This document shows positions 1 to 64,000 of a stretch of DNA of 64,000 bases, piece by piece. Within the stretch, counting starts at the first letter, position 1. Every line of letters starts with the position of its first letter. The DNA comes from Ceratodon purpureus (taxonomy: Eukaryota; Streptophyta; Bryopsida; Pseudoditrichales; Ditrichaceae), in the NCBI GenBank assembly GCA_014871385.1, contig CM026426.1, positions 24,765,437-24,829,436 of the forward strand, read 5' to 3'. A program made the translations under genes and the position numbers. The notes under the pieces were generated by a model. That model had not been told where the DNA came from. It saw only the letters and a program-made list of their open reading frames with translations, and did no database searches.

Positions 1-43
1 TTATTACATGGGTTGTTTATATGTTGGTATTTTTATGTTCGCA

Positions 44-83
44 CTGACACTGCTGCTATGACGCTGACACTGCTGCTATGACG
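44..83. repeat. two tandem 20-bp units
   Basis: The unit CTGACACTGCTGCTATGACG is repeated twice in tandem (44-63 and 64-83), just upstream of the first ATG of the interrupted RING-like gene. It may be promoter or 5' UTR sequence; no function can be read from it. Confidence 0.8.
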
Positions 84-104
84 TCGACGTCAAAGTAGAA
101 GAAG

Positions 105-793
105 ATGGCGAGACGCGCCAAGCGAAAGGCCACGCGCAGCCCACCACCTAGTTTTTAGACCGCTCCATCGGCGCATCTACCTGATGACTCCTCTTCATCT
201 AGAAGCGACTACAAGGCAGCAAATATCCAATCAGCCACGTTGGAGGAGTTTGACGAGCCGTTCGATCTTGCAGGTATCCTCCTTGACCTGCGTCAGCGAA
301 TGATTGCGGCAGGACCAATGCTCCTTGGTCGTGACGCACGTTACGACCCGACTTTCTTCATCTATAGGGTTGGTCTATGCTCCAAAGGACCGCTAATGAA
401 GCTCGTCCACAACGCATACCCCTTCATCACCGATGTCTTGAGGCCAGGAAACCAACCTAACCGTTACGAGCTGGCCAGATGCACGGATCGTGCCCAACGT
501 GCACAGTTTGGCGCACTACTTCAAAGTGTACGGTAACAAGCCCGACAATGAATACTATTCCTTTCGCTTTTGGAAGGCCTGCTACGTGACTTTCATTTGT
601 CGTCAACTTGTGAACTGGCTCGCAGAAGCAATGTCCCGCATGGCCGTGCGTTACAAGAATAAGAGCCACAATCCCCAGAAGCTTGGACCAATGGCGACAC
701 GCTGTCAAGTTGAAGGCTTGTGCGGAATTATCGTACAACTATCGTGTAGAAGCAACGCATTTGTCAACCTCGCACCTTCCGCATCCAATCCAG
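105..793 (+). pseudogene. 5' part of an interrupted coiled-coil/RING-like gene
   Basis: An ATG at 105 opens a basic N-terminus (MARRAKRKATR) stopped by TAG at 156. The same frame then reads on to about 475 (residues such as FDLAGILLDLRQRM), continues in the next frame to about 680, and in the third frame to a donor CAG|GTAATA at 794. These frame changes suggest two indels plus a nonsense mutation in one old exon. The 3' part lies at 12851-13625, beyond element A. A segment with NWLAEAMSRM resembles the N-terminal segments of the RING-like genes at 11.3 kb and 44.8 kb, which is why I join the halves. The link is an inference from order, strand and weak similarity. Confidence 0.5.
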
Positions 794-1759
794 GTAATAT
801 CCAAAATCTTTGCTCCATTGCTGAACTTGGCTGTGTGGTCCTTCACTTCTGCTTTAATCATTGTTAGTTTTATGGTATTTTTCCAACACTGCTTAACTTT
901 GCGTTAATGCTCTCGTTTTTAGCATCCTAGAATTGAAACAGAAAACCTTCTAGGACACCAAATGGCTATCTGCTATTACAAATTTCTAGCGTCGTGTCAA
1001 TGCTTAAATTTTGATCACTTGGTAAGTTGTTTGAATTTTGAACGATTAAAGAATGCTTGGATTTTGAGATGTCAGACATTGAATTCTGAATAAGTTGTAG
1101 ATACTTGAATCTTGAACACTCTGTCAATCAGCAAAAAAGGTAGAGAATCTTGAAAAAACTTTGTTTTTGCACATACGTTTCTGTTCTTCATAGTACTTAA
1201 ACTCCTTTTTGGGTAAACTATTTTCTTTTAAGATTAAAATATATGCGGTGCAAAACTCAGTTTCCCTTTTATACTTGAATTTAAGATAGCTGATACAGAA
1301 AAGGGGATACAACTACTTTGAAAATTGATATGGTTCATTTGAAAGTGGACGAATGTTCTTGTTTCAAAGGAATTAATGTGTCTGGCTATGTCCTATCCAT
1401 TTAACTGTTGTAAGTTGTATAAGACATTGATATTAAAGTTTACAATAGCTAAACTTCAATATTATTTTGAAGATTGTATTTTCTATTGTGATACACTTTT
1501 ACTTTGAGGATGTGATGTTAACTCAGGTTTCTATATTTTGAAATAAAAATCATCGTTCACAGGGGTCTATCGGAAAAACCAATCAAAGCAGTGTTTGTCT
1601 TTTGGTTGTGACATGTGCAAACATAAATGCATATGTATCAAAATTCTATTGTACATTGAATTCTATTTTTATATTTCATTTTTGATATTTTAATCAACAA
1701 ACTCTTTGCTACCACCGACCAGTTTCTCCTAGTACCTTTTTGTTTTATCAATGCTTGAA
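794..1759 (+). other. left part of the host intron holding element A
   Basis: I see no gene here. The DNA is AT-rich with many TTGAA/TTTTGAAC words (1010-1110). CCTAG words occur at about 905 and 930, although these lie outside the TIRs of element A. After removal of A, the intron between donor 794 and acceptor 12850 would be about 1.1 kb. The last four bases, TGAA (1756-1759), are the left target duplication. Confidence 0.45.
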
Positions 1760-1780
1760 GGGGGGAAGCATCCTAGGATG
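1760..1780 (+). repeat. left TIR of element A
   Basis: GGGGGGAAGCATCCTAGGATG. It includes the CCTAGG palindrome that is scattered through the element and matches the right TIR at 14 of the first 15 positions. Confidence 0.85.
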
Positions 1781-2534
1781 TCTAGGTAGGAACGTCACAC
1801 TGTCATTTCCTCTGAGTTAGAGATTTTTGACCTTGTGATTGGGTTTAGGGAAAATGACTTTTTTTAATTATTGTATTCCAGGAAGTTCCAGCACTCATTG
1901 TTTTTGCATAATATGAAGAGATAATTAGAAATGATTGGTGTTTTGTATTCCTATGAGTTCAGTCTGCTAAAAAATTTAGGAATGTCACAAGGAGAAGTCA
2001 TACAGTCAGGAACTTGTTATAAGTACACGGTGTGTTAGTTTTTGAGATGCATTGATTGGGTTGGGGCGTACAACGTTATGCTACTTGATTTTCTTTTTTA
2101 TTTTGCAATAGGCTAGAAACTAACTTTTAGGGGAATTTTTGAAGTGGCCGCATCCTAGAATTATGAGGGCGCTGGGAATTAGGAAAGGAAATTTGACGCT
2201 GATTTGTATTATTCCAGTTTTGGCACCTAGAATTTTCACTCCTCTAACGGCTTGCATTTGCTGATTGCCTGGGACCTATGTTTTCTAGGACTTAACGACC
2301 TTATAGAATCTGGAAATAGGAAAAGGAAACCGTTGAATTCTAGTAAAGTTGTTCATTCCTAGGACCCTTAGTTCCTTGGCCACTTTAAATCTGTGCCGTT
2401 AGATTGTAATCCAACTGCATGTGACGACACTGCGGTTGGGATACCGTCGTCTCTCTCACCTGGGTTTCCCTCGTCGACACTGTCCGCGGCTGCGAGACCT
2501 CCTGCGCAGTTGAGGTATAGGAAATTTTGTAAGT
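1781..2534. promoter_or_regulatory. left subterminal region of element A, rich in CCTAG words
   Basis: There is no convincing gene. CCTAG or CTAGG words recur here (for example 2153, 2286 and the full palindrome at 2358-2363). It lies between the left TIR and the first inward-facing gene, so it probably holds the promoter. Overlapping open frames near 2368-2584 look like noise. Confidence 0.4.
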
Positions 2535-3060
2535 ATGGGTTCACGAAGAAGTTCTTCAACTGCTTCACAAGCGTTGATCACTGATTTTTTTCAACAAAAA
2601 AGAGTGACAGAACTAGAGGTTGATGAGTGGTTTTTCTATCAGACGTTGATTACTGACTTCTACAGGGAGAGGGAGGAAACAGTAGAAGTTGGTCAATCAG
2701 TTTCAGAGCATAGCTTCACTGATTCAGAGTTCCATAGCCTCCTAGACATAGAGCCGCAAACCCCAATCTCACAATTGAGTTTGAGATACTTAGATTGCAC
2801 TCATGTTTCCGAAACCCCTCAAAATATAGTTGCAAGACCCAACTTCGGTTTTGATTCGGAGGTTCAGTCCCAGATGCGTAAATGCTTGTGGTGAGGTACG
2901 TGCAGAATGTCTCTTCTGGAATGCCTAATGGATTTCTGTCATATTTCATTTAATTTTGTTTTCAAGAATTTCGCAGTCTCTAATCATGACTTCCAATTCG
3001 CAGGTACAAGGTTCGGTACGAAATCATGAAGGAAGTATGCTTGCGGTGTGGTACGTATGA
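2535..3060 (+). CDS. unknown two-exon ORF in element A, possible N-terminal exons of the transposase gene
   Basis: An ATG at 2535 gives about 119 residues, Ser/Thr-rich then acidic, with motifs ITDFF and LITDFY repeated about 25 residues apart. The reading frame runs into a donor at TTGTG|GTGAGG (about 2891). An acceptor TTCGCAG at about 3003 would restore the frame (W-Y-K-V-R-Y) and add two cysteines. A second donor G|GTACGT follows at about 3049. In element B an exon of similar position (56.5-56.7 kb) also precedes the transposase, so these may be its N-terminal exons rather than a separate gene. No domain is recognised. Confidence 0.4.
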
Positions 3061-3372
3061 AGAAGTTCGAAGTAGATTAGAGCTCATAAGCCAGCTAAGT
3101 GATACATAGATAGAGCAGCCTTGTATAATCTGCGTCAGGTTGTCAAAACATTAATGTGGAGTATACTGAGTGGCTGGGGGTAGATACTCCACCGCTCACT
3201 CTCTTTAATAAACTAGCTACTGCATTCCAATCGCTGAAATCATTTCGTAGAGTTGGTCGACTTCCTGTGCAGCCGTTAACTTTGAACAGACATTGTGGTT
3301 GTCATAGTTACGATTAATTTTCCTGCAAGTAGGATCGTTAGTTATTTTTGTTCTTTTCTAACAGTATTTAAG

Positions 3373-5230
3373 ATGGCTCCCCGTAGAGATGATAGACGTC
3401 TTGGAGAAGGTAGCAGAGCCCGATTAGCTATTCAGGAGAACTTAGTTTTGAAAAGGGAGAAAGCGGCTCTCAGACAGAAGAAGTGCCAAGAGAGGAGGAA
3501 GGAGAGATTACAGAGGGTTTGTCAGGATAGTTTAGAGAGTGATGTTAGTGTGGTCAATATCCAAAGGTCCTTTACTCGTGTAGCAGAGGATTTAGCTTTG
3601 AGATGGTTTGATGAGACAAGTAGTAGGGGAATAGAGTATCAACAAGCCTTGCTACCTAAGATTCTCAAGCACAGTATTTGGCGTAGTGTACTCCCTAATT
3701 ACTCTAACATGGAGGTAGCTCACAGTGTAGTGGCAAATATTTCTGAAGGATGGCAGTATGTTAAAGGTGGTCATTTGAAAGACCAACAACGAGCCAGGAA
3801 TGTGATCATTCCCATGCTTCTAAGCTCCAGTGGTATTAGTGCTAGACAGACCAGTTTGTTGACAGGAATTCACAGACGAAACTTGAAGTCTGGTTTGGTA
3901 AGGAGGCTAGCGTTAGAGTCAAAGTCTGATAAAAGCCTGTGGGCTGTTTGTGGACGACAAAGGCAAGTCGATTGTCTACCTCCTCATGTGACGAAGTTGG
4001 TAGAAGACTTCTGGACAGCAAACACCCGAATTAGTCCCAACAGAAAAGACGTCGCAAGAAAACGCATCGGTGTAAAGGAGTGGATTTACCACCCCACACA
4101 TCACCTCACCGAATCTCAGGTCAGTTAATTAAAGTCACTCTGCAATTAACGTCGATACAGTGACTGGTCGATACAGTCTTTGTTATATAGTCTCGGCCGT
4201 GAGCTATAATCCAGGAGTAGTAGTCTCATGGAAAAAAAAAATGTATTGTTCTAGGTTAATTCGCTTAGATAGGATTTCATTTCGTTAATTCCTAGTATTA
4301 TCTCCAGATTTTTCTTCCACATTTCAGTTCTTCGGTTCATTTTGATATTTCCTTGGGATAGTTGATTAATATCATATTTTTCAAGCAATTGAAGTAGAGG
4401 TAATGCTGAAGTACTATCATGTTCAGTGTGCTCATCACGAAACGATGCAGTGAATGCAGCCACTGTTACTTCCTCTTGGACATGATCTATAAGAAACGGA
4501 GAGTAATGTCGATGAATTCTAGGAATGGTCCTGTTTAGGAATTAAAGGAACAGTAACTCAAGGAACAGTAATGCAAGGAACAGTAATGTCTAAATAGAAA
4601 TTGATGTTGTCATGTTTAGGAACGTTAATTCTAGGAAGAGTTATGTATTCCTAAGAATTCAAGTCGTCATGTATTTTTTTATTTTATTTTTATTTTGCCA
4701 CAAAGGAGAAGTCTATTGCAGCAGAACAGTTTATAAGGTCTCACCGAGCGAGACACAGGGCGGGGGTAGTCGTCATTTTTTCCAGTTCCTAGATTCATGC
4801 CATTTTTTTTCCTAACAAATCTTGTGGATTTTGCCTCCTCACCTTTCCTTCTACACGCGATTCAGAGTAGCACATGGTGGCGTCGAAATTGCAGTCCGAT
4901 CTTTTGAGTCACTGAAACCTTGGTTTGTGCGGAGGATGCGGGAGTTCAATAGCTGCTGTTGCAGATACCACGTGCAGATGGCTGAATTGAAGGATGCACT
5001 GAACTTCATGCGCCATGGAACAGTGCACAAAAACTGCTCCTGCCAGTGTGAGGCGTGTCGACCAGAGGGTGGAGAGGGTGTATGTAAAGCATCGAAGGTG
5101 GCTTTTCACTCTGTTACGAGACTCTATGAAGAAGTTTTATGCCCAAAGCCTGAAGAAGAAGAGTTCCATGCACTAAGTTGCATTCGGGGAGATTGCACGC
5201 TGTGTGAAACTTCTCAACTCACTCTTCAAT
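3373..5230 (+). pseudogene. Sola-like transposase gene, truncated before the catalytic core
   Basis: Exon 3373-4119 starts MAPRRDDRRLGEG and is a basic, helical region ending in the motif ISPNRKD and HHLTES before donor CAG|GTCAGT. The second exon (about 4840-5230) carries LKPWFV and a Cys-rich block (CCCRYH ... NCSCQCEAC). Both blocks match element B in order (VSPNRKD; LKPWYV; CCCIYH ... DCSCECDVC). After CTLCETSQ, where B continues into the acidic catalytic motifs HIDFVE and ISDDKKHD, A has nothing comparable, and a different gene starts at 5368. No other segment of A carries those motifs. I read this as a transposase whose DDE core has been lost or replaced. Confidence 0.65.
4548..4595. 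repeat. short tandem repeat, about 15-bp unit x3
   Basis: Three consecutive copies of a unit like AAGGAACAGTAATGC lie between the two transposase exons of element A, among several CTAGGAA words. Confidence 0.7.
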
Positions 5231-5367
5231 GTTTCGTTATTTTCTGTTTGCCTTTAGATCCTCTTAATTAGATTGTAGAAATATAGAAAACTTATGTATG
5301 AATATATTTTTCAGGATCTTAAGTATGAAACTAACTGAAGTACACATTTACTTTTCAGGATCTTTCC

Positions 5368-6235
5368 ATGCCCAGGCCGGTAACTCGTTCAAGACACAAG
5401 GTAAAGCGAGAAGATCTTTCTTCAGCAAAAGACTATTCTGACAACGACAGTCACACGTCCAGTAAGAAGAAACGCAAACGCAAGCAAAGGATTACATACG
5501 AAAGCCCGGTTCAAAGATCTGGGCAGCCTTCTGTTCAGAATTTGGGTTCAACATCTATGCATGTTACAATCTCAGCCCCAGATTCCCCTCCTAAGTGTGT
5601 GACAAAGGACACGGATCAGCTCCCCACTGGGCCTACCAAAAGCAATGATCCGAGGTGAGTTTAGACCGAACTTGGTAATTTGTATTATTTGTTTCCTAAA
5701 TTCCATTGATTTCCAGTTTGTATTGCACTCTAATGTTTAATCTATTGTTTTCCAAAACATAGTTTATGTGCTCATGTCTTTCTTTACAGATTACATTGCC
5801 AATGTTGGGTGTTGTGCAGACCTGGAATTTCACGTGAAGAGACCTTTGAAGCTCCACTACCTCCAAGAATCGTTGCTGCCATCACGGAGTTCCTGAAGGA
5901 GATTCTTACAATGTGTGAAAAGGTTATTCAGGACCTTGAACTTCAAAGATCAGAGCTTCAAGTGAAGCTAAAAACTTTGGGCGATCAAGCATCTTTCGCA
6001 AACTGGACTCAGAGCGAGCTAAAAACTGAACTGGACCTAGCAAAAACGATGATGCAACCCAAGGTGAAGTTCCGTACCTACATTCAGCTCTCAGATGTGC
6101 AGAGAGCAAGGTGACAGTTGCTATGGAGAAGGAGAAGGAAACATCAGACACACTGACCGCTTTGTGTAAAAAACTTGAAGAAAAGCACAAAGCTAACGGG
6201 ATACTAAAAGAACACTTCCAGTTTTCTACAGGATC
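5368..6235 (+). CDS. basic/coiled-coil protein of element A, frame-shifted near its end
   Basis: An ATG at 5368 opens a charged N-terminus with a run of Lys/Arg (SSKKKRKRKQR, a likely nuclear localisation signal). Donor GAG|GTGAGT at about 5655 pairs with acceptor TTTACAG at about 5790 and keeps the frame (R-L-H-C-Q-C-W). The second exon is a long helical heptad region (residues EVI..LELQRSELQVKLK). The frame stops at 6112, but the neighbouring frame continues as coiled coil to about 6235 (EKEKETSDTLTALCKKLEEK), so a one-base indel lies near 6070. It has the coiled-coil character of the RING-like proteins but no RING. Function unknown; a DNA-binding or partner subunit of the transposon is possible. 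Confidence 0.45.
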
Positions 6236-6239
6236 AGGT

Positions 6240-7728
6240 ACGTATATTTAGTACTGTTACTGAGTTCTTTATTGCCGTATGTTGCCTTGTATAAATCTAC
6301 CCATCTATTTACAAATCAGTAGTGATTTTTGACATTCTTTTGGTTTCGCAGTTCTTCCTCAAAGTTGAAGATAAACATCAGTCACCGACATAGACAGATG
6401 GCTGGGCCAAGGATTTCACATATTGTTACAAGTTTGTTTGTCGTGGAGGATGTGAGTCAAATTCCTTTTTGATTTACGGACACAGTGACCCTTTGTTTCT
6501 CCTTACGTTTTTTAAATTCTGAATTCTGAACTTGGCATGACACGAGTATCCATTACATTTTTGTTTTGCTTTTTTAGAACCTTTTGGTGTAGTACATAGG
6601 AAATAATACGCCAATCAGTGACAGCTACTGTGTGATTAACTTTTATCCTAGAAAAAGTAAACAGTATAAAAACATTCCAATTAACAGTTGATGCTTATTA
6701 TGAAAGCATAAATGTTTGGATATCTAATACTCTAGACAGTCATGGAGAATATTCTATTTGCTTTGTATGCGTTTACTTGTTCATTGCAAGTAGAGCTTAC
6801 AATTCTATTCATGTGTAGTAGTATGTGCTGCCCTCATGTCTCAATGTGCTTGTATGGAACGTGAGTTTTTTTTTATAGTTGGGTGTGGGATGATCATAGA
6901 CTTACGGTCCCCAACTGTACTTATGCTGAGTGACTAGGAAAGTAGCATTGGACAGTCATTTCATTGATGAATCTGATTAAACAAATACACATCAGTCTAA
7001 TGTTATTAAAAATTTGTTTATTTGTGAAACCTGTTCTCGTGTTATAGACTTGCAGTCGAAGAATTTAGATCCTTACTTGATTTTGTTTAAATTGTGACAT
7101 TGCAATCTTGTACAATACAAACTCCTTTGCATTTGTATCATGCTCCCTGTTTTTGAAGTTTGATTTTGCTAAATAGATATGCTTTGTGACGAACAAAACA
7201 TAAAGGCTGACTTGTGTAAAGAACCATTTGAAACTAGAAGCACTTCTACCCACGAATTCAGAAAACAATAGCACGGTCGTGGCCGCATACAATACAACAA
7301 AAAGTCAAAGGTTCTAACTTAGCAGGGATCAGAGATGGTTTGCTTCAAAATGGTAAGACTAGTTAGTAATATTGTCATATGAATTAGCAAAAAAAATTGT
7401 GTTGACAATTGTCATTCGCCAGTATATTGTACGATTCGCACAAACAGATATGCAAGAACTTGTATATATTATGAGGACACACCCAAGACACTCTCAGCTG
7501 AGGCTAGGCCTCACTAACCATACATTAATAAGTGTACACTCCAATAAATGGAACTGCCTTTTATTAGAAATGTGCACTGTACATGGCCTATTCATTTACA
7601 AAACATCAAACAAGTCTTTCAAACTTGAATGTTATTTCTAAACCAACTAAACTTGAATAGAAAAGAAACTCTGATTACACCACAAGTAGCTAAAGTCGAG
7701 CAATAAAACTGAAAAAAGGTTCTACTAC
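6240..7728. other. no gene seen (centre of element A)
   Basis: This AT-rich stretch lies between the converging plus- and minus-strand genes. Several open frames exist (7065-7292 minus, 7372-7641 plus), but none has recognisable sequence features or splice signals. A few CTAGGA words are present. Confidence 0.4.
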
Positions 7729-8884
7729 TCACTTTCGATAACTACTCCGTTTGCTTCTACCAGCCCTAGACTCTTTCGTGACCGACTGGGCTTGCTGGTC
7801 CGCCAAAAGTCTCAAAACCTCTTTCTTCTCGGATGTCACCAAAACATCGGTCTTTCCATCCTTTCGCAAATTCCTCTTTGGACAAATACTAGGCTCAGTC
7901 GGGTTATGTTGTTTTGAGATGTTCCTCGCTCGATCCTCCACATTGCTATTCTCTACCTTTTTAGTGAGGGCTGGACAATCACCTTCTCCATTCTCTACGT
8001 ACTCTGGAACTTCCTGAACCACCATCTCCGCTGGACTGACTATAGTAGGTGTTGAGTCAATTTCTAATGTATCGTCAGCCCTTGCGGAACTTTCTAAACC
8101 CAATGCTTCTTCAGTTTCAGAAATTTCTCGAGCGTTACCCTCCACAAACTGTACATTGTCCTCCCCAGGACTGTCACCGCCACAAGTGTCTTAAGTAATA
8201 GGGCCATGTTCACAAACATTTCCTTGACTTGCAACACCAGCAGATAAGCGTCTCGGTTTGTTTAAAACAAATGTTGATGGCGTGCTCAGTAGAGCCTCCT
8301 CGTCATCGAAGGATGATTCATCAGAACTCGACTCCATATCCGGTTCTGTACCTCCAAAGATCTCCATGCTCGCATTACTCTTTAGCCTAGTACCATTAGA
8401 CCTACTGGATGTAGCCTCGATGTCAGGTTCAACACCAAAATTGAAAGCGGAACCCAAGGCCAAAGGTTTCAGCTGACATCTCATTTGCGCATCTTTAGAT
8501 CCCTCCACGGTGGTTGAGCACTCAGGACAGACCAAAATTTCATTTGCACATCTCTTGCAGATTCCATCGTGCCCACAAGGCTGGTTCAAGAACAACTATT
8601 TTTGGTCAGAGGACCACAAATTATTAGTATTTAAACTTCCACCTGAACAACACAATAATACCACAACTAATAATATCGTAAATTGCAAAGTCGATGATAG
8701 TACCTCTAGAGCGAACATGACAGGGTCAACTTGGTGGCAAATGGAGCATGCAACAACGTCTTCAGAATCTTGGGAATTAATTGGCGAAACAAGCGAACTG
8801 TTCTTCTGTCGAACGTCCCTCCAATCTCCATCAGTAGGTTGTTGTAGAGCTGAAGAAGCAGATTGTATATCGCCAGTGTCCTAG
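7729..8884 (-). pseudogene. classical RING-finger gene carried by element A
   Basis: On the minus strand, exon 8884-8704 ends in ACSICHQVDPVMFALE before donor GAG|GTACTA. Exon 8595-7729 begins LFLNQPCGHDGICKRC and continues ...CPEC. Spliced, this gives C-x2-C ... C-G-H-x2-I-C-x2-C-A ... C-P-x-C, a textbook C3HC4 RING like those of ubiquitin E3 ligases. A long acidic, Ser-rich tail follows (SSSDESSFDDEEALL), then basic residues. A single in-frame TAA at 8191-8193 interrupts the tail; the same frame continues to 7729. The RING is upstream of the stop and so could still be made. The 5' end is not clear. This RING is unrelated in detail to the RING-like protein at 9.7 kb and appears to be cargo or a second regulator. 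Element B has a different gene in this slot. Confidence 0.65.
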
Positions 8885-9677
8885 TGGATAGTCAGAATTC
8901 GTTGATTGAACATCTATAAAAATCAGAGTAAAGCAAGGCCCACATCAACCACTGTTAGTAAAAGGAATACGTATTTCCTAGATTTGATTAATTCCTGGAA
9001 TAGGAATCTAATATAAATCACTATAAATGCAGTAAAAGAGTTCCTACTCCAAGTACTTATCCTTTTCGACCAGGAGATTTAACTCCTAGAAAGAAAGAGT
9101 CGTAGGAACGCTACCATTCCGGACATAGGAACCAAAAGTATTGCAGTAGAGACAAGGAAAAATAGGAAACAAAATAGTATTAATCTCCTGTTCCAAAAAA
9201 ACTTTCCAAGCACAAAGGAAAAATAGCAGAGAAGGAAATTATGCTCCTGTGAATACTATAGTACCCTGGGAGACACTCCTTCCCCGAAAGGAAGTGATCC
9301 CGAAAAAACTCATTTACAAAGGAAAGTCTGTGAAACATGAAATACGAAAGGAAGTAATGGGAACAAGAGCATGGAATGATGCATTTGCTAGTATCACAGT
9401 TTCCAGGAAAGGAAGGACAAGAACATCACCTAGTACTTCTGAAAGTAATCTAGGAACTTAGAAAGAAAGGAACGTCTAAAGTATGTAACAAATTTCAGAG
9501 TGTGTTCATGAGGTTACCGATACTACTGGACAAGCGCCTTGTTATTATCCTTGGAAATACATCGTGATGCAAGTACTTAAGGAATTCAAGGAATATGGCA
9601 TAGGAATCACTAGATATTCCATTCCTTACTGTCCATATAGGACGTGTCCGTTCTAAACATCCCATGCCTTGGTACAG
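8885..9677. other. spacer rich in CCTAG/GGAAT words
   Basis: I see no supported gene. Words of the type TTCCTAG, CTAGGAA and GGAATAGGAA are dense (for example about 8978, 9082 and 9450). The plus-strand ORF at 9249-9461 has no features and is probably chance. Confidence 0.45.
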
Positions 9678-11339
9678 TCAAAGAATTAACAGTAACGAAT
9701 GATTGGGGAATAAAAAAGAAAACTTCAGGAAAATATTTTGATGCAAAGGAGGCCCTTGGTTGCAGTAGAGGAGTCTTACCAGACATTGTAGCAACGTTTG
9801 GCTTCCAACTGCTGCATCGGTAGAAGAAGGGGGAGCCTTCTCAGGTTCTAGAAAGCCAAACGATAGTTGCCACTGCGAATCAAATTCCTCGTTGCAAAAC
9901 TTAGCTATACATGTTCTAGACTTCGAACAAAGGGAACTAATGCAGAAAGGATGGTAGCAGTGTCCACAAGAGGCAACAATGATGTCATTGCAGTGAAAAT
10001 GCTTGCCACAAGCAGGACAATTTTCAACGTACACTATGTTGGTTTTGTCATGATCTTTGAGCCTCTCTATTGGTGTCGGCCTGAAACTATCCAGAATACC
10101 TGCCTTGAGCCTAGTATGATACTCAGATATAGAGACTAGAAACTTCTTCGTACAAAGCTGGCTCTCAAGTAAAGAATCATATCGCTTTTGAAAAACTTGC
10201 ATTCCCTTGTTACACCTCTCATAGTCTGCTACAGTAGCTTCTAATATAAAACGTATTTGTCTACTATTCCTTTCCTCACAGAGAAGTTGTTGCTGCAAAT
10301 CTGCGACTCTAGTTTGCAAATCCTCCTCACTTTCCTCTAAACCAGAAACAGATGATAAGTCTAAACCTTCACTCCCTAAGCAATTTTTCCATTGGTCGAC
10401 ATACTTAAAAGACTCCTCAAATGCCAACTTGACTTGCTGAACCTCGGCCAATGCATCGTCAGACAGACTTTGCCTATCATCCCGCATTAATTTTGCGCGC
10501 CTAAGCTCTAACTCCTTATCGTCCCTCTCTCGTTCTAAAACCTTCAACGTTTCTTTCCTTGACAAGTAGTAATTTTGTTTGTCTACTAACAAGTGGTGTA
10601 CCCTTGTAATAAACTTCTCCACTGCATCAGTGATGGCGGTTTGCTCCGAAGCAGTGAGTACACCGCTACGAGAAACTCTGACACGACGTCTACTAGAAGA
10701 CGCAGACTCCATTCTCCCCTTCAAACCTAGAGGACGAGCAACACGGGATGGCAATGGAACCGATGGACAGGGAGAAACACGAATAAATGGAGGTTCTCTA
10801 AAGCCCGAATGGCTTCCTAGTCCAACATCAGTAGTCAAGGCGGAGTTGGGCTCGGAATTTACAGGAAGTGTTCCTAATCCATTTCCTGGGACTCCTACAC
10901 TCGAGACTTGAGAGACCTCAGTGAAATCCGGACCAAGTCTACCGTTCACTCTCTTCTGGGGAACATCAAGTTGTTGGGACCTAGCCTTTCTTGTTAATAT
11001 CAAATTCCGTTGCTTGGAACTTGCAGCAACGGCGTAGGCTACCCAGTTAACTTTGATCTTCATTGACTCAGCAATGACACCCCTTGCAAATTCTAGAGAG
11101 ATGGTGTGATTCATAGAGCGAATGTCCTTTCGAAACACTCGGCGGTAAAGGTCCCCAAACCACCACTGGGAGTCGATAGTCACACAAGGAGGTAAGATCT
11201 TCCACCCATTTTTATCGAACCGTGTGCCAAGGAACTGTGTGATTTCCTCTATCATTACAACATTATCCAATGTCTTCACGATAAGTCCATCCCCACGGAG
11301 ACCCTGCCGTTTAGTGAAGTACTCTAGGTCGTAAACAAC
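9678..11339 (-). CDS. coiled-coil/RING-like protein of element A
   Basis: The exon starts at acceptor TTGTAG|GTTGTT (first base 11339) and is open for about 550 codons to TAA at 9678. The N-terminal part contains WWFGDLYRRVFRKD and SLEFARGVIAES, matching the element B protein (KQFAVGVVLEYQ). Next come a Pro/Ser-rich linker with RRRVRVSR, then about 200 residues of coiled coil. Last is a RING-H2-like module C-x2-C-x11-C-G-H-x2-H-x2-C-x8-C-x4-C with the tail W-Q-L-S-F-G-F. 5' exons between 11.34 and 12.67 kb were not identified. The gene is read inward from the right TIR. It is one of the two least-damaged copies of the family in the window. The RING predicts ubiquitin or SUMO ligase activity or zinc-mediated dimerisation; this is inferred. 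Confidence 0.7.
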   Translation of the reverse strand, partial: VVYDLEYFTKRQGLRGDGLIVKTLDNVVMIEEITQFLGTRFDKNGWKILPPCVTIDSQWWFGDLYRRVFRKDIRSMNHTISLEFARGVIAESMKIKVNWVAYAVAASSKQRNLILTRKARSQQLDVPQKRVNGRLGPDFTEVSQVSSVGVPGNGLGTLPVNSEPNSALTTDVGLGSHSGFREPPFIRVSPCPSVPLPSRVARPLGLKGRMESASSSRRRVRVSRSGVLTASEQTAITDAVEKFITRVHHLLVDKQNYYLSRKETLKVLERERDDKELELRRAKLMRDDRQSLSDDALAEVQQVKLAFEESFKYVDQWKNCLGSEGLDLSSVSGLEESEEDLQTRVADLQQQLLCEERNSRQIRFILEATVADYERCNKGMQVFQKRYDSLLESQLCTKKFLVSISEYHTRLKAGILDSFRPTPIERLKDHDKTNIVYVENCPACGKHFHCNDIIVASCGHCYHPFCISSLCSKSRTCIAKFCNEEFDSQWQLSFGFLEPEKAPPSSTDAAVGSQTLLQCLVRLLYCNQGPPLHQNIFLKFSFLFPNHSLLLIL

Positions 11340-12650
11340 CTACAAAAAGGCACATTAAGCCAAACAGTTAGCAAGAAGTATGTTTTGAAAACAAATCTCC
11401 GAACATAGTAATGAAGCTGACTACGTCAAATAAATAAACACATCAGAGAAAATGTATGAAACCCACACGTCATTTACAGAAACACTTCAACAACAGAGAA
11501 TACATAATTTAGACCCAGTTTACTTCCTTGGAGATGACGTTAATTTCAATCATTGAGAATTCTAAAGACTACTGTGAGCCTTTCTAAGTGACCATGAGTT
11601 GTAGAGAAAGGCTACTCCCTAAAACGAGTTTGCAACCCACTATATAGACCATGAGGAAAACAAATTCGAATCAGCACCCAATACTTGGTAACAAAAAAAA
11701 AATCCAGTTTCTCATTTACCTGCTGTTATCTATACAACGTGCAATGTTAAATCAATACTAAATCACTACAAAGGCTATCCAGTGCAGGTATACAAGATGA
11801 GGAGGGAGGACAATACTGCTAAATTCATCTACATTTTGGGACATCCTAAACCGAAAAAGCAAACAACGACAGCTTGTGATACAACCCAATGCTAAATCCC
11901 TATGTACTTCAAGACAATCTTTAGAATGCGGAATCGAGTCCTTCCAGGCTCTCAAAAAGGAGATCACATTTATAAAATTGACGTGTAACATGTATCCACA
12001 CAGAGTTCTGGACCTAATCATTTCCTTTTGATTCGTAACCTATCAGCAGTATAAGAAATTGTGAGGTCAAAGCATATGAAAACATTCGAGAACACACTGG
12101 GTCGAAAAGGGTGAAAGCAGCAGGCATCGACAAGAAGACAAAGAAAAGACCCACTGCTTTCGCTAGGTTTTGTGTTTCGGGTTCTGAACTTAGAACCCAA
12201 CAAAATATTGTAAGGAAAATTGTCAAGTCAGGTTTTGAAAAACACAAACAACCGAAGCAAAAGATTACCGAATCCATTGGACATGAAACAACGCACAAAG
12301 CTTGGATATGCAACTTTGTAAATGAGGAGAGAGTGAAACATTACCTCTTCGCTGGGGCTCTACTATCGAAGTTGCTTAGAGTTGTTGCTATAAAAATTGA
12401 AAGCCGTAACAAAAAGTCAGAGAATTGTGATAGAGAAGGAACGAGCCGATGCGACATCTACGGCAAAGGGGAGCAAGCCAAACAATGAAGCACAGCTTGA
12501 AACCCTAGACATGCCTAAACCGTTTCCCAAGGATAAAGTTGAGACTTCCTGGTTTTCTAGGTCCTGGACCAATAGAAAAATTGCATTTTATTGTTACGTT
12601 TTTATCACCAGTACCCCCAATTTCCTTGGTTCCTTGGTTCCTAGTGGGCC
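11340..12650 (-). promoter_or_regulatory. right subterminal region of element A; 5' exons not resolved
   Basis: The RING-like gene must start here. A donor-like AGCAG|GTAAAT (minus strand, near 11715) could end a 5' exon, but no frame resembling the first exon of the element B homologue was found. CCTAG and CCTTGG words cluster at 12530-12660 near the right end. Open frames on the plus strand (12111-12488, 12397-12795) look like chance. Confidence 0.35.
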
Positions 12651-12671
12651 ACCTCAAGGATGCTTGCCCCC
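12651..12671 (-). repeat. right TIR of element A
   Basis: Read on the minus strand, the end is GGGGGCAAGCATCCTTGAGG. It is followed outside by TGAA (12672-12675), identical to the left flank. Confidence 0.85.
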
Positions 12672-12850
12672 TGAAACTTTGAACACTTTGATGCTGAATA
12701 CTAAATTGGTCTCTGAATGTCAAAGAGGTTATTGCAATCCTCTTGCTTGGAAAAGGAATCAATGTGCGATCGTTTCATTGTTTGGGTCTGTCTAGTTTTC
12801 ATATTTGAAGTAGTGATGACCTTTGAATTATATGCTTTGTGTATACGCAG

Positions 12851-13625
12851 CAAACCATGGTGCTAGTACGTCCATTGCTTCAGGTATTGTTGCCGCAGAG
12901 GAGGAGTCAATGGCGGCGATGGAGGTCGACAAGATGGAAGTACTCCTACAAGAAACACGTCGCAAACTCGACACCGCCTTAAAGAAGATGCGAGACGAAG
13001 ATAACGAAGCCGAAGCTGCGCTCAATGCTGCATATTTGGCAACATCAAAGGAAGCAAAACGACTTCTTCGTGAGGGTGCACCTGCTTCGGACTACGCAAA
13101 GAAAGCCGCAGAGATGAATTCGTTGGCCAGTTAACTTGATTCTGCGTGAGCAGAAGACGCCGCTTCTCGAAAGGAGGTTCTGAAGTTCAAGTCCGATTTG
13201 GCAACACAGAATGCTTCCCGCGACTCGGCAGTTGAAGCATTGAAAGTTGCCAAAGCAAAGGTTGCAGAAGAACGGATGCGGTCGCTTGCACTTTCTACAC
13301 CGAGTTCATTCGACTACCCTGAGGACAAATCTTTCTACCTATAGGTTTAGAAGTAATTGACACATGTGCTTAGTGTGGTCTTGGCTTTGTATTGAAGGGT
13401 GAGGTCTTGAGCTCGTGTGGATGTCTCCTCCATCCCCGATGCATGGCATTGCTAGTTCAAGTTCAAAATTACAACTTCAAAAGGTGCATAGATCCTCACC
13501 TTGCATCATCGCCTCTACATCTGGCAACCCCGTGGGTGGCACAATTTTGGGGCCAGATGGAGCCGCATCTCGAGATCAAGGTCAACACATTCTCCAATGT
13601 CTTGGAATCTCAGCGTGAGGTTTAG
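12851..13625 (+). pseudogene. 3' part of the interrupted coiled-coil/RING-like gene
   Basis: After acceptor TATACGCAG (12850) the frame reads SIASGIVAAEEESMAAMEVD and then a long Ala/Lys/Glu coiled coil. In-frame TAA (13132) and TGA (about 13147) interrupt it, yet the same frame keeps coding coiled coil to about 13340. A RING-like remnant follows in a shifted frame at about 13370-13620: C-A-stop-C, then SSCGCLLHPRC, KRC and TPWVAQFWG. This is the family pattern C-x2-C ... C-x-[HC]-x2-H-x2-C ... W-x2-[SQ]-[FL]. A TAG sits between the first two cysteines. The gene is dead, but its protein family is clear from the four other copies. Confidence 0.6.
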
Positions 13626-13879
13626 GTGCTACTGGAGGTGACAAAACTATGGTAACCATAGAATAATGAGGAGGACATATGAACAACTGATGCCGCAAAG
13701 AGACTTCACCTCACTTTTTATGCTTTAGTACACGTCTCCCAAGGAATTCATTGTTTGCCCTCGTACATATACGCTGTTTACAGACGATGACGTTGCACAA
13801 TGAAGTTGAACTAATGCTCTGGAAGACAAATCAGCTCTTGCCAATGTAAACTGTAACATTTCCGACTCTTAAGACTTAT

Positions 13880-14229
13880 ATAACCTTCAATAACCTTCAA
13901 GGATGACATCATACTCCTCAAAGTAGTAATAAAAAAAAAAAAAAAAAAATAGAAAAAAAAACTTCAGATAATTAGGAAGGATAATAATTAGAATTAAAAA
14001 TTAAAAAAAAAAAAAAAAAAAAAACAAATAGATTGATAATACAAGAATTACATTAAGTGGCAATGATGACATTGTACTCCCCATAGTACTAAATTTTTAT
14101 AAAAAACAATAAGCACATGTGATATTTAGATAAGTTAATAATTAGAATATTTCTTAAAACAAACAAATAGATGGATAATACAAGAATCACATTGAGTGGC
14201 AATGATGACATCGTACTCCCTACAGTACT

Positions 14230-14279
<50 letters not shown>

Positions 14280-14530
14280 ACATGTGATAATTAGATAGGC
14301 TAATAGTTAAAATGTTTCTTCAAATGCTAATATAGGTGGAGAATACAAAGAATATATAGTGTCAAGTATGGCATCATGCTCTTCAATGTATTAACGAGAA
14401 AGAAAAAGAAAAAGAAAAAACATGTGAGATAATGAGAGTTTAGACCACATTCAAATACTACAATAGAAGGTAATACAAGTGGATAATTTAAATGAAAAGC
14501 GATCAAATGAGTAAATTGTCTTGCCTTCAA
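13880..14530. repeat. tandem array of about 110-170-bp units with A-tracts
   Basis: Three to four related units carry the phrases ACACATGTGATAATTAGATA, AATAGATGGATAATACAAGA and GGCAATGATGACATCGTACT in the same order (units near 13.98, 14.11, 14.28 and a weaker one near 14.42 kb, with a partial start at 13.88). Each junction has a poly-A tract; the longest is about 50 A at 14230-14278. Unit length differs mostly by A-tract length. The array follows the 3' end of the dead RING-like gene. Confidence 0.8.
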
Positions 14531-15034
14531 ATAATAAGTTTTCAAAATTATATAAATACCTTTATGAAGTTGCTGAGTTAAAATCGTGAAGTGTTTCCTG
14601 ACCACGTTGCTCCTTTCTGATAGTGGACGTCAAAGTAGTGTAGTGTTTAGGAGAAGACAGATAATGCAAATGGAATGTAAAAGGGTATAAACTTCGATCG
14701 AGGTGCTATTTCTTTTTTCTTTTCTTCTGTGTCCAAGCTTTGAAGTGTATTTACTGGACATGATTTTTGGAAGTCATTATTCCTGTGATTATTCTATTCA
14801 TTGACAACAGTTTCTGTACATATTACAACTTCATATTCTTCCACATTCTATTTGAGGATTTTGAATTGCATTCCATCTTCTTAGACATTCAATTTAATTT
14901 TAACTTAGGAAATGTCTTTCTTGAAATGCATATGTCACGAAAAATTTCTCAATGGACTTAGCAAGCTCTACGTGATAAATTTAAATTAAAAACAATTTAC
15001 ATTGGAAGCAATTCACATTCCAAGCAATTCACTG
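14531..15034. other. no gene seen
   Basis: This is AT-rich spacer. The plus-strand ORF at 14767-14961 is hydrophobic only because of TTT/ATT codons and shows no other signal. The sequence GACGTCAAAGTAG near 14629 repeats the start-of-window sequence near 86. Confidence 0.35.
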
Positions 15035-15418
15035 TCGCACCAATTCAGACATAGTGTTGCCAAATGGCTTTAAACCTAGACGCAGTTATTGATTGTTGAT
15101 AACCGTTGTGTTGAAATGTAAAGATCAGTACATATTGGTCATCACCAGGAGGAATCGACCATGGTCCGGATATGGGTGCGATCCAGTTGATAAATTTAGT
15201 CATGCATTGTGAAAAAGTAGTAGTGGCTGGACTGTGCAACTGAATGTAATGCTAATACTGCTGCCGACAAGTGGCATATTGTAGTCAGTCTCAGAGACCA
15301 TTGCTGTTGAGCAGACCACCACTTGAAGGTAGCCACCTGTACACTGTACGAATGAAAAGTATACACTCGCTCGGGATGATCTTTCACGGCATATGAACAT
15401 CCAAGTGGACATTTGTCA
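15035..15418 (-). pseudogene. 3' fragment of an unrecognised gene, cut by element C
   Basis: Read on the minus strand from the very edge of element C, the frame gives CPLGCSYAVKDHPERVY, then FKWWSAQQQWSLRLTT and HLSAAVLALHSV. It shifts by one base near 15195 and continues as INWIAPISGPWSIPPGDDQY and SRFKAIWQHYV to a stop at about 15045. The residue composition (Trp, Tyr, Cys, structured periodicity) looks like a true conserved protein, but I do not recognise the family. It is open right up to the TIR, so element C probably inserted into it or a rearrangement joined them. No continuation was found beyond 29693. Confidence 0.45.
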
Positions 15419-15720
15419 GGAGAACGCTAAATGCCATGTAAGGAAGGATAAGGCGGGACGGCGCGCCGTGGCGTCCGCCGTGGCCCGCCACCGTGGACGG
15501 CCCATTTTTCCCCGCGTTTTCCCTCGCCGGTAACTTCTAGCTTCGGTAATCTCGATCATCGCGTAACACTGAACACTGGATCAAACGACCCGTGACACAA
15601 AACACTGGCGCCTCATGTGACACTACCTTCCCGAACTGACCGTGCCCCCACAAAAAAATGACGTCACGCCACGTCATCGTCTCTCACAGCCTCGACGGTC
15701 CGACTAGGGTTTTCCAGTGT
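15419..15720 (+). repeat. left TIR of element C
   Basis: 302 bp, GC-rich for its first 100 bases and containing two GTGACAC words. Comparison with the right TIR shows about two differences (near 15480 and 15560), both of the C/T or G/A type. TGACGTCA-type words and TAGGGTTT (telo-box) near its inner end suggest promoter function. Confidence 0.95.
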
Positions 15721-15997
15721 TAGGGTTCCAGTGTTATTGTGTACTGTGTCGAGAGGCCCGGGTTTCTCCGATTGCGCATGTAATTCGATTACTTTCCAAA
15801 GCATGTCTGTTTACGTTTACGGCTGTCTTCCTTGCTGTTGCACGTTGGTTTGTCTGTCACAGTCAATGGAAATGATTGATGTCACTTACGTGTTTCAGTG
15901 TTATTGAGGGTTTGGGATCCGGTTTAGGGTTGATGAGCTCACAGATCGACAGATCTGGGTTTTGGGCATTTGCGTGAAGGGGAAGTACCGCTCGAGG

Positions 15998-18900
15998 ATG
16001 GATATGGAGAGCGAGGGCTTCCAGAGTACGCAGTCTGACCCCATGGAGGGGATAGTGGAAGACGAAGAGATAGATCTTGGTGATTTCGATATTCACAAGC
16101 TCCAGCTCCAGGCGATTGAGGAACGCATTCAGAACCCGCCCCCTGGCATTTATGGACCACGCGACTTACGATGGGAGCTCCATTATCGACCTCCTAGGGG
16201 TGAGCACAAGAAGTCTCACATTGTTCAACAATGCTACGTGCTTATGTCGCGCGTCCCTGATTTCATCGAGGGAATGCAGTGCGGTAGAGAAGGGGCTCAA
16301 TGCAGATTTAGACCTAATAAGGAGAATCGACGCCCCAACCAAAGACGAGATGGGCACAAAACTGCACTCGATTTCACCCGGTAAGTGCTTTACTGTCACA
16401 GTGTATTCTGTGTTACTATAGTATCCAATTATGTACTGCTTTATGGTTTAAGGGCTCTAATTCTAGTGTATGAAAGTGCAGGTACAGATGTGAGTACGGT
16501 CCCAAAGACTATTCACATATTGTGAAGCCGATTTCAGAAGAACTCCTGCCCAAGCCGAGGAAGAAACCACGTACTCCCGACTGCGTTCCTGAAGGTAATG
16601 CGATTGCTCCTACTCGAAAAGCCAGAGCAAGGAGAGTTAAGAATTTGGAGGGGACGAAACCACCACGCAGATTCAAGTCAAAAACACCTGCATGCGGGGT
16701 GGACGCTATGGATTGGATGTTGGCAGATCCCGCGTCCATGCCAAAGAAGCGCCGTAGTAGAAAGACGAAAGTAGATTGTTGCGTGCAGCAATCCCGTGAC
16801 ATCACCGCCGACGCAATTCACCCTCCACAAATTCCAGATCTGAACGAAATGCCTTTGACGGAAGAGGCTCCCGCCAGTCTTGTGGTACACGCAAAAAGGA
16901 GGGGATCACGAAAGAAGAAAAACGATGTCCCTGATGTCAACTCCAGTGTCACAGGGGATATACCGACTGTCAAAGTCGTGAGAAGAAGGGCTTCGAAAGC
17001 GAAGCCAGCCGCAGTTTTGGCCGAAGGAGGTTCAGGTTCCACTGGATGTGAGATAGGGGGGCCTTCACAATCGGACCCAGGTTCTGTTGTAGACGCAGTG
17101 AAGCCTGCCAAACGAACCCCGCGGAAGTACGCACCCCGGAAAAAGAAGGTACCACCTGGTTGCAAACATCAGTGTCACATGGTTGGTTCTCATCTTCTGA
17201 TTGTGACAGAGCACGATCTTGGGAACCCAGTCCAGCCGGGAGTAAATGGTGGTTCGTCCCCTGCGCAGCCCCTGCCTATTGATTCTGTTATGAATGATCC
17301 TTCTAGTGTCACGGATGGCCTTGCGCCGCTGCTATCCGCTCTATGTGAGCAAGCCGAGTTCACATCTTCTGAAGTACGTTCAGCCGGGTCGAGGGAATGC
17401 GGAAACATTGAAGTTGGCCTTGCACCGGAGGTCATTGACGTCCCACAGGTGCAGGAAAAGGAGGAGGCGATGTTCCTGACAACTGGCAAAGTTAAGGTAC
17501 CCGCCACTGTGAAACAAAAACGGGACTCTAAGAAGAAATGGAGGGGGGTCCATCAAGCGAGGGTGCCTGGCTCAATTCACGGTCAAGACTCTTTTGTACG
17601 CGCCACACGTGTCCAAAATATGTATAATACAAGAGAAACATGTCAACCAGGACGGCCTCGTTGTGCACGGAGGTATGAAATGTGGAGATCGTAGTGCTTT
17701 CTCAGCTCACTTGTCGCCGGAGATTCGCACATTCGTAGAGGAGTGTCTACGTCGCAAAGATTCTTCAAATCAAATTATGAAGAAGCATTTGGAAATACTA
17801 AAGCAGTATCAAGCAGATGGCAGGGATATAACACGGGACCTTCTGCTTACCACCAAGGATATTCGCAATATTTCTGGGAAGCTTGCCCAGGAAACTTATA
17901 TGTTGCATAAAAATGACGCACAGAGCGTCAGAATGTGGGTTGAGAGGAATCCGGACAAGGTTTTCTATTATACTTAGTCCAATAAACAGAAGCCGGTTCC
18001 TGTCCCTGGTGAACTGACTGGGGCGAACATGCCGTTCACCATCGGAATTCAAACGGACTGGCAGCGTAAAATGATGTTGCAACACGGCCACAATGGGGGT
18101 ATTTCGATAGATGCCACATTCGGAACAAATGAGAGGAAGGTAACGTTTCAATCTGACTCTCTAACTATTTTCAAAGTTGCGACACTGATTGAATTCATTA
18201 TTGTTTTTTAAAATTCCAGTCTAAATACACTGACTCCATCGCAATGTAAACTCGCCGCACTTCCCTCTCTACACGCTCATGGTTTTCGATGAGTGGCACA
18301 ATGGTGTACCCGTCGCTTTTATATTGACTTCTAAATGCGCCGAGGTCGACTTGTCTCCGTGGATGAAAGCTTTGAATGCGAGAATGGTAGCTAAAAAACC
18401 TGACTGGAAACCAGCAGCTTTTATCGTCGACTTCGCACCAAGAGAGATAAATGCATTGAAGTAAATTCTACCCTATTACATACGTTCCAACCATTTATAT
18501 TCATTTCTAGTTAACTTCACTGCAATTCTAAGTGGGCGTCTTCATATTCACGCTTCTGTCGAAAAAAACGAATGTGGTGTCACAGTGTCACAGTGTTTAT
18601 TACGCTTCTTACACTGTTTCAAAATTCTGTACTACATTAATATTAAATTGTGGTTCTCCTGCAGCGATACGTGGCCCAATACTGCTATTTTTTTATGCTT
18701 ATGGCATGTTAGGAGAGCGTGGCAGAAAAATTCCTGTTACAAGATCGCAGATTTGGGTAGACGAGCTGCGATAATGAAGGAGCTAGGATTGATAATGTAC
18801 GATCGGAGTTCTCCCCCAGGTGAAGAGGGTAAGGAATGGGCTCGGAAAAAAATAGACGAACTAGAAAAGAAGTACCCATAGGAGAACGAGTTCTGGGAAT

Positions 18901-19841
18901 ACATGAGGGACCAGTGGGTAGAGAAAACACATATGTGGGTGGTTGGATTTAGGAATCTGCACTACTGTGGTCAAGACACAAATGCAGCCATCGAAGGATA
19001 TCATGGGTTTGCAAAGTCCATTCTGAAGTCAGAGCGAAGTAGGATGACTGGAAGAAGAGTCGACTGGTGTATTACAGCTTTAACCGAGGATGTCGTTGAC
19101 CATTACTGGTACAAGGACCTGCGTAAGGAGAAGGGTTTCGTAGACAACAAAAAGATGCAGGATAAGGTGGTAAATTCCATACTGAAGGCTAGATTAATAC
19201 CTGAGTCTGACGTTACCTTGCCGACAGACGACTGTGACACTGCCATGGTGACATCTACTACACATCGCCATATGCGATACACTGTGTACAATCCGGGCTC
19301 TGAGTGGGGAGTCTGTAATTGTGTCTGGGCACAACGTGGTAACATGTGCAAACATCATGTTAAGGTGGTTATGATGATGCACCCGGACATTGCAGAAGGG
19401 ACTATCGCTCGCTACTATGGTAGACTGGCAGGTAACGTGAACGGAGGATTACAACAATTATTAACTCCACGACGAGCCCAACCTGAACGACCAGATGAGT
19501 ATTGTACGCCGTTACAGGATAACACCCCAGTTCCTGTGACACCGGTTCCGACTCCTCAAAGGCGTCAGGGGGATGATCTCCAGGAAACACTGCGGCAACG
19601 AATCATTACCATACATGAAGAAGTCGGAGACGACGCCTTCTTAATGGAACATCTAATTGCTGAACTGAACCAGACGATTGGCAGGCTCCGGAAATTGAAG
19701 GTAGAACAAAGGGATGGGACAGTACATCCGATGATGGGCACTCCAATGTTCGAGACTGTTGATGACGGGATGGGGTTCAAATTGAAACGAAGGAAAGACT
19801 TCCTCGAGCGCTCTGGTCCCCCCGTGGCTCGACGGCTTTGA
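15998..19841 (+). pseudogene. MULE transposase with SWIM zinc finger, four or more exons
   Basis: Proposed exons are 15998-16380, 16482-18139, about 18257-18460 and 18665-19841. The splice signals are GTAAGT...GTGCAG, GTAACG, GTAAAT and CTGCAG. The N-terminal part has CGREGAQCRFR and a basic Pro/Lys-rich region. The core has GGISIDATFGTNE (first Asp), VFDEWHNGVPVAF, AFIVDFAPREINAL (second Asp), CLWHVRRAW (C-x2-H) and GQDTNAAIEGYHG (Glu). Together these make a DDE set typical of plant MULE transposases. SWIM residues follow: CNCVWAQRGNMCKHH. The C-terminal tail is Pro-rich then helical. It is broken by a frameshift in a G6 run near 17541, TAG at 17975-17977 and TAG at 18879-18881, both where the family continues. 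Confidence 0.85.
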
Positions 19842-19994
19842 CTGGGTCCGATTTACATCCTTCCCTCACCTACAGATTCTATCCACTCCGTAGCGTCACT
19901 TACAATCTTCTTCCTTGTGACACTGTTCACTGCCCGTTCATGGTTTAGTTCTTCTGGAGCTTTCCTCGGTTACATTATCTGTCTTCACATTAAC

Positions 19995-20455
19995 TTTTGT
20001 TGTTCATGTCGGATATCTCACTAGCGGAGAATATTTGTTTTGGGTTTTTCCTGCAGGTGGATCCGTTGGAGTTCACTGTTCTTTTGATTGCTGCCGTCGT
20101 TTTCTGTTTTCTTTGGAAGAAGGGCACTGCCAGTCGTGGAGTGGGTGGTATGGAGACTCCTGGGATTCGCCACTTTTCTGTTGGAGATGCGACAGAAGGA
20201 GGTCACGGTGGTTGCTTAGCAGCGTATTCTTTTGCGCCGTGTGGAGGACGGCTACATCATCCCGAGCGTCGTCGACGTCCTCATCGACGGGCTGCATCGG
20301 ACAATGGTGACTCATCGCCATTCTTACGTACTCCTTTTTCCCGAGAACAATCCCTGCATCGCGATACAACGGAAGTCCATTGGGTCTTAGATCAATTCTA
20401 CACCGGCATGGACGACGAGGAGCTGGACAATTTGAGCAATTACAGCGCAAAGTAG
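19995..20455 (+). CDS. small ORF downstream of the transposase, possible membrane protein
   Basis: An ORF of about 150 codons begins MSDISLAENICFGF and contains the hydrophobic stretch EFTVLLIAAVVFCFLW (about residues 25-42). A basic Gly/Arg/His-rich middle and an acidic end (GMDDEELDNLSNYSAK) follow. An antisense frame over the same DNA is also open, and a CTGCAG acceptor at about 20055 could make the hydrophobic part an exon start. I do not recognise it; it could be a small accessory gene of the element or chance. Confidence 0.3.
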
Positions 20456-20459
20456 TGAA

Positions 20460-21110
20460 TGGGTATTTTTTAGGTGTCCTTTATCCTTACATTGTACTCT
20501 TATTGTAAAGTTTGAGTACAATGTCACATAATACGAGACTTGGACGTATTCCAAGTATTTGTGACACTACTTGTAACTCTGTGTTTGATTCGCTCGTGAC
20601 ACTGTATGCCTGGAGTGTGCCCCTTCTAATTCAATGGATTCAACTAAGTGGTTTCATAACGATGACTTCTTATTCTATACTGATGATAAATAAAATCCCG
20701 AATTTAGTGACAAGAAACCCATTCAATAATCCTTGATGTCTAGAAGAATGTACCATCATTCGAAGAGGCGGAGTAATGAATAAACATAGAAAAAACGAGC
20801 TTAGACAAAGACTATCATGAACACCTTCCTCGTTTCTGCGGTATGTTATGCTGTAACCGCGCTAAAACACTAATATTGCATGACGGTCCTAGATTTATAC
20901 GTGTCTTTAAAAACCCAATGGTTATGTAATGAATATGGATCTTCGACAATATTTCAAACTTATTTAATGAGAAAATAAATTTTGTACACGTGTGCAATAC
21001 TATGATAATATACTTCATACCCTTAACCAACCATGTGCATGATAATATTATTGTGTCCAAATAAACGTGAATTCATTTGTAAAGTAGGTAACAAAAAAAA
21101 ATAAAAATTA
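20460..21110. other. spacer of element C, no gene seen
   Basis: This AT-rich stretch has GTGACAC words near 20562 and 20596. It lies between the converging genes. No supported coding frame. Confidence 0.45.
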
Positions 21111-21290
<180 letters not shown>

Positions 21291-21900
21291 AAAATAAAAT
21301 TACATATGAATATAAATGTATACATTTATTTATTTACATATGCATATATAATGGTTTATACTTGTTCATAATTGTTTACAAGAAACGGGTAATTTATAGT
21401 ACTGTATAGTTTTCGACGGGAGAGAAGGACCAATTTGTAATGGGTATACTTTCATAGAAATTTCTTCCCGAACATATCGTGGAAAAAGAATGGGTTACAT
21501 TTTCCAAAAAATTAGAATTCTGAGTAAACACATTATGAACTTTGAAGAGCATAATGAAATTAAATCCTTGAAATATACAAATGGAAGTATTGGGACAAAA
21601 TATCATAAAAGATTGTTCATTCAATCCAAAGGAAAGATTATAAAATCTTATACCAAGATAGGATATTGTACAAAATTCGAACTATAGTACGTTTAGGAAG
21701 TAAATTATTAATATGTTCATGAGGACATTGTTAGTATAATCATTACTTAAGAAATTGTCAATTAACGAAAATAATATTAAATGAAATTTGTAGAACAACA
21801 ATTTCTGTAATGCACACGGAATATAGATTTGATCAAATAACAAAGTTATCCCATAGATATCATTACAATCTAAACAGTACCGATTATCACTGGGGAAATA
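21291..21900. other. AT-rich spacer, no gene seen
   Basis: No coding frame with protein-like composition and no clear motif. Open frames on both strands here are AT-composition artefacts. Confidence 0.4.
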
Positions 21901-21904
21901 TGAT

Positions 21905-21968
21905 ATACACTGTATCACAGTGTCACAGTGTCATAGTGTCACAGTGTATAGTGTCACAGTGTCACTCT
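21905..21968. promoter_or_regulatory. cluster of GTGTCAC words
   Basis: Four GTGTCAC copies (21920-21926, 21936-21942, 21951-21957, 21959-21965) occur in about 46 bases, with near-copies (GTATCAC, GTGTCAT) between them. The spacing is 8-16 bases. The same word is scattered through the whole of element C and is almost absent outside it, so this may be a high-affinity site for an element-specific DNA-binding protein. Confidence 0.6.
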
Positions 21969-22165
21969 TAATGTCTATTACCGCAGAGACATAGGCACAC
22001 GAAACACAATATTGAATTGCAAAATATAAGCGGCTGAAAAGAGGGTGAATGTTTTGAAGCGTGATATCTTATTACGTCAGAGGCAATACCTACAGCTGTT
22101 ATGTCAGTAACGTCCAGAAATGTACGTACTAAGCCGTATAACTAATTCCCTACAATTGAATATAA

Positions 22166-22552
22166 TCAACTGTTATGAGAACAGGATACCATAGAGCTGC
22201 AACTACATTCCATGGTTTTCGTGTCACGTTCCGGTTTCTTCCACTTCGAATGTCCTTGCAACAGTGACACATAAGAAGCATCTCTGTGTACTCCCTTGAA
22301 CTGTTCTCTCGCAGGGAAAAGCACGACCTTCTCTGTTTCCAAAGCCTGAGAATGACCACCAAGATTTGCCCTTTTACACTTCAGTTGGTCGGTGCCTAAA
22401 CGTAAGGGTGCACGATATACCCTATCATTTCTCAAAGTCGTAACAGTACGATTTGAAGACGGAAGGGAGAGACTCGTTATCGGGACAGGTACGTCGACAA
22501 AGTCAGCCAGTGTAGCTAAGAACTCGAGTACTTCTGATTCCAGCCCCTCCAT
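22166..22552 (-). CDS. small ORF of element C, unrecognised
   Basis: An ATG at 22552 on the minus strand opens 128 codons starting MEGLESEVLEFLATLADF. A helical N-terminus is followed by a basic region (KCKRANLGGHSQAL) and a Cys-containing end (MECSCSSM). It is oriented like the Ulp1-like gene and lies about 0.7 kb beyond its stop, so it may be a separate third gene. A plus-strand frame (22392-22859) overlaps it and cannot be excluded. No family recognised. Confidence 0.35.
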   Translation of the reverse strand: MEGLESEVLEFLATLADFVDVPVPITSLSLPSSNRTVTTLRNDRVYRAPLRLGTDQLKCKRANLGGHSQALETEKVVLFPAREQFKGVHRDASYVSLLQGHSKWKKPERDTKTMECSCSSMVSCSHNS

Positions 22553-22860
22553 GTCTAAGGTAGAGTATGAACACTATAACAGACCAGACTTGGATCTTAG
22601 CCTAGAAAATGAAAAAACTAAACCGCACTACAAGAGAGGATTAGAAGCAAGGAAGGCCTGTCTTATATACAGACGTTTGGCGTTTCTATGTGGAGTACGA
22701 ATCGCGTTCTACTGCTGTGGGAACTTCATCATATCCGTATCGTTGAATGCTAAACCGTATACAGTTCTAGCAAGCTACCACTGTGCGTCACATTGTCGTT
22801 TTCGTGGGTTTGATATCGAGGATAATGTAGTCTGTCGTTGGTGCATTGCTATGGAGTGAG

Positions 22861-23221
22861 GGCAAGAGCCAAGGTACGACAATATAGTGATGTGGGGGGC
22901 AGCCCTCAATGTCACAACGAGGAGCGAATCTAATTTCACCCGAAAGCAAAGGATAATTGATGATGTAGAGACGACGCCATGTATGTTACTTTATCCGTTC
23001 GCAACTCTGTGACACCCGTATCATATTGTACCGCATGCAACTAATTCGAAAGAAACACTTAGAAAATCACTGAAAACTGTGACACTTGATTTTCTTTAAA
23101 CATGATATCCGGGATTAAAGTTAAAGGTCAATCAAAGTAGCCGTGACTCTGTAAACCTTACATTGCAACGGTCTAGGTCTCATAAAAGGATTTCTAGCTC
23201 AACGTTAGAGAGGTAATCTAC
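22861..23221. other. 3' flank of the Ulp1-like gene
   Basis: No gene seen. GTGACAC words lie near 23010 and 23082. This probably includes the 3' UTR of the minus-strand gene. Confidence 0.4.
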
Positions 23222-26200
23222 TCAACGCCTCAACTTCTTCTGAGGCACAGAAAATGGTGCCCCGAATCTATTGTCACGTCGTTCTGGGTCCATCTCGCGG
23301 GCCAGTAGACACAATATCTCCATGTTCGTATCCTTCGGAGAGAAGGGAGTCATCAATGCTGTCTTCATGAGTTCCTCTCTCTTCTCAGATCGCCATGCCC
23401 TAAGCTGTCAACATCGAATTGAAATGAAATAAGGGTAGACAGACGATGGTATGAGAAATTACGGACTGAACGAAGAAAAAGGAGAAAAAACATTGGATAG
23501 GATGAATAAAGGAGCTTCGCATACCTTTAAATACAACATGCTGTTCCGTATTGTGTGATGTCCGCATTCGTAATTCCCGGCCTGTGGGAAAACCTGAATT
23601 CTAACCTGGGGGACATCGTATGGCTCTACTCCTCTTAAAATCTGCCACGCCTTAGAAATGGAAGAAACGAACTCTGCATCCTTACCTTCTGGATCATGGT
23701 ACGGTTTCTCCGCTGAATCTAGATGTACCACTTTGTCATACTGGAATACAAGGAGAGACCAGTGGTCGTGATCAATCCACGGCACCAGGATCTCCTTAAC
23801 CTGGTGCACCTTCACAGGAGATGGTGGCAATAGGAAAGCAGTCGCCCATTTTAGCATGGCAGTCCGGTCACGCGTCGACCGCTTGAAAGTGGAACTAACC
23901 CGGGAGAGGGTGAACAAAATTTCATGACGGTGGGATGGAGTGTACTGAAAATACAGGCGGGGCATCACAAAGTCTACGATGTCATTCCCGAGTCGTGTCC
24001 GCACGCGCCGTAGGTCTCTTATCTCTTGGAATTTCACCTGCAACTCCTTGTTCTTCTCAGTGAAGAACACGACTTCAACAGCGTTGTCCTTTCGCCCCTT
24101 TTGCCCCGGCAAGGTCTGCAAGAAGTCGTCGATATGTAAGTAATTATACGTTTGGGATAACGTCATCAGACCAACATCTCGAACCCCGAGTATTGCACAA
24201 TTCGGCCATGGCGTTGCTGCCATGACACGCGCAACTTCTGTCTCCTCAACACAGTCCGCTTGTTCATCGGTTGACTTACTTTTCATGTTGGAACACTGGG
24301 AGAGGTTGACGAGTTCAGCAGCAGTGTCTTCGAGAATGTTTTCTTCATCAAACAGTGTGCTCAGATTCTTACATGTCGAATCTTTATGCACTGTTGGCAA
24401 CCCGGGATTGATGTTTCCTGGTACGATAGAGACACCCTTGTAAGGTGTCCGGACGATCCTGTCCGGATTGACCTTCACCCATTGTTGGAAACTCGGATCT
24501 TATGAGAAAGTAGTCTCATCGACTACCATGTCTTCACCTGCATGGGCCGTATTCTGGAACTGGGTGAGGGTGATCAACGGTGTCTCGACTGGCGGTGAAC
24601 CTTCTAAAATCTCTCGAATTTCTGGGAAAACGGTCGCTTCCGATACACCTTGAGTAGGCTCCGTAGACTGTACCGGCGGCACTTCTAGTGTCACAGAACT
24701 CTTCATAGTTTCCGCGAAAGAGTGAACGGCACCCACTAAATTACCGACCACGGCACTTTCAACCTGGACCACGTGATGAAGAACACCACCTGTACTCTCC
24801 TTTGCTTGCAATGAACGTATGTCACCAGACTCCACCAACATGGTGTGCAGCTCCGGTATGTTGGCCGCTGTGACACTACTTGAACCGGGATGACCGTCGG
24901 TGACACTGCGATCCGACCGTAAACCGTGAAGTTGACATGGAGAGATAGGGGCGATGTCACTGTTATGCGATTCAGCGGTGGTGACATGTGCTGTAACAAA
25001 AGGCCCCGTGGCGAGAATGATTCTGTCTTCCCGGTTTGTAATCACAGAGTACACTACAGCCAATTGCGGTACACTGAAACCCTGTTCTGCGATAGTGTCA
25101 CGGAGTGGTACTTGCGGGCCCGGGACAGTGCTCTGATCTACGTCACCTTCAGTAATTGCAGAGTCAAGGACATCCAGATTAGATACCTTTGTAACAGTTG
25201 GATCACTGAGTTCTGTTAGCTCGGTATTCTGCTTCCCCACACCGACAATCTCCGGTGGCTTTCCCTCACTCTTATCTCTGTCAACGCTCACACCCTCCAC
25301 TAAATTGCCGGCGTGAACCGTGACACTGAGAGGCGATACCACACTGCACAACGGAGATGCGTCGATAGTACTCCCATTTCCCAAACCCGACATAGCGTGG
25401 ACATGCTCTGTTGCCGCCACGATGACTGCCTCAGTCCTCGGTTCCGTTGAAACCCCTTCCGACTGCTCAGGATTTTGACCTTCCGCCACCGGTGTCGAGG
25501 CAATGAACTCCTTAACACATGCTGACTAGTACGCCTCGTCCTCCCTCTTCATGGTATCACCGATGTCGCATACAGCTTCCTGGATTTTCAACCTCAGGGA
25601 CGCCACACCTGGATTCCAGTTTGGAGTCTGAACGGTTGCCACCCAACCGATATCATGTTCTTCTCTTGTGCGTAGTATCCACTCCCATGTCTTCGCATAC
25701 TCTTTCCATTGGTCCGGACACGTCGTTGCCCAGATTCGATTGAATTCCATTGCTTGGCACACAGCCAAATCATGGAGCGCCCTTAGTCGAACTATGCAAA
25801 CCCACCGAAGAACACTGTCCACTATATCCTCGCCTTCACCAGCATTGATCTTCTCGACGTCCCTCAGTATATGAGAACGCAATGTCTCACCAAGCCCAAA
25901 TCCAAGTCTGGCGTAAGTGTAGGACCCCTCTGCCATGAATAGGGAAACTGCACGCTGTATATTGAGAACTAGCTTACATTCCTTCCTAAGAATGCTCTCG
26001 GTTAGACCGTAAACCGGGCATGTCAAAGGCCTAAATTGACCATGTAAACACTTGAACAGAACACGGAACACGTATACTAAAGGATTTGGCGACTCCGGTT
26101 CCACTCGATTTTCGCACATCAGCCTCCTCACTTGTTTAGCCTCGGTAGCTGTATCAAAGTACGAAACATCATTTAGCTCCCTGGTTTATAGTATTCTCTG

Positions 26201-28690
26201 AAGCACCGAATGTGGACCGAAAACATAAGCGACAAAGACATTATTAAAACTTAAGTTTATGGATAGGAGTTTACCATCATGGCACCACGGCATTGGTGGC
26301 ATCTTCCGAAGTAGATCTTCGTCAGAGGAGAGTATACGCCACAAAGGCGACCAGTCCCATAATACTTCTTCGTATAGACGACCATTCATATCCCTAAACC
26401 TCGCTGTAGCAAGCGTAGCCCTTCTTATCTCTACATTTCGAATCTCCACCCGATGCTGGTCCAATGCAGACTCGTAGGCTCTGAAGTCAATGCTCCATTG
26501 TATGTAGCGTCCGAGAGCCTGAAGATCCCCGTACGCAGTCCCTTCTTCGACGCTGAAGACAAGTTCGTCTAGCGCCAGTGACACGGCCTGGATAACGACC
26601 TGCGACTTTGGCGACTTTTTATCCCCCTGGAAAAGAAAACAAAGGAACGTTAGTAAGAGAGAATTGTGATCGCAATAGTAGATTTTAAGGAATGGAGTAA
26701 GTATGTCGTGGAAAATGGCTCTCGATCTCTCACCTTTTTCCGCATCCACCAATACCCCAAATCCTTCAGCCTCTGTCGGAAATCAGGTTTCGTCACATCT
26801 TCGTTCCAACGTCTCACGAAGTCGTCCCCAGTGTCACTGTCCCACGCCCAGGGCAGTGTCACGTCCTGCACAATATCTCTCAAATAGTACAGGCCGGGCA
26901 TGCTCGGTTTCTCGGGGCACTGAGGAGGTGGAGGTTGACGCTGGGCAGAGTCAGCTTCTCTGCTCGTTGTTAGAACGTAATCCTTTTCAAACTCCGTTAG
27001 CATCTCCTTACGCGCTGCAAAACTCTCACGAGCTTTGGGAAAGAATGTGAAGGGTCCAGGACTCCCATTCCCGTCTGCCCAGTAGTAGTGAAGCTCAGTG
27101 TTGGAGTCGAAATCTTCATCCCAGACTACTATACCGCGAACTGAATCCTGAATAGACAAGCGTGAACTAGATACATGCTGATGCGATGGACTTTCAAGGG
27201 GAGGGAGGTCATCTGCGATGTCCGTATCACTGTGACACTCCATACAATCACCTAGGACGTCACCGGACTTCTGCCTTTTAACATGCAAATCCTGACCAAG
27301 TATACTGCCAGAATTTTTTAATGAAACTAAACTCTCGAAATCTGCCTCATCTGAGTTCACCTGCCTTCCTGGAATTTTAGTCACCGTAATTCCTGCTTCC
27401 GATGCCAGAGACCCGTTCCTGTACCTAATTAGAAACCTCTCCCTAAGCGTATCTATCGCCCTTTGCGTGTCACTTACCTCTGTAGCCGGTGTAGTAACCT
27501 TTCCTGATTTCTTCAACTGCTTCCCCTTCTTGCGATGGCTTCTTTCTCCCATCTCCGCATCGGCTTTTCGTTTAAGACCGTCCTTAACAGTCGTCTCCTG
27601 TAACTGGGCAGGTTGATCATCATCTGGAGACATTTCGACCTGCACATTAGTGTCACAGATAAGAGTATTCACATTCCCTCTAGATTCACTTCGTGGCTCT
27701 CCCACGGTTTTGGCCCCTGCCCGATTCTCCTGCGGCGCACCGACCTCTCGTAATGTCACATTCTCCACAGGTTCCATGTGATCCGTGGGAATACTTCCCG
27801 GTTCACCTCCGAAGTCGGCAAGGTCGTCTTCATGCTCCTCTCCGTCAGAGCCTCTATCCACACCCCGTTGGCAGTCAACCCTAGGCTCTTCGTCTTCCTC
27901 ATCTCGCAATTCTGGAGAATCACGAGGTCCCGGCGTGGCGATTTTTCAGGCACTCTTGAAGACCGCATTTACTGTCTTAGCCGGGCTCTTCTTTACTTTC
28001 TTCTTCCCACTAGCAGTCCCCTTCACATTACCCTTGAGGCCGGGAGCCTTCTTGAAGAATAGATCCGGGGATGGCGAGATTGTTCCATCCCCATTCCGCT
28101 TCTTCCCTCCTTCTCCAGCATCTCCTGACATTGGAGTAGAACCCGGTAACTCCGTGGACTCTTCTCCGCACTCGGACGGAATTCCCCGGCCAGCAGTCTC
28201 CTTCTTCGCAGTCTCCGTCTTCTTACACAACACTTCCACTCGCTTGCCCTCTCCTTGCTTAAAGTCGGGATAAGGAAGCAGTAGTGCAATAGAGCCGTCG
28301 GGATACCTTGCTCCTGCGCATCCTTCAACATATCGGTGACGATTTAACATCATTTTGTTGCTGAACTTGTCCATACCGCAGTCGATACAAACGAAGTATT
28401 TCCGGATGCCACAGTCCTTCAATTCGCCTTTGCACATGGTGGCAAACTCCGTCTGCAGCTCTTCTACCCTCCTCTGGCTCGGATAGCGAATGTTGTAGGA
28501 GTTTCCGTGGATCACACATCTTAGTGTCACAGGCTCTACCGCCATGTCCTCTGCCTTGTAAACCCCGGTGTCTACTCCGCACTTAGGACACCCGGAAGCG
28601 AAGAAACAGACGTACCTAAACTTGTTGACCAGTCCTATAGGAGTCCCACATCCGCTTCTGCAATGGACTCCAGAATAAAACCAATCCGTC
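23222..28690 (-). pseudogene. large MULE passenger gene with C-terminal C48/Ulp1-like protease
   Basis: The exon plan on the minus strand is start to 26734, 26626-26276, 26180-23525 and 23404-23222. The N-terminal part has Cys pairs (CRSGCG, CPKC, CIDCG) and RHRYVEGC, a likely zinc-binding region, then a basic linker. The middle is helical (YIQWSIDFRAYESAL) and then Ser/Thr-rich. The C-terminal 250 residues are Ulp1-like: His in DHDHWSLLVFQYD, Asp in VVHLDSAE, Gln in FPQAG and Cys in NYECGHHTIRN, the C48 catalytic set in the right order. The last exon closes the domain. In-frame stops are TGA 27946-27948, TAG 25526-25528 and TAA 24500-24502; the phase at 26276/26180 is also off by one. The start is uncertain: the ATG at 28545 is the first clear one, but the Cys pairs precede it. 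Possible role: deSUMOylation or proteolysis supporting the transposon. Confidence 0.8.
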
Positions 28691-29390
28691 TCAAGGCTTT
28701 GGTCATGGTCCCTACCACATGTCGAATAAAACAGGAGGATTACTACATCACACGCACCGGGAAAATCCTAAACCTAAGTCCTGTGACTGCTAAACAAAAT
28801 TACGAGAGAAGACAGAGGCACATACCTTCATGTTGGAACCCTAAATCGTGATGAAATTTCAGGCTCCGCTCAACACTAAAATGCGGAGAGAATTTTCATG
28901 GAAAAACATTACAAAAAACCTAAAATGCTTCCGCACCTTGGTATGCTCCAAAACTTAAACTCCTTGCCCGACAACGTCTCCACGGGGCTCCTGGTCGTGA
29001 CGCAAAGATCAGAGAGGTGTAGCGTACCGGAATACATTGCGGAAAAAACAAAGACGATTCGCATGAAACCCTAACCAGGAATGAGAGGATTCTGAGACTT
29101 ACCACCATCGCCACGATAAGCGCAAATCAACTCCCGCTCGAACTTGAAGGCGCTGCTCTCGCGCGTCTCTGAAGTTGTCATCTCCACGCCGCAAAACATA
29201 ATGAACTTGAATGATGTTGGGGTTCCACCTCGGACGGATGCGACGCCCTATCTCACACTACACGACACGAATTAATTTCCCTACAACCTAAACCCTAGGC
29301 AAATGATCAGTACAGATCAAGGTCTTTCCGTGAACTCACTCAATGGACGCATCATCAAGGGCACAACCTCCCGAACAGCGACATCACGAA
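28691..29390 (-). promoter_or_regulatory. 5' leader/promoter of the Ulp1-like gene
   Basis: Read on the minus strand, ATGGTG|GTAAGT near 29100 and ATGAAG|GTATGT near 28832 look like donors of short leader exons, so the transcript probably starts in or just inside the right TIR. The telo-box-like word AAACCCTA occurs near 29288. No other gene is seen. Confidence 0.4.
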
Positions 29391-29692
29391 ACACTGGAAA
29401 ACCCTAGTCGGACCGTCGAGGCTGTGAGAGACGATGACGTGGCGTGACGTCATTTTTTTGTGGGGGCACGGTCAGTTCGGGAAGGTAGTGTCACATGAGG
29501 CGCCAGTGTTTTGTGTCACGGGTCGTTTGATCCAGTGTTCAGTGTTACGCAATGATCGAGATTACCGAAGCTAGAAGTTACCGGCGAGGGAAAACGCGGG
29601 GAAAAATGGGCCGTCCACGGTGGCGGGCCATGGCGGACGCCACGGCGCGCCGTCCCGCCTTATCCTTCCTTACATGGCATTTAGCGTTCTCC
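29391..29692 (-). repeat. right TIR of element C
   Basis: Reverse complement of 15419-15720 with about two mismatches in 302 bp. It contains GTGTCAC words near 29490 and 29515 and an AAACCCTAG word at its inner end. Confidence 0.95.
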
Positions 29693-30842
29693 CTAAGATG
29701 AAACATGAGTGGTCTTTGGAAGTGAATCAGTCCCTAGAATCCGTTTGCATCGTGTGCTCTTTTTAACAATAAAGTAAAGGAAGTCGTTCAAGTTAAAGAC
29801 TGCCAGTATTCATCTCAGCAATTGATGTCGACAGGGGCCTCAGCAAACCAGAAAAAACGCCATCCTGTCTTATGACGGCCCTAGCGCCATTCGCCGTGTA
29901 TGATTCAAGACTCAGTCTTAAACTTTGCTTTCAATAGGGTACCGTTAATCCGTTAAGGTTCCGTTAAAAAACTAAATACTGGAGACAAATGAACATGCTA
30001 ACCGGGTCTAGCAAAGAAGCAGCGGGCGTTGGGAGATACTAGAAAGATTAAATGATATCTGACCTACGCTCCTGAAACGAATAATTTTCGGAGGAAAAGA
30101 CCGGTCACATCACGTGGTGAAATTTGTACAAATTCACCTAGAAACAAATTAGAGAATATCGAAAAAATATTAGCGACGCTGCTTTTTGTCATTAAGTTTC
30201 GAGCGAATGGCGCTGGGGCATCTTGCAAGTCTGCGGCTAGTAGTGCTATGATGACTGACTAGTATACAATCTTAGGTCTTAAACGGATATCCTCAGCACT
30301 GGGACTAACAGGTTTCCGTTATGGGTTTTTAATGCAAGCGGTAATGAAAAGAATATAAACTGCATTTTTGTAAGCTGTCCGGAATTATCACAACTCTAAG
30401 CTGTCCGGAATCATGCATATGCTACTCCCACTCAGCCCACTTGATGAAATACAAGAGAGCTTAATAGTGTGCTGCGGTCAGCGCGGGTGGGGAGGCTGGG
30501 ATTGGTGGAAGTAAGAGTCACTACCTAGCCAGATGGTTGATGATTGGGTGATCCAAGGAATAGAACGATCACGCGATTCACGGTGAAGTAGGACGCCCAA
30601 GCCCGTTCACAGCAATTTAATTTTTGCTTGCTTTGCGGGAATTGCTTTGCTCAGCTGCAGTAAAGGAGTGGAGGCCAATGGAACGATCACCATTTCCATC
30701 GCGATACTACTAAGCAAATATCGAAGATTCCAATAATCAAGGTATTCATTCAGTAATACCTCTTCTTCTGGACCTGCAAGACACAATCTCAAAAGGAGAA
30801 TTTGGAGCCCTGCACCTGCGTGAGTTTCCTGTTACGAAATGC
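29693..30842. other. no gene seen; start of the GGCGC-word region
   Basis: The first CTAGCGCCATTCG-type word lies near 29880 and another (AATGGCGCTGG) near 30207. Both recur downstream to 60.7 kb. No coding frame before 30843 is convincing. Confidence 0.4.
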
Positions 30843-33811
30843 ATGTACCTGCCGACGGCATACGACGGAGATCAGATATTCAAAGTTCCTCCCGTGCACA
30901 AAGATGACGCGATATCAACTAACATATCATTCGATGGCCACCCTTGGGTTAAGCCAAATAGGTGCAATTCTTCCATTCTCAGAGGCCACGGATTAACCTT
31001 GCGTAAAGCCTACTGCGCACGTGCTTTCGAATGCAGAAATATGTTGTGCAAACATTATGCTCTACATCAGCGACCAAATTCCTTATTCTGGGAGGGCAAG
31101 TGTCAAACTAGACCAATCGCTGGAAGGAATGCAAGCGCCGGCGATTGGAGATGCGTTTACTATAAACGCACTCCGTATTGTCCGCAACAATGTGATGCAC
31201 GTCTTTGGTTAGTGAAGCATAAATCGAAGATATTCACTCGTGCAGTTGTTCATTCCAGAACTCACAATCACAAATCTGCCCTAGGACAAAACCGCCGGGC
31301 ATTTCACAACGTGTCCTATGTAATCCATCGCTTGCTAGGGGACGAACCCTGGATAATAAGCGCTAAAGGCTGGGCTAGATACAAAACTGCTCAGAAGAAT
31401 TTATTGGATTTGGTTATGCAGAATACATCGCAAGAGGTCAGAGAAGCACTAACGACGGAGGCTTTACTAGAACTCATTGATTCAATACCGGAAACCCATG
31501 AAAATCTCAAGGTAAAACCAGCAGTCTCGTGCAGTAGGGCCGACCAAGAGCGATACATCTTTGTCCTAAAGCGCCATTCCAGGTATAGCTTTATTCATGG
31601 CAGCCATTTTCCAGGTCAATCTGAAGAGGGGCTTAAATACGTATTTAAGGTGTCTACTATCGGTCTCAGGAGTGGCATCCATATCGTGAGCCGTCTTATA
31701 TCGAGGGACTTGAAGAGAGCCTATGTTGTTTTTGATCAGCTCAATCGGGTCCATGATTGGACAACTATGACAGCACATGTCCATGACCCAACAGTGCAGC
31801 AATTACTTACAATTGTTGTTTGCAAGATGAAGTTGGACACTACCGCAAACCAAGTACAATTTTGGAGCAGCTAAATATGACCGTTCATAAACATGGTATC
31901 CAACTGCCTAGATTTACACGTTTTTTGACGGACGAGAAAACTACAAACATTGAGGCTATCAGGCACGTTTATGGAGCAATCAAGGAAATAAGAAGTCATT
32001 TTGTGGACGTCGAGAAGAACTTCAAAGCAATAACATGATCGTCAAATTATCAGTTTCTGCAAAGCATCCGGAATCACTCAACCTCCTAGGTGAAAGATAT
32101 TAACGTTCCTGAACATATTCAAATTTGCAAAAAGTGGGCAACCGCTCCGACTATTCAGGAGTTTCGAAAGATTGCACGAGAGCTAGAGCATTAGGAGAAA
32201 AATCAGGTCACAAAAAGGCCGTGTAAGCGGCACGTGAGAGAAAAAAACGGGCGCTGCCCGCGTACTTTCTGACGTGGCATGTGAGGTGCCACCGTGCTGC
32301 CAGCAACCGCCACGGGGGCTCGAACCAATGACCTCCGAGCGAGGCGTGTGGAGGGCACATCTACAGTGTCGGGCTGACACAACCTGCCCACTTGGGACCA
32401 AAGCCCGAGCCGAGGCATTCATGCCTCACCTAATATTCCGAGGACCTTTGTTGTGAGTGCGCCACGCAGTTCTGTGCGGGCAGCAACTCTGGCATCCGCT
32501 GCCAGCGGCAGAGGTGCCCAAAGTAGGAAGTTCACCTAGAAAGGGCAGGCTTACACGGCCTTATTTTGAGCTCATTTTTCTCCTAATGGAATGGTGGATA
32601 CAAGCGGATGCTGTTCTGAACGAGAACTTGGACCACTTGATGGCTTGGAAGTGCTGGTGGATGGCTACGTGCTCTTTATATGTTTACAACCACGACAACG
32701 AATTAGAAATGGATCTGGATTCGTCTGCCCAAATTCGGATGATGTGTCATTTCAAACAAGTATACTGCTCGATGTGGACGAACTCAGCCTCCGATTATTA
32801 TGCGATGGTTGATATATATACCGCCTGCGCCGAGGATATGACTCGGTCACTATTCCAGCAGCAGTTCTGTTTGACCATGTCAAAAGGTCAGGGCACAATT
32901 TTGGAGGAGCATCAGTCATTCCAGGAGGAGCTATCACTCTGTTTGGTCAAGTCGAATTCGAGGTACAGATTGACCTTAAATCATGGGCAATACGGAGAAT
33001 ACTCAATTTGGAGAATCCAAAATGCTCCGGTATCATTCATAGAAGAGGCCGATGAGAAACATGCGGCAAACGTGTTTAGAGTAGAATCAATTCCAGTCTT
33101 CCTGCACCATCCTTCTACGGGACATCAGAGATTGGCTTTAGGAATAGTTTCCAAAATCACTGATTTTGCGCAACATCATCGGAAGGATGTGTAGCCAGTG
33201 GTCATATTATACATCTCAGAGGAGGCCGACCGCCACCGGTGCCAGAGAAATGGTTAGTTGAGACGAGAACAATGCTGACTGAAGCCGAGGCAATTTTATT
33301 GGGTAAAAAAGGCTTTATTCTTGTCGATGGTGTAAGTCAATCTGACATTAAATTAGGACGCTTTAATCTAAACAATGGATTGCAAGGAAATTCAAAAGAA
33401 AAGCAGCATAACGAAAGAAAGAGTCCAATGTGTAGGGTCGGGAAAAGAGTAAGTAAAAGATCGATAATTGCAGCGACTGAGACGAGACGGCAAGAGGGGT
33501 TGCAAGTGCTGGCGAATATGCAGAGCCACTGTGAAGACATTGATAACGGTATTTACTTGTTCCATTTGCAAACTTTCTCGACTCCTTCGCTTCAACCGGT
33601 AACTTATGAAATCTCTATTAGTCAAAATCCATCCTGTACTTGTACCTTCTTCGTAAATAGCATGACTGGCGGCCACAACGGGCAATTCTTCGTGACTTGT
33701 AAACACATGTACCATGTCTTCAACAAGTTCCTCGGACTGCCCTTAGAAGATGAGCGGCCACATCAAGCAATCCTCAGCAGGGTTGATGTTGAAGACATTC
33801 TCAGATCATAG
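30843..33811 (+). pseudogene. second MULE-type transposase (zinc-binding N-terminus, DDE core, SWIM)
   Basis: The frame 30843-31874 has a GCM/WRKY-like zinc-binding pattern (CRNMLCKHY ... CPQQC ... RTHNHK). It is followed by LNRVHDWTTMTAHVHDP, like the first Asp region of plant MULE transposases. A one-base shift near 31820 leads to LNMTVHKHG and RFLTDEKTTNIEAIRHVYG (second Asp region). A 400-bp TIR element is inserted at 32189-32588. Coding-like sequence resumes near 32590, and the last frame (about 33200-33811) ends in a SWIM-like finger: NPSCTCTF ... FVTCKHMYHVF. Several shifts and stops make it a pseudogene. It belongs to a different MULE lineage from the transposase of element C. Confidence 0.7.
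32189..32588 (-). mobile_element. 0.4-kb non-autonomous TIR element, copy 1
   Basis: Inverted repeats of about 40 bp bound it: CATTAGGAGAAAAATCAG ... GGCCGTGTAAGC on the left and the matching complement on the right (about 35 of 40 identical). The core is GC-rich and about 80% like copy 2 at 62850-63217, in opposite orientation. It contains a GGTTCGAGCCC word (minus strand) like a Pol III B box. It splits the transposase pseudogene. No target duplication is obvious. Confidence 0.8.
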
Positions 33812-34429
33812 CGACTGCCCCTGACATGATGAACGGGATTGTCGTGCCGCGAGCGCCAACTGCTGGACAATATACATAGAGAAATTGGCCGAACTCAAAC
33901 ATGAATGTCAATCCACGAATCATTCGATTTGCGTATCCATGAGACAAGCATCAAGATATACGCAAGATCCCGTCTCACTCAAGATCAAAGCCGAAAGTAT
34001 TCTAGACAACATTTCTAGAATCAAACCTCTGTGTGGGTGTTGGATATTATAAGAAGATATGACGCTAGCGCCATTTGAATATCGCCTGACACAGTTTTAT
34101 CAAAAAAGTAAGTGACGACCTCAGGTTTATAGCAGCTGCCGCTGTACTCAGCAGCACTAAATGTAATACTTAGTTGAACTGCAGAGTATTTAGTGACCAA
34201 CGGAATAATAAGATTGAATGGCGCTGGCGCCAATCCACAAACCATGCCACGGCTACCGGGGATTATACAACGGAACAAGTGAGAGGCACGCCGGTAGAAT
34301 CCTATATAACTACTCAGAGTGTTTGAGATTTTGGTAGTAAGTTTGATACCACAGTCGTAGCAGCAGCACCATACTAGAAACATAGTTGATCGAGTAGCAA
34401 CCAGCTTCGTTAGTCACGTCAACGACTAG
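33812..34429. other. spacer in region D, no gene seen
   Basis: Contains two signature words, CTAGCGCCATTTG near 34070 and AATGGCGCTGGCGCCAAT near 34214. No supported gene. Confidence 0.45.
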
Positions 34430-35299
34430 AACACCCCCGTCAAGTCCCCGACCATCCCGCATTATGTCGATTTTGGCCTTCAAAGCTCGCTTCATATCTG
34501 ATGGGGAGAGAAAGTTAGGATTAGCAGAGGCTCGAGAGCGTGATTGAAAGAGTCTTATGACCAGGAGTGTCCAACTTTGCCGGAGGAGGGTGCGAAGAGC
34601 AACATGTTTGCCGAGGCTGAAGGTTTCCTTCGGGACACCCATAGCCGGTATTTGTTCTGCGAGAAGTTGTTGACCGAGGCCACGGCGCAGGCTAACAATA
34701 TTGATGGCACTACCAACGACCATTTTGTTCGCTTTGAGACCAGGGCCAATTTGATCGATTTAAAGGAGAGGCTCGAAAGGATTAGGCGGGAGCGGGCATA
34801 TTTAGAATAGTATTTGAGAGAGCAGGTCAACTTCAGTGAGCATCACTCCCTACTCGCGGAGGTCCTTGAAGCTGAGAGAGAGACTGAAAAATGCAAGGAG
34901 GAACTTCAAGAACTTCGAGCAGATCAAGCATTCAGAGTCCAAACTCTCCGTAGCCATGCTGACCATACTCAGTTCCGATTATCTAAGCGGGTGCCCGTCC
35001 CGCGAAATCCTCGCGACAATGATGGAGCAAGATGCGAAATGTGCGACACGGGATTCCCAACGCTTGAAGCAATCTTCTCACCATGTGGTCACGCCTATCA
35101 TGCCTTTTGTCTGGCAATTTGTGTTGCAATGTATGCGGAGTGCTGCCGCCCAAGCTGCGGAGAGCCGTTTCCACCGTGTTGGTTGCAGAGCTTTGGCTTT
35201 CCCACTGTGATACTATCGGAATCCGACGAGGAGTTTGCTAAACTCAGTTCGTCATCTGATGAAGACCGTGATCATGGTGCGAATCGAGCATCGCTCTGA
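34430..35299 (+). pseudogene. coiled-coil/RING-like gene of region D, left copy
   Basis: The frame from about 34544 encodes a Glu/Arg-rich coiled coil to TAG at about 34808. The next frame (from 34814) continues the coil (EVLEAERETEKCKEELQEL), and a RING-like module follows: CEMCDTGF, then SPCGHAYHAFC, CCRPSC and the family tail W-L-Q-S-F-G-F. The end is acidic and Ser-rich (SSSSDEDRDHG). The 5' end is not defined. Same strand as, and directly downstream of, the transposase. One stop and probably one frameshift separate the two halves. Confidence 0.65.
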
Positions 35300-36654
35300 C
35301 CCTCGTTTTAAATCATTGCAATATCTATTGTTTTGAAGACTCTTGCATTACTGAACTCTTTCTTGGAAGCAGAGGACACAGACTAATCTGAAGGCGACGA
35401 AATCTACTCAGCAAGCCAAAGTGAGCCACAACTTCTTCTAGCCAAGTCTCCTTCCACTCCGTTGTTCAAGCGCTGTCGAAAATCCTAGTCTTGTAGCACA
35501 CAGTGTCGCATGATATGTCCTTTATTTTGCAATTCATCTGACTTGGTCGATAGTTTATTTCGTCGAATTTTTGATAAAAAATTCTTGATGCGTAGTCGAA
35601 TTGAGGTAGGGGCTAAGCATACAGAATTTTACAAGGTCTGATAGTTTTAAGGACTATAATTGAGGAGGTGCTCTCTCACCATTAATGAAATATGTTTATT
35701 GTACTCCGATGGAAAATTATTCAATCGATGGTTCATTGTTGATGGAGTTTAGACTAGACAAGACAATAAAACTAGCCGAAATAATTATCATTCATGGCGC
35801 TGGCGCCAATCAAATTACAATGGTGGTTGATATGGGCAACAAACACATGGTGGATGGTTCAGCCGGAAGTTCAATTTCACAAGGTTGTGAATAATGATCG
35901 GTGACTTAACTTTAAACCTAAAAAATCGTAGCAAGCGAATGAATGCTGTGAAGCCCACAGAATAGCTTCAAGTAACAAATAATTCAAACTTTCTCAGCGT
36001 TGCATTTTCTATAGTCACAAACTTATTCATCTGGATCTTCAAAAATAACAGCAGACTGTTTTAAGTATCCATGACCAACTGACCGGACCACACAAGAACG
36101 ACGTCAGTGACTCTCACAACAGTTATTTCCTGGATTGATGAAATTTCTTGGTTTTTTGGAATAGTTTAAGTCATGGTCTTAGAACTTGATCCTAATGTGA
36201 ATGAAAAGTCTTAGGCCATACCAGATGAGCAATCCAATGTTATCTCAATTATAGCTTCATATATCAAGGCTTACATCGTTACAGAACTCTCCGCTAAATG
36301 CAAAATTTCATCTCGCTAAACATCTGCCTGTTATAGCATTTTAGCTGTTGTTTTGCATCAATCGAGCATCTTCGGATTGCACCAGCGCCAAGAGTCTAAG
36401 ATTTGACGATTCTTAAAAAGGTAGGAAATTCTCAAAAATCTTCAATAGTAGGAAAGTGATATGTTATCTGAACTCCAAGTAGCTGCGTCCCAAAATAGTA
36501 ATACCACCTCGAATTGTCCCAGATTGAAAATTTCTCAATCAATTCTAAGTTTCATCTGGGTTTAAATCTACAGTATCCTGAAACGATCATAGTCTATCTA
36601 GTCGAGTGACCCAGATTTGTCCCGTGGAACTCTTATTTAGAGCGTGAATAGATC
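35300..36654. other. spacer in region D, no gene seen
   Basis: Signature words ATGGCGCTGGCGCCAAT (about 35794) and ACCAGCGCCAAG (about 36380). The ORF at 35685-35894 lacks protein-like features. Confidence 0.4.
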
Positions 36655-38940
36655 TTACCTACGCATCTCGGAAATGAGCAAGCTCATAATAATATAGAAT
36701 CTGCATTGGAGCGGTGAGTTCGCGAGTCGAGAGTAAATGAACTCTCTTACAGTGCAGCCAGATGGGCTTAGACCGAATAAAGGCATTGAGGTTGAATTTA
36801 AAATTTCTAGTTGGATCAGACTTTCCAAAAAGTGCATTGAGTGGATCAATCTCCACAAGTGAATAACCTGCATTACATAGGAGACATTATCATTCAACAT
36901 ATAACAACAATGGCAGGTCACAATTTGATAAGTCAGGAGAAGAGAATTAACAATTCCGCGACCGGTCTTACCAAGTGAATTTAATTCTGCTTCGTAAAGC
37001 TCCGCTTCCCAGCAAGCCAGCCTCCACGCCGCCCATTCCACTATTTCTTCCACATCAGATTTCCAGGTTGATGAAGTCGCCCAGCAGCTCCTTATTCTAT
37101 TTAGCATGTCTAGCATTTCGAAATGGTTACAGTCTGGTTGGCCTAGCCGATTAAGTGGCACCCAAAGTTTTGGAAGAATTTCACTGATAACTACTTGTCC
37201 GGCAAACCCTCTATAAAAACCATGGTGTCCTGCAAGAATGGGAACTAATATATAAGAAACTGCATTGGCTAAAGCATTATGTATATGTAGAAGAGTTTTC
37301 CGTTACGATTCAAAATCTTAAGAGCAATATTCAATGTGAATGGCACTAATAGCCCCATAACGCCGTCACCTCGAAATTTCCATACTCAGTTGTGGAGGCT
37401 AACTCACTGGTACTATGAACTAGCAGTCATTAAATTCTGAGAACTCATAATGGCCAGAACGTACGCAGTGTCATTGTTGGTGACGGCAACGCACAGTCAT
37501 ATGAAGAAATTACGCACTTTCAATGACGGTTACGGCAATAATTCGTAATTGTCGATTGATGAACCGTCACCAAAGAACATCGTCGTTGAACTTTGCACAA
37601 TCAAATCCGGCAATTTAGGATCTACAGCAGCATATCCCTATAGTTTAAACCACTGTGTCAATTCAATCTTTGCCAATCCAGAACATTTTTTATATGTTTT
37701 AAATTGCCAAAAGAATTCAATGATATTCTTCCTTTGGATCTCGTCGTTTCTCTTAATTTTCGCCACAATATTACATATTATCATACCTTTCGAACTGGCA
37801 AACTCAATTCCTAACAAGTTGAAAACTGCTGTCATCTTCCGTGCAATTATGATCCAAGTAGTCATTCTGTGTGAATGGCGCCAGCGCCGTTCGTATTCTA
37901 GTACCAAATATATATCCAAAATAAGATTATTTTGCGGGGACTCCATTCATTCAAAAAATACAGTGATCTCCACTGCACGCATTGTATTTCGCAACGGCGC
38001 TTCGTATTAAAGGATATCTTAAATTCTTACAAACCGATCCAAGTGGCATTCCACAGTATATGATCCACAATTTGTCTTATGATTTGGAAAACTTATACTA
38101 TACATAGTTTCAAAACATTGCCATTTGCAGGGTCTACTAGACTAGTTTGCGGTGATTTAGTTACAGGCCAAATTATCCTTCAATAAGAACATCCAGGATA
38201 ACTCCAAATCCTAGAGCAATTGAAATGGCGCCGGCGCCACTCTCGATGCGGAAGATATTTCTAAGACTCATCGGAACTCAGATCTCCCTACTTATCCAAT
38301 CACGAAACGCTGCAAGCTCCGAAATTGAGAGCGACGTCAACCACAATTCCACCTCTTGCCACTTAAGTCTGGGTCGACCAGTACATCGTCCGAGAGCGAC
38401 CCGCGATCTTGAGAGTGCGAGATAGTTGACCTTAAAGTTTGTAATAGCGTCCGATTTCTCAAATAGTCAATATGTGGGATTGGATAACAGCAACATTCGA
38501 TCTAGAAAAATGCATCGCCAAAGCTAATCAGTATGCAAGTCAATACCAAATTGACCATTCTCTTTGTTTCACAAATAACAGACTCAAAGATAGCTATATT
38601 AATGTAATGAGTTTACCTGGGTCTGTGGATTCGTTTCGATACACCTCCGCTTCCCAGCGAGATAGACGCCACGATGCCCAGTCGATTGTCTTCTCAATCT
38701 CACCTTCCAAACCGATGACGTTCCCCAGCAATGCCAAAGTCTCCTAATGTGCTGAAGTGTTGTCTCCCTATCGTCCAGTTGAGAGGCATCAACAAGTCTG
38801 AGCTTGGATAAAATCTCCTTTGTAACAAGGTCGGATGGAATGAACTCAAGAGATTCCATGCTGAAGAAGAACTGCCTAACTCGTTCACCCCGTTGGAATG
38901 AGAGGTTGAGGGAACCTTCAAAGAAAACTACAATATATAA
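36655..38940 (-). CDS. unrecognised minus-strand gene with a duplicated exon
   Basis: Three exon-like blocks with good splice signals read on the minus strand. The first (about 38940-38612) contains HCWGTSSVWK, and after a one-base shift WRLSRWEAEVYRNE, before donor CAG|GTAAAC. The second (about 37220-36970) contains SCWATSSTWKSDVEEIVEWA and WRLACWEAELYEAEL before donor TTG|GTAAGA. The third (36869-36657) starts at acceptor TGCAG, reads YSLVEIDPLNALFGK and ends at TAG|GTAAGA. The first two blocks are clearly paralogous. The W-x-x-E-A-E/L helix faintly resembles YIQWSIDFRAYESAL in the Ulp1-like gene of element C. Possibly the passenger gene of region D; function unknown. Confidence 0.45.
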
Positions 38941-39423
38941 TTGCAGTTAATTCACAGAGGAAATATTCAATCTTAGTTACTTAGCGAAAGTAGAGAAGAA
39001 TCATGAATTGTACCAATCGTTGATAGAAAGACGAAGAATATTCACGCAGAGTCCCGAATTTGTAAAATTTGAAGGTTATAAAGGAGTATCTTAACCGAGA
39101 TCAATTCTGTGTGCAACACTTAATTCGGAGACCTGATGGCGCCGCCTGCCGTGACCGAACATCTTGGTAAGAGATTTGAGAGCCACTTTTTTAATCTTTG
39201 ATTCAACTTTTACCTTTTCCTAGATATAGAACGGATACTTACCATAACAAACCATCACAGTTAGCGGCGCAGCGTAATTATCCTGATTCCGGTGCTTACA
39301 ATCTGATATAAGACTGAGAGTGGGAAAAGCGCCATAGACTACTATCTCCCAATCGAACTCGCCATGAGACCAATCTATTATAGTCTTAGCGCCACTTCGC
39401 GGCTGAAGTTAGACACTAGCATC
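38941..39423. other. spacer in region D
   Basis: No gene seen. Signature words ATGGCGCCGCC (39136) and TAGCGCCACTT (about 39390); the second overlaps the 5' side of the next ORF. Confidence 0.4.
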
Positions 39424-40279
39424 ATGTCGGACCCTCAGATCGGGGATATTGTGTTTCGCAAGGTCTCGGCCAATTCCAAGGTCGAGTACTCACTTTACCA
39501 CTGTGTGGAGGATTGGTCTGCGAATTACAAGACGTGGCTAATGAAGGGTTTTACGAGCTCCGTGCGCTTTGATTCTGCAAGAATCCCGCCATCGGACGCT
39601 CCAAGGTGGATGAGATGCATCATGCTCTTCTTATGGGTTCCTGGGCACGGGTTCCTGGAGGCACCAAGTGGAGGAATCATGACGCCACTTGTCCCTCCGG
39701 CCCATAGTACCACTTACCATAGACTGAGTCAGGTTGGATTCTACCCGGACGGCAACAATATCACGTTGGCCTTTGCGCAACCTTCACCTTGTGATGGACC
39801 CACATTCTTGAGAGCTGATTTCTGGCAAGATATCTACCACCGCAAAGTATTTTCAGGTCTTATGATCCTGAATGTGGTTGACATCCCTCCGCTAGAATCC
39901 CCTGCTTTGCGGATGTTATCCTTGTGGACTAGAAATAGCATACCTTGGATTTGTGAGGGTTCAGTAATAGGTCCTCATGTACAGAATGTATCAGAAGTTG
40001 CAAGTGAAATACTGCATTGAAAAGTTAAGATGCCTTACATCATATTTTTGCAGGTATAGCAATCCCCGAGAGCCTGTGATGGATTTTGCTAAGCTAGGAT
40101 ATAAGTCGGCGACATTATGTAGCATAATCGAGAGTGTTCTGTACGCTATTCTTGTGCTTGAAATGTCGTGGAATAAAGTTGCTATTGCCATTTGGAATAC
40201 TGCGACTGTACTAAGGGCTCCTGTTCTAACTCGTGTCAAACGAACAGGTTTAAAGGTTGGTCTTATGCTGCCAGAGTGA
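39424..40279 (+). CDS. unrecognised protein of region D, likely two exons
   Basis: ATG at 39424 opens an undamaged frame of about 198 residues (MSDPQIGDIVFRKV, then WMRCIMLFLWVPGHGFLEAP, DIPPLESPALRMLSLW) to a stop at 40018. An acceptor TTTGCAG near 40055 starts a second possible exon (YSNPREPVMDFAKLGY ... LVLEMSWNKVAIAIW) ending at 40279. Composition is Trp/Pro-rich and globular. It is on the plus strand between the transposase and the site of element B. The intact frame in a region full of broken genes is notable. No family recognised. Confidence 0.45.
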
Positions 40280-40330
40280 ACTTATGTCGATTCAAAATAT
40301 AATATATTTTGCATCACGGCTGCAAGTAAA

Positions 40331-40375
40331 GTTTCCAGAATGCATAGTTTTCAGAATGCATAGTTTTCAGAATGC
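40331..40375. repeat. short tandem repeat, unit TTTTCAGAATGCATAG
   Basis: About three imperfect copies of a 16-base unit lie in the 3' part of the region D gene block. Probably simple slippage. Confidence 0.7.
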
Positions 40376-41299
40376 AGATGATTTTTCAGAATCCAATCAG
40401 AATCAGGCAACTCAACGAAACTTAATTACAGATGTATCCCGAGTGCTAAAATCTTCAGCTGTAATAAGTCGGTTAGCACATACAATTCAGCTTTATTCAA
40501 TCAAGTTCTCAGTTCCTCTGAAATGACCTCTGTTCTCGCTATTGACTTCTAAAATGCTCGAAAACGTTTCATATTCTTCAATTGTTTAGCCTTATTTGTT
40601 AACACGCATCAATTTATGTTCATATCAAATGTTAACACAAATTGGGATCTTCATTTCAATTGCTATTATGGCGCCGGCAACAACTGAAACCAACCAGAAA
40701 GCAAATCCTAGTCTCCTCAGGGAAATCCCACGGAGCGCTGCATTACTTCATTTGTCGGATCCCTCGTATTCAGACCTGTGCGTAAGTGAATCCAAACCTT
40801 TCAGGTGCAACTGAATTCCTATCATGAAACTGATCATCTTGTAAGAATCGTAAAGACAATTTGATCACTTAGCTTAAAACTAACATCAGATCAATCAGTG
40901 CAGAATCACGTCTGTGCAGGAGATTGGAATCCCTATCACTCTAATACTCAGCAAAGCATCCTTATGCATACTGAATCATTTAATCTATAAATCATAGAAG
41001 GCATATTGAGAGATGTGAAAATGAAAGGATGCAAAAATATGAATAGTCGATGTTGAGTTAATAGTCGCTGTTGGGAACGACGTGGTACAAGTTACACACA
41101 ACTGACACTACTAATTTTCCATTTCTATCATATTTTGTTCCAAGTTCTTTAAGATGTTCAATTCTTTCAATTACATAATGGTCACTGAATTTCGTAAAGC
41201 TCTTTCATATGTTAATCCCTATTATGACCATTTCCCGAGTTTCTATAGATGTAGATCTCATTTACCAAATATTTATTATAAGGTAATCAGCCTTTTAAA
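40376..41299. other. spacer in region D, no gene seen
   Basis: One signature word (TATTATGGCGCCGGC, near 40665). Open frames are short and AT-biased. Confidence 0.4.
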
Positions 41300-43250
41300 C
41301 CTCGACCGATCATTTTTGTTTCTCTTTTGCTATTTAGTTCTTGAATTCTTCAAGATTTTAAGGATTAGGACTTCACGACAAAACTCAAGCAAATGAAGTG
41401 ATTCATTGCAATTATTAAAAATATACAACCATGTTTCAGACCGAGGTCTATACTGAATACAAAGTGAAAATTAATCTGTTTATTTATTTAATTTATTTGA
41501 GATGGAATAAGCATTTAACTAATTACACTAACAACTCTTTAACTCATTTATCTATAACATATTGTTTTTCATTCGTATTATTAATCTTTCATGTTGTGAT
41601 TGCACTAAGGTTTATTTCTTTCTGAAATTATTATAAAAATTGATCAAACTAAATCAATATTTTAAAAATTGATGAATCTAAATGTATTAAATTTAAAATA
41701 AAAAAAAACCCTTTTCAACGCGAGTTGTGGGATTTTTATTCTTAACAAAATCTCAATTCGTTGACCCAAACTAGAAGGGACTTGGCAAAATCTAGTGACC
41801 ATCAACAAAAAGCAATGCATGTGTATCAATTAAAGAATGGGTTTGGTTGCTTAGAACATGATAATATCAAAATGTCTCATTTCAAACATGGCTTTGAACA
41901 AAGACTAAATAGACTACATTTGCTTACAAGGATTTCTCATTGATCGCACTCACAACCTACAATGGACACTCAATGGCGCAAGCGCCATCTTGAACATGGT
42001 TTTAAACTGTTCCTGATAATTTCGTTGGACACTCAAATGGCGCCAGCGACATGCTCCAAACTCGTGTTGAAATTCGTACCAGCATTCGATCAATATCTGC
42101 CACCCACAGAGCCTCCAAACATTGATCTATGACTTGACAATACATCGACAATCGTTTTTCTTTCTCATTTGCTATTTAGTTTTTTGATTTCTACAAGATT
42201 TTAAAGATCAGGACTTTACCACAGATTTTTTTTTTTTTAAATTTTTTTTGAGCAAATGAAGAGATTCATTGCAAATATACATCCCCTCATCAGACCCAAG
42301 TCTAGGGTGCAAAGGGACTACTGGACCAAGCTAACAAGACCATTATCTGTGAACACAGGGAAACAAATAGACCCAATTTCAAATGATCCCATGGACATAA
42401 AGTTCCACTTAACCGAATTTTAGGAATTAGCTAGGATTTGTTTTTGGACGAACTGCACTATTACTAGCCAGCCAAATGCACCAATGTCCAACACTTCTCA
42501 TCAACGACCACATGATATCCTCCCCTTTCCTTCAAAGTCAATCTGATTGACCATCGTTGTCATTGATTCTTAATTTCTAATCTGAGCTAACCACAGATGC
42601 TTATAGTTATATTTAGAATGAAGTCTATCTTGAATACAAAGTGATTCATTGACATAATTATTTCTTTAATTTATTTTGGATGGAATAATCACTTAACTTA
42701 TTACAATATGAAAAACCAGTCTTGAACATATTTCTTTCCATTCATACTATTACTCTTTCCTGTGTTAGTTAATATTTAATATATAGAGAAAAACCTTCAT
42801 CAACTTTGCCTCGGATATTGCATAGTTCTGATTTTTTTTGTTTTTTTGTAGACTTTGCTATATTAATTGCAGTAAAGTTTATCTCATTTTAAAGAAAAAC
42901 AAAATTTAAAAAATTGTTCAATTTAAATGAATCAAATTAATAAACCCTTCTCATTACGAGTTGTGGTATATTTTTCCTTAACAAATTCTGAAATCATTGA
43001 CCCAAAGTAGAAGGGACTTGGCAAAGTATAGCAAGTGACCATCAACAAAAAGCAATACATGTCTATTAATTAAGGAATGAATATGGTTGCTTAGAACATA
43101 AAAATATTTAAATGACTCGACAGTGTATTTCTCAGAATGTCGCAGATTCATGAAATCAACACTTTCTGATCAAGTAATTATCTGCAAATGTTTCAAGTTC
43201 ACAGTTGCCTACTCCACATCCTTTCAGAACAATATGTTCCTTTCATACAT
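41300..43250. repeat. diverged tandem duplication, interrupted by element B
   Basis: Unit 1 runs from about 41300 to 42150. Unit 2 starts at about 42148 (GACAATCGTTTTTC ... TGCTATTTAGTT) and repeats the landmarks of unit 1 in order: GCAAATGAAG, GAATACAAAGTGA, GAAGGGACTTGGCAAA, GACCATCAACAAAAAGCAAT, GGTTGCTTAGAACAT. Unit 2 has about 320 bases of extra sequence (42283-42600) and a T-run. Its remainder continues after element B at 57793-58072, including the two signature words and CTGCCACCCACAGA. Unit 1 gives the empty-site sequence for element B (TTTCAAACATGGCTTTGAA). Confidence 0.8.
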
Positions 43251-43270
43251 GGGTGAGAGTACACTACACC
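43251..43270 (+). repeat. left TIR of element B
   Basis: GGGTGAGAGTACACTACACC, about 15 of 20 identical to the right TIR and of the form GGGKGNMAG shared with element A. Confidence 0.8.
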
Positions 43271-43599
43271 GGGTACACTTTGGGCAGATTTTAGAAGTAC
43301 CTTTTTAGTACATTTCTGCTAGTAAGTATCTCTAGTACTTCTCTGGATAGTCGTAGCCGTCGATATTACCACCGCGATCCACCTGCGCCCATGCTCACAT
43401 CGACCAATAACATTGGACATGACCGGTGGTCTCAGGGAACCGGATTGGGTCTCACTTGTTGTAGCCAGTAGTCTTTGTCTTGCACCTCCAGATTTCTCCA
43501 GTCCCGTTGGTGTTGGTGGTGTTGGTCTAGTCTCGGTTGTGTTTTGTGGTTTCGCAATTTGCTTAAAAGTTATGATTTTTAAAGAGGAGGGTTTTTTGT

Positions 43600-44015
43600 T
43601 ATGATGTTATTTGTTGTGTTGTTAGTTCAGATGGAGGGTTAGGGGGTTTTGTGAGGGATAGAGGGATCGACTATTAGAGGGTTTGAAGGTTAGAGGTTGT
43701 TGGTAGGGATAGAGGGATTGAGAGTTAGAGTTTTTGTGAGTTTCATTTGTTTTGCTTAGAATTTGTTTTAGCAATGTGCTTATGAGTTGAGCGTTTTGGA
43801 GAGGAGGTTTAGCTGTTTTGTTTGTTTATTGTTGTGTTGCTAGTTCAGATGGAGGGTTGGAGGTTTTGTAAGGGATAGAGGGATTGTGGGTTTAAGGGTT
43901 TGAGGGTTAGAGGTTAGAAGGTTGACGGAGTGATTGAGTGTTATAGTTTTGTGAGATGCGTTTGTTGTGCTGAGGGTTTGGTTTGGTGTTTGATTTCAGT
44001 TGTTTGTGTGTCATT
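43600..44015 (+). repeat. G-rich subterminal tandem repeat of element B
   Basis: The block TTGTTGTGTTGYTAGTTCAG, then GAGGGTTRG, GGTTTTGTRAGGGATAGAGG and GAGGGTTAGAG, occurs near 43605 and again near 43830, a unit of about 220 bp. The plus strand is G/T-rich. It lies upstream of the RING-like gene and is probably promoter or 5' leader. Confidence 0.7.
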
Positions 44016-44198
44016 GTTTAGGGTCTCTGTTTGTTTGAGAGGTGTTTTGTTCTTGGGTGCGGTACATGAGATGGGTATTCAGAGTTAGAGGATTTAGAGT
44101 TAGATTCTTTTGTCGAAGTTATGGTTTAATTTCCTTTCAGTTTTTGCGACAAGGATCAGCTGGTCGTCTAGGGTAAGAGTTGGAATATCTGTTTATTG

Positions 44199-44213
44199 TT
44201 TTAGGGTTTAGGG
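44199..44213 (+). promoter_or_regulatory. telo-box-like sequence
   Basis: TTTTAGGGTTTAGGG, two TTTAGGG units about 40 bases upstream of the first ATG of the RING-like gene. Telo-boxes are known proximal promoter elements in land plants; too short to be an interstitial telomere. Confidence 0.55.
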
Positions 44214-44254
44214 TAGTGGTAGGGCGCAGATCTTGTCGTCGTGGTTGTTTAGCA

Positions 44255-46236
44255 ATGTCGAGGAAGTCCAAGTCCGGGGATTTAGAAGGAGTGATATTGA
44301 CTTCGAGGGATGGGAAGATTAAGTCTAGAGGGAGTGCGGGATCTGGGATGGGAGTGCAGGTCGGTAAGACTAAGTCGGGGGGCAGTGAACAGCTAGGGAT
44401 GTCCGTGAAGGAGGAGGAGCGCTTTCTCGACATCGACGACTTGCAGGAGTCGATAGATGGCATGAAATCTCCTCCGGATGTGCTAACATGGGAGGACTTT
44501 CGCAATAGGTACAATCCGGAGTACGGCCCGAACTCCATCAACCCCCATCGTTGTCGGAAGGATAAGGATATAAGCGACAAGACCATGCTGGAGTTCGGTT
44601 TGAAGCCAGAGGGGTTAAGGGGCGTGGTGGATACTCGTGGTCAGATTGCAAGGTGCGGGAGATAGTGAACCGCATAAAGAATTTGCATCCAATCGTGTAT
44701 CAACACGGACCTGAAGAGATACCAAGATGCGTGACAAAACAGTTTGCTGTTGGCGTAGTCTTGGAGTACCAGAAGAACTTGGTCAACTGGGCATTGTATG
44801 GTCAAGAGACAAATAATAGCCAGCGGCAAAAGTACAAGCAGGATCTCTCGAAGCTCCAATTTGCCATCAACAGGGGAGCAAAAGTGACGAAGCGGACTTG
44901 GAGGAGTCTCAAGGTTGATGCTGCGTTGAAGGTGAAGTTGGAGCCGAACGTTGGAATGGAGGGTGCAATGCCCACTAAGGTATGTGCACTAAACTATATT
45001 ACGTTTTTCCTTTTATGTCAGTTGTTAATGCAATGCAATTTGCTTAGGGTGTGTGATATCGGTTTATGTTATAGAAGACATTGCAATGATAATGGATTCA
45101 TTTCAATTTCTAGTTTAGAAAGTTACTGAAAATTAGAACTTTGGATCTAATGGGTCAATGTTATAGTATTCTGAGTAGGTCCATGCTTCGCATTGCATTA
45201 GCCAGTTCAATTGAAATGACTTGCATTGTAATTTATAGATGTTGTGATCAAGGTTAATTGCTCCAGTTTCTGTTCATGTCTGAATGCGACCTGTATTATA
45301 AAAGCATAGTTTGCAACTAACTATTTGTTTCTTTTGACTCTCTGTGTTGTTGTAGAGGAGGGCTATCCCGCCACTTGGCAATGTGCCAACTAGTAGAAGG
45401 GTGGGGACGAAATCTGATTTTGCTAACTCCACGGTGAAGGTGGAGGATAGGGGGATTGCTTCGATGTCAAAATTGGAGTACTTCCAGACAATGCACACAA
45501 TTTTACTAATGGACATAGAGGGGTTGAAGTTGGACGAGGAGTTGGCGAAGAAAGCTAAAGATGGAGCTGCTCAGGACCAGCGACTTGCGATGTTGATGGT
45601 AGAGTCCTACGAGGCTAATTTGGCCTCTCTTTAGAATCGGACGTGGTACATCCGGGAAACGAAGCGAAACGGAGTTTAATAGCCAGGCTGTTGGAGGAAC
45701 AGAAGCAAGCTTTAGGAAGGAAGGAGGCGGAGGCACTACAGAGGGATTTAGCCGCAGCAGAGTGTCGTAGATTGCGGGAGCAGAAGTTGCGGATGTGTGA
45801 AGGGGTGAAGGTGGAGATCGATCGCATCAAATATGGGAGGCAATCTGTGAGCCTCAACCCTGTGCCACTTGTGTACCATGATTCTGCGTTTGGTGAAGAC
45901 GAGTCTCCCAAGCGGAGGTTCTTGAAAATCACCAAGTGTGCCCTTTGCGGTTTCAACTTCCCAAAGAGTGATATAGTAATAGCCAGTTGTAAGCACATGT
46001 ATCACCCTTTCTGCGCAAAGGTAATCTATGAAAATGGGTACAAGTGTGCCGCAGCTAATTATAGTGATAAACTGGTAGACCCAGATTGGCACCGTAGTTT
46101 CGGGTGGGGAGGTCCAGGTACTCTTGTCGTCGAAGATGTTGCTGCCCAGAATACCTTGTATGATGAGGAGGTGGGGCGGTTGCTTGCTGAACGAGCTGAA
46201 CGAGCTAGGCTACAATGTCCAAACACATGTCAGTAA
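44255..46236 (+). pseudogene. coiled-coil/RING-like gene of element B
   Basis: ATG at 44255 opens a basic N-terminus (MSRKSKSGDLEG) and an acidic segment (KEEERFLDIDDLQESID). One base is lost or gained near 44655, where GLRGVVDTRGQIAR passes into VREIVNRIKNLHP. The second block (KQFAVGVVLEYQ, LVNWALYGQ) matches element A. An intron with donor AAG|GTATGT (about 44980) and acceptor GTTGTAG (about 45355) precedes a coiled coil. TAG at about 45632 ends that frame. The neighbouring frame (from about 45650) continues the coil and ends in the RING-like module CALCGFNF, IASCKHMYHPFC, C, with tail W-H-R-S-F-G-W. The last zinc-ligand pair is incomplete (AANYSDK), unlike the other copies. Confidence 0.7.
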
Positions 46237-46974
46237 CTACGGTGGTTTTTATTTCAAATGCCATCCTACCTTGTTGTTTTGAGGTACTGCCTAAAGGTTT
46301 TGAGTTTCTACGGGACGTAGAGCTTATAGTACTTATCTTCTTTTTAGTATTAAGGATAGTACTAAAGATGTACTCAGTAGCATTTTTTTGTTTTCCGTTA
46401 CAACGTTGAGTCACTAATCACAAGTACTTGTCTTGCAGAGGCTCAAGGAAATTACATTCCCCTCTACAGTTTTTACTTTTTGTACTTCGATGCATTTATT
46501 GTTTTTTTTTGTTTTCTTTACCTATTGTATTATTTTAGTACTTTCATGTACATATTGCTTATTTCACAAAGTTTGTGTACATCGAATACTTTTGGTAAAT
46601 TCAAATGTTGACGCAGTAGTTGTATATGTTGTACATTATGTATTCATTTTCAATTTTTAGATTAGTACAGCGTAGTACTCTTTGTATGAGTGATAATTTA
46701 TCTGAAATACAAAGCTTACTTACTAGTTCTTCTTTCTGTTGTACTAGTACTTAGGTGGCATAATAGTACTATGTTGCTCTAGAATAGTACATTATTGTAG
46801 GATGTACTAGCAAAGTATTGAGGTTTACTTGATACAGCAGTACTAATAGTAGTTTTTGCTATAGTAGACGTACTTATAGTATATTGTTGTACTTTTGAAT
46901 GACTTGTTAATTCAGATTGTTTGTTTTGATTACAGATTCGTCATTGAAGCCAATGTCGTGCCTTTCTCACGGGC
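46237..46974. promoter_or_regulatory. AGTAC-dense spacer of element B
   Basis: No gene. TAGTACTT, AGTACTAA and related words occur on average about every 50 bases (for example about 46328, 46424, 46667, 46743, 46767, 46785), far above chance. Candidate cluster of element-specific binding sites. Confidence 0.55.
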
Positions 46975-48473
46975 TTGCTAGTGGTGGAGAGCAAAGTCAA
47001 GCTGTTTCTACACGTTTTAGAGACTCAGCTCGTGGAGACCTCTAATAACAGCCTACAGGTGGTACGAGAGCAGGATGGAGGTAAGATGGTGGTGGACAGT
47101 CCCGTGAAAATTAATCTGACAACCACAAGGTCTGGAACGTCAATCGGGAGATCTAAGGGGCAGAAATCAGGAGCACGAGCTCAACTACCTCCAGAGAAGG
47201 TTTTCGAGTGCCTTTGAGAAGGATTCGCGCAGGAAATCGAAGGTGACAGAGCCTGAGTTCATTGAAGAATCAGAAGAGGAAAACTCTGAACCCGAAGGTA
47301 TGCGATTCTAACTCCACTTAAATGTAAGTATTATATTATATAGTTTACATTGTATTTCAGTTGTTATATGAACCTAATGAATGGAAAGTGCGTGATTTGT
47401 CCACAGGGTTTAAAGTACTAACTGTTCACGTGGGAATGTGTCAGAGAAATGTCCTTATCTATCGTCGAATTCGGGGACTACAATAAGTGGCAGCAATAGT
47501 GAGAGCAAAGAGAGCGACAATGAAGACAATGAGGGTGAAAGTGGCCATAGTCCCCAAGTTTTGCAGGTACGAGAAGACAAACCAATATAAGATAATGGGC
47601 TGAGGTTGGACATCGAGAAGAAGTTTAGGGATGAGGGACTGATCTAGAGTCCACCCGTTCAGTTGGTGGCCACGCAAGACATAGAAACCGTAGAACGCCC
47701 ACGTGAAGTAGATCCGAGGACTGACGCGGGTGAAGAAGGTGTGCCAAGACGTGACATAGGCTTAGGGTCCGAGGAGGTTAAGAGAGATAGTGACATGGAG
47801 TTGGACAATGAAATAGAAGGAAGAGGGGAGACTAAGGGTAAGGTAGGGGGGGGATGTTCAGGTACTCAAGGTGATAGGAGATGAGAGGTTAGACGAGGGG
47901 CAAGAGGAGGTGCTGGAAGAGGAGAGCCTAGAAATTTGGAGCAGACCTTGGACCTCCTTGGTTCAGTCCAATATGGTAGTGGATGTTCACACCAACCAAG
48001 ATAAGGAGTGTCAAGAAGGAGAGAACCCGAAGGGCATGGAGAAAAAGGAAGAGGGAGATGAGGCGGCCCCAAGTGTTGGGAACCAGGCCAAGGAGAAACA
48101 TGTGAAGGGTAAGAGAAATTCCTTAGAAGGGAGGAGGCTTCAAGAAGAGCTGGAAGAACACGGTGTGATTGGAAGATCAGGTGGCGGAGAGTAGGGGCCC
48201 GCTCAGAGGACGCGGGCCAGTAGGAGATCCATCAACACTGGAGATGAAGTACAAGGAGGCGAAGGTGATGAGTTGGCAACGCAACGGAAGTCTAAGGGTA
48301 GAAGGCACAAGAAGGACTGTACGGTGGAAAAAGGTGGGCAAAAGAAATGTAGCAAGAGAAAGTCAAAGGAGACCCCTTGTCTTTGTAGCTGCCCCGATGT
48401 TGCAAGTCCCAGAGGCGGCCCAAGCGGGAAAAATCTCAAGCCGGTGAACAGTGTACTCGGGTCCTCTAACTAA
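46975..48473 (+). CDS. charged, low-complexity ORF block, possibly N-terminal exons of the SET gene
   Basis: Several frames on the plus strand encode Lys/Glu/Gly-rich, disordered sequence. The first reads KSKVTEPEFIEESEEENSE before donor GAAG|GTATGC near 47300. ORFs at 47663-47884 (EIEGRGETKGKVGGG) and 47871-48194 (KECQEGENPKGMEKKEEG) follow. The last reads RHKKDCTVEKGGQKKCSKRK and ends at 48473 after CLCSCPDVA. The order, strand and position just before the SET gene suggest a disordered N-terminus of that gene, but no single frame joins them. Purine-rich DNA codes for such residues in many frames, so part may be artefact. Confidence 0.35.
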
Positions 48474-48784
48474 CTGTTGTGTAGGCTTGTGCAGGATTGT
48501 GTAGAGTTGTGTAGAGTTGTGTAGGTAGTTAAGTATGGGTGCAAAATTTTTTTGTACACTATGCTTTGTATCTTCATATATACATACCTAGGCTCCTTTA
48601 AGTCTATGGTTTTTTCCCCTATACTCTGACTGTTTTCTATGTATTCATTTTTTGTACACTATGCTCAATATTTCTTTCATCCTTCTTATTCTTATTCTTT
48701 CGCTCTGATTGTTTTGTATGGGTGCCAAAACAACTCAACGAATCCACTAATTCTAAGGAAATAAAATCTGCCTTGTGAAAACAG

Positions 48785-50042
48785 GGTAAAGTTCTGGTTG
48801 CGGACCTATCACATGGCTTGGAGCGAAATCCGGTGCAACTAATTGGTCCTATTGGAAATCCCATCCCCCTTCCTCAATTTTACCACACTAAATAGAGCAT
48901 GGTATTAGTTGAGGAGCCTAATGGTGGCGACTTGTGGAAACCCTTAGGAGACACATTCAAACCCAAAGCTAAATGTTTAGGTTGTAGTTTGGACTATCTG
49001 ACGTCCGGAAAAATTTGGTTGCACGTGCGCCCTAAAGTCAAGGGATTTTGCATATGACACGGTTGGCCTCCTTCGGGCTGATGTTGTGAACCAGTTGGAT
49101 GACAAACTAAGTTTGGAATATTGTGACAAAGGTTCCGGGTGTTATTGTTCTAGTCTCCCGAATGAAGACAAAGACACTACTGATGAGGAGCAGACTATTT
49201 GTCGTGGTCATTACTTCTTCTCGAGGCTGGGGTGTCCGGACAGTGGAGCACATCCAGGCAAGTAAATTTTTGTTTGAGCTCGCGGGGGAGATTGTGACTA
49301 ATGGTGAACTGATCGAACAGAACCACCTGGTGCACAAGCTTCTTGGGTTTAGGCAAACCTATACACTACAGCTGGATGCTTGTTGGCGATCAGAAATTAT
49401 GGCCACGGACAATAACTCTCTATGTATCAATGCAACTCACTATGGCAATGTTGCCAGATTTCTAAACCACAGGCATGGACCGTCCTAGCTCACAATGTTC
49501 ATCGTACAATGGATTTCAGTGCTTAGTGTCTAGCAGTTCTAATCATTCTTAAAAACTGTTACTTAAATGGTTTCAGGTGCGAGGGAGCCAACGTCATCGA
49601 CATGCCTGCTTGACTCCACTCAGCTGAAGACCGTATCTACCACGTGGCATTCTTTGCCAGACGTGACATCTACCCAGAAGAGGAGTTGAACTGGGTAAGT
49701 ATTACTACCGCATATGAGGTCCTACCTTTATATTGTCCAGCCTGATTTCTATTATTACGTAAGTTCTAAACTAATCTCTAGGGGCTGTTACTAACCCACG
49801 GTTGTCATGTGTGGCAGGACTACGGCGAGGACTTTAAGTCTGATGACCGGGATATACCTAGCTTCAGATGCCGATGCGGAAGTAGCAAGTGCGGAGACAA
49901 GCAAAGGAAGATAAAACTAAAGTCAGTACGGAAGAAGCCAATGCAACCGATGGAGGAGAAGCCGACCAGGTCGATCAAAAAAACAAGGACAAAAAAGAAG
50001 CATCATGGCACCTGCAAGTTGACCGTCATGAGCCGCAAGTAA
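48785..50042 (+). pseudogene. SUVR-type SET-domain histone methyltransferase, broken copy
   Basis: After acceptor AAAACAG (48784) the frame reads LVADLSHGLERNPVQLIGPI and PLPQFYHT, the entry segment of plant SUVR proteins, then TAG at 48893. Pre-SET remnants follow in other frames (VGLLRADVVNQL, CDKGSGCYCSS). The SET domain reads SRGWGVRTVEHIQ, FLFELAGEIVTNGEL, LCINATHYGNVARFLNHR. After an intron (49473-49576) it continues CEGANVIDMPA, TGA (49611-49613), then YHVAFFARRDIYPEEELNW, and after a second intron (49695-49817) DYGEDF with post-SET CRCGSSKCGD. NVARFLNHR and the DYG tyrosine belong to the cofactor and substrate sites. SUVR enzymes methylate histone H3K9 or related targets. This copy has two stops and a shift near 49200, and the first intron starts with GC instead of GT. 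Confidence 0.85.
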
Positions 50043-50491
50043 ATAGTGGCATAAGATTGAGGAACTTCTGCTAAGCTCATGGTCAAGACATTGGAGAGAT
50101 TTGTGCATTGTAGAACTTAACTAAAATGAACTCAAAACTGTAAATCAATTTTGCAGGGCTCTGGAGGACTGTTTACCTCCATGGATTTGCTCTCCAATCC
50201 TTTTTGGTATACTGTAAGCCTGGTCCAATAAGCCGCCCCCAATGAACTCGCGTTTCTAGAATAACTGCATTTCACAAAAACACATCCGCATTCACTTGAG
50301 TCTAACAAATAAAATCGGTACAGTGTAGATGAACAAGCGTAAATAAACTCTTAAGAAGACGTCAACTTTATAATATCACTTTGCAAGAAGCACACAAACA
50401 TGAAAACTTTGAAAGAAATGAACTGATAAGAGGAGAAAGTAAACACGCAACAGATGGGTCAAGAAATGAGGGAGTACAAAGAGATGCGTAC
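50043..50491. other. spacer downstream of the SET gene
   Basis: No gene seen; presumably the 3' UTR of the SET gene followed by AT-rich DNA. Confidence 0.4.
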
Positions 50492-50614
50492 CTAGGTTGC
50501 GACGCTGTTGCGTTTCTCAGAGAAAAACAAGACGCCAAATATCCAAGACCAGAAATACAAAGGAGTAGCTTCGTTGTCGCTATATCCTCTATATTTGTTT
50601 CCAAACGGCCACAT
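50492..50614 (-). CDS. small Trp/aromatic-rich ORF, uncertain
   Basis: A 40-codon minus-strand frame starts MWPFGNKYRGYSDN and contains YFWSWIFGVLFF, one possible membrane segment, ending at TAG followed by GTACGC. Overlapping frames on both strands are also open. It could be a small captured gene or exon; no family recognised. Confidence 0.2.
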   Translation of the reverse strand: MWPFGNKYRGYSDNEATPLYFWSWIFGVLFFSEKRNSVAT

Positions 50615-50799
50615 TTCGGCAGCAATCTGATTGCTTTGGATTCCGTCGCGCTCGGACTATTCTCCTGGAAAAGAATCATTTTCGACCATTCAGAAACCTT
50701 CCCGCTCTATCTTCTCCCGCCACATGTAGTTGTTAACACCCAGATCAGCGTCTGTCCCACCAAACCATTCAGTCCACAAAAACTATGAGATATTGAGAA

Positions 50800-51250
50800 A
50801 CAAAAATGGTTGAGGAAAAAATAAAAAAATAAAAGAGGAACGTGAACAATAATAAACAATAAGATGAAGAATAAGAAGGATGAAAGAAAGGGGATTCAAG
50901 GGAAAAGTAAAAGTAAATGAGGTATGAGGAAGGACAAGAAGAACAAAGAACGTTGAAAAAAAAAATTAAAAAAAATTTAAAGAACAAAAATAAGAAATAA
51001 CGTTGATAAAAAGAAAACAAAATAAAAGAAAGTCGAGAACAAGAAGAAAGAAGAAGCTTCAAAAAAATAAATGAAGAATAAGAAGGATGAAAGAAAGGGG
51101 ATTTAAGGTAAAAGTAAAAGTAAATGAAGTATGAAGAATGACAAGAAGAACAAAGAAGATTGAAAAAAATAAATGTAAATAAATAAAATAAAAACAATGG
51201 ATAAGATTGAGAAAATTAAATTAGATGGAAAAAAAATACATGATTCAATA
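50800..51250 (+). repeat. purine-rich tract with a 205-bp tandem duplication
   Basis: The plus strand is almost all A and G. The phrase GAAGAATAAGAAGGATGAAA, then GGGGATT, AAAGTAAAAGTAAATGA and ACAAGAAGAACAAAGAA, occurs near 50865 and again near 51070. The long minus-strand frame (51197-50769) is an artefact of this composition (Phe/Leu/Ser only). Confidence 0.85.
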
Positions 51251-52860
51251 AAGAAGAAAGTTGGAAATAATTTATTTATTTTTAAAGGTGAAAAGAAAAG
51301 AAAATAATAACAATAAGAAATAAGAAGGTTTTCTAGAAAGTCATAAAAGTATATAGAAGAGAAACATCAATACGAAGAATGGACATTTATGTGAATCATT
51401 ATTAGACAACCACTTATAGGTAATTTTGAAATATTACCGCGTATCCACTAATACTCAAGTATTAACTAAGACTTGAAACTTATCTCATACTTTGAAATTG
51501 TATTCCTAGATTATTTAAAATTAAAATCTTTTAAATATCTCAATTAAATGTGAATAACACCTATGCCTATATCTGCTCTTTATGTTTTTTTTTATTAAAA
51601 TTGACAACTTATCTTTGAGTTCTAAATTAACTAAATAAAATATTGCATTACATATCCTAAATTAAACATTACCGTACATTCCATTTATGTATTCATTGAT
51701 ATTTATGATTGTTTATACCTCTACAAAATAATCGTCCAATAAGGTTTTATTTAAGGCCCCATACATGCACATCCATATATAGTTAAATATAAAATAGTGA
51801 TAGGATTCATTAATCTAATGGAGGTAATACTATACCTTCGACATTTTGCGTCTTCTGCTCAATGTTTCATTTTTCCATTCGTTATTTTTTTAATTTTCAT
51901 TTTATTTTTAGTTATTTTATTTGGTTGTTGTTATTTCATTTTTAATTGCCTTTATCATTTTAAATCGCCGTTTTGCATTCAAATTTTGGTTTAAAAAATT
52001 ATAAACGTGCATTTACCCAGACACTAAAGGCACTTAAGACAATATCATGACGTGTCTACTAGTATAATCCTTTCTTATTTTTGGTTTATGCTTCAAATTT
52101 TGTGAAGCATTTGTCTAGTTGCAGTATCTGCCGAGACCCCAAGTAACCTGCGTACTAATAGCTGACATACATGTGTTTTATAATGTAGTGGTCGCTTCAC
52201 AAAGAATAAAGCGGTTCCATTATTGCTCCAAATACCTGTTAATAGTGAGACTCCTCGAAGGCAGTGGAAAGTATGTCTTAAATTTCAGAAGGGAATGTTT
52301 CTGAGTTAAAATTAGAGGGATCATAATAATGCTGTATCCCGGCCTTGTAAATTGAGGAGTGATTTCTGTGGATATTCTTCCGAGGAACAACGTTACCAAC
52401 GGTTTTTGATTATTTTTAAATGTGAACAGCATTACAGTCCCACCTAGGTTATCCATCAATATTGCTACATTACTTTCGTATGCATCATACTTGTCTGATT
52501 TTTATTGCCATCTTTATGTTCAACTAACACTACAACTAGTGGAAGACTCTAATTTGCTTAATGACATTGGAAAATACTGGTATGCATGTAACTCCTTGCA
52601 TATTGACCCAATCAATCAACTTCGCAATGGGAGATAGATAACAATCAGGTACGTTCTCACACTTCACACATGGATTTCAGTCGGATCATAGAAGGTTTGT
52701 TGATTCCAGTGAAATAGTATGAAAATGACTAAGTTATTAAAAAACAAGTTTAATTGCAATAATTATTACTCATTGTCATTTTCCCACAACTGTGCTAAAG
52801 CGTGTCTCACAACATCGACTACTTCTGAGGAGATCTTATATACTGGATCCCCACCTTTCA
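51251..52860. other. AT-rich interior of element B, no gene seen
   Basis: I found no frame with protein-like composition. It separates the SET gene from the 3' end of the transposase and probably includes the 3' UTR of the latter. Confidence 0.4.
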
Positions 52861-53775
52861 AGCAGTATGGGGCGAGTTTCATTTTGGAACTTGCATGCTA
52901 GAACCAGGTGTGATGAAACATGATCTACGACTGATTTTTCAAGATATGTGTATGTGTATTCACCCCGGCCAGACTTTTTGTAATAAGTGCCTTCAATGAC
53001 GAAATCCCTTGCTTCAAATTCGGCACCCCAAGGACACAAAAGAGGAGCCTTCAGTTTATACTTTCGTTTGTTGGCATTGCAAGATATACAAGTCAACACC
53101 CTCTTCATTTGGTTGTTCAGCTGGTACCACAAAATTGTCACCGATGTCAACGACTTCATCTAGCCTCTCTCCTCGGTGTATCTGAATAAATCAGTAAATG
53201 AACATCCTCAGATTATTCTTCATCTGTCCAGCAAAGTCCCAAATTTAAAGAATTTGAATGGGATGAAAAAAAAAAACCTTACAACTGTAACTCTATTACA
53301 GAACTATACCTGCTCGGCTGGGTCGTCAACCAGGGTCTCCAGCTCCTCTGACGGCGCTTTGGGCTGAATTTGTACTGCCCTCCACCTTGGGACATGAGCC
53401 ATTTGCTCACAATTCTCTCAGTCTTTATCTATGCACGATGCACGGAAACACGACAGAGGTCTAACCAGCAGACATGTTTTATTGCTTGTAGAATTTCCCA
53501 TAATGGAATGGAGAGATCTTGAGCCTGCAATAGTGTGACACGCCATCGATGACTCCCTATTGATCTTGTTTTCACCTACCTGCCAAAAGATACGGTGAAT
53601 ATCTCTACTGCTGGTCCCTGCATACAAAGAAGGTGCTCTATCAGAAAAGCCCTGCTGTAAGTACTCAACACATTGGAGTGCGTTTTGCAGCTGCCTCTTA
53701 GGGTTTTGAATCTGTTCAATACGTAAAGCACGCTTCACTACGGCTCTTGCACCATCCCATTCACCTACAATTACA

Positions 53776-53985
53776 TCCAATAATCGTTCAGTAAATCCAT
53801 ATTGACTGCATAGCACATCATCCTCATCCCGTAATAAAGATTCTGCTTCACTCATACAAGTACATAAGTACACTGTCTCCACCCAAGAAGTACATAAGTA
53901 CATACTCTCCAAAAATAAAAGTACAAAAGTACGGAAGCTTCACTCAAAGAAGTACAAAAGTACATAATAACAAGTAACTTTCCCA
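53776..53985 (-). repeat. AGTAC-rich intron of the transposase gene
   Basis: The presumed intron contains about ten copies of AAGTACATAAGTAC-like sequence in irregular tandem. Its 3' end is a good acceptor (ATTGTAG|GTGAAT). The 5' end reads AAAG|TTACTT, so one G may have been lost at the donor. Confidence 0.55.
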
Positions 53986-54934
53986 TGTCCAGTTGCGAAA
54001 AAGTTCCAGATCATAGAGCAGCCTTCTGTGAGACTGGATATCTAGCAACAAAATACATTGCTGAACGAACAAACTGTCATGTTTCTTGTCATCCGAAATA
54101 TAGTAGTGTGTATGTTTTATGGTAATCAAATCACCACTCACATCACGGGCTCTCTGCAAAGTGATATGGACCGACAAGGACACATACTCAGACATATAGT
54201 ACATGCTCAGAACTTCGTTTTGAATCTGGAATTCATAGATCTCTACAAAATCGATGTGGGCAACTATAACTCCCTCGGGCAAACCTTCCATCATTTCCTT
54301 GCACTGCCAATCCTGCCAATTGGTAATAAAATTATGCTTGATAAAGGCTTGAACTTTGGGTTTTAGGTAAGTAACAAACTCCAATGGACTAGTCTCTTCA
54401 AATACCTCCTGCAGCCTTTTCTTCGCCTTCCCTATCTCACGGTTAGTGCCAATAGTAACATACGAGAAGTGTTTCCACCTTAGTTTAGGTTCCACCAGTG
54501 AAGACATCTCCTGTGGGCAAAAACCTAGAGTATATACGCCACATTCTTCATAATCACCCATTAGAAAAGAGAGCCTGTGCCATTCATTGAACTCTGGCTT
54601 CTTGCAAAGACAAGCTTCCCACAAATGAGTGATCCTCTTATATACTCTGTGATGAGCATCACAGCCTATACCCTCACCTGTTGCTGTCTCTACAGAAGCA
54701 GAACAAACGTCACATTCACAAGAGCAATCTTTTTGTGCATGCAGTCCCCTCTTCTCCTCCCGTAGGGTGTTCAGTCCTACCCTCATGAGATCCATTTCTA
54801 CATGGTAGATGCAACAGCACACATTACGGTCCCTCAGAGGTTTCACATACCATGGTTTAAGATTCTCAAATCTATGTTGCCCGATTTTACACTCTGGATG
54901 AGCCTCTTTGAAATGCAAAAAGAATGTCGTCTAC

Positions 54935-55500
54935 ACCCCACATACATAAGAAAGTATAATTAGTACTACAGATGTGAACAATCTGAACCTAGAAGTACAT
55001 TGAAAACCGAAAGTACATTCATAGAGTACCAACGAATACATCTTCGGCATTAACATAAATACCACGAGTAGCCTGCCTTTTTAAAAAGTACTAATTAAAT
55101 GTACATAATCAAAACAAAAAGTAGTTTAGTATACAACACTGCCCCCATCGAGTACTACCTAGATTATGTAAACTACATGCGGATTGTACCCTAAATCGTA
55201 ATAATACAAATTACATAAATCCATTTGTACCCAAAGTAATTTTGCAAGTACACTTAATATATGAACTAGCACATGTGATACTAAGAGTACTCTACTGTTT
55301 TCATTAAGGAACATACTTTTGCACTTAGAAATAAAAAGAGTAACATAGGGGAGAATTTTCGACACTGTTAGTACTTCTTTCCCAGTACGTCAAATACTAA
55401 CGGTGTCGAAGTACATCAAGTAACAGCAATAGTGTACAGTGGGATTGTTGTGTATATGCGGTACAAGATTGTTTTCATGCAAAGTATTGAAGACATACCT
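54935..55500. promoter_or_regulatory. AGTAC-dense intron of the transposase gene
   Basis: Between the first two main transposase exons, AGTAC, AAGTAC and GTACTT words recur more than a dozen times. No coding frame. Confidence 0.5.
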
Positions 55501-56505
55501 ACGTGACTGTCAAGTAGTGCTTCGGATGTGTCTCTCCTCTTTTCAGCCCACCGGCCTTGTTCACGATGTCCTTTCTGTTTGGACTTACTCTGGTTTGACT
55601 ATGCCACCAAGCTTGAAATGTAGCAAGAGAGTACTCTGTTGATCCATCTGTGCGTTTTTGCCTGCGAAGGGGTGCAAACCCAGCAGTCCCCTCCTCATAC
55701 TCTTCTCTCCTTTCCAAGGCAGCTTGTATATTATCTGACTTGGTTCCTAAGACATGTGCAAGCGCCCTAACACCCCCAAAATTCCCACTTACAGCAGCAT
55801 CCAAAAGAGCACCTTTTCTAGACAACATATTGTTTGAGAACGGTATGGACACGGACTGTAACTCTGCTCTATAACTCTGAATAAAATAATGAATACTCTT
55901 AGCTTCTAAATCCCGACGATAATAATAAGGTAACAAGGGCCAAACAAGACTATGGCAAAGAACCTTCTCAAGCACAGTTTGACGATAGTGGGGACTAGGA
56001 AGAAGGTTTAGCTCATCACACATGCTGTGCACAATTTTCTGAGCAACCCTAGATGCATCTCTCGTAGAAATAGCATCTGAAATCTCAGACGCTCTGTTTG
56101 TCGTACACGTCTCTCCTCCTTCCGATTCCATGGAAATTCTCTTGCAATGGCATTCCTGGTACAACCAATTGCGCTTTGCCTTCTCTAACCGTGCAGCCTT
56201 TGTAGTTTCCATTGATGAGGCCCTCTGCGCAAGACCAGCACGTCGCGGCCTCAACCTCTGTCTCCGGGCTTGGTCGCCCATGCTACAAGTGATGAGACCC
56301 GTGAGACCACAAAAGAGACTACGCGGTTAGAGAAGGCAGATCACATTCTGGGAAAATAGAGGTTGCAAGAGCGTTGTCCTGGACCTACGTGCAAATACAG
56401 TGGGCAACAAGTACAACATGTTGCTATCAAAGAACATAAATTTGACAGCAAAACAAGTACATAATCAAAACTCAAAAGATGTGCATAAACTTGAAGAGAA
56501 ACTCA

Positions 56506-56725
56506 CCGAACGCACAGGGGAAGGACTCTGACAGTCGGGGTAGCACCTAAGTTCCTGCCGAGAGAGACCGCCCTCAACGATGAAGGATCCAAACAAGGTT
56601 TTGGGAGGCTGGACCAGGCGCTCAAGGGACTGCAGCGCTTGCTTTGAATGATGCAGGTACCAGCTAATATCTCCAACCTTTGAAGTTGGAGTTTTGGATA
56701 CGTGGGTATTGCTAGACACATCATC
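56506..56725 (-). CDS. possible 5' exon of the element B transposase
   Basis: The minus-strand frame reads HVSKTPTSKVGDISWYLHHS, then ALQSLERLVQPPKTLFGSF and CYPDCQSPSP, and meets a donor CGCG or CGGT (TGCG|GTGAGT) at about 56506. The acceptor CTTGTAG at 56283 would join it to the main transposase frame. Position matches the ORF at 2535 in element A, but the sequences are not clearly alike. Confidence 0.45.
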
Positions 56726-57771
56726 TGAGGGACTATCGCATGGATAGGTGGTGAAATGCTGACCTACACTCTCAATCTCTTCGTTGACAACGTCGCAAAC
56801 AGGGTAGTAATGGGTAATTCGCTGCTACACAAGCTGCGGGGGATCTCGCACAACGTTGTAGGATGTTATGAGGGACTGAACTAGTGTGCAGTTCGGAAGA
56901 TGCCCTTCCCCAAACATTTGTGTGGCAAACCCTAGAGATGAGTGCGCCGCAGCTTAGAGTCCTTGCAACTCCGAAAAACAGCTCCAGTCAACGTTCAGAA
57001 CCCTTGCATGCACTGTAGGTGCATGCAAGAGACACCAATTGTAGATGGACAGATTCTAGTGAAATCCATCCACCGATTAAACTAACAGAAGATCCACCTG
57101 CATTTGAAACCGGCTAGATCCACTTATATCGGACCTTATCAACAACGCGTACGGCTGACATGAGAGCCCATTGTAATCCGACGGTCCAAAATTCTGCAGT
57201 AAAGTACTCTAAGTACTTCTGATTTTGGAAGTACATTTTCAACTACTCTTAGTGGCGGCTGCATCAATTCTTAATGTCTAATAAAACAACTGATAAGAAT
57301 GAAATGGCCGTAAGCCAACATGGGGCACACGTCCAGAAAGCCTTCTACGTAGGAAAATCACGAAAGATCCTTGTATTTTAGGAATTCTAGGCTGCGAAAA
57401 AAAAGGCAAAAGGCAGCAAATATTTCCATGGATCTTCAGCTTCTGCTAGTTTTTTCAAGTAGGGTCTGTAGCCTTTTATGAGTCCTATACCATGTTACAA
57501 TATTACAGCAAAAAAGAACATCTAACTAAGCATAAATTTGTACTTTGTATAATTTTTGACAATCTGACATACTTTTCAATTCGGGAAAAGTACTACTTTT
57601 GTTACTCCATACGACTTTTTTTGTGATCTTGGGATTTCAATAACAATGCTAAGCAATGTTCCAATCATATTCTGTAATGGGAAATACATTCGCACAGTTT
57701 TTACTAGGGAAAATAGAGTACTTTATACCGGGTATTTCCAGAAAAGTACTTTTCTGACATACTTTTTAGGG
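56726..57771. promoter_or_regulatory. right subterminal region of element B
   Basis: No gene seen. The short palindrome TGCATGCACTGTAGGTGCATGCA sits near 57006-57028, and AGTAC words cluster towards the end (57190-57770). Probably the transposase promoter and the transposase-binding end. Confidence 0.4.
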
Positions 57772-57772
57772 G

Positions 57773-57792
57773 GGCGTAGTGTGCTGACACCC
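57773..57792 (-). repeat. right TIR of element B
   Basis: On the minus strand GGGTGTCAGCACACTACGCC, followed outside by ACAT, the target duplication. Confidence 0.85.
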
Positions 57793-59290
57793 ACATGGCT
57801 TTGAAGAGTGACTAAATAGACTGCATTTGTTTACTAGGTTTTAGCCACTATCGCACTTACAACCTACAATGGACAGTCAATGGCGCTAGCGCCATTTTGG
57901 ACATGTTTCTAATTTCTTCCAAAAAATTCCTTTAGACACTCAGATGGTGCTAGCGACATATCAAACATGAATTCAAAACTTGTGTTGAAAGTCGTACCAG
58001 CATTCCGTCAGTGTCTGCCACCCACAGATCCTGCAAACAGCGATCTAAGAATTGATAATGAATCTACGTCCTAATTCAACCATTCGCTCCTTGTTATTTC
58101 CGAAATAGAAAGTTGCACGTCAATTTTATCATTAGTCATTTCTGGGTGATGCCCGTGCACTGCCAAGTCCATCCGAATAAGCTATTAATAACGCTGAAAA
58201 CTGAGTCACACACGGAAAATAAAGTGGCCGTAAATTGAAGACCAAAACCTTGTGCTAGACCCAGAAGGCGAATTACAATCCACTCTGTGATCACAAGCAT
58301 AGTAAGATTATTTATAAAGTCATGAAGTTCCGAGAACATGCCGTTGCACCTCGATAGTTACCGACACTTCCTGTTGAATTCAGCTTTGAAAAGGGTAGAG
58401 TATGCATTTGTAGCCCCAAGTTTGTATTGGCGCTAGCGCCATGAGCATGTGGTTAATGACCCTCCTGATTTTGCCACATAGGAACCGTTTAAGTGGATTG
58501 CAAACCTATCCAACCTGTAATCATCTTACTTAGAAACAATACTAGATTACCCGATGCAAATAATGCTCAAATACTATATTTGCTTAACTATAAACAGCCA
58601 TAACTTGAGCGAAAAAGATATGATATTTTGGTCACATGTAAATGCTACTTCAATGGCTGTCAAGTTCTACCATATTTGTCATGTAACATCTCTTATTGTC
58701 TCTCATGTCAAGGCAATGCTTGCGGGGCAAATTACTATAATTCTCATTCCGAAGAAAGGAATGTTTTGAAGAAGGTATAAGTATCGTACCACTGCAGATA
58801 CCACCGAGTCTCAAAACTCAACATTCCATAGAGAGTCCAAAGATATTCCATGTTCAGTCCAACTTCTAAATTGTAAAGTGGGTCTACAACTAATCAAACA
58901 CGCAGTAGCTGTTTCTGAAGACTGTTTGTACGTAGAGCACCAAACTATGAACCATCCCGAATTGTCACGCCCTCAAGAGTCTGGCAGCCAAAAATCAAAA
59001 GGTTAGCGATCCTAACCTTAGCCATTCCAGTGATGACAAGCTTCATCTTAAAATAGGCATAAGCAATCAAATATAGCATAAAAAGTGAAGTGTCAATGCA
59101 GACCTGATATTATCAGCACTCCTTGTCTTTTCTCACTGCACGAGTGCACTTGCGTCGTTGTTGACACGGTCTAGATCTGATTCAACACACGTTCAACACT
59201 GTCAGTCTAAGGTGATTATTGAACTCCACCTTTTCTATGAACGGCACTTGTACACTGACATTGTCTACATTATTTCCACCTTCTTTCAAA
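57793..59290. other. region D resumed; no gene seen
   Basis: Begins with the rest of duplication unit 2 (to 58072), with signature words at 57881 and 57943, then another (TTGGCGCTAGCGCCAT) near 58431. The ORF at 58554-58769 has no recognisable feature. Confidence 0.45.
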
Positions 59291-60325
59291 TTACATAGAA
59301 AAAGCTGACGTGTACATACCTTCAATCCCGCTGAATCCTAAACTCCTCTTCCACTCCGCCGTGAACTCTGAATGGCAATCCTTCCTTGCACAGTGGCCAG
59401 CAAGCTGGTTCTGGATCCCAATACACCAAGGGTGGTATCCACAGCGACATGGTGCCAATACAACTGCGGAAAGAGCAAACCCTTTGTTGCAAAGTGAGCA
59501 TTGGCGGAGAGAAATTGATTCCGCATGAATCGAGGGTCGCCCTTCTTCGTGGTATCGAGTCGGTTGCATGTGGACGACAGTATGAGACCGCATCTCCAAC
59601 CTCTCCAGATACCTCATCAACTTGACCATGGAATCCTTCAACTCCGATTGCAGAGTTGTAAGACGCAGCGCTTCTTTAACTAACTCGTAAACATCGGGAC
59701 CTGCCTCTAGCGGCGCTACACCCCTGGCGCTGCCTCCATTGGCGTTGACGATTGCAATTGCTATGCGCTGTGATTCAATTTGTTCCATTTTGTGATAAAG
59801 GTCACCCACGATACGCTCCTTGACGGCGTCAAAGTAGGTGTTGCTGAAAGCTTCATCTCTGAAGAGAACTGTTGGTTGTACATCGAGGCCCACCTTATAA
59901 CCTCTCCACCCGTCCGCAGCAAACAATGCCCTATTCATCGGATCCATGTGGTAGACCTCAGAGATGATAGCTCTTGCAAAGTTGCCTTGTATGTAACCTC
60001 TATGCCGCAGTTCGTTCTTCTGCCAAATCAGAGGGAACAACTCTTCAACTCTGGTCTTCACCGTGATAGACTTCGCAGCTAGATAGTTATACCATCGCAT
60101 CTTATGACTCTCCCCAAAAATACGAAACAGCTCCTCATCTGTAACGTGATGACAGTCCTTGTTTGGGTTCAATCCTTTGTTTGGAAGTCCAACCATCGCT
60201 GCAAACCAGTACTCCCTCTCCCTTCTAAGCTCGTCCCCTCCTATTTTGACACTCTCTCGTAGAGAATCAAACATCTTCAGTCTTTCTAGGCTATGCTTGA
60301 CACTCTCTTGTATACAACCAAACAT
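59291..60325 (-). CDS. intact coiled-coil/RING-like protein of region D, right copy
   Basis: ATG at 60325 (60323-60325) opens about 344 codons without interruption, making this the best-preserved member of the family. The N-terminal part has EREYWFAAMVGLPNKGLNPN and YIQGNFARAIISEV, corresponding to the FARGVIAES segment of element A. A helical coiled-coil part follows (LQSELKDSMVKLMRYLERLE). The RING-like module is CSLCNKGF, APCRCGYHPWC and HCARKDC, with tail W-K-R-S-L-G-F. The pattern is C-x2-C, C-x-C-x2-H-x2-C, C-x4-C, so the usual first His is replaced by Cys. A donor-like AAG|GTATGT just before the stop suggests that a further exon may exist. It reads inward from the right side of region D. 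Confidence 0.7.
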   Translation of the reverse strand: MFGCIQESVKHSLERLKMFDSLRESVKIGGDELRREREYWFAAMVGLPNKGLNPNKDCHHVTDEELFRIFGESHKMRWYNYLAAKSITVKTRVEELFPLIWQKNELRHRGYIQGNFARAIISEVYHMDPMNRALFAADGWRGYKVGLDVQPTVLFRDEAFSNTYFDAVKERIVGDLYHKMEQIESQRIAIAIVNANGGSARGVAPLEAGPDVYELVKEALRLTTLQSELKDSMVKLMRYLERLEMRSHTVVHMQPTRYHEEGRPSIHAESISLRQCSLCNKGFALSAVVLAPCRCGYHPWCIGIQNQLAGHCARKDCHSEFTAEWKRSLGFSGIEGMYTSAFSM

Positions 60326-60735
60326 CCAAATTAGAAGATCAACCAAGCTGCATCAAGCACGAGCATTATATGTTCCTAAATGACATAATCAATGTAGCCT
60401 GGATTGTCATATTAATAGTATTGAGCAAGCTGGCTTTTTCAGTAATCATAGCACTCATCATGCTGCGCGAGTATAACACTGGAAGGGACACTTCTTATCA
60501 TAAACCTGTCCTTCACCTTGAATATAGTAAGGACATATAAAGGCATTCAACTTAATATTTCTACGTCAACATTAAAGCCGTCCCTTATTAATTTCCTTGC
60601 CGAACACCAAAAACATTTACTACCCTCAAACCAGCACTATCTACCTTCGAACTGCACTGCTTGATTTCAAATCTAGAGAAATCACGAAATGGTTAGAATA
60701 TAGTCCCTGCAAAAATGCAACGCCAGCGCCGCCAT

Positions 60736-62849
60736 CGACAAAGCCAAACGCCAAATAGTGGAAATTTGAAGTGCCTTCTCTAACGCCATCAAAGACGTCG
60801 TTACCAAGCGAGAGCAGTGGGGGAGGACCAACACGCCAACGGGCTTGCAAGTATTTACAATTTCTCAAATACACACTTGGTACTAATGTTAGGGACTTTA
60901 AAATAATGACATGTACTCCAAGTCACATCCAAAATGGTGTTTAAGCCTATCTAAATTCTACGTTGTGCTCATCTATCAATGGACTACATGGTGATTTAAA
61001 ATCATCTACGAAGACAACTTTTATGTTTGAAAGTTTTATCAAGTCAAGCTCTTATATTTTAATTTGAAATGCAACTGTTTATGGAAATTTAAATAGCAAT
61101 AATTGCACATAAAAATGTGCATGTTACATTTTCAGAAGGAACCTTGTCATTTCTTATTACGTTAACTACATTTTTCTCAATGTGAATGACATCAATAAAA
61201 AGGGCAGCAAAGGAGTTCTCTCTAGAGATGATAAGATTCTTTGTATCAACATATATCACCAAAATGAGGCCTTCTTAACAACAAAAGGTAAATATTGAAA
61301 AGTATGTACATGTTAAACATTTTTGTATTTTCGTGAATAAGAGTCTACTATCTTATTTGTGTTCTTTGAACTTTGCAATTTTGATTGGTTTAGAAGTTAC
61401 AATAGTTAATTGAATATAATAGTGTTGTGAATGTAAAATTATCAATAGGTTGTGTACATTTGGTATTTAAGCTTGCTCTGTTTCCTTAGCCCCCAAACAC
61501 CCAAACGACTAAACACTCAAACTCCTCGATCTCGTTTTTCCAAATTCCATAACTGTCATCCAAATGACAATTTTACATCCATGTTTATTTCAAGTTGTAA
61601 ATTTGTGGGAGATCTATCTAACCTCGATAATGAATTCTAAAAATGATGATTTCATGAATTATGGTGATTTCCTATGGTCAAATACATCAATACTGTGTTT
61701 GTAGTCAAAACCAGCTAAAAACATACCGCTAAAACACAATTTTGAATATCGAGATGATCTTTTTTGCATTTGAGAAAAAGTAATGAAATAAAGCTTTTCA
61801 AAAATACTTTCCAGTCCAATTTGAAATTTTGGAAAAGACCTAAAATTGACTCGTTTATATTTATATAAGATGAAGGGATATAACCGTGCCTATTTCTTGA
61901 GTTTCCACAGTTTTAGGTTTCATCATCTAAATTCAAAATTTACAATATTTATAGTGGAAGAATAGCGCATCCAAAGACAAAGTGTATTTCCGTGGTCCAA
62001 GGCTCAAGCATTTGGAGGTTAACTCCTAAAGTTCTTTCAATATTTTTCATAAAAATTGCCTCAAAACAGCCCCTCATCAAAGCTAGGTGGATTCAGCAAA
62101 TATTGGTTCATTATAAGTTTATCTAACCGTAAGATCTTGTAGCTCACTTGTATGTTTATACGTCCACAAATTCTCGTACACTTGTTCCTTGCCACTTGCA
62201 AGATCGTAACATTCAAAATTGAAAAAGGCGACAGCACTACTTTGTAGTCCCAAAAAATTGTTTTTTAAAGTAGAAATGGGATGAGTATCACCATATTTTT
62301 ATCTCTGAGTGAGTTAGATACGTGTCCAAAAAAATATCACATTCAAAAACATTGTGGAATGTTGCCAAGGAATTCATTTTTTTCCAGAGGCGTGCTGAAA
62401 TTCACAAAGTAAGGCCGTATTTTGACAATAAAAAATCTTCATTTGAAAATCTGAAGAGTGGAAATTTGCTCTACAGCCTTCTCAGTATATAGAAATTTAT
62501 TATTTTCAAAAATATAAAAAACTCAATTTTTTGGTGGAAGTTCAAGGTTCCATCTTTAAGCAGATATTGGCAGATATTGGCAATCTTGTGCGATATTCGG
62601 CAGTTTTGGGCATTCACTGTGGGTGTGAGCTTGCACAAAGTTTGGCTGAAGGCAGTATTTGACACCCAAATTTGTTAACTTATTTTTAGTATAATAAAAA
62701 AGGAAAAAAATAAATAAGAAAAAAATAAATAAAAATAAAAAATAAATAAAATCTAGACAAAATGCTTCCAAATATACCTCCATTAGTTATTTCAAAGGTT
62801 TTTTTCAAAGGATATAATTGGAAATCTAAGAAACTCGCATATATTAAAA
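60736..62849. other. AT-rich DNA, no gene seen
   Basis: The last GGCGCY words are at about 60720-60735. Beyond this the DNA is AT-rich without supported frames or clear repeats. The right end of region D is presumably in or near 60.75-61.0 kb. Confidence 0.4.
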
Positions 62850-63217
62850 CATTACGTGCAAAAACGGGTCTTGAAAAGGCCGTGTAAGCCCTGCCCCCCG
62901 CTGGCAGCAAATGCCAGAATCGCTGCCCGCACGCACCTCGGTGGCGCGTCCTGAACAAAGGTCCTCGGAATATGCGAGCTGGCATGATCGGGTCGGCTCG
63001 GAGTTTGGTCCAAAGTGGGCAGATGCTATCAGCCCGCCGCTGTAGCAACGCCCTCCACACGCCTCGCGAGGAGGTCATTGGTTCGAGCCCCCGTGGTGGT
63101 TGCTGGCACCACGGTGGCACAGCCAGTGCCATGTCAAAAAGTACGCGGGCAGCGGCCATTTTTTTCTCTCACGTGCCGCTTACACGGCCTTTTCTAGACC
63201 TATTTTTGCACGTAATG
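62850..63217 (+). mobile_element. 0.4-kb non-autonomous TIR element, copy 2
   Basis: Inverted repeats of 40 bp (CATTACGTGCAAAAA, GGTCT, GAAAAGGCCGTGTAAGC on the left; complement on the right) with about three mismatches. The core matches copy 1 in opposite orientation. It holds TGGTCCAAAGTGG (63005-63018) and GGTTCGAGCCC (63080-63090), resembling A and B boxes of a tRNA-type Pol III promoter. A SINE-like core inside a DNA-transposon-like shell is one reading. No target duplication seen. Confidence 0.8.
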
Positions 63218-64000
63218 AGTATCATTTCAAAACAATTGTAATTTGAGGGTTGATCACTTCTAAAGCAATAGATGGCAGTAGGACAACCAACCAACCATAT
63301 CTTCAATACAAATTGAGAAAGTTCATTCCAAATTTGAGAAACTTCATTCCAAATTTGAGAAATGCGAAGATTGCTACATCTACCAAAGTGACCAATAACA
63401 AAGTAATGATTCATTAAAAACTTTGCTTAGACACAACCTAATGTCATCATCTATTCATTCAATGTACGTTATTTAAGATTGTTTATAAGGAAATAAATTG
63501 GTTGATTTTCATCTATCAAGTCTTGTGACTATAATCTATGAGAGAAGTATTTATTTATGAAGACGGCTTTTTGCAGTGCGCGCAGTAGAGAGCTGAAGTA
63601 CTTACGTAGGTAGAACAGGTCGCACCAAGCGAGGAAGAGTGACTGGCCAAAAAATTTGCATAAGGATGAAAAGCAAATGTTGGTTTGAATGAAAACTAGA
63701 CTTTCAGTTTTAATGATTGCTCCTTTCAGGTTTCGGAGGTTTGATATAGCGGCTTTAGTGGTGGAAAATTCAAGAAGAAATAAATAAAACAAATAAAATA
63801 AATTATTTATTTCTCACAATAAAGCAAAACCATCGAGCGTAGCAAGAACAGTTTGATAGAGGGCTACGCGTGCAGTAGGATCCGTTGCACATTACGTGTA
63901 AGGTTTAACTCAAAACAATGATCGCAAGGTAGCTAAGGTTAATCTCATTGAATTCTGGGTTTTATAGCCTCTATATTCATCTGGATAATGCTTAAAATAA
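63218..64000. other. no gene seen
   Basis: AT-rich DNA with a short repeat, TTCATTCCAAATTTGAGAAA, twice near 63315-63360. Open frames look like chance. Confidence 0.4.

Follow-up and report, generated by a model that had tools for sequence, protein, structure and literature searches.

Four large transposable elements in a 64,000-nucleotide stretch of the genome of the moss Ceratodon purpureus (hereafter, the window) each carry a short DNA word of their own, and related copies at other genomic loci carry the same words. In two families, and perhaps in a third of the four, the words are better conserved than their surroundings, which suggests that every family labels its DNA for a protein specific to that family.

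Elements and encoded proteins

Element A (positions 1760..12671, forward strand) has GGGGGVAAGCATCC ends, and its right terminus is common to the relatives L032, L033 and L034. Element B (43251..57792, reverse strand) is inserted in element D and has GGGTG...CACCC ends, which recur in a second copy at C2:16.93 Mb. Target duplications of 4 bp were seen in this one copy of A (TGAA) and in both copies of B (ACAT in the window, CTTA in the other). The putative transposase exons of A (3286..5271, forward strand; 3286-4128 and 4816-5271) are related to those of B (53944..56326, reverse strand; 53944-54930 and 55499-56326), with 25% and 38-39% amino acid identity. The A transposase has no Pfam match at E<=1, neither protein matches C or D at E<=1e-3, and a homologous-protein search returned 22 matches for the B transposase and one for the second RING-like protein of D.

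Element C (15419..29692, forward strand; relatives L025+L026 and L027+L028) is MULE-like, with 303-bp terminal inverted repeats (TIRs, 99%). A 9-bp target duplication is present at both ends of a C relative at C6:7.69-7.70 Mb, one of three copies examined, and was seen neither in window C nor at C6:11.72 Mb (one end not intact). More distant relatives, one of them at C5:17.09 Mb, align in part at 72-75% identity. The putative transposase open frames of C (16474..19841, forward strand; 16474-17694, 17513-17977, 18465-18881 and 18882-19841) gave no Pfam transposase match, and a SWIM-like CxC..CxH pattern was recognized by eye in the last of them. The second gene of C (23459..28767, reverse strand) has a weak C2H2-like N-terminal part (27946-28767; E=0.0096, below cut-off) and an Ulp1-like end with an H-D-Q-C pattern (23459-24499), the latter seen by eye only, without Pfam or PDB support.

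The left part of element D (29693..43250, forward strand) carries ATGGCGCYRGCGCCAT words, putative transposase frames (30714..33811, forward strand; 30714-31874 and 33164-33811, the second SWIM-like by eye) with an inverted-repeat insertion of roughly 400 bp between them (32184-32588), and RING-like protein 1 (34811..35299, forward strand). The part beyond B (57793..60735, reverse strand), with RING-like protein 2 at 59291-60352, could come from a second D-type element. A TIR search gave no convincing outer ends for D. Relatives of D elsewhere in the genome are L007, L009, L012, L015, L019, L020, L022 and L023. The initial annotation saw two apparently different transposon superfamilies here, and the involvement of several types is borne out by the MULE features of C and by A and B, with their 4-bp duplications and their mutually related transposases that match neither C nor D.

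A, B and D, the last with a transposase of another type, encode a protein with a common N-terminal domain and a RING-like end. In A this accessory protein (9678..11339, reverse strand) has a middle that appears helical by eye and a Cys/His C-terminus; in B it is encoded at 44566..46236 (forward strand), with the N-terminal domain at 44566-45129 and a RING-like exon at 45619-46236; in D it is RING-like protein 2. The N-terminal domain of B was recovered at E=1.9e-7 by a profile built without B, and a wider profile also matches a second small protein of A-family relatives (E 7e-10 to 4e-7). The accessory proteins have no Pfam match above cut-off, the best RING score being that of B (E 2.5e-4, 21.1 bits vs. 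a curated cut-off of 27.4), and PDB RING chains match them weakly (E 0.09-0.9). The 80 genome matches of the A accessory protein include relatives at 88%, 74% and 45%. In element C neither the RING-like end nor the N-terminal domain was seen; for the latter there is no window match in C at E<=1 and a best value of E 0.66 in a C relative. Identification of the shared domain as a BEN domain was discarded for want of Pfam or PDB support, as was its presence in the A transposase (hhalign probability 10%, with a template alignment that mixed transposases with small proteins).

Enrichment of the words

Word counts were compared with 200 dinucleotide-preserving shuffles and, as further nulls, with genome-wide densities and anagram words. 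GTGWCAC occurs 34 times in C (15592..29519; first site at 15592, last at 29513-29519), two sites falling in each TIR, against 2.2 +/- 1.5 in shuffles (maximum 7); the remaining window holds one site, and the one-mismatch neighbours of the word count 0-9 each. Its density in C (23.8 per 10 kb) is 24 times that of the genome (1.0 per 10 kb; 36,239 sites in 362.5 Mb). In D, the half-site GCGCCA is found 30 times against 4.3 +/- 2.1 and GCGCNNGCGC seven times against 0.0, the half-site being 7 times denser than genome-wide (18.2 vs. 2.49 per 10 kb). The 18-mer AATGGCGCYRGCGCCATT, which represents the consensus, is matched exactly only once in the window and nine further times with three or fewer mismatches outside the two central bases; genome-wide there are 75 exact copies, against 0 for the reversed pattern. 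The words of B are AGTACT (23 vs. 4.1 +/- 2.0) and AAGTAC (40 vs. 8.6 +/- 3.1), the former 6 times denser in B than genome-wide (15.8 vs. 2.75 per 10 kb).

The dispersed palindromic word initially annotated for each element is thus upheld for B, C and D, whose words exceed the shuffles and occur at 6-24 times their genome-wide density. The CCTAGG proposed for A (2 vs. 1.6 expected) had to be abandoned for an asymmetric AGGAA core; since this word is not palindromic, palindromic words are found in three of the four elements. TAGGAA occurs 29 times in A against 7.1 in shuffles, although this best word becomes marginal once sites less than 60 bp apart are collapsed (corrected p about 0.02). WAGGAA, with 62 sites in window A, reaches 42-57 per 10 kb in four A-family members, compared with 13.2 +/- 4.9 (maximum 21) in 26 other loci. 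An order-3 Markov null, given a secondary place since tetramers of the words themselves are absorbed into it, leaves the C words strong, the D words clear, the B words weak (AAGTAC p 5e-4, AGTACT p 0.006) and the A word hardly supported (TAGGAA p 0.007). Motif discovery in B without constraints ended in poly-T.

The table of word counts by element is near-diagonal. Separation is imperfect, with a mild excess of the B words AGTACT and AAGTAC in A (6 vs. 3.3 and 11 vs. 6.6) and in the A relatives L034 (9 and 13) and L032 (8 and 4). B was also said to lack the D word, and indeed holds 0 half-sites in 14.5 kb; shuffling expects only 1.9, so this absence is informative with respect to the density in D, but not with respect to chance. 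The B, C and D words are mostly dispersed, and same-orientation tandem arrays are local rather than the rule (78-bp units in L009; a 31-bp array at 53858-53968 in B). Four loci were considered and rejected as further word carriers: L005, L014 and L016, where a strong k-mer excess is satellite-like, and L010, where it stems from LRR gene repeats.

Words and coding sequence

Half of the GTGWCAC sites of C (17/34) lie in open frames, whereas synonymous-codon shuffles of the stop-to-stop frames, which need not be exons, yield 3.1 +/- 1.5 (maximum 8 in 2000). These sites are distributed over the codon phases as 5, 10 and 2, and the words in the open frames of C exceed what the protein sequence requires. 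Exons are avoided by the words of A (7/62 sites, 21.8 expected) and B (3/63, 12.7 expected) and by those of six D-like loci (0/48, with an exon share of 21%), and in all of these the words are located in introns, in spacers and close to element ends; in window D the avoidance is not significant (3/25, p 0.11, and 1/5, p 0.66). The presence of words even in coding sequence, as first reported, is therefore mainly a feature of C.

This distribution bears on the possibility that the words are transposase-binding (recombination) sites, as are the repeats near the termini of En/Spm and Ac. The subterminal TnpA motifs of CACTA/EnSpm elements are short, element-specific, present in many copies and recognized by a protein of the element, and the words described here share the first three of these properties; moreover, each C terminal repeat holds two GTGWCAC, and the A and B words also adjoin element ends. 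The CACTA motifs, however, are not known beyond the ends of their elements, whereas the present words are spread over the whole element, running across its interior, its introns and, in C, its open frames, and we regard this explanation as unlikely.

We hold it equally improbable that the elements exploit sites of host transcription factors. The GGCGCC of D resembles E2F sites, the GTAC of B is the core of SBP sites, and the placement of words in spacers and introns is in keeping with such a role. Against it stand the different word of each family, the 24, 7 and 6 times lower densities of the C, D and B words genome-wide, the requirement in D for a 16-bp double palindrome instead of a single GGCGCC, and the C sites within open frames.

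Conservation in relatives

Examination of other family copies, which the initial annotation had proposed as a check, lends it support. Of 31 aligned C sites, 19 and 13 persist in two full-length relatives with 76% identity, compared with 83/394 and 74/391 for anagram words (21% and 19%; Fisher p 4e-6 and 0.005). Identity is 0.89-0.90 at the sites and 0.72-0.73 in their flanks, and at two alignment columns the central A/T is switched with the word still intact. The D words are kept in 3/3 and 4/4 cases with 98-100% identity, against 64% in flanks, in a sample of few sites with some loci near-copies of one another; the alignable parts of L009 with L012 and with L020 held no D word. The words of C and D are footprints, conserved above their flanks. 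For B, one direction of comparison shows 21/22 AGTACT kept against 51/88 other palindromes, and the reverse direction was judged not significant (AGTACT 21/28 vs. 51/79, p 0.36; AAGTAC 31/42 vs. 494/869, p 0.04). Positions of the A word are not conserved (27/38 vs. a 63% control; 3/11 vs. 29%), the family retaining word density instead.

That the words are host silencing targets, or arose without function through mutation, slippage or recent duplication, would agree with the tandem copies of L009 and B and with the density without fixed positions in A, as drift would produce, but it is very improbable overall and largely refuted for C and D, given their conservation above flanks, the dispersion of most sites, and the satellite-like or LRR nature of the excess in the rejected loci.

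Comparison with known systems

Precedent for element-specific motif proteins is provided by the anti-silencing proteins VANC21 and VANC6, as described in PMC5735166 and PMC10398659. According to the same papers, VANDAL elements, which are Arabidopsis MULEs, have, as here, additional genes beside the transposase and one dense, element-specific motif per family, chiefly in introns, in spacers and in non-coding regions at the termini; VANC6 motifs have also been noted in the unrelated AT9TSD1. Enrichment over the genome is a further likeness for B, C and D, and for A relative to 26 loci only. The analogy with VANC drawn at the outset stands for the non-coding sites in A, in B and in relatives of D. 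VANC motifs, however, are portrayed as asymmetric, same-strand and in tandem arrays (PMC5735166), whereas three of the four present words are palindromic and mostly dispersed, one lies in coding frames (C, 17/34), and the carriers are not VANDALs. The VANC tandem repeats also turn over quickly between related families. Here, two words are fixed between distant relatives, that of D while element proteins fall to 42-57% identity and that of A while they fall to 45%, so that both look more stable than rapid VANC-style turnover would predict. Among the titles and abstracts of open-licence papers we did not find such words described outside VANC work.

Element C resembles MULEs in its long TIRs, the 9-bp duplication of its relative and the SWIM-like pattern seen by eye, and differs from them in having no Pfam transposase match and, in the window copy, no target duplication; ten C frames scanned one by one gave no Pfam match to DUF1985 or DUF287. 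For A and B, a possible counterpart is Lanisha, which has reportedly been linked to the moss Ceratodon. Maumus, McDaniel and Carey are the authors who proposed Lanisha (cited in PMC12730594), and A and B may resemble it and the CMCT clade in having short target duplications and transposases unlike those of C and D. A and B start with GGG, while CMCT elements mostly start with CA (PMC12730594).

A proposed protein-binding role for each word

On the basis of these sequence comparisons, we consider it somewhat probable that each word is a putative binding site, kept by selection at the DNA level, for a sequence-specific protein acting on its own family. Such a protein would be encoded by the element, and one that recognizes a palindromic word (B, C and D) would bind as a dimer. 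For A, B and D the candidate is the accessory protein that has the common N-terminal domain and the RING-like end; for C it is the protein encoded by the second gene, which is C2H2/Ulp1-like. Bound at many spaced sites, the protein might cover every copy of its family and, in the manner of VANC, counteract silencing or switch on element genes, while other elements and host genes would be little affected. RING-like proteins 1 and 2 of D are about 30% identical, and loci with one or the other have one common word, and a profile search did not find the N-terminal domain in protein 1; both observations weaken the link of one protein to one word.

More tentatively, unrelated transposon types of this genome may have gained private DNA address codes, independently or via exchange of one accessory module (the N-terminal domain plus the RING-like end). 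These codes would consist of mostly palindromic words throughout each element, read by a self-encoded dimer recognizing only its own family, with the C code placed within open frames and the D code fixed despite protein divergence. Plant DNA transposons might then possess a general means of self-recognition, with Arabidopsis VANC as one example.

With a 16-bp palindrome in D and a 24-fold enrichment in C, the specificity of the words would suffice for a direct DAP-seq test. If the proposed explanation is true, the search for private words would provide a purely computational route to new DNA-binding specificities and their proteins, and sequence-specific self-recognition would extend past the VANDAL elements of Arabidopsis to other transposon types in a moss.

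Element-specific words and the elements that carry them

The initial annotation proposed that each of the four large transposon-like elements in the window, A to D, carries its own short dispersed word, and for B, C and D this is borne out by counts that lie beyond the maxima of 200 dinucleotide-preserving shuffles for each element. GTGWCAC occurs 34 times in C against 2.2 in shuffles (maximum 7), AGTACT and AAGTAC 23 and 40 times in B against 4.1 (12) and 8.6 (20), and the half-site GCGCCA and GCGCNNGCGC 30 and 7 times in D against 4.3 (13) and 0.0 (1). Three of these words also exceed their density over the genome searched (362.5 Mb, 151 contigs), with 23.8 GTGWCAC per 10 kb in C versus 1.00 genome-wide (36,239 sites), 15.8 AGTACT in B versus 2.75 (99,675 sites) and 18.2 GCGCCA in D versus 2.49 (90,115, both strands). 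For A, the CCTAGG originally named is at chance (2 against 1.6) and was rejected, but TAGGAA is enriched (29 against 7.1, maximum 16). When all 6-8-mers were ranked without any prior choice of word, sites <60 bp apart being counted once, GTGWCAC is the top 7-mer in two of three C copies and second in the copy at 11.7 Mb of contig C6, AGTGTCAC is the top 8-mer in all three, half-site words lead in D, AGTACT is the top 6-mer in the copy of B on contig C2 and the second, behind CTCCTC, in window B, and the A words are just marginal. One-mismatch neighbours of GTGACAC number 0-9 each within C. The assignment of words to elements is thus near-diagonal but not strictly private, members of the A family showing a slight excess of the B word.

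Element A (1760-12671) ends in inverted GGGGGVAAGCATCC, with a 4-bp duplication, TGAA, read in a single copy only. Element B (43251-57792) has GGGTG...CACCC ends and the duplication ACAT, and its C2 copy has the same ends and the duplication CTTA. Element C (15419-29692) is bounded by 303-bp inverted repeats, 99% alike; no target duplication is visible at the window copy, and one of two relatives examined (C6:7.69-7.70 Mb) shows a 9-bp duplication at its ends, the same as that of MULEs. Element D encloses B, and a search for its outer ends found none; RING protein 1 lies with a SWIM-like transposase in its left part, RING protein 2 in its right part, and the two parts might be separate elements. 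The transposases of A and B are akin (25% and 38-39% identity), and at E<=1e-3 neither has a match in C or D, so that the pattern does span different transposon types, as had been claimed.

A partial second copy of C (L021:1-3379, C6:24.68 Mb), ~85 kb upstream of the window, is 99.8% identical across the 3.4 kb fetched, which points to recent activity. Element A looks chimeric: its 5' part (1760-3449) has no alignment to L034, its 88%-identical relative, where a small protein with the N-terminal domain described below stands in that place. Relatives of the B-family transposase are common (128 matches in one genome search) and fall into clades near 90%, 78% and 55% identity, words having been read in one C2 copy only; they lie mostly on C6. 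The window occupies C6:24765437-24829436; at 110.5 Mb, beside seven others of 17-29 Mb, this contig may be the sex chromosome of the moss Ceratodon purpureus. A ~400-bp element with inverted TAAGC-type ends forms an inverted pair (32184-32588 and 62845-63217, 82%), the first copy sitting between D transposase frames.

Conservation of the words

The same words recur in relatives of all four elements, and whether individual sites are retained differs among families. Window C was compared with two full-length relatives at 76% identity (C6:11.72 and C6:7.69 Mb; 13.4 and 14.2 kb fetched, holding 16 and 20 GTGWCAC sites), which are 94% alike, so that the two comparisons are not independent. They keep 13/31 and 19/31 aligned GTGWCAC sites, the corresponding figures for a control set of 300 anagram words being 74/391 and 83/394 (Fisher p 0.005 and 4e-6); in reverse, 13/16 and 19/20 are kept against 19% and 20%. 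Window B and its C2 copy (90%), the latter richer in AGTACT (31 sites), share 21 of 22 window sites against 51/88 for palindromes of like composition (p 0.0008), and the reverse comparison is not significant (21/28 against 51/79, p 0.36). For A, WAGGAA shows no positional conservation across the 88% relative (27/38 kept, control 63%) or a 74% relative of the RING clade (3/11, control 29%). Its density nevertheless stays at 42-57 per 10 kb in the family, including a relative with a 45%-identical RING protein, in which AAGGAA is the top 6-mer. Conservation among copies holds for C, for D on few sites and for one direction of B, and not for the reverse of B or for positions in A.

For D, eight pairs of loci were compared. 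Words are kept 3/3 at 100% identity between L007 and L012 and 4/4 at 98% between L012 and L019, in flanks of 64%. Four pairs keep every word (4, 4, 8, 5) but add little, since their flanks are already 89-92% identical, and L009 paired with L012 and with L020 has zero words within the aligned part. Few D comparisons are independent, since L007, L015 and L019 are closely related, with flanks 92% alike.

The exact D 18-mer has 75 genome copies, its reversed pattern 0. Ten-kb stretches were taken around exact D words at 20 loci (L005-L024) chosen among the matches listed. Two or more palindromes at <=3 mismatches occur in 17 of these loci (81 in total), as against 0 for two scrambled controls. Parts of the D transposase (42-50% amino acid identity) are found together with RING protein 1 (46-57%) at eight of the 20 loci and relatives of RING protein 2 at five, and seven gave no match to the D protein queries; at these word-bearing loci the word has thus remained constant while the proteins have half diverged. 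Satellite-like arrays full of GGTGTGACC and CCTACACC lie next to a D word at L005, L014 and L016, and ~3 kb away from D words in L010 is a gene (~8084-9892, minus strand) that combines NB-ARC-like sequence with leucine-rich repeats in tandem.

Placement and candidate binding proteins

The claim that words extend even into coding sequence holds mainly for C. C has 17 of 34 words in ORF exons (17.8 expected; frames are stop-to-stop readings and exon status is predicted only), in all three codon phases, and synonymous-codon shuffling of its eight frames gives 3.1 +/- 1.5 sites (maximum 8, 2000 trials) against the 17 real. The words of A (7/62, 21.8 expected, p 5e-5) and B (3/63, 12.7 expected, p 0.001) are depleted in exons. 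D words are placed in introns and between genes; avoidance is not significant in window D (3/25 and 1/5 words in exons), and across six D-like loci 0/48 GCGCNNGCGC sites fall in protein-matching exons, which make up 21% of the sequence.

One type of accessory protein is common to A, B and D: its N-terminal domain is conserved, its middle looks helical and it ends in a RING-like Cys/His region. We infer it to be the natural candidate for binding the words of these three elements. In D it is RING protein 2 that carries the N-terminal domain, none having been found in RING protein 1; a profile of the domain built from A and D matches a B exon (E=1.9e-7) and has no match in window C at E<=1. The domain appears again in a small separate protein in three A-family loci (L032, L033, L034), and Pfam, NCBIfam and PDB searches returned no match that identifies it. 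A second RING-like frame in A (8191-8595, minus strand) matches zf-C3HC4_3 below threshold (E 2.4e-5, 24.5 bits, cut-off 27). C instead carries a second gene in which C2H2-like features are weak; the Ulp1-like features of this gene were seen by eye only, and searches lent these no support.

Relation to VANC and VANDAL elements

The nearest known system is that of the Arabidopsis VANC proteins and VANDAL elements, the precedent invoked initially. According to PMC5735166 and PMC10398659, VANC motifs (YAGTATTAY and AGTTGTCC/AGTTGTAC) are element-specific and non-coding, lie in tandem in one orientation and differ between close families. The likeness to the window elements lies in a private word per element, and the logic appears equal. 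A 78-bp tandem array at L009 (4665-4994), with the D word in all five units, one imperfect, resembles the tandem arrays through which VANC targets are reported to multiply (PMC5735166), and D-word matches on contig C7 show comparable 78- and 156-bp spacing. On the other hand, the window words are mostly palindromic and dispersed, whereas the VANC motifs described there are tandem and uniformly oriented; the D and A words are stable over deep divergence, whereas those motifs change between close families; and the window words occur in more than one transposon type. Hence, we do not claim membership: by analogy, the words of these moss elements look to function in a VANC-like manner, as a candidate parallel to that system.
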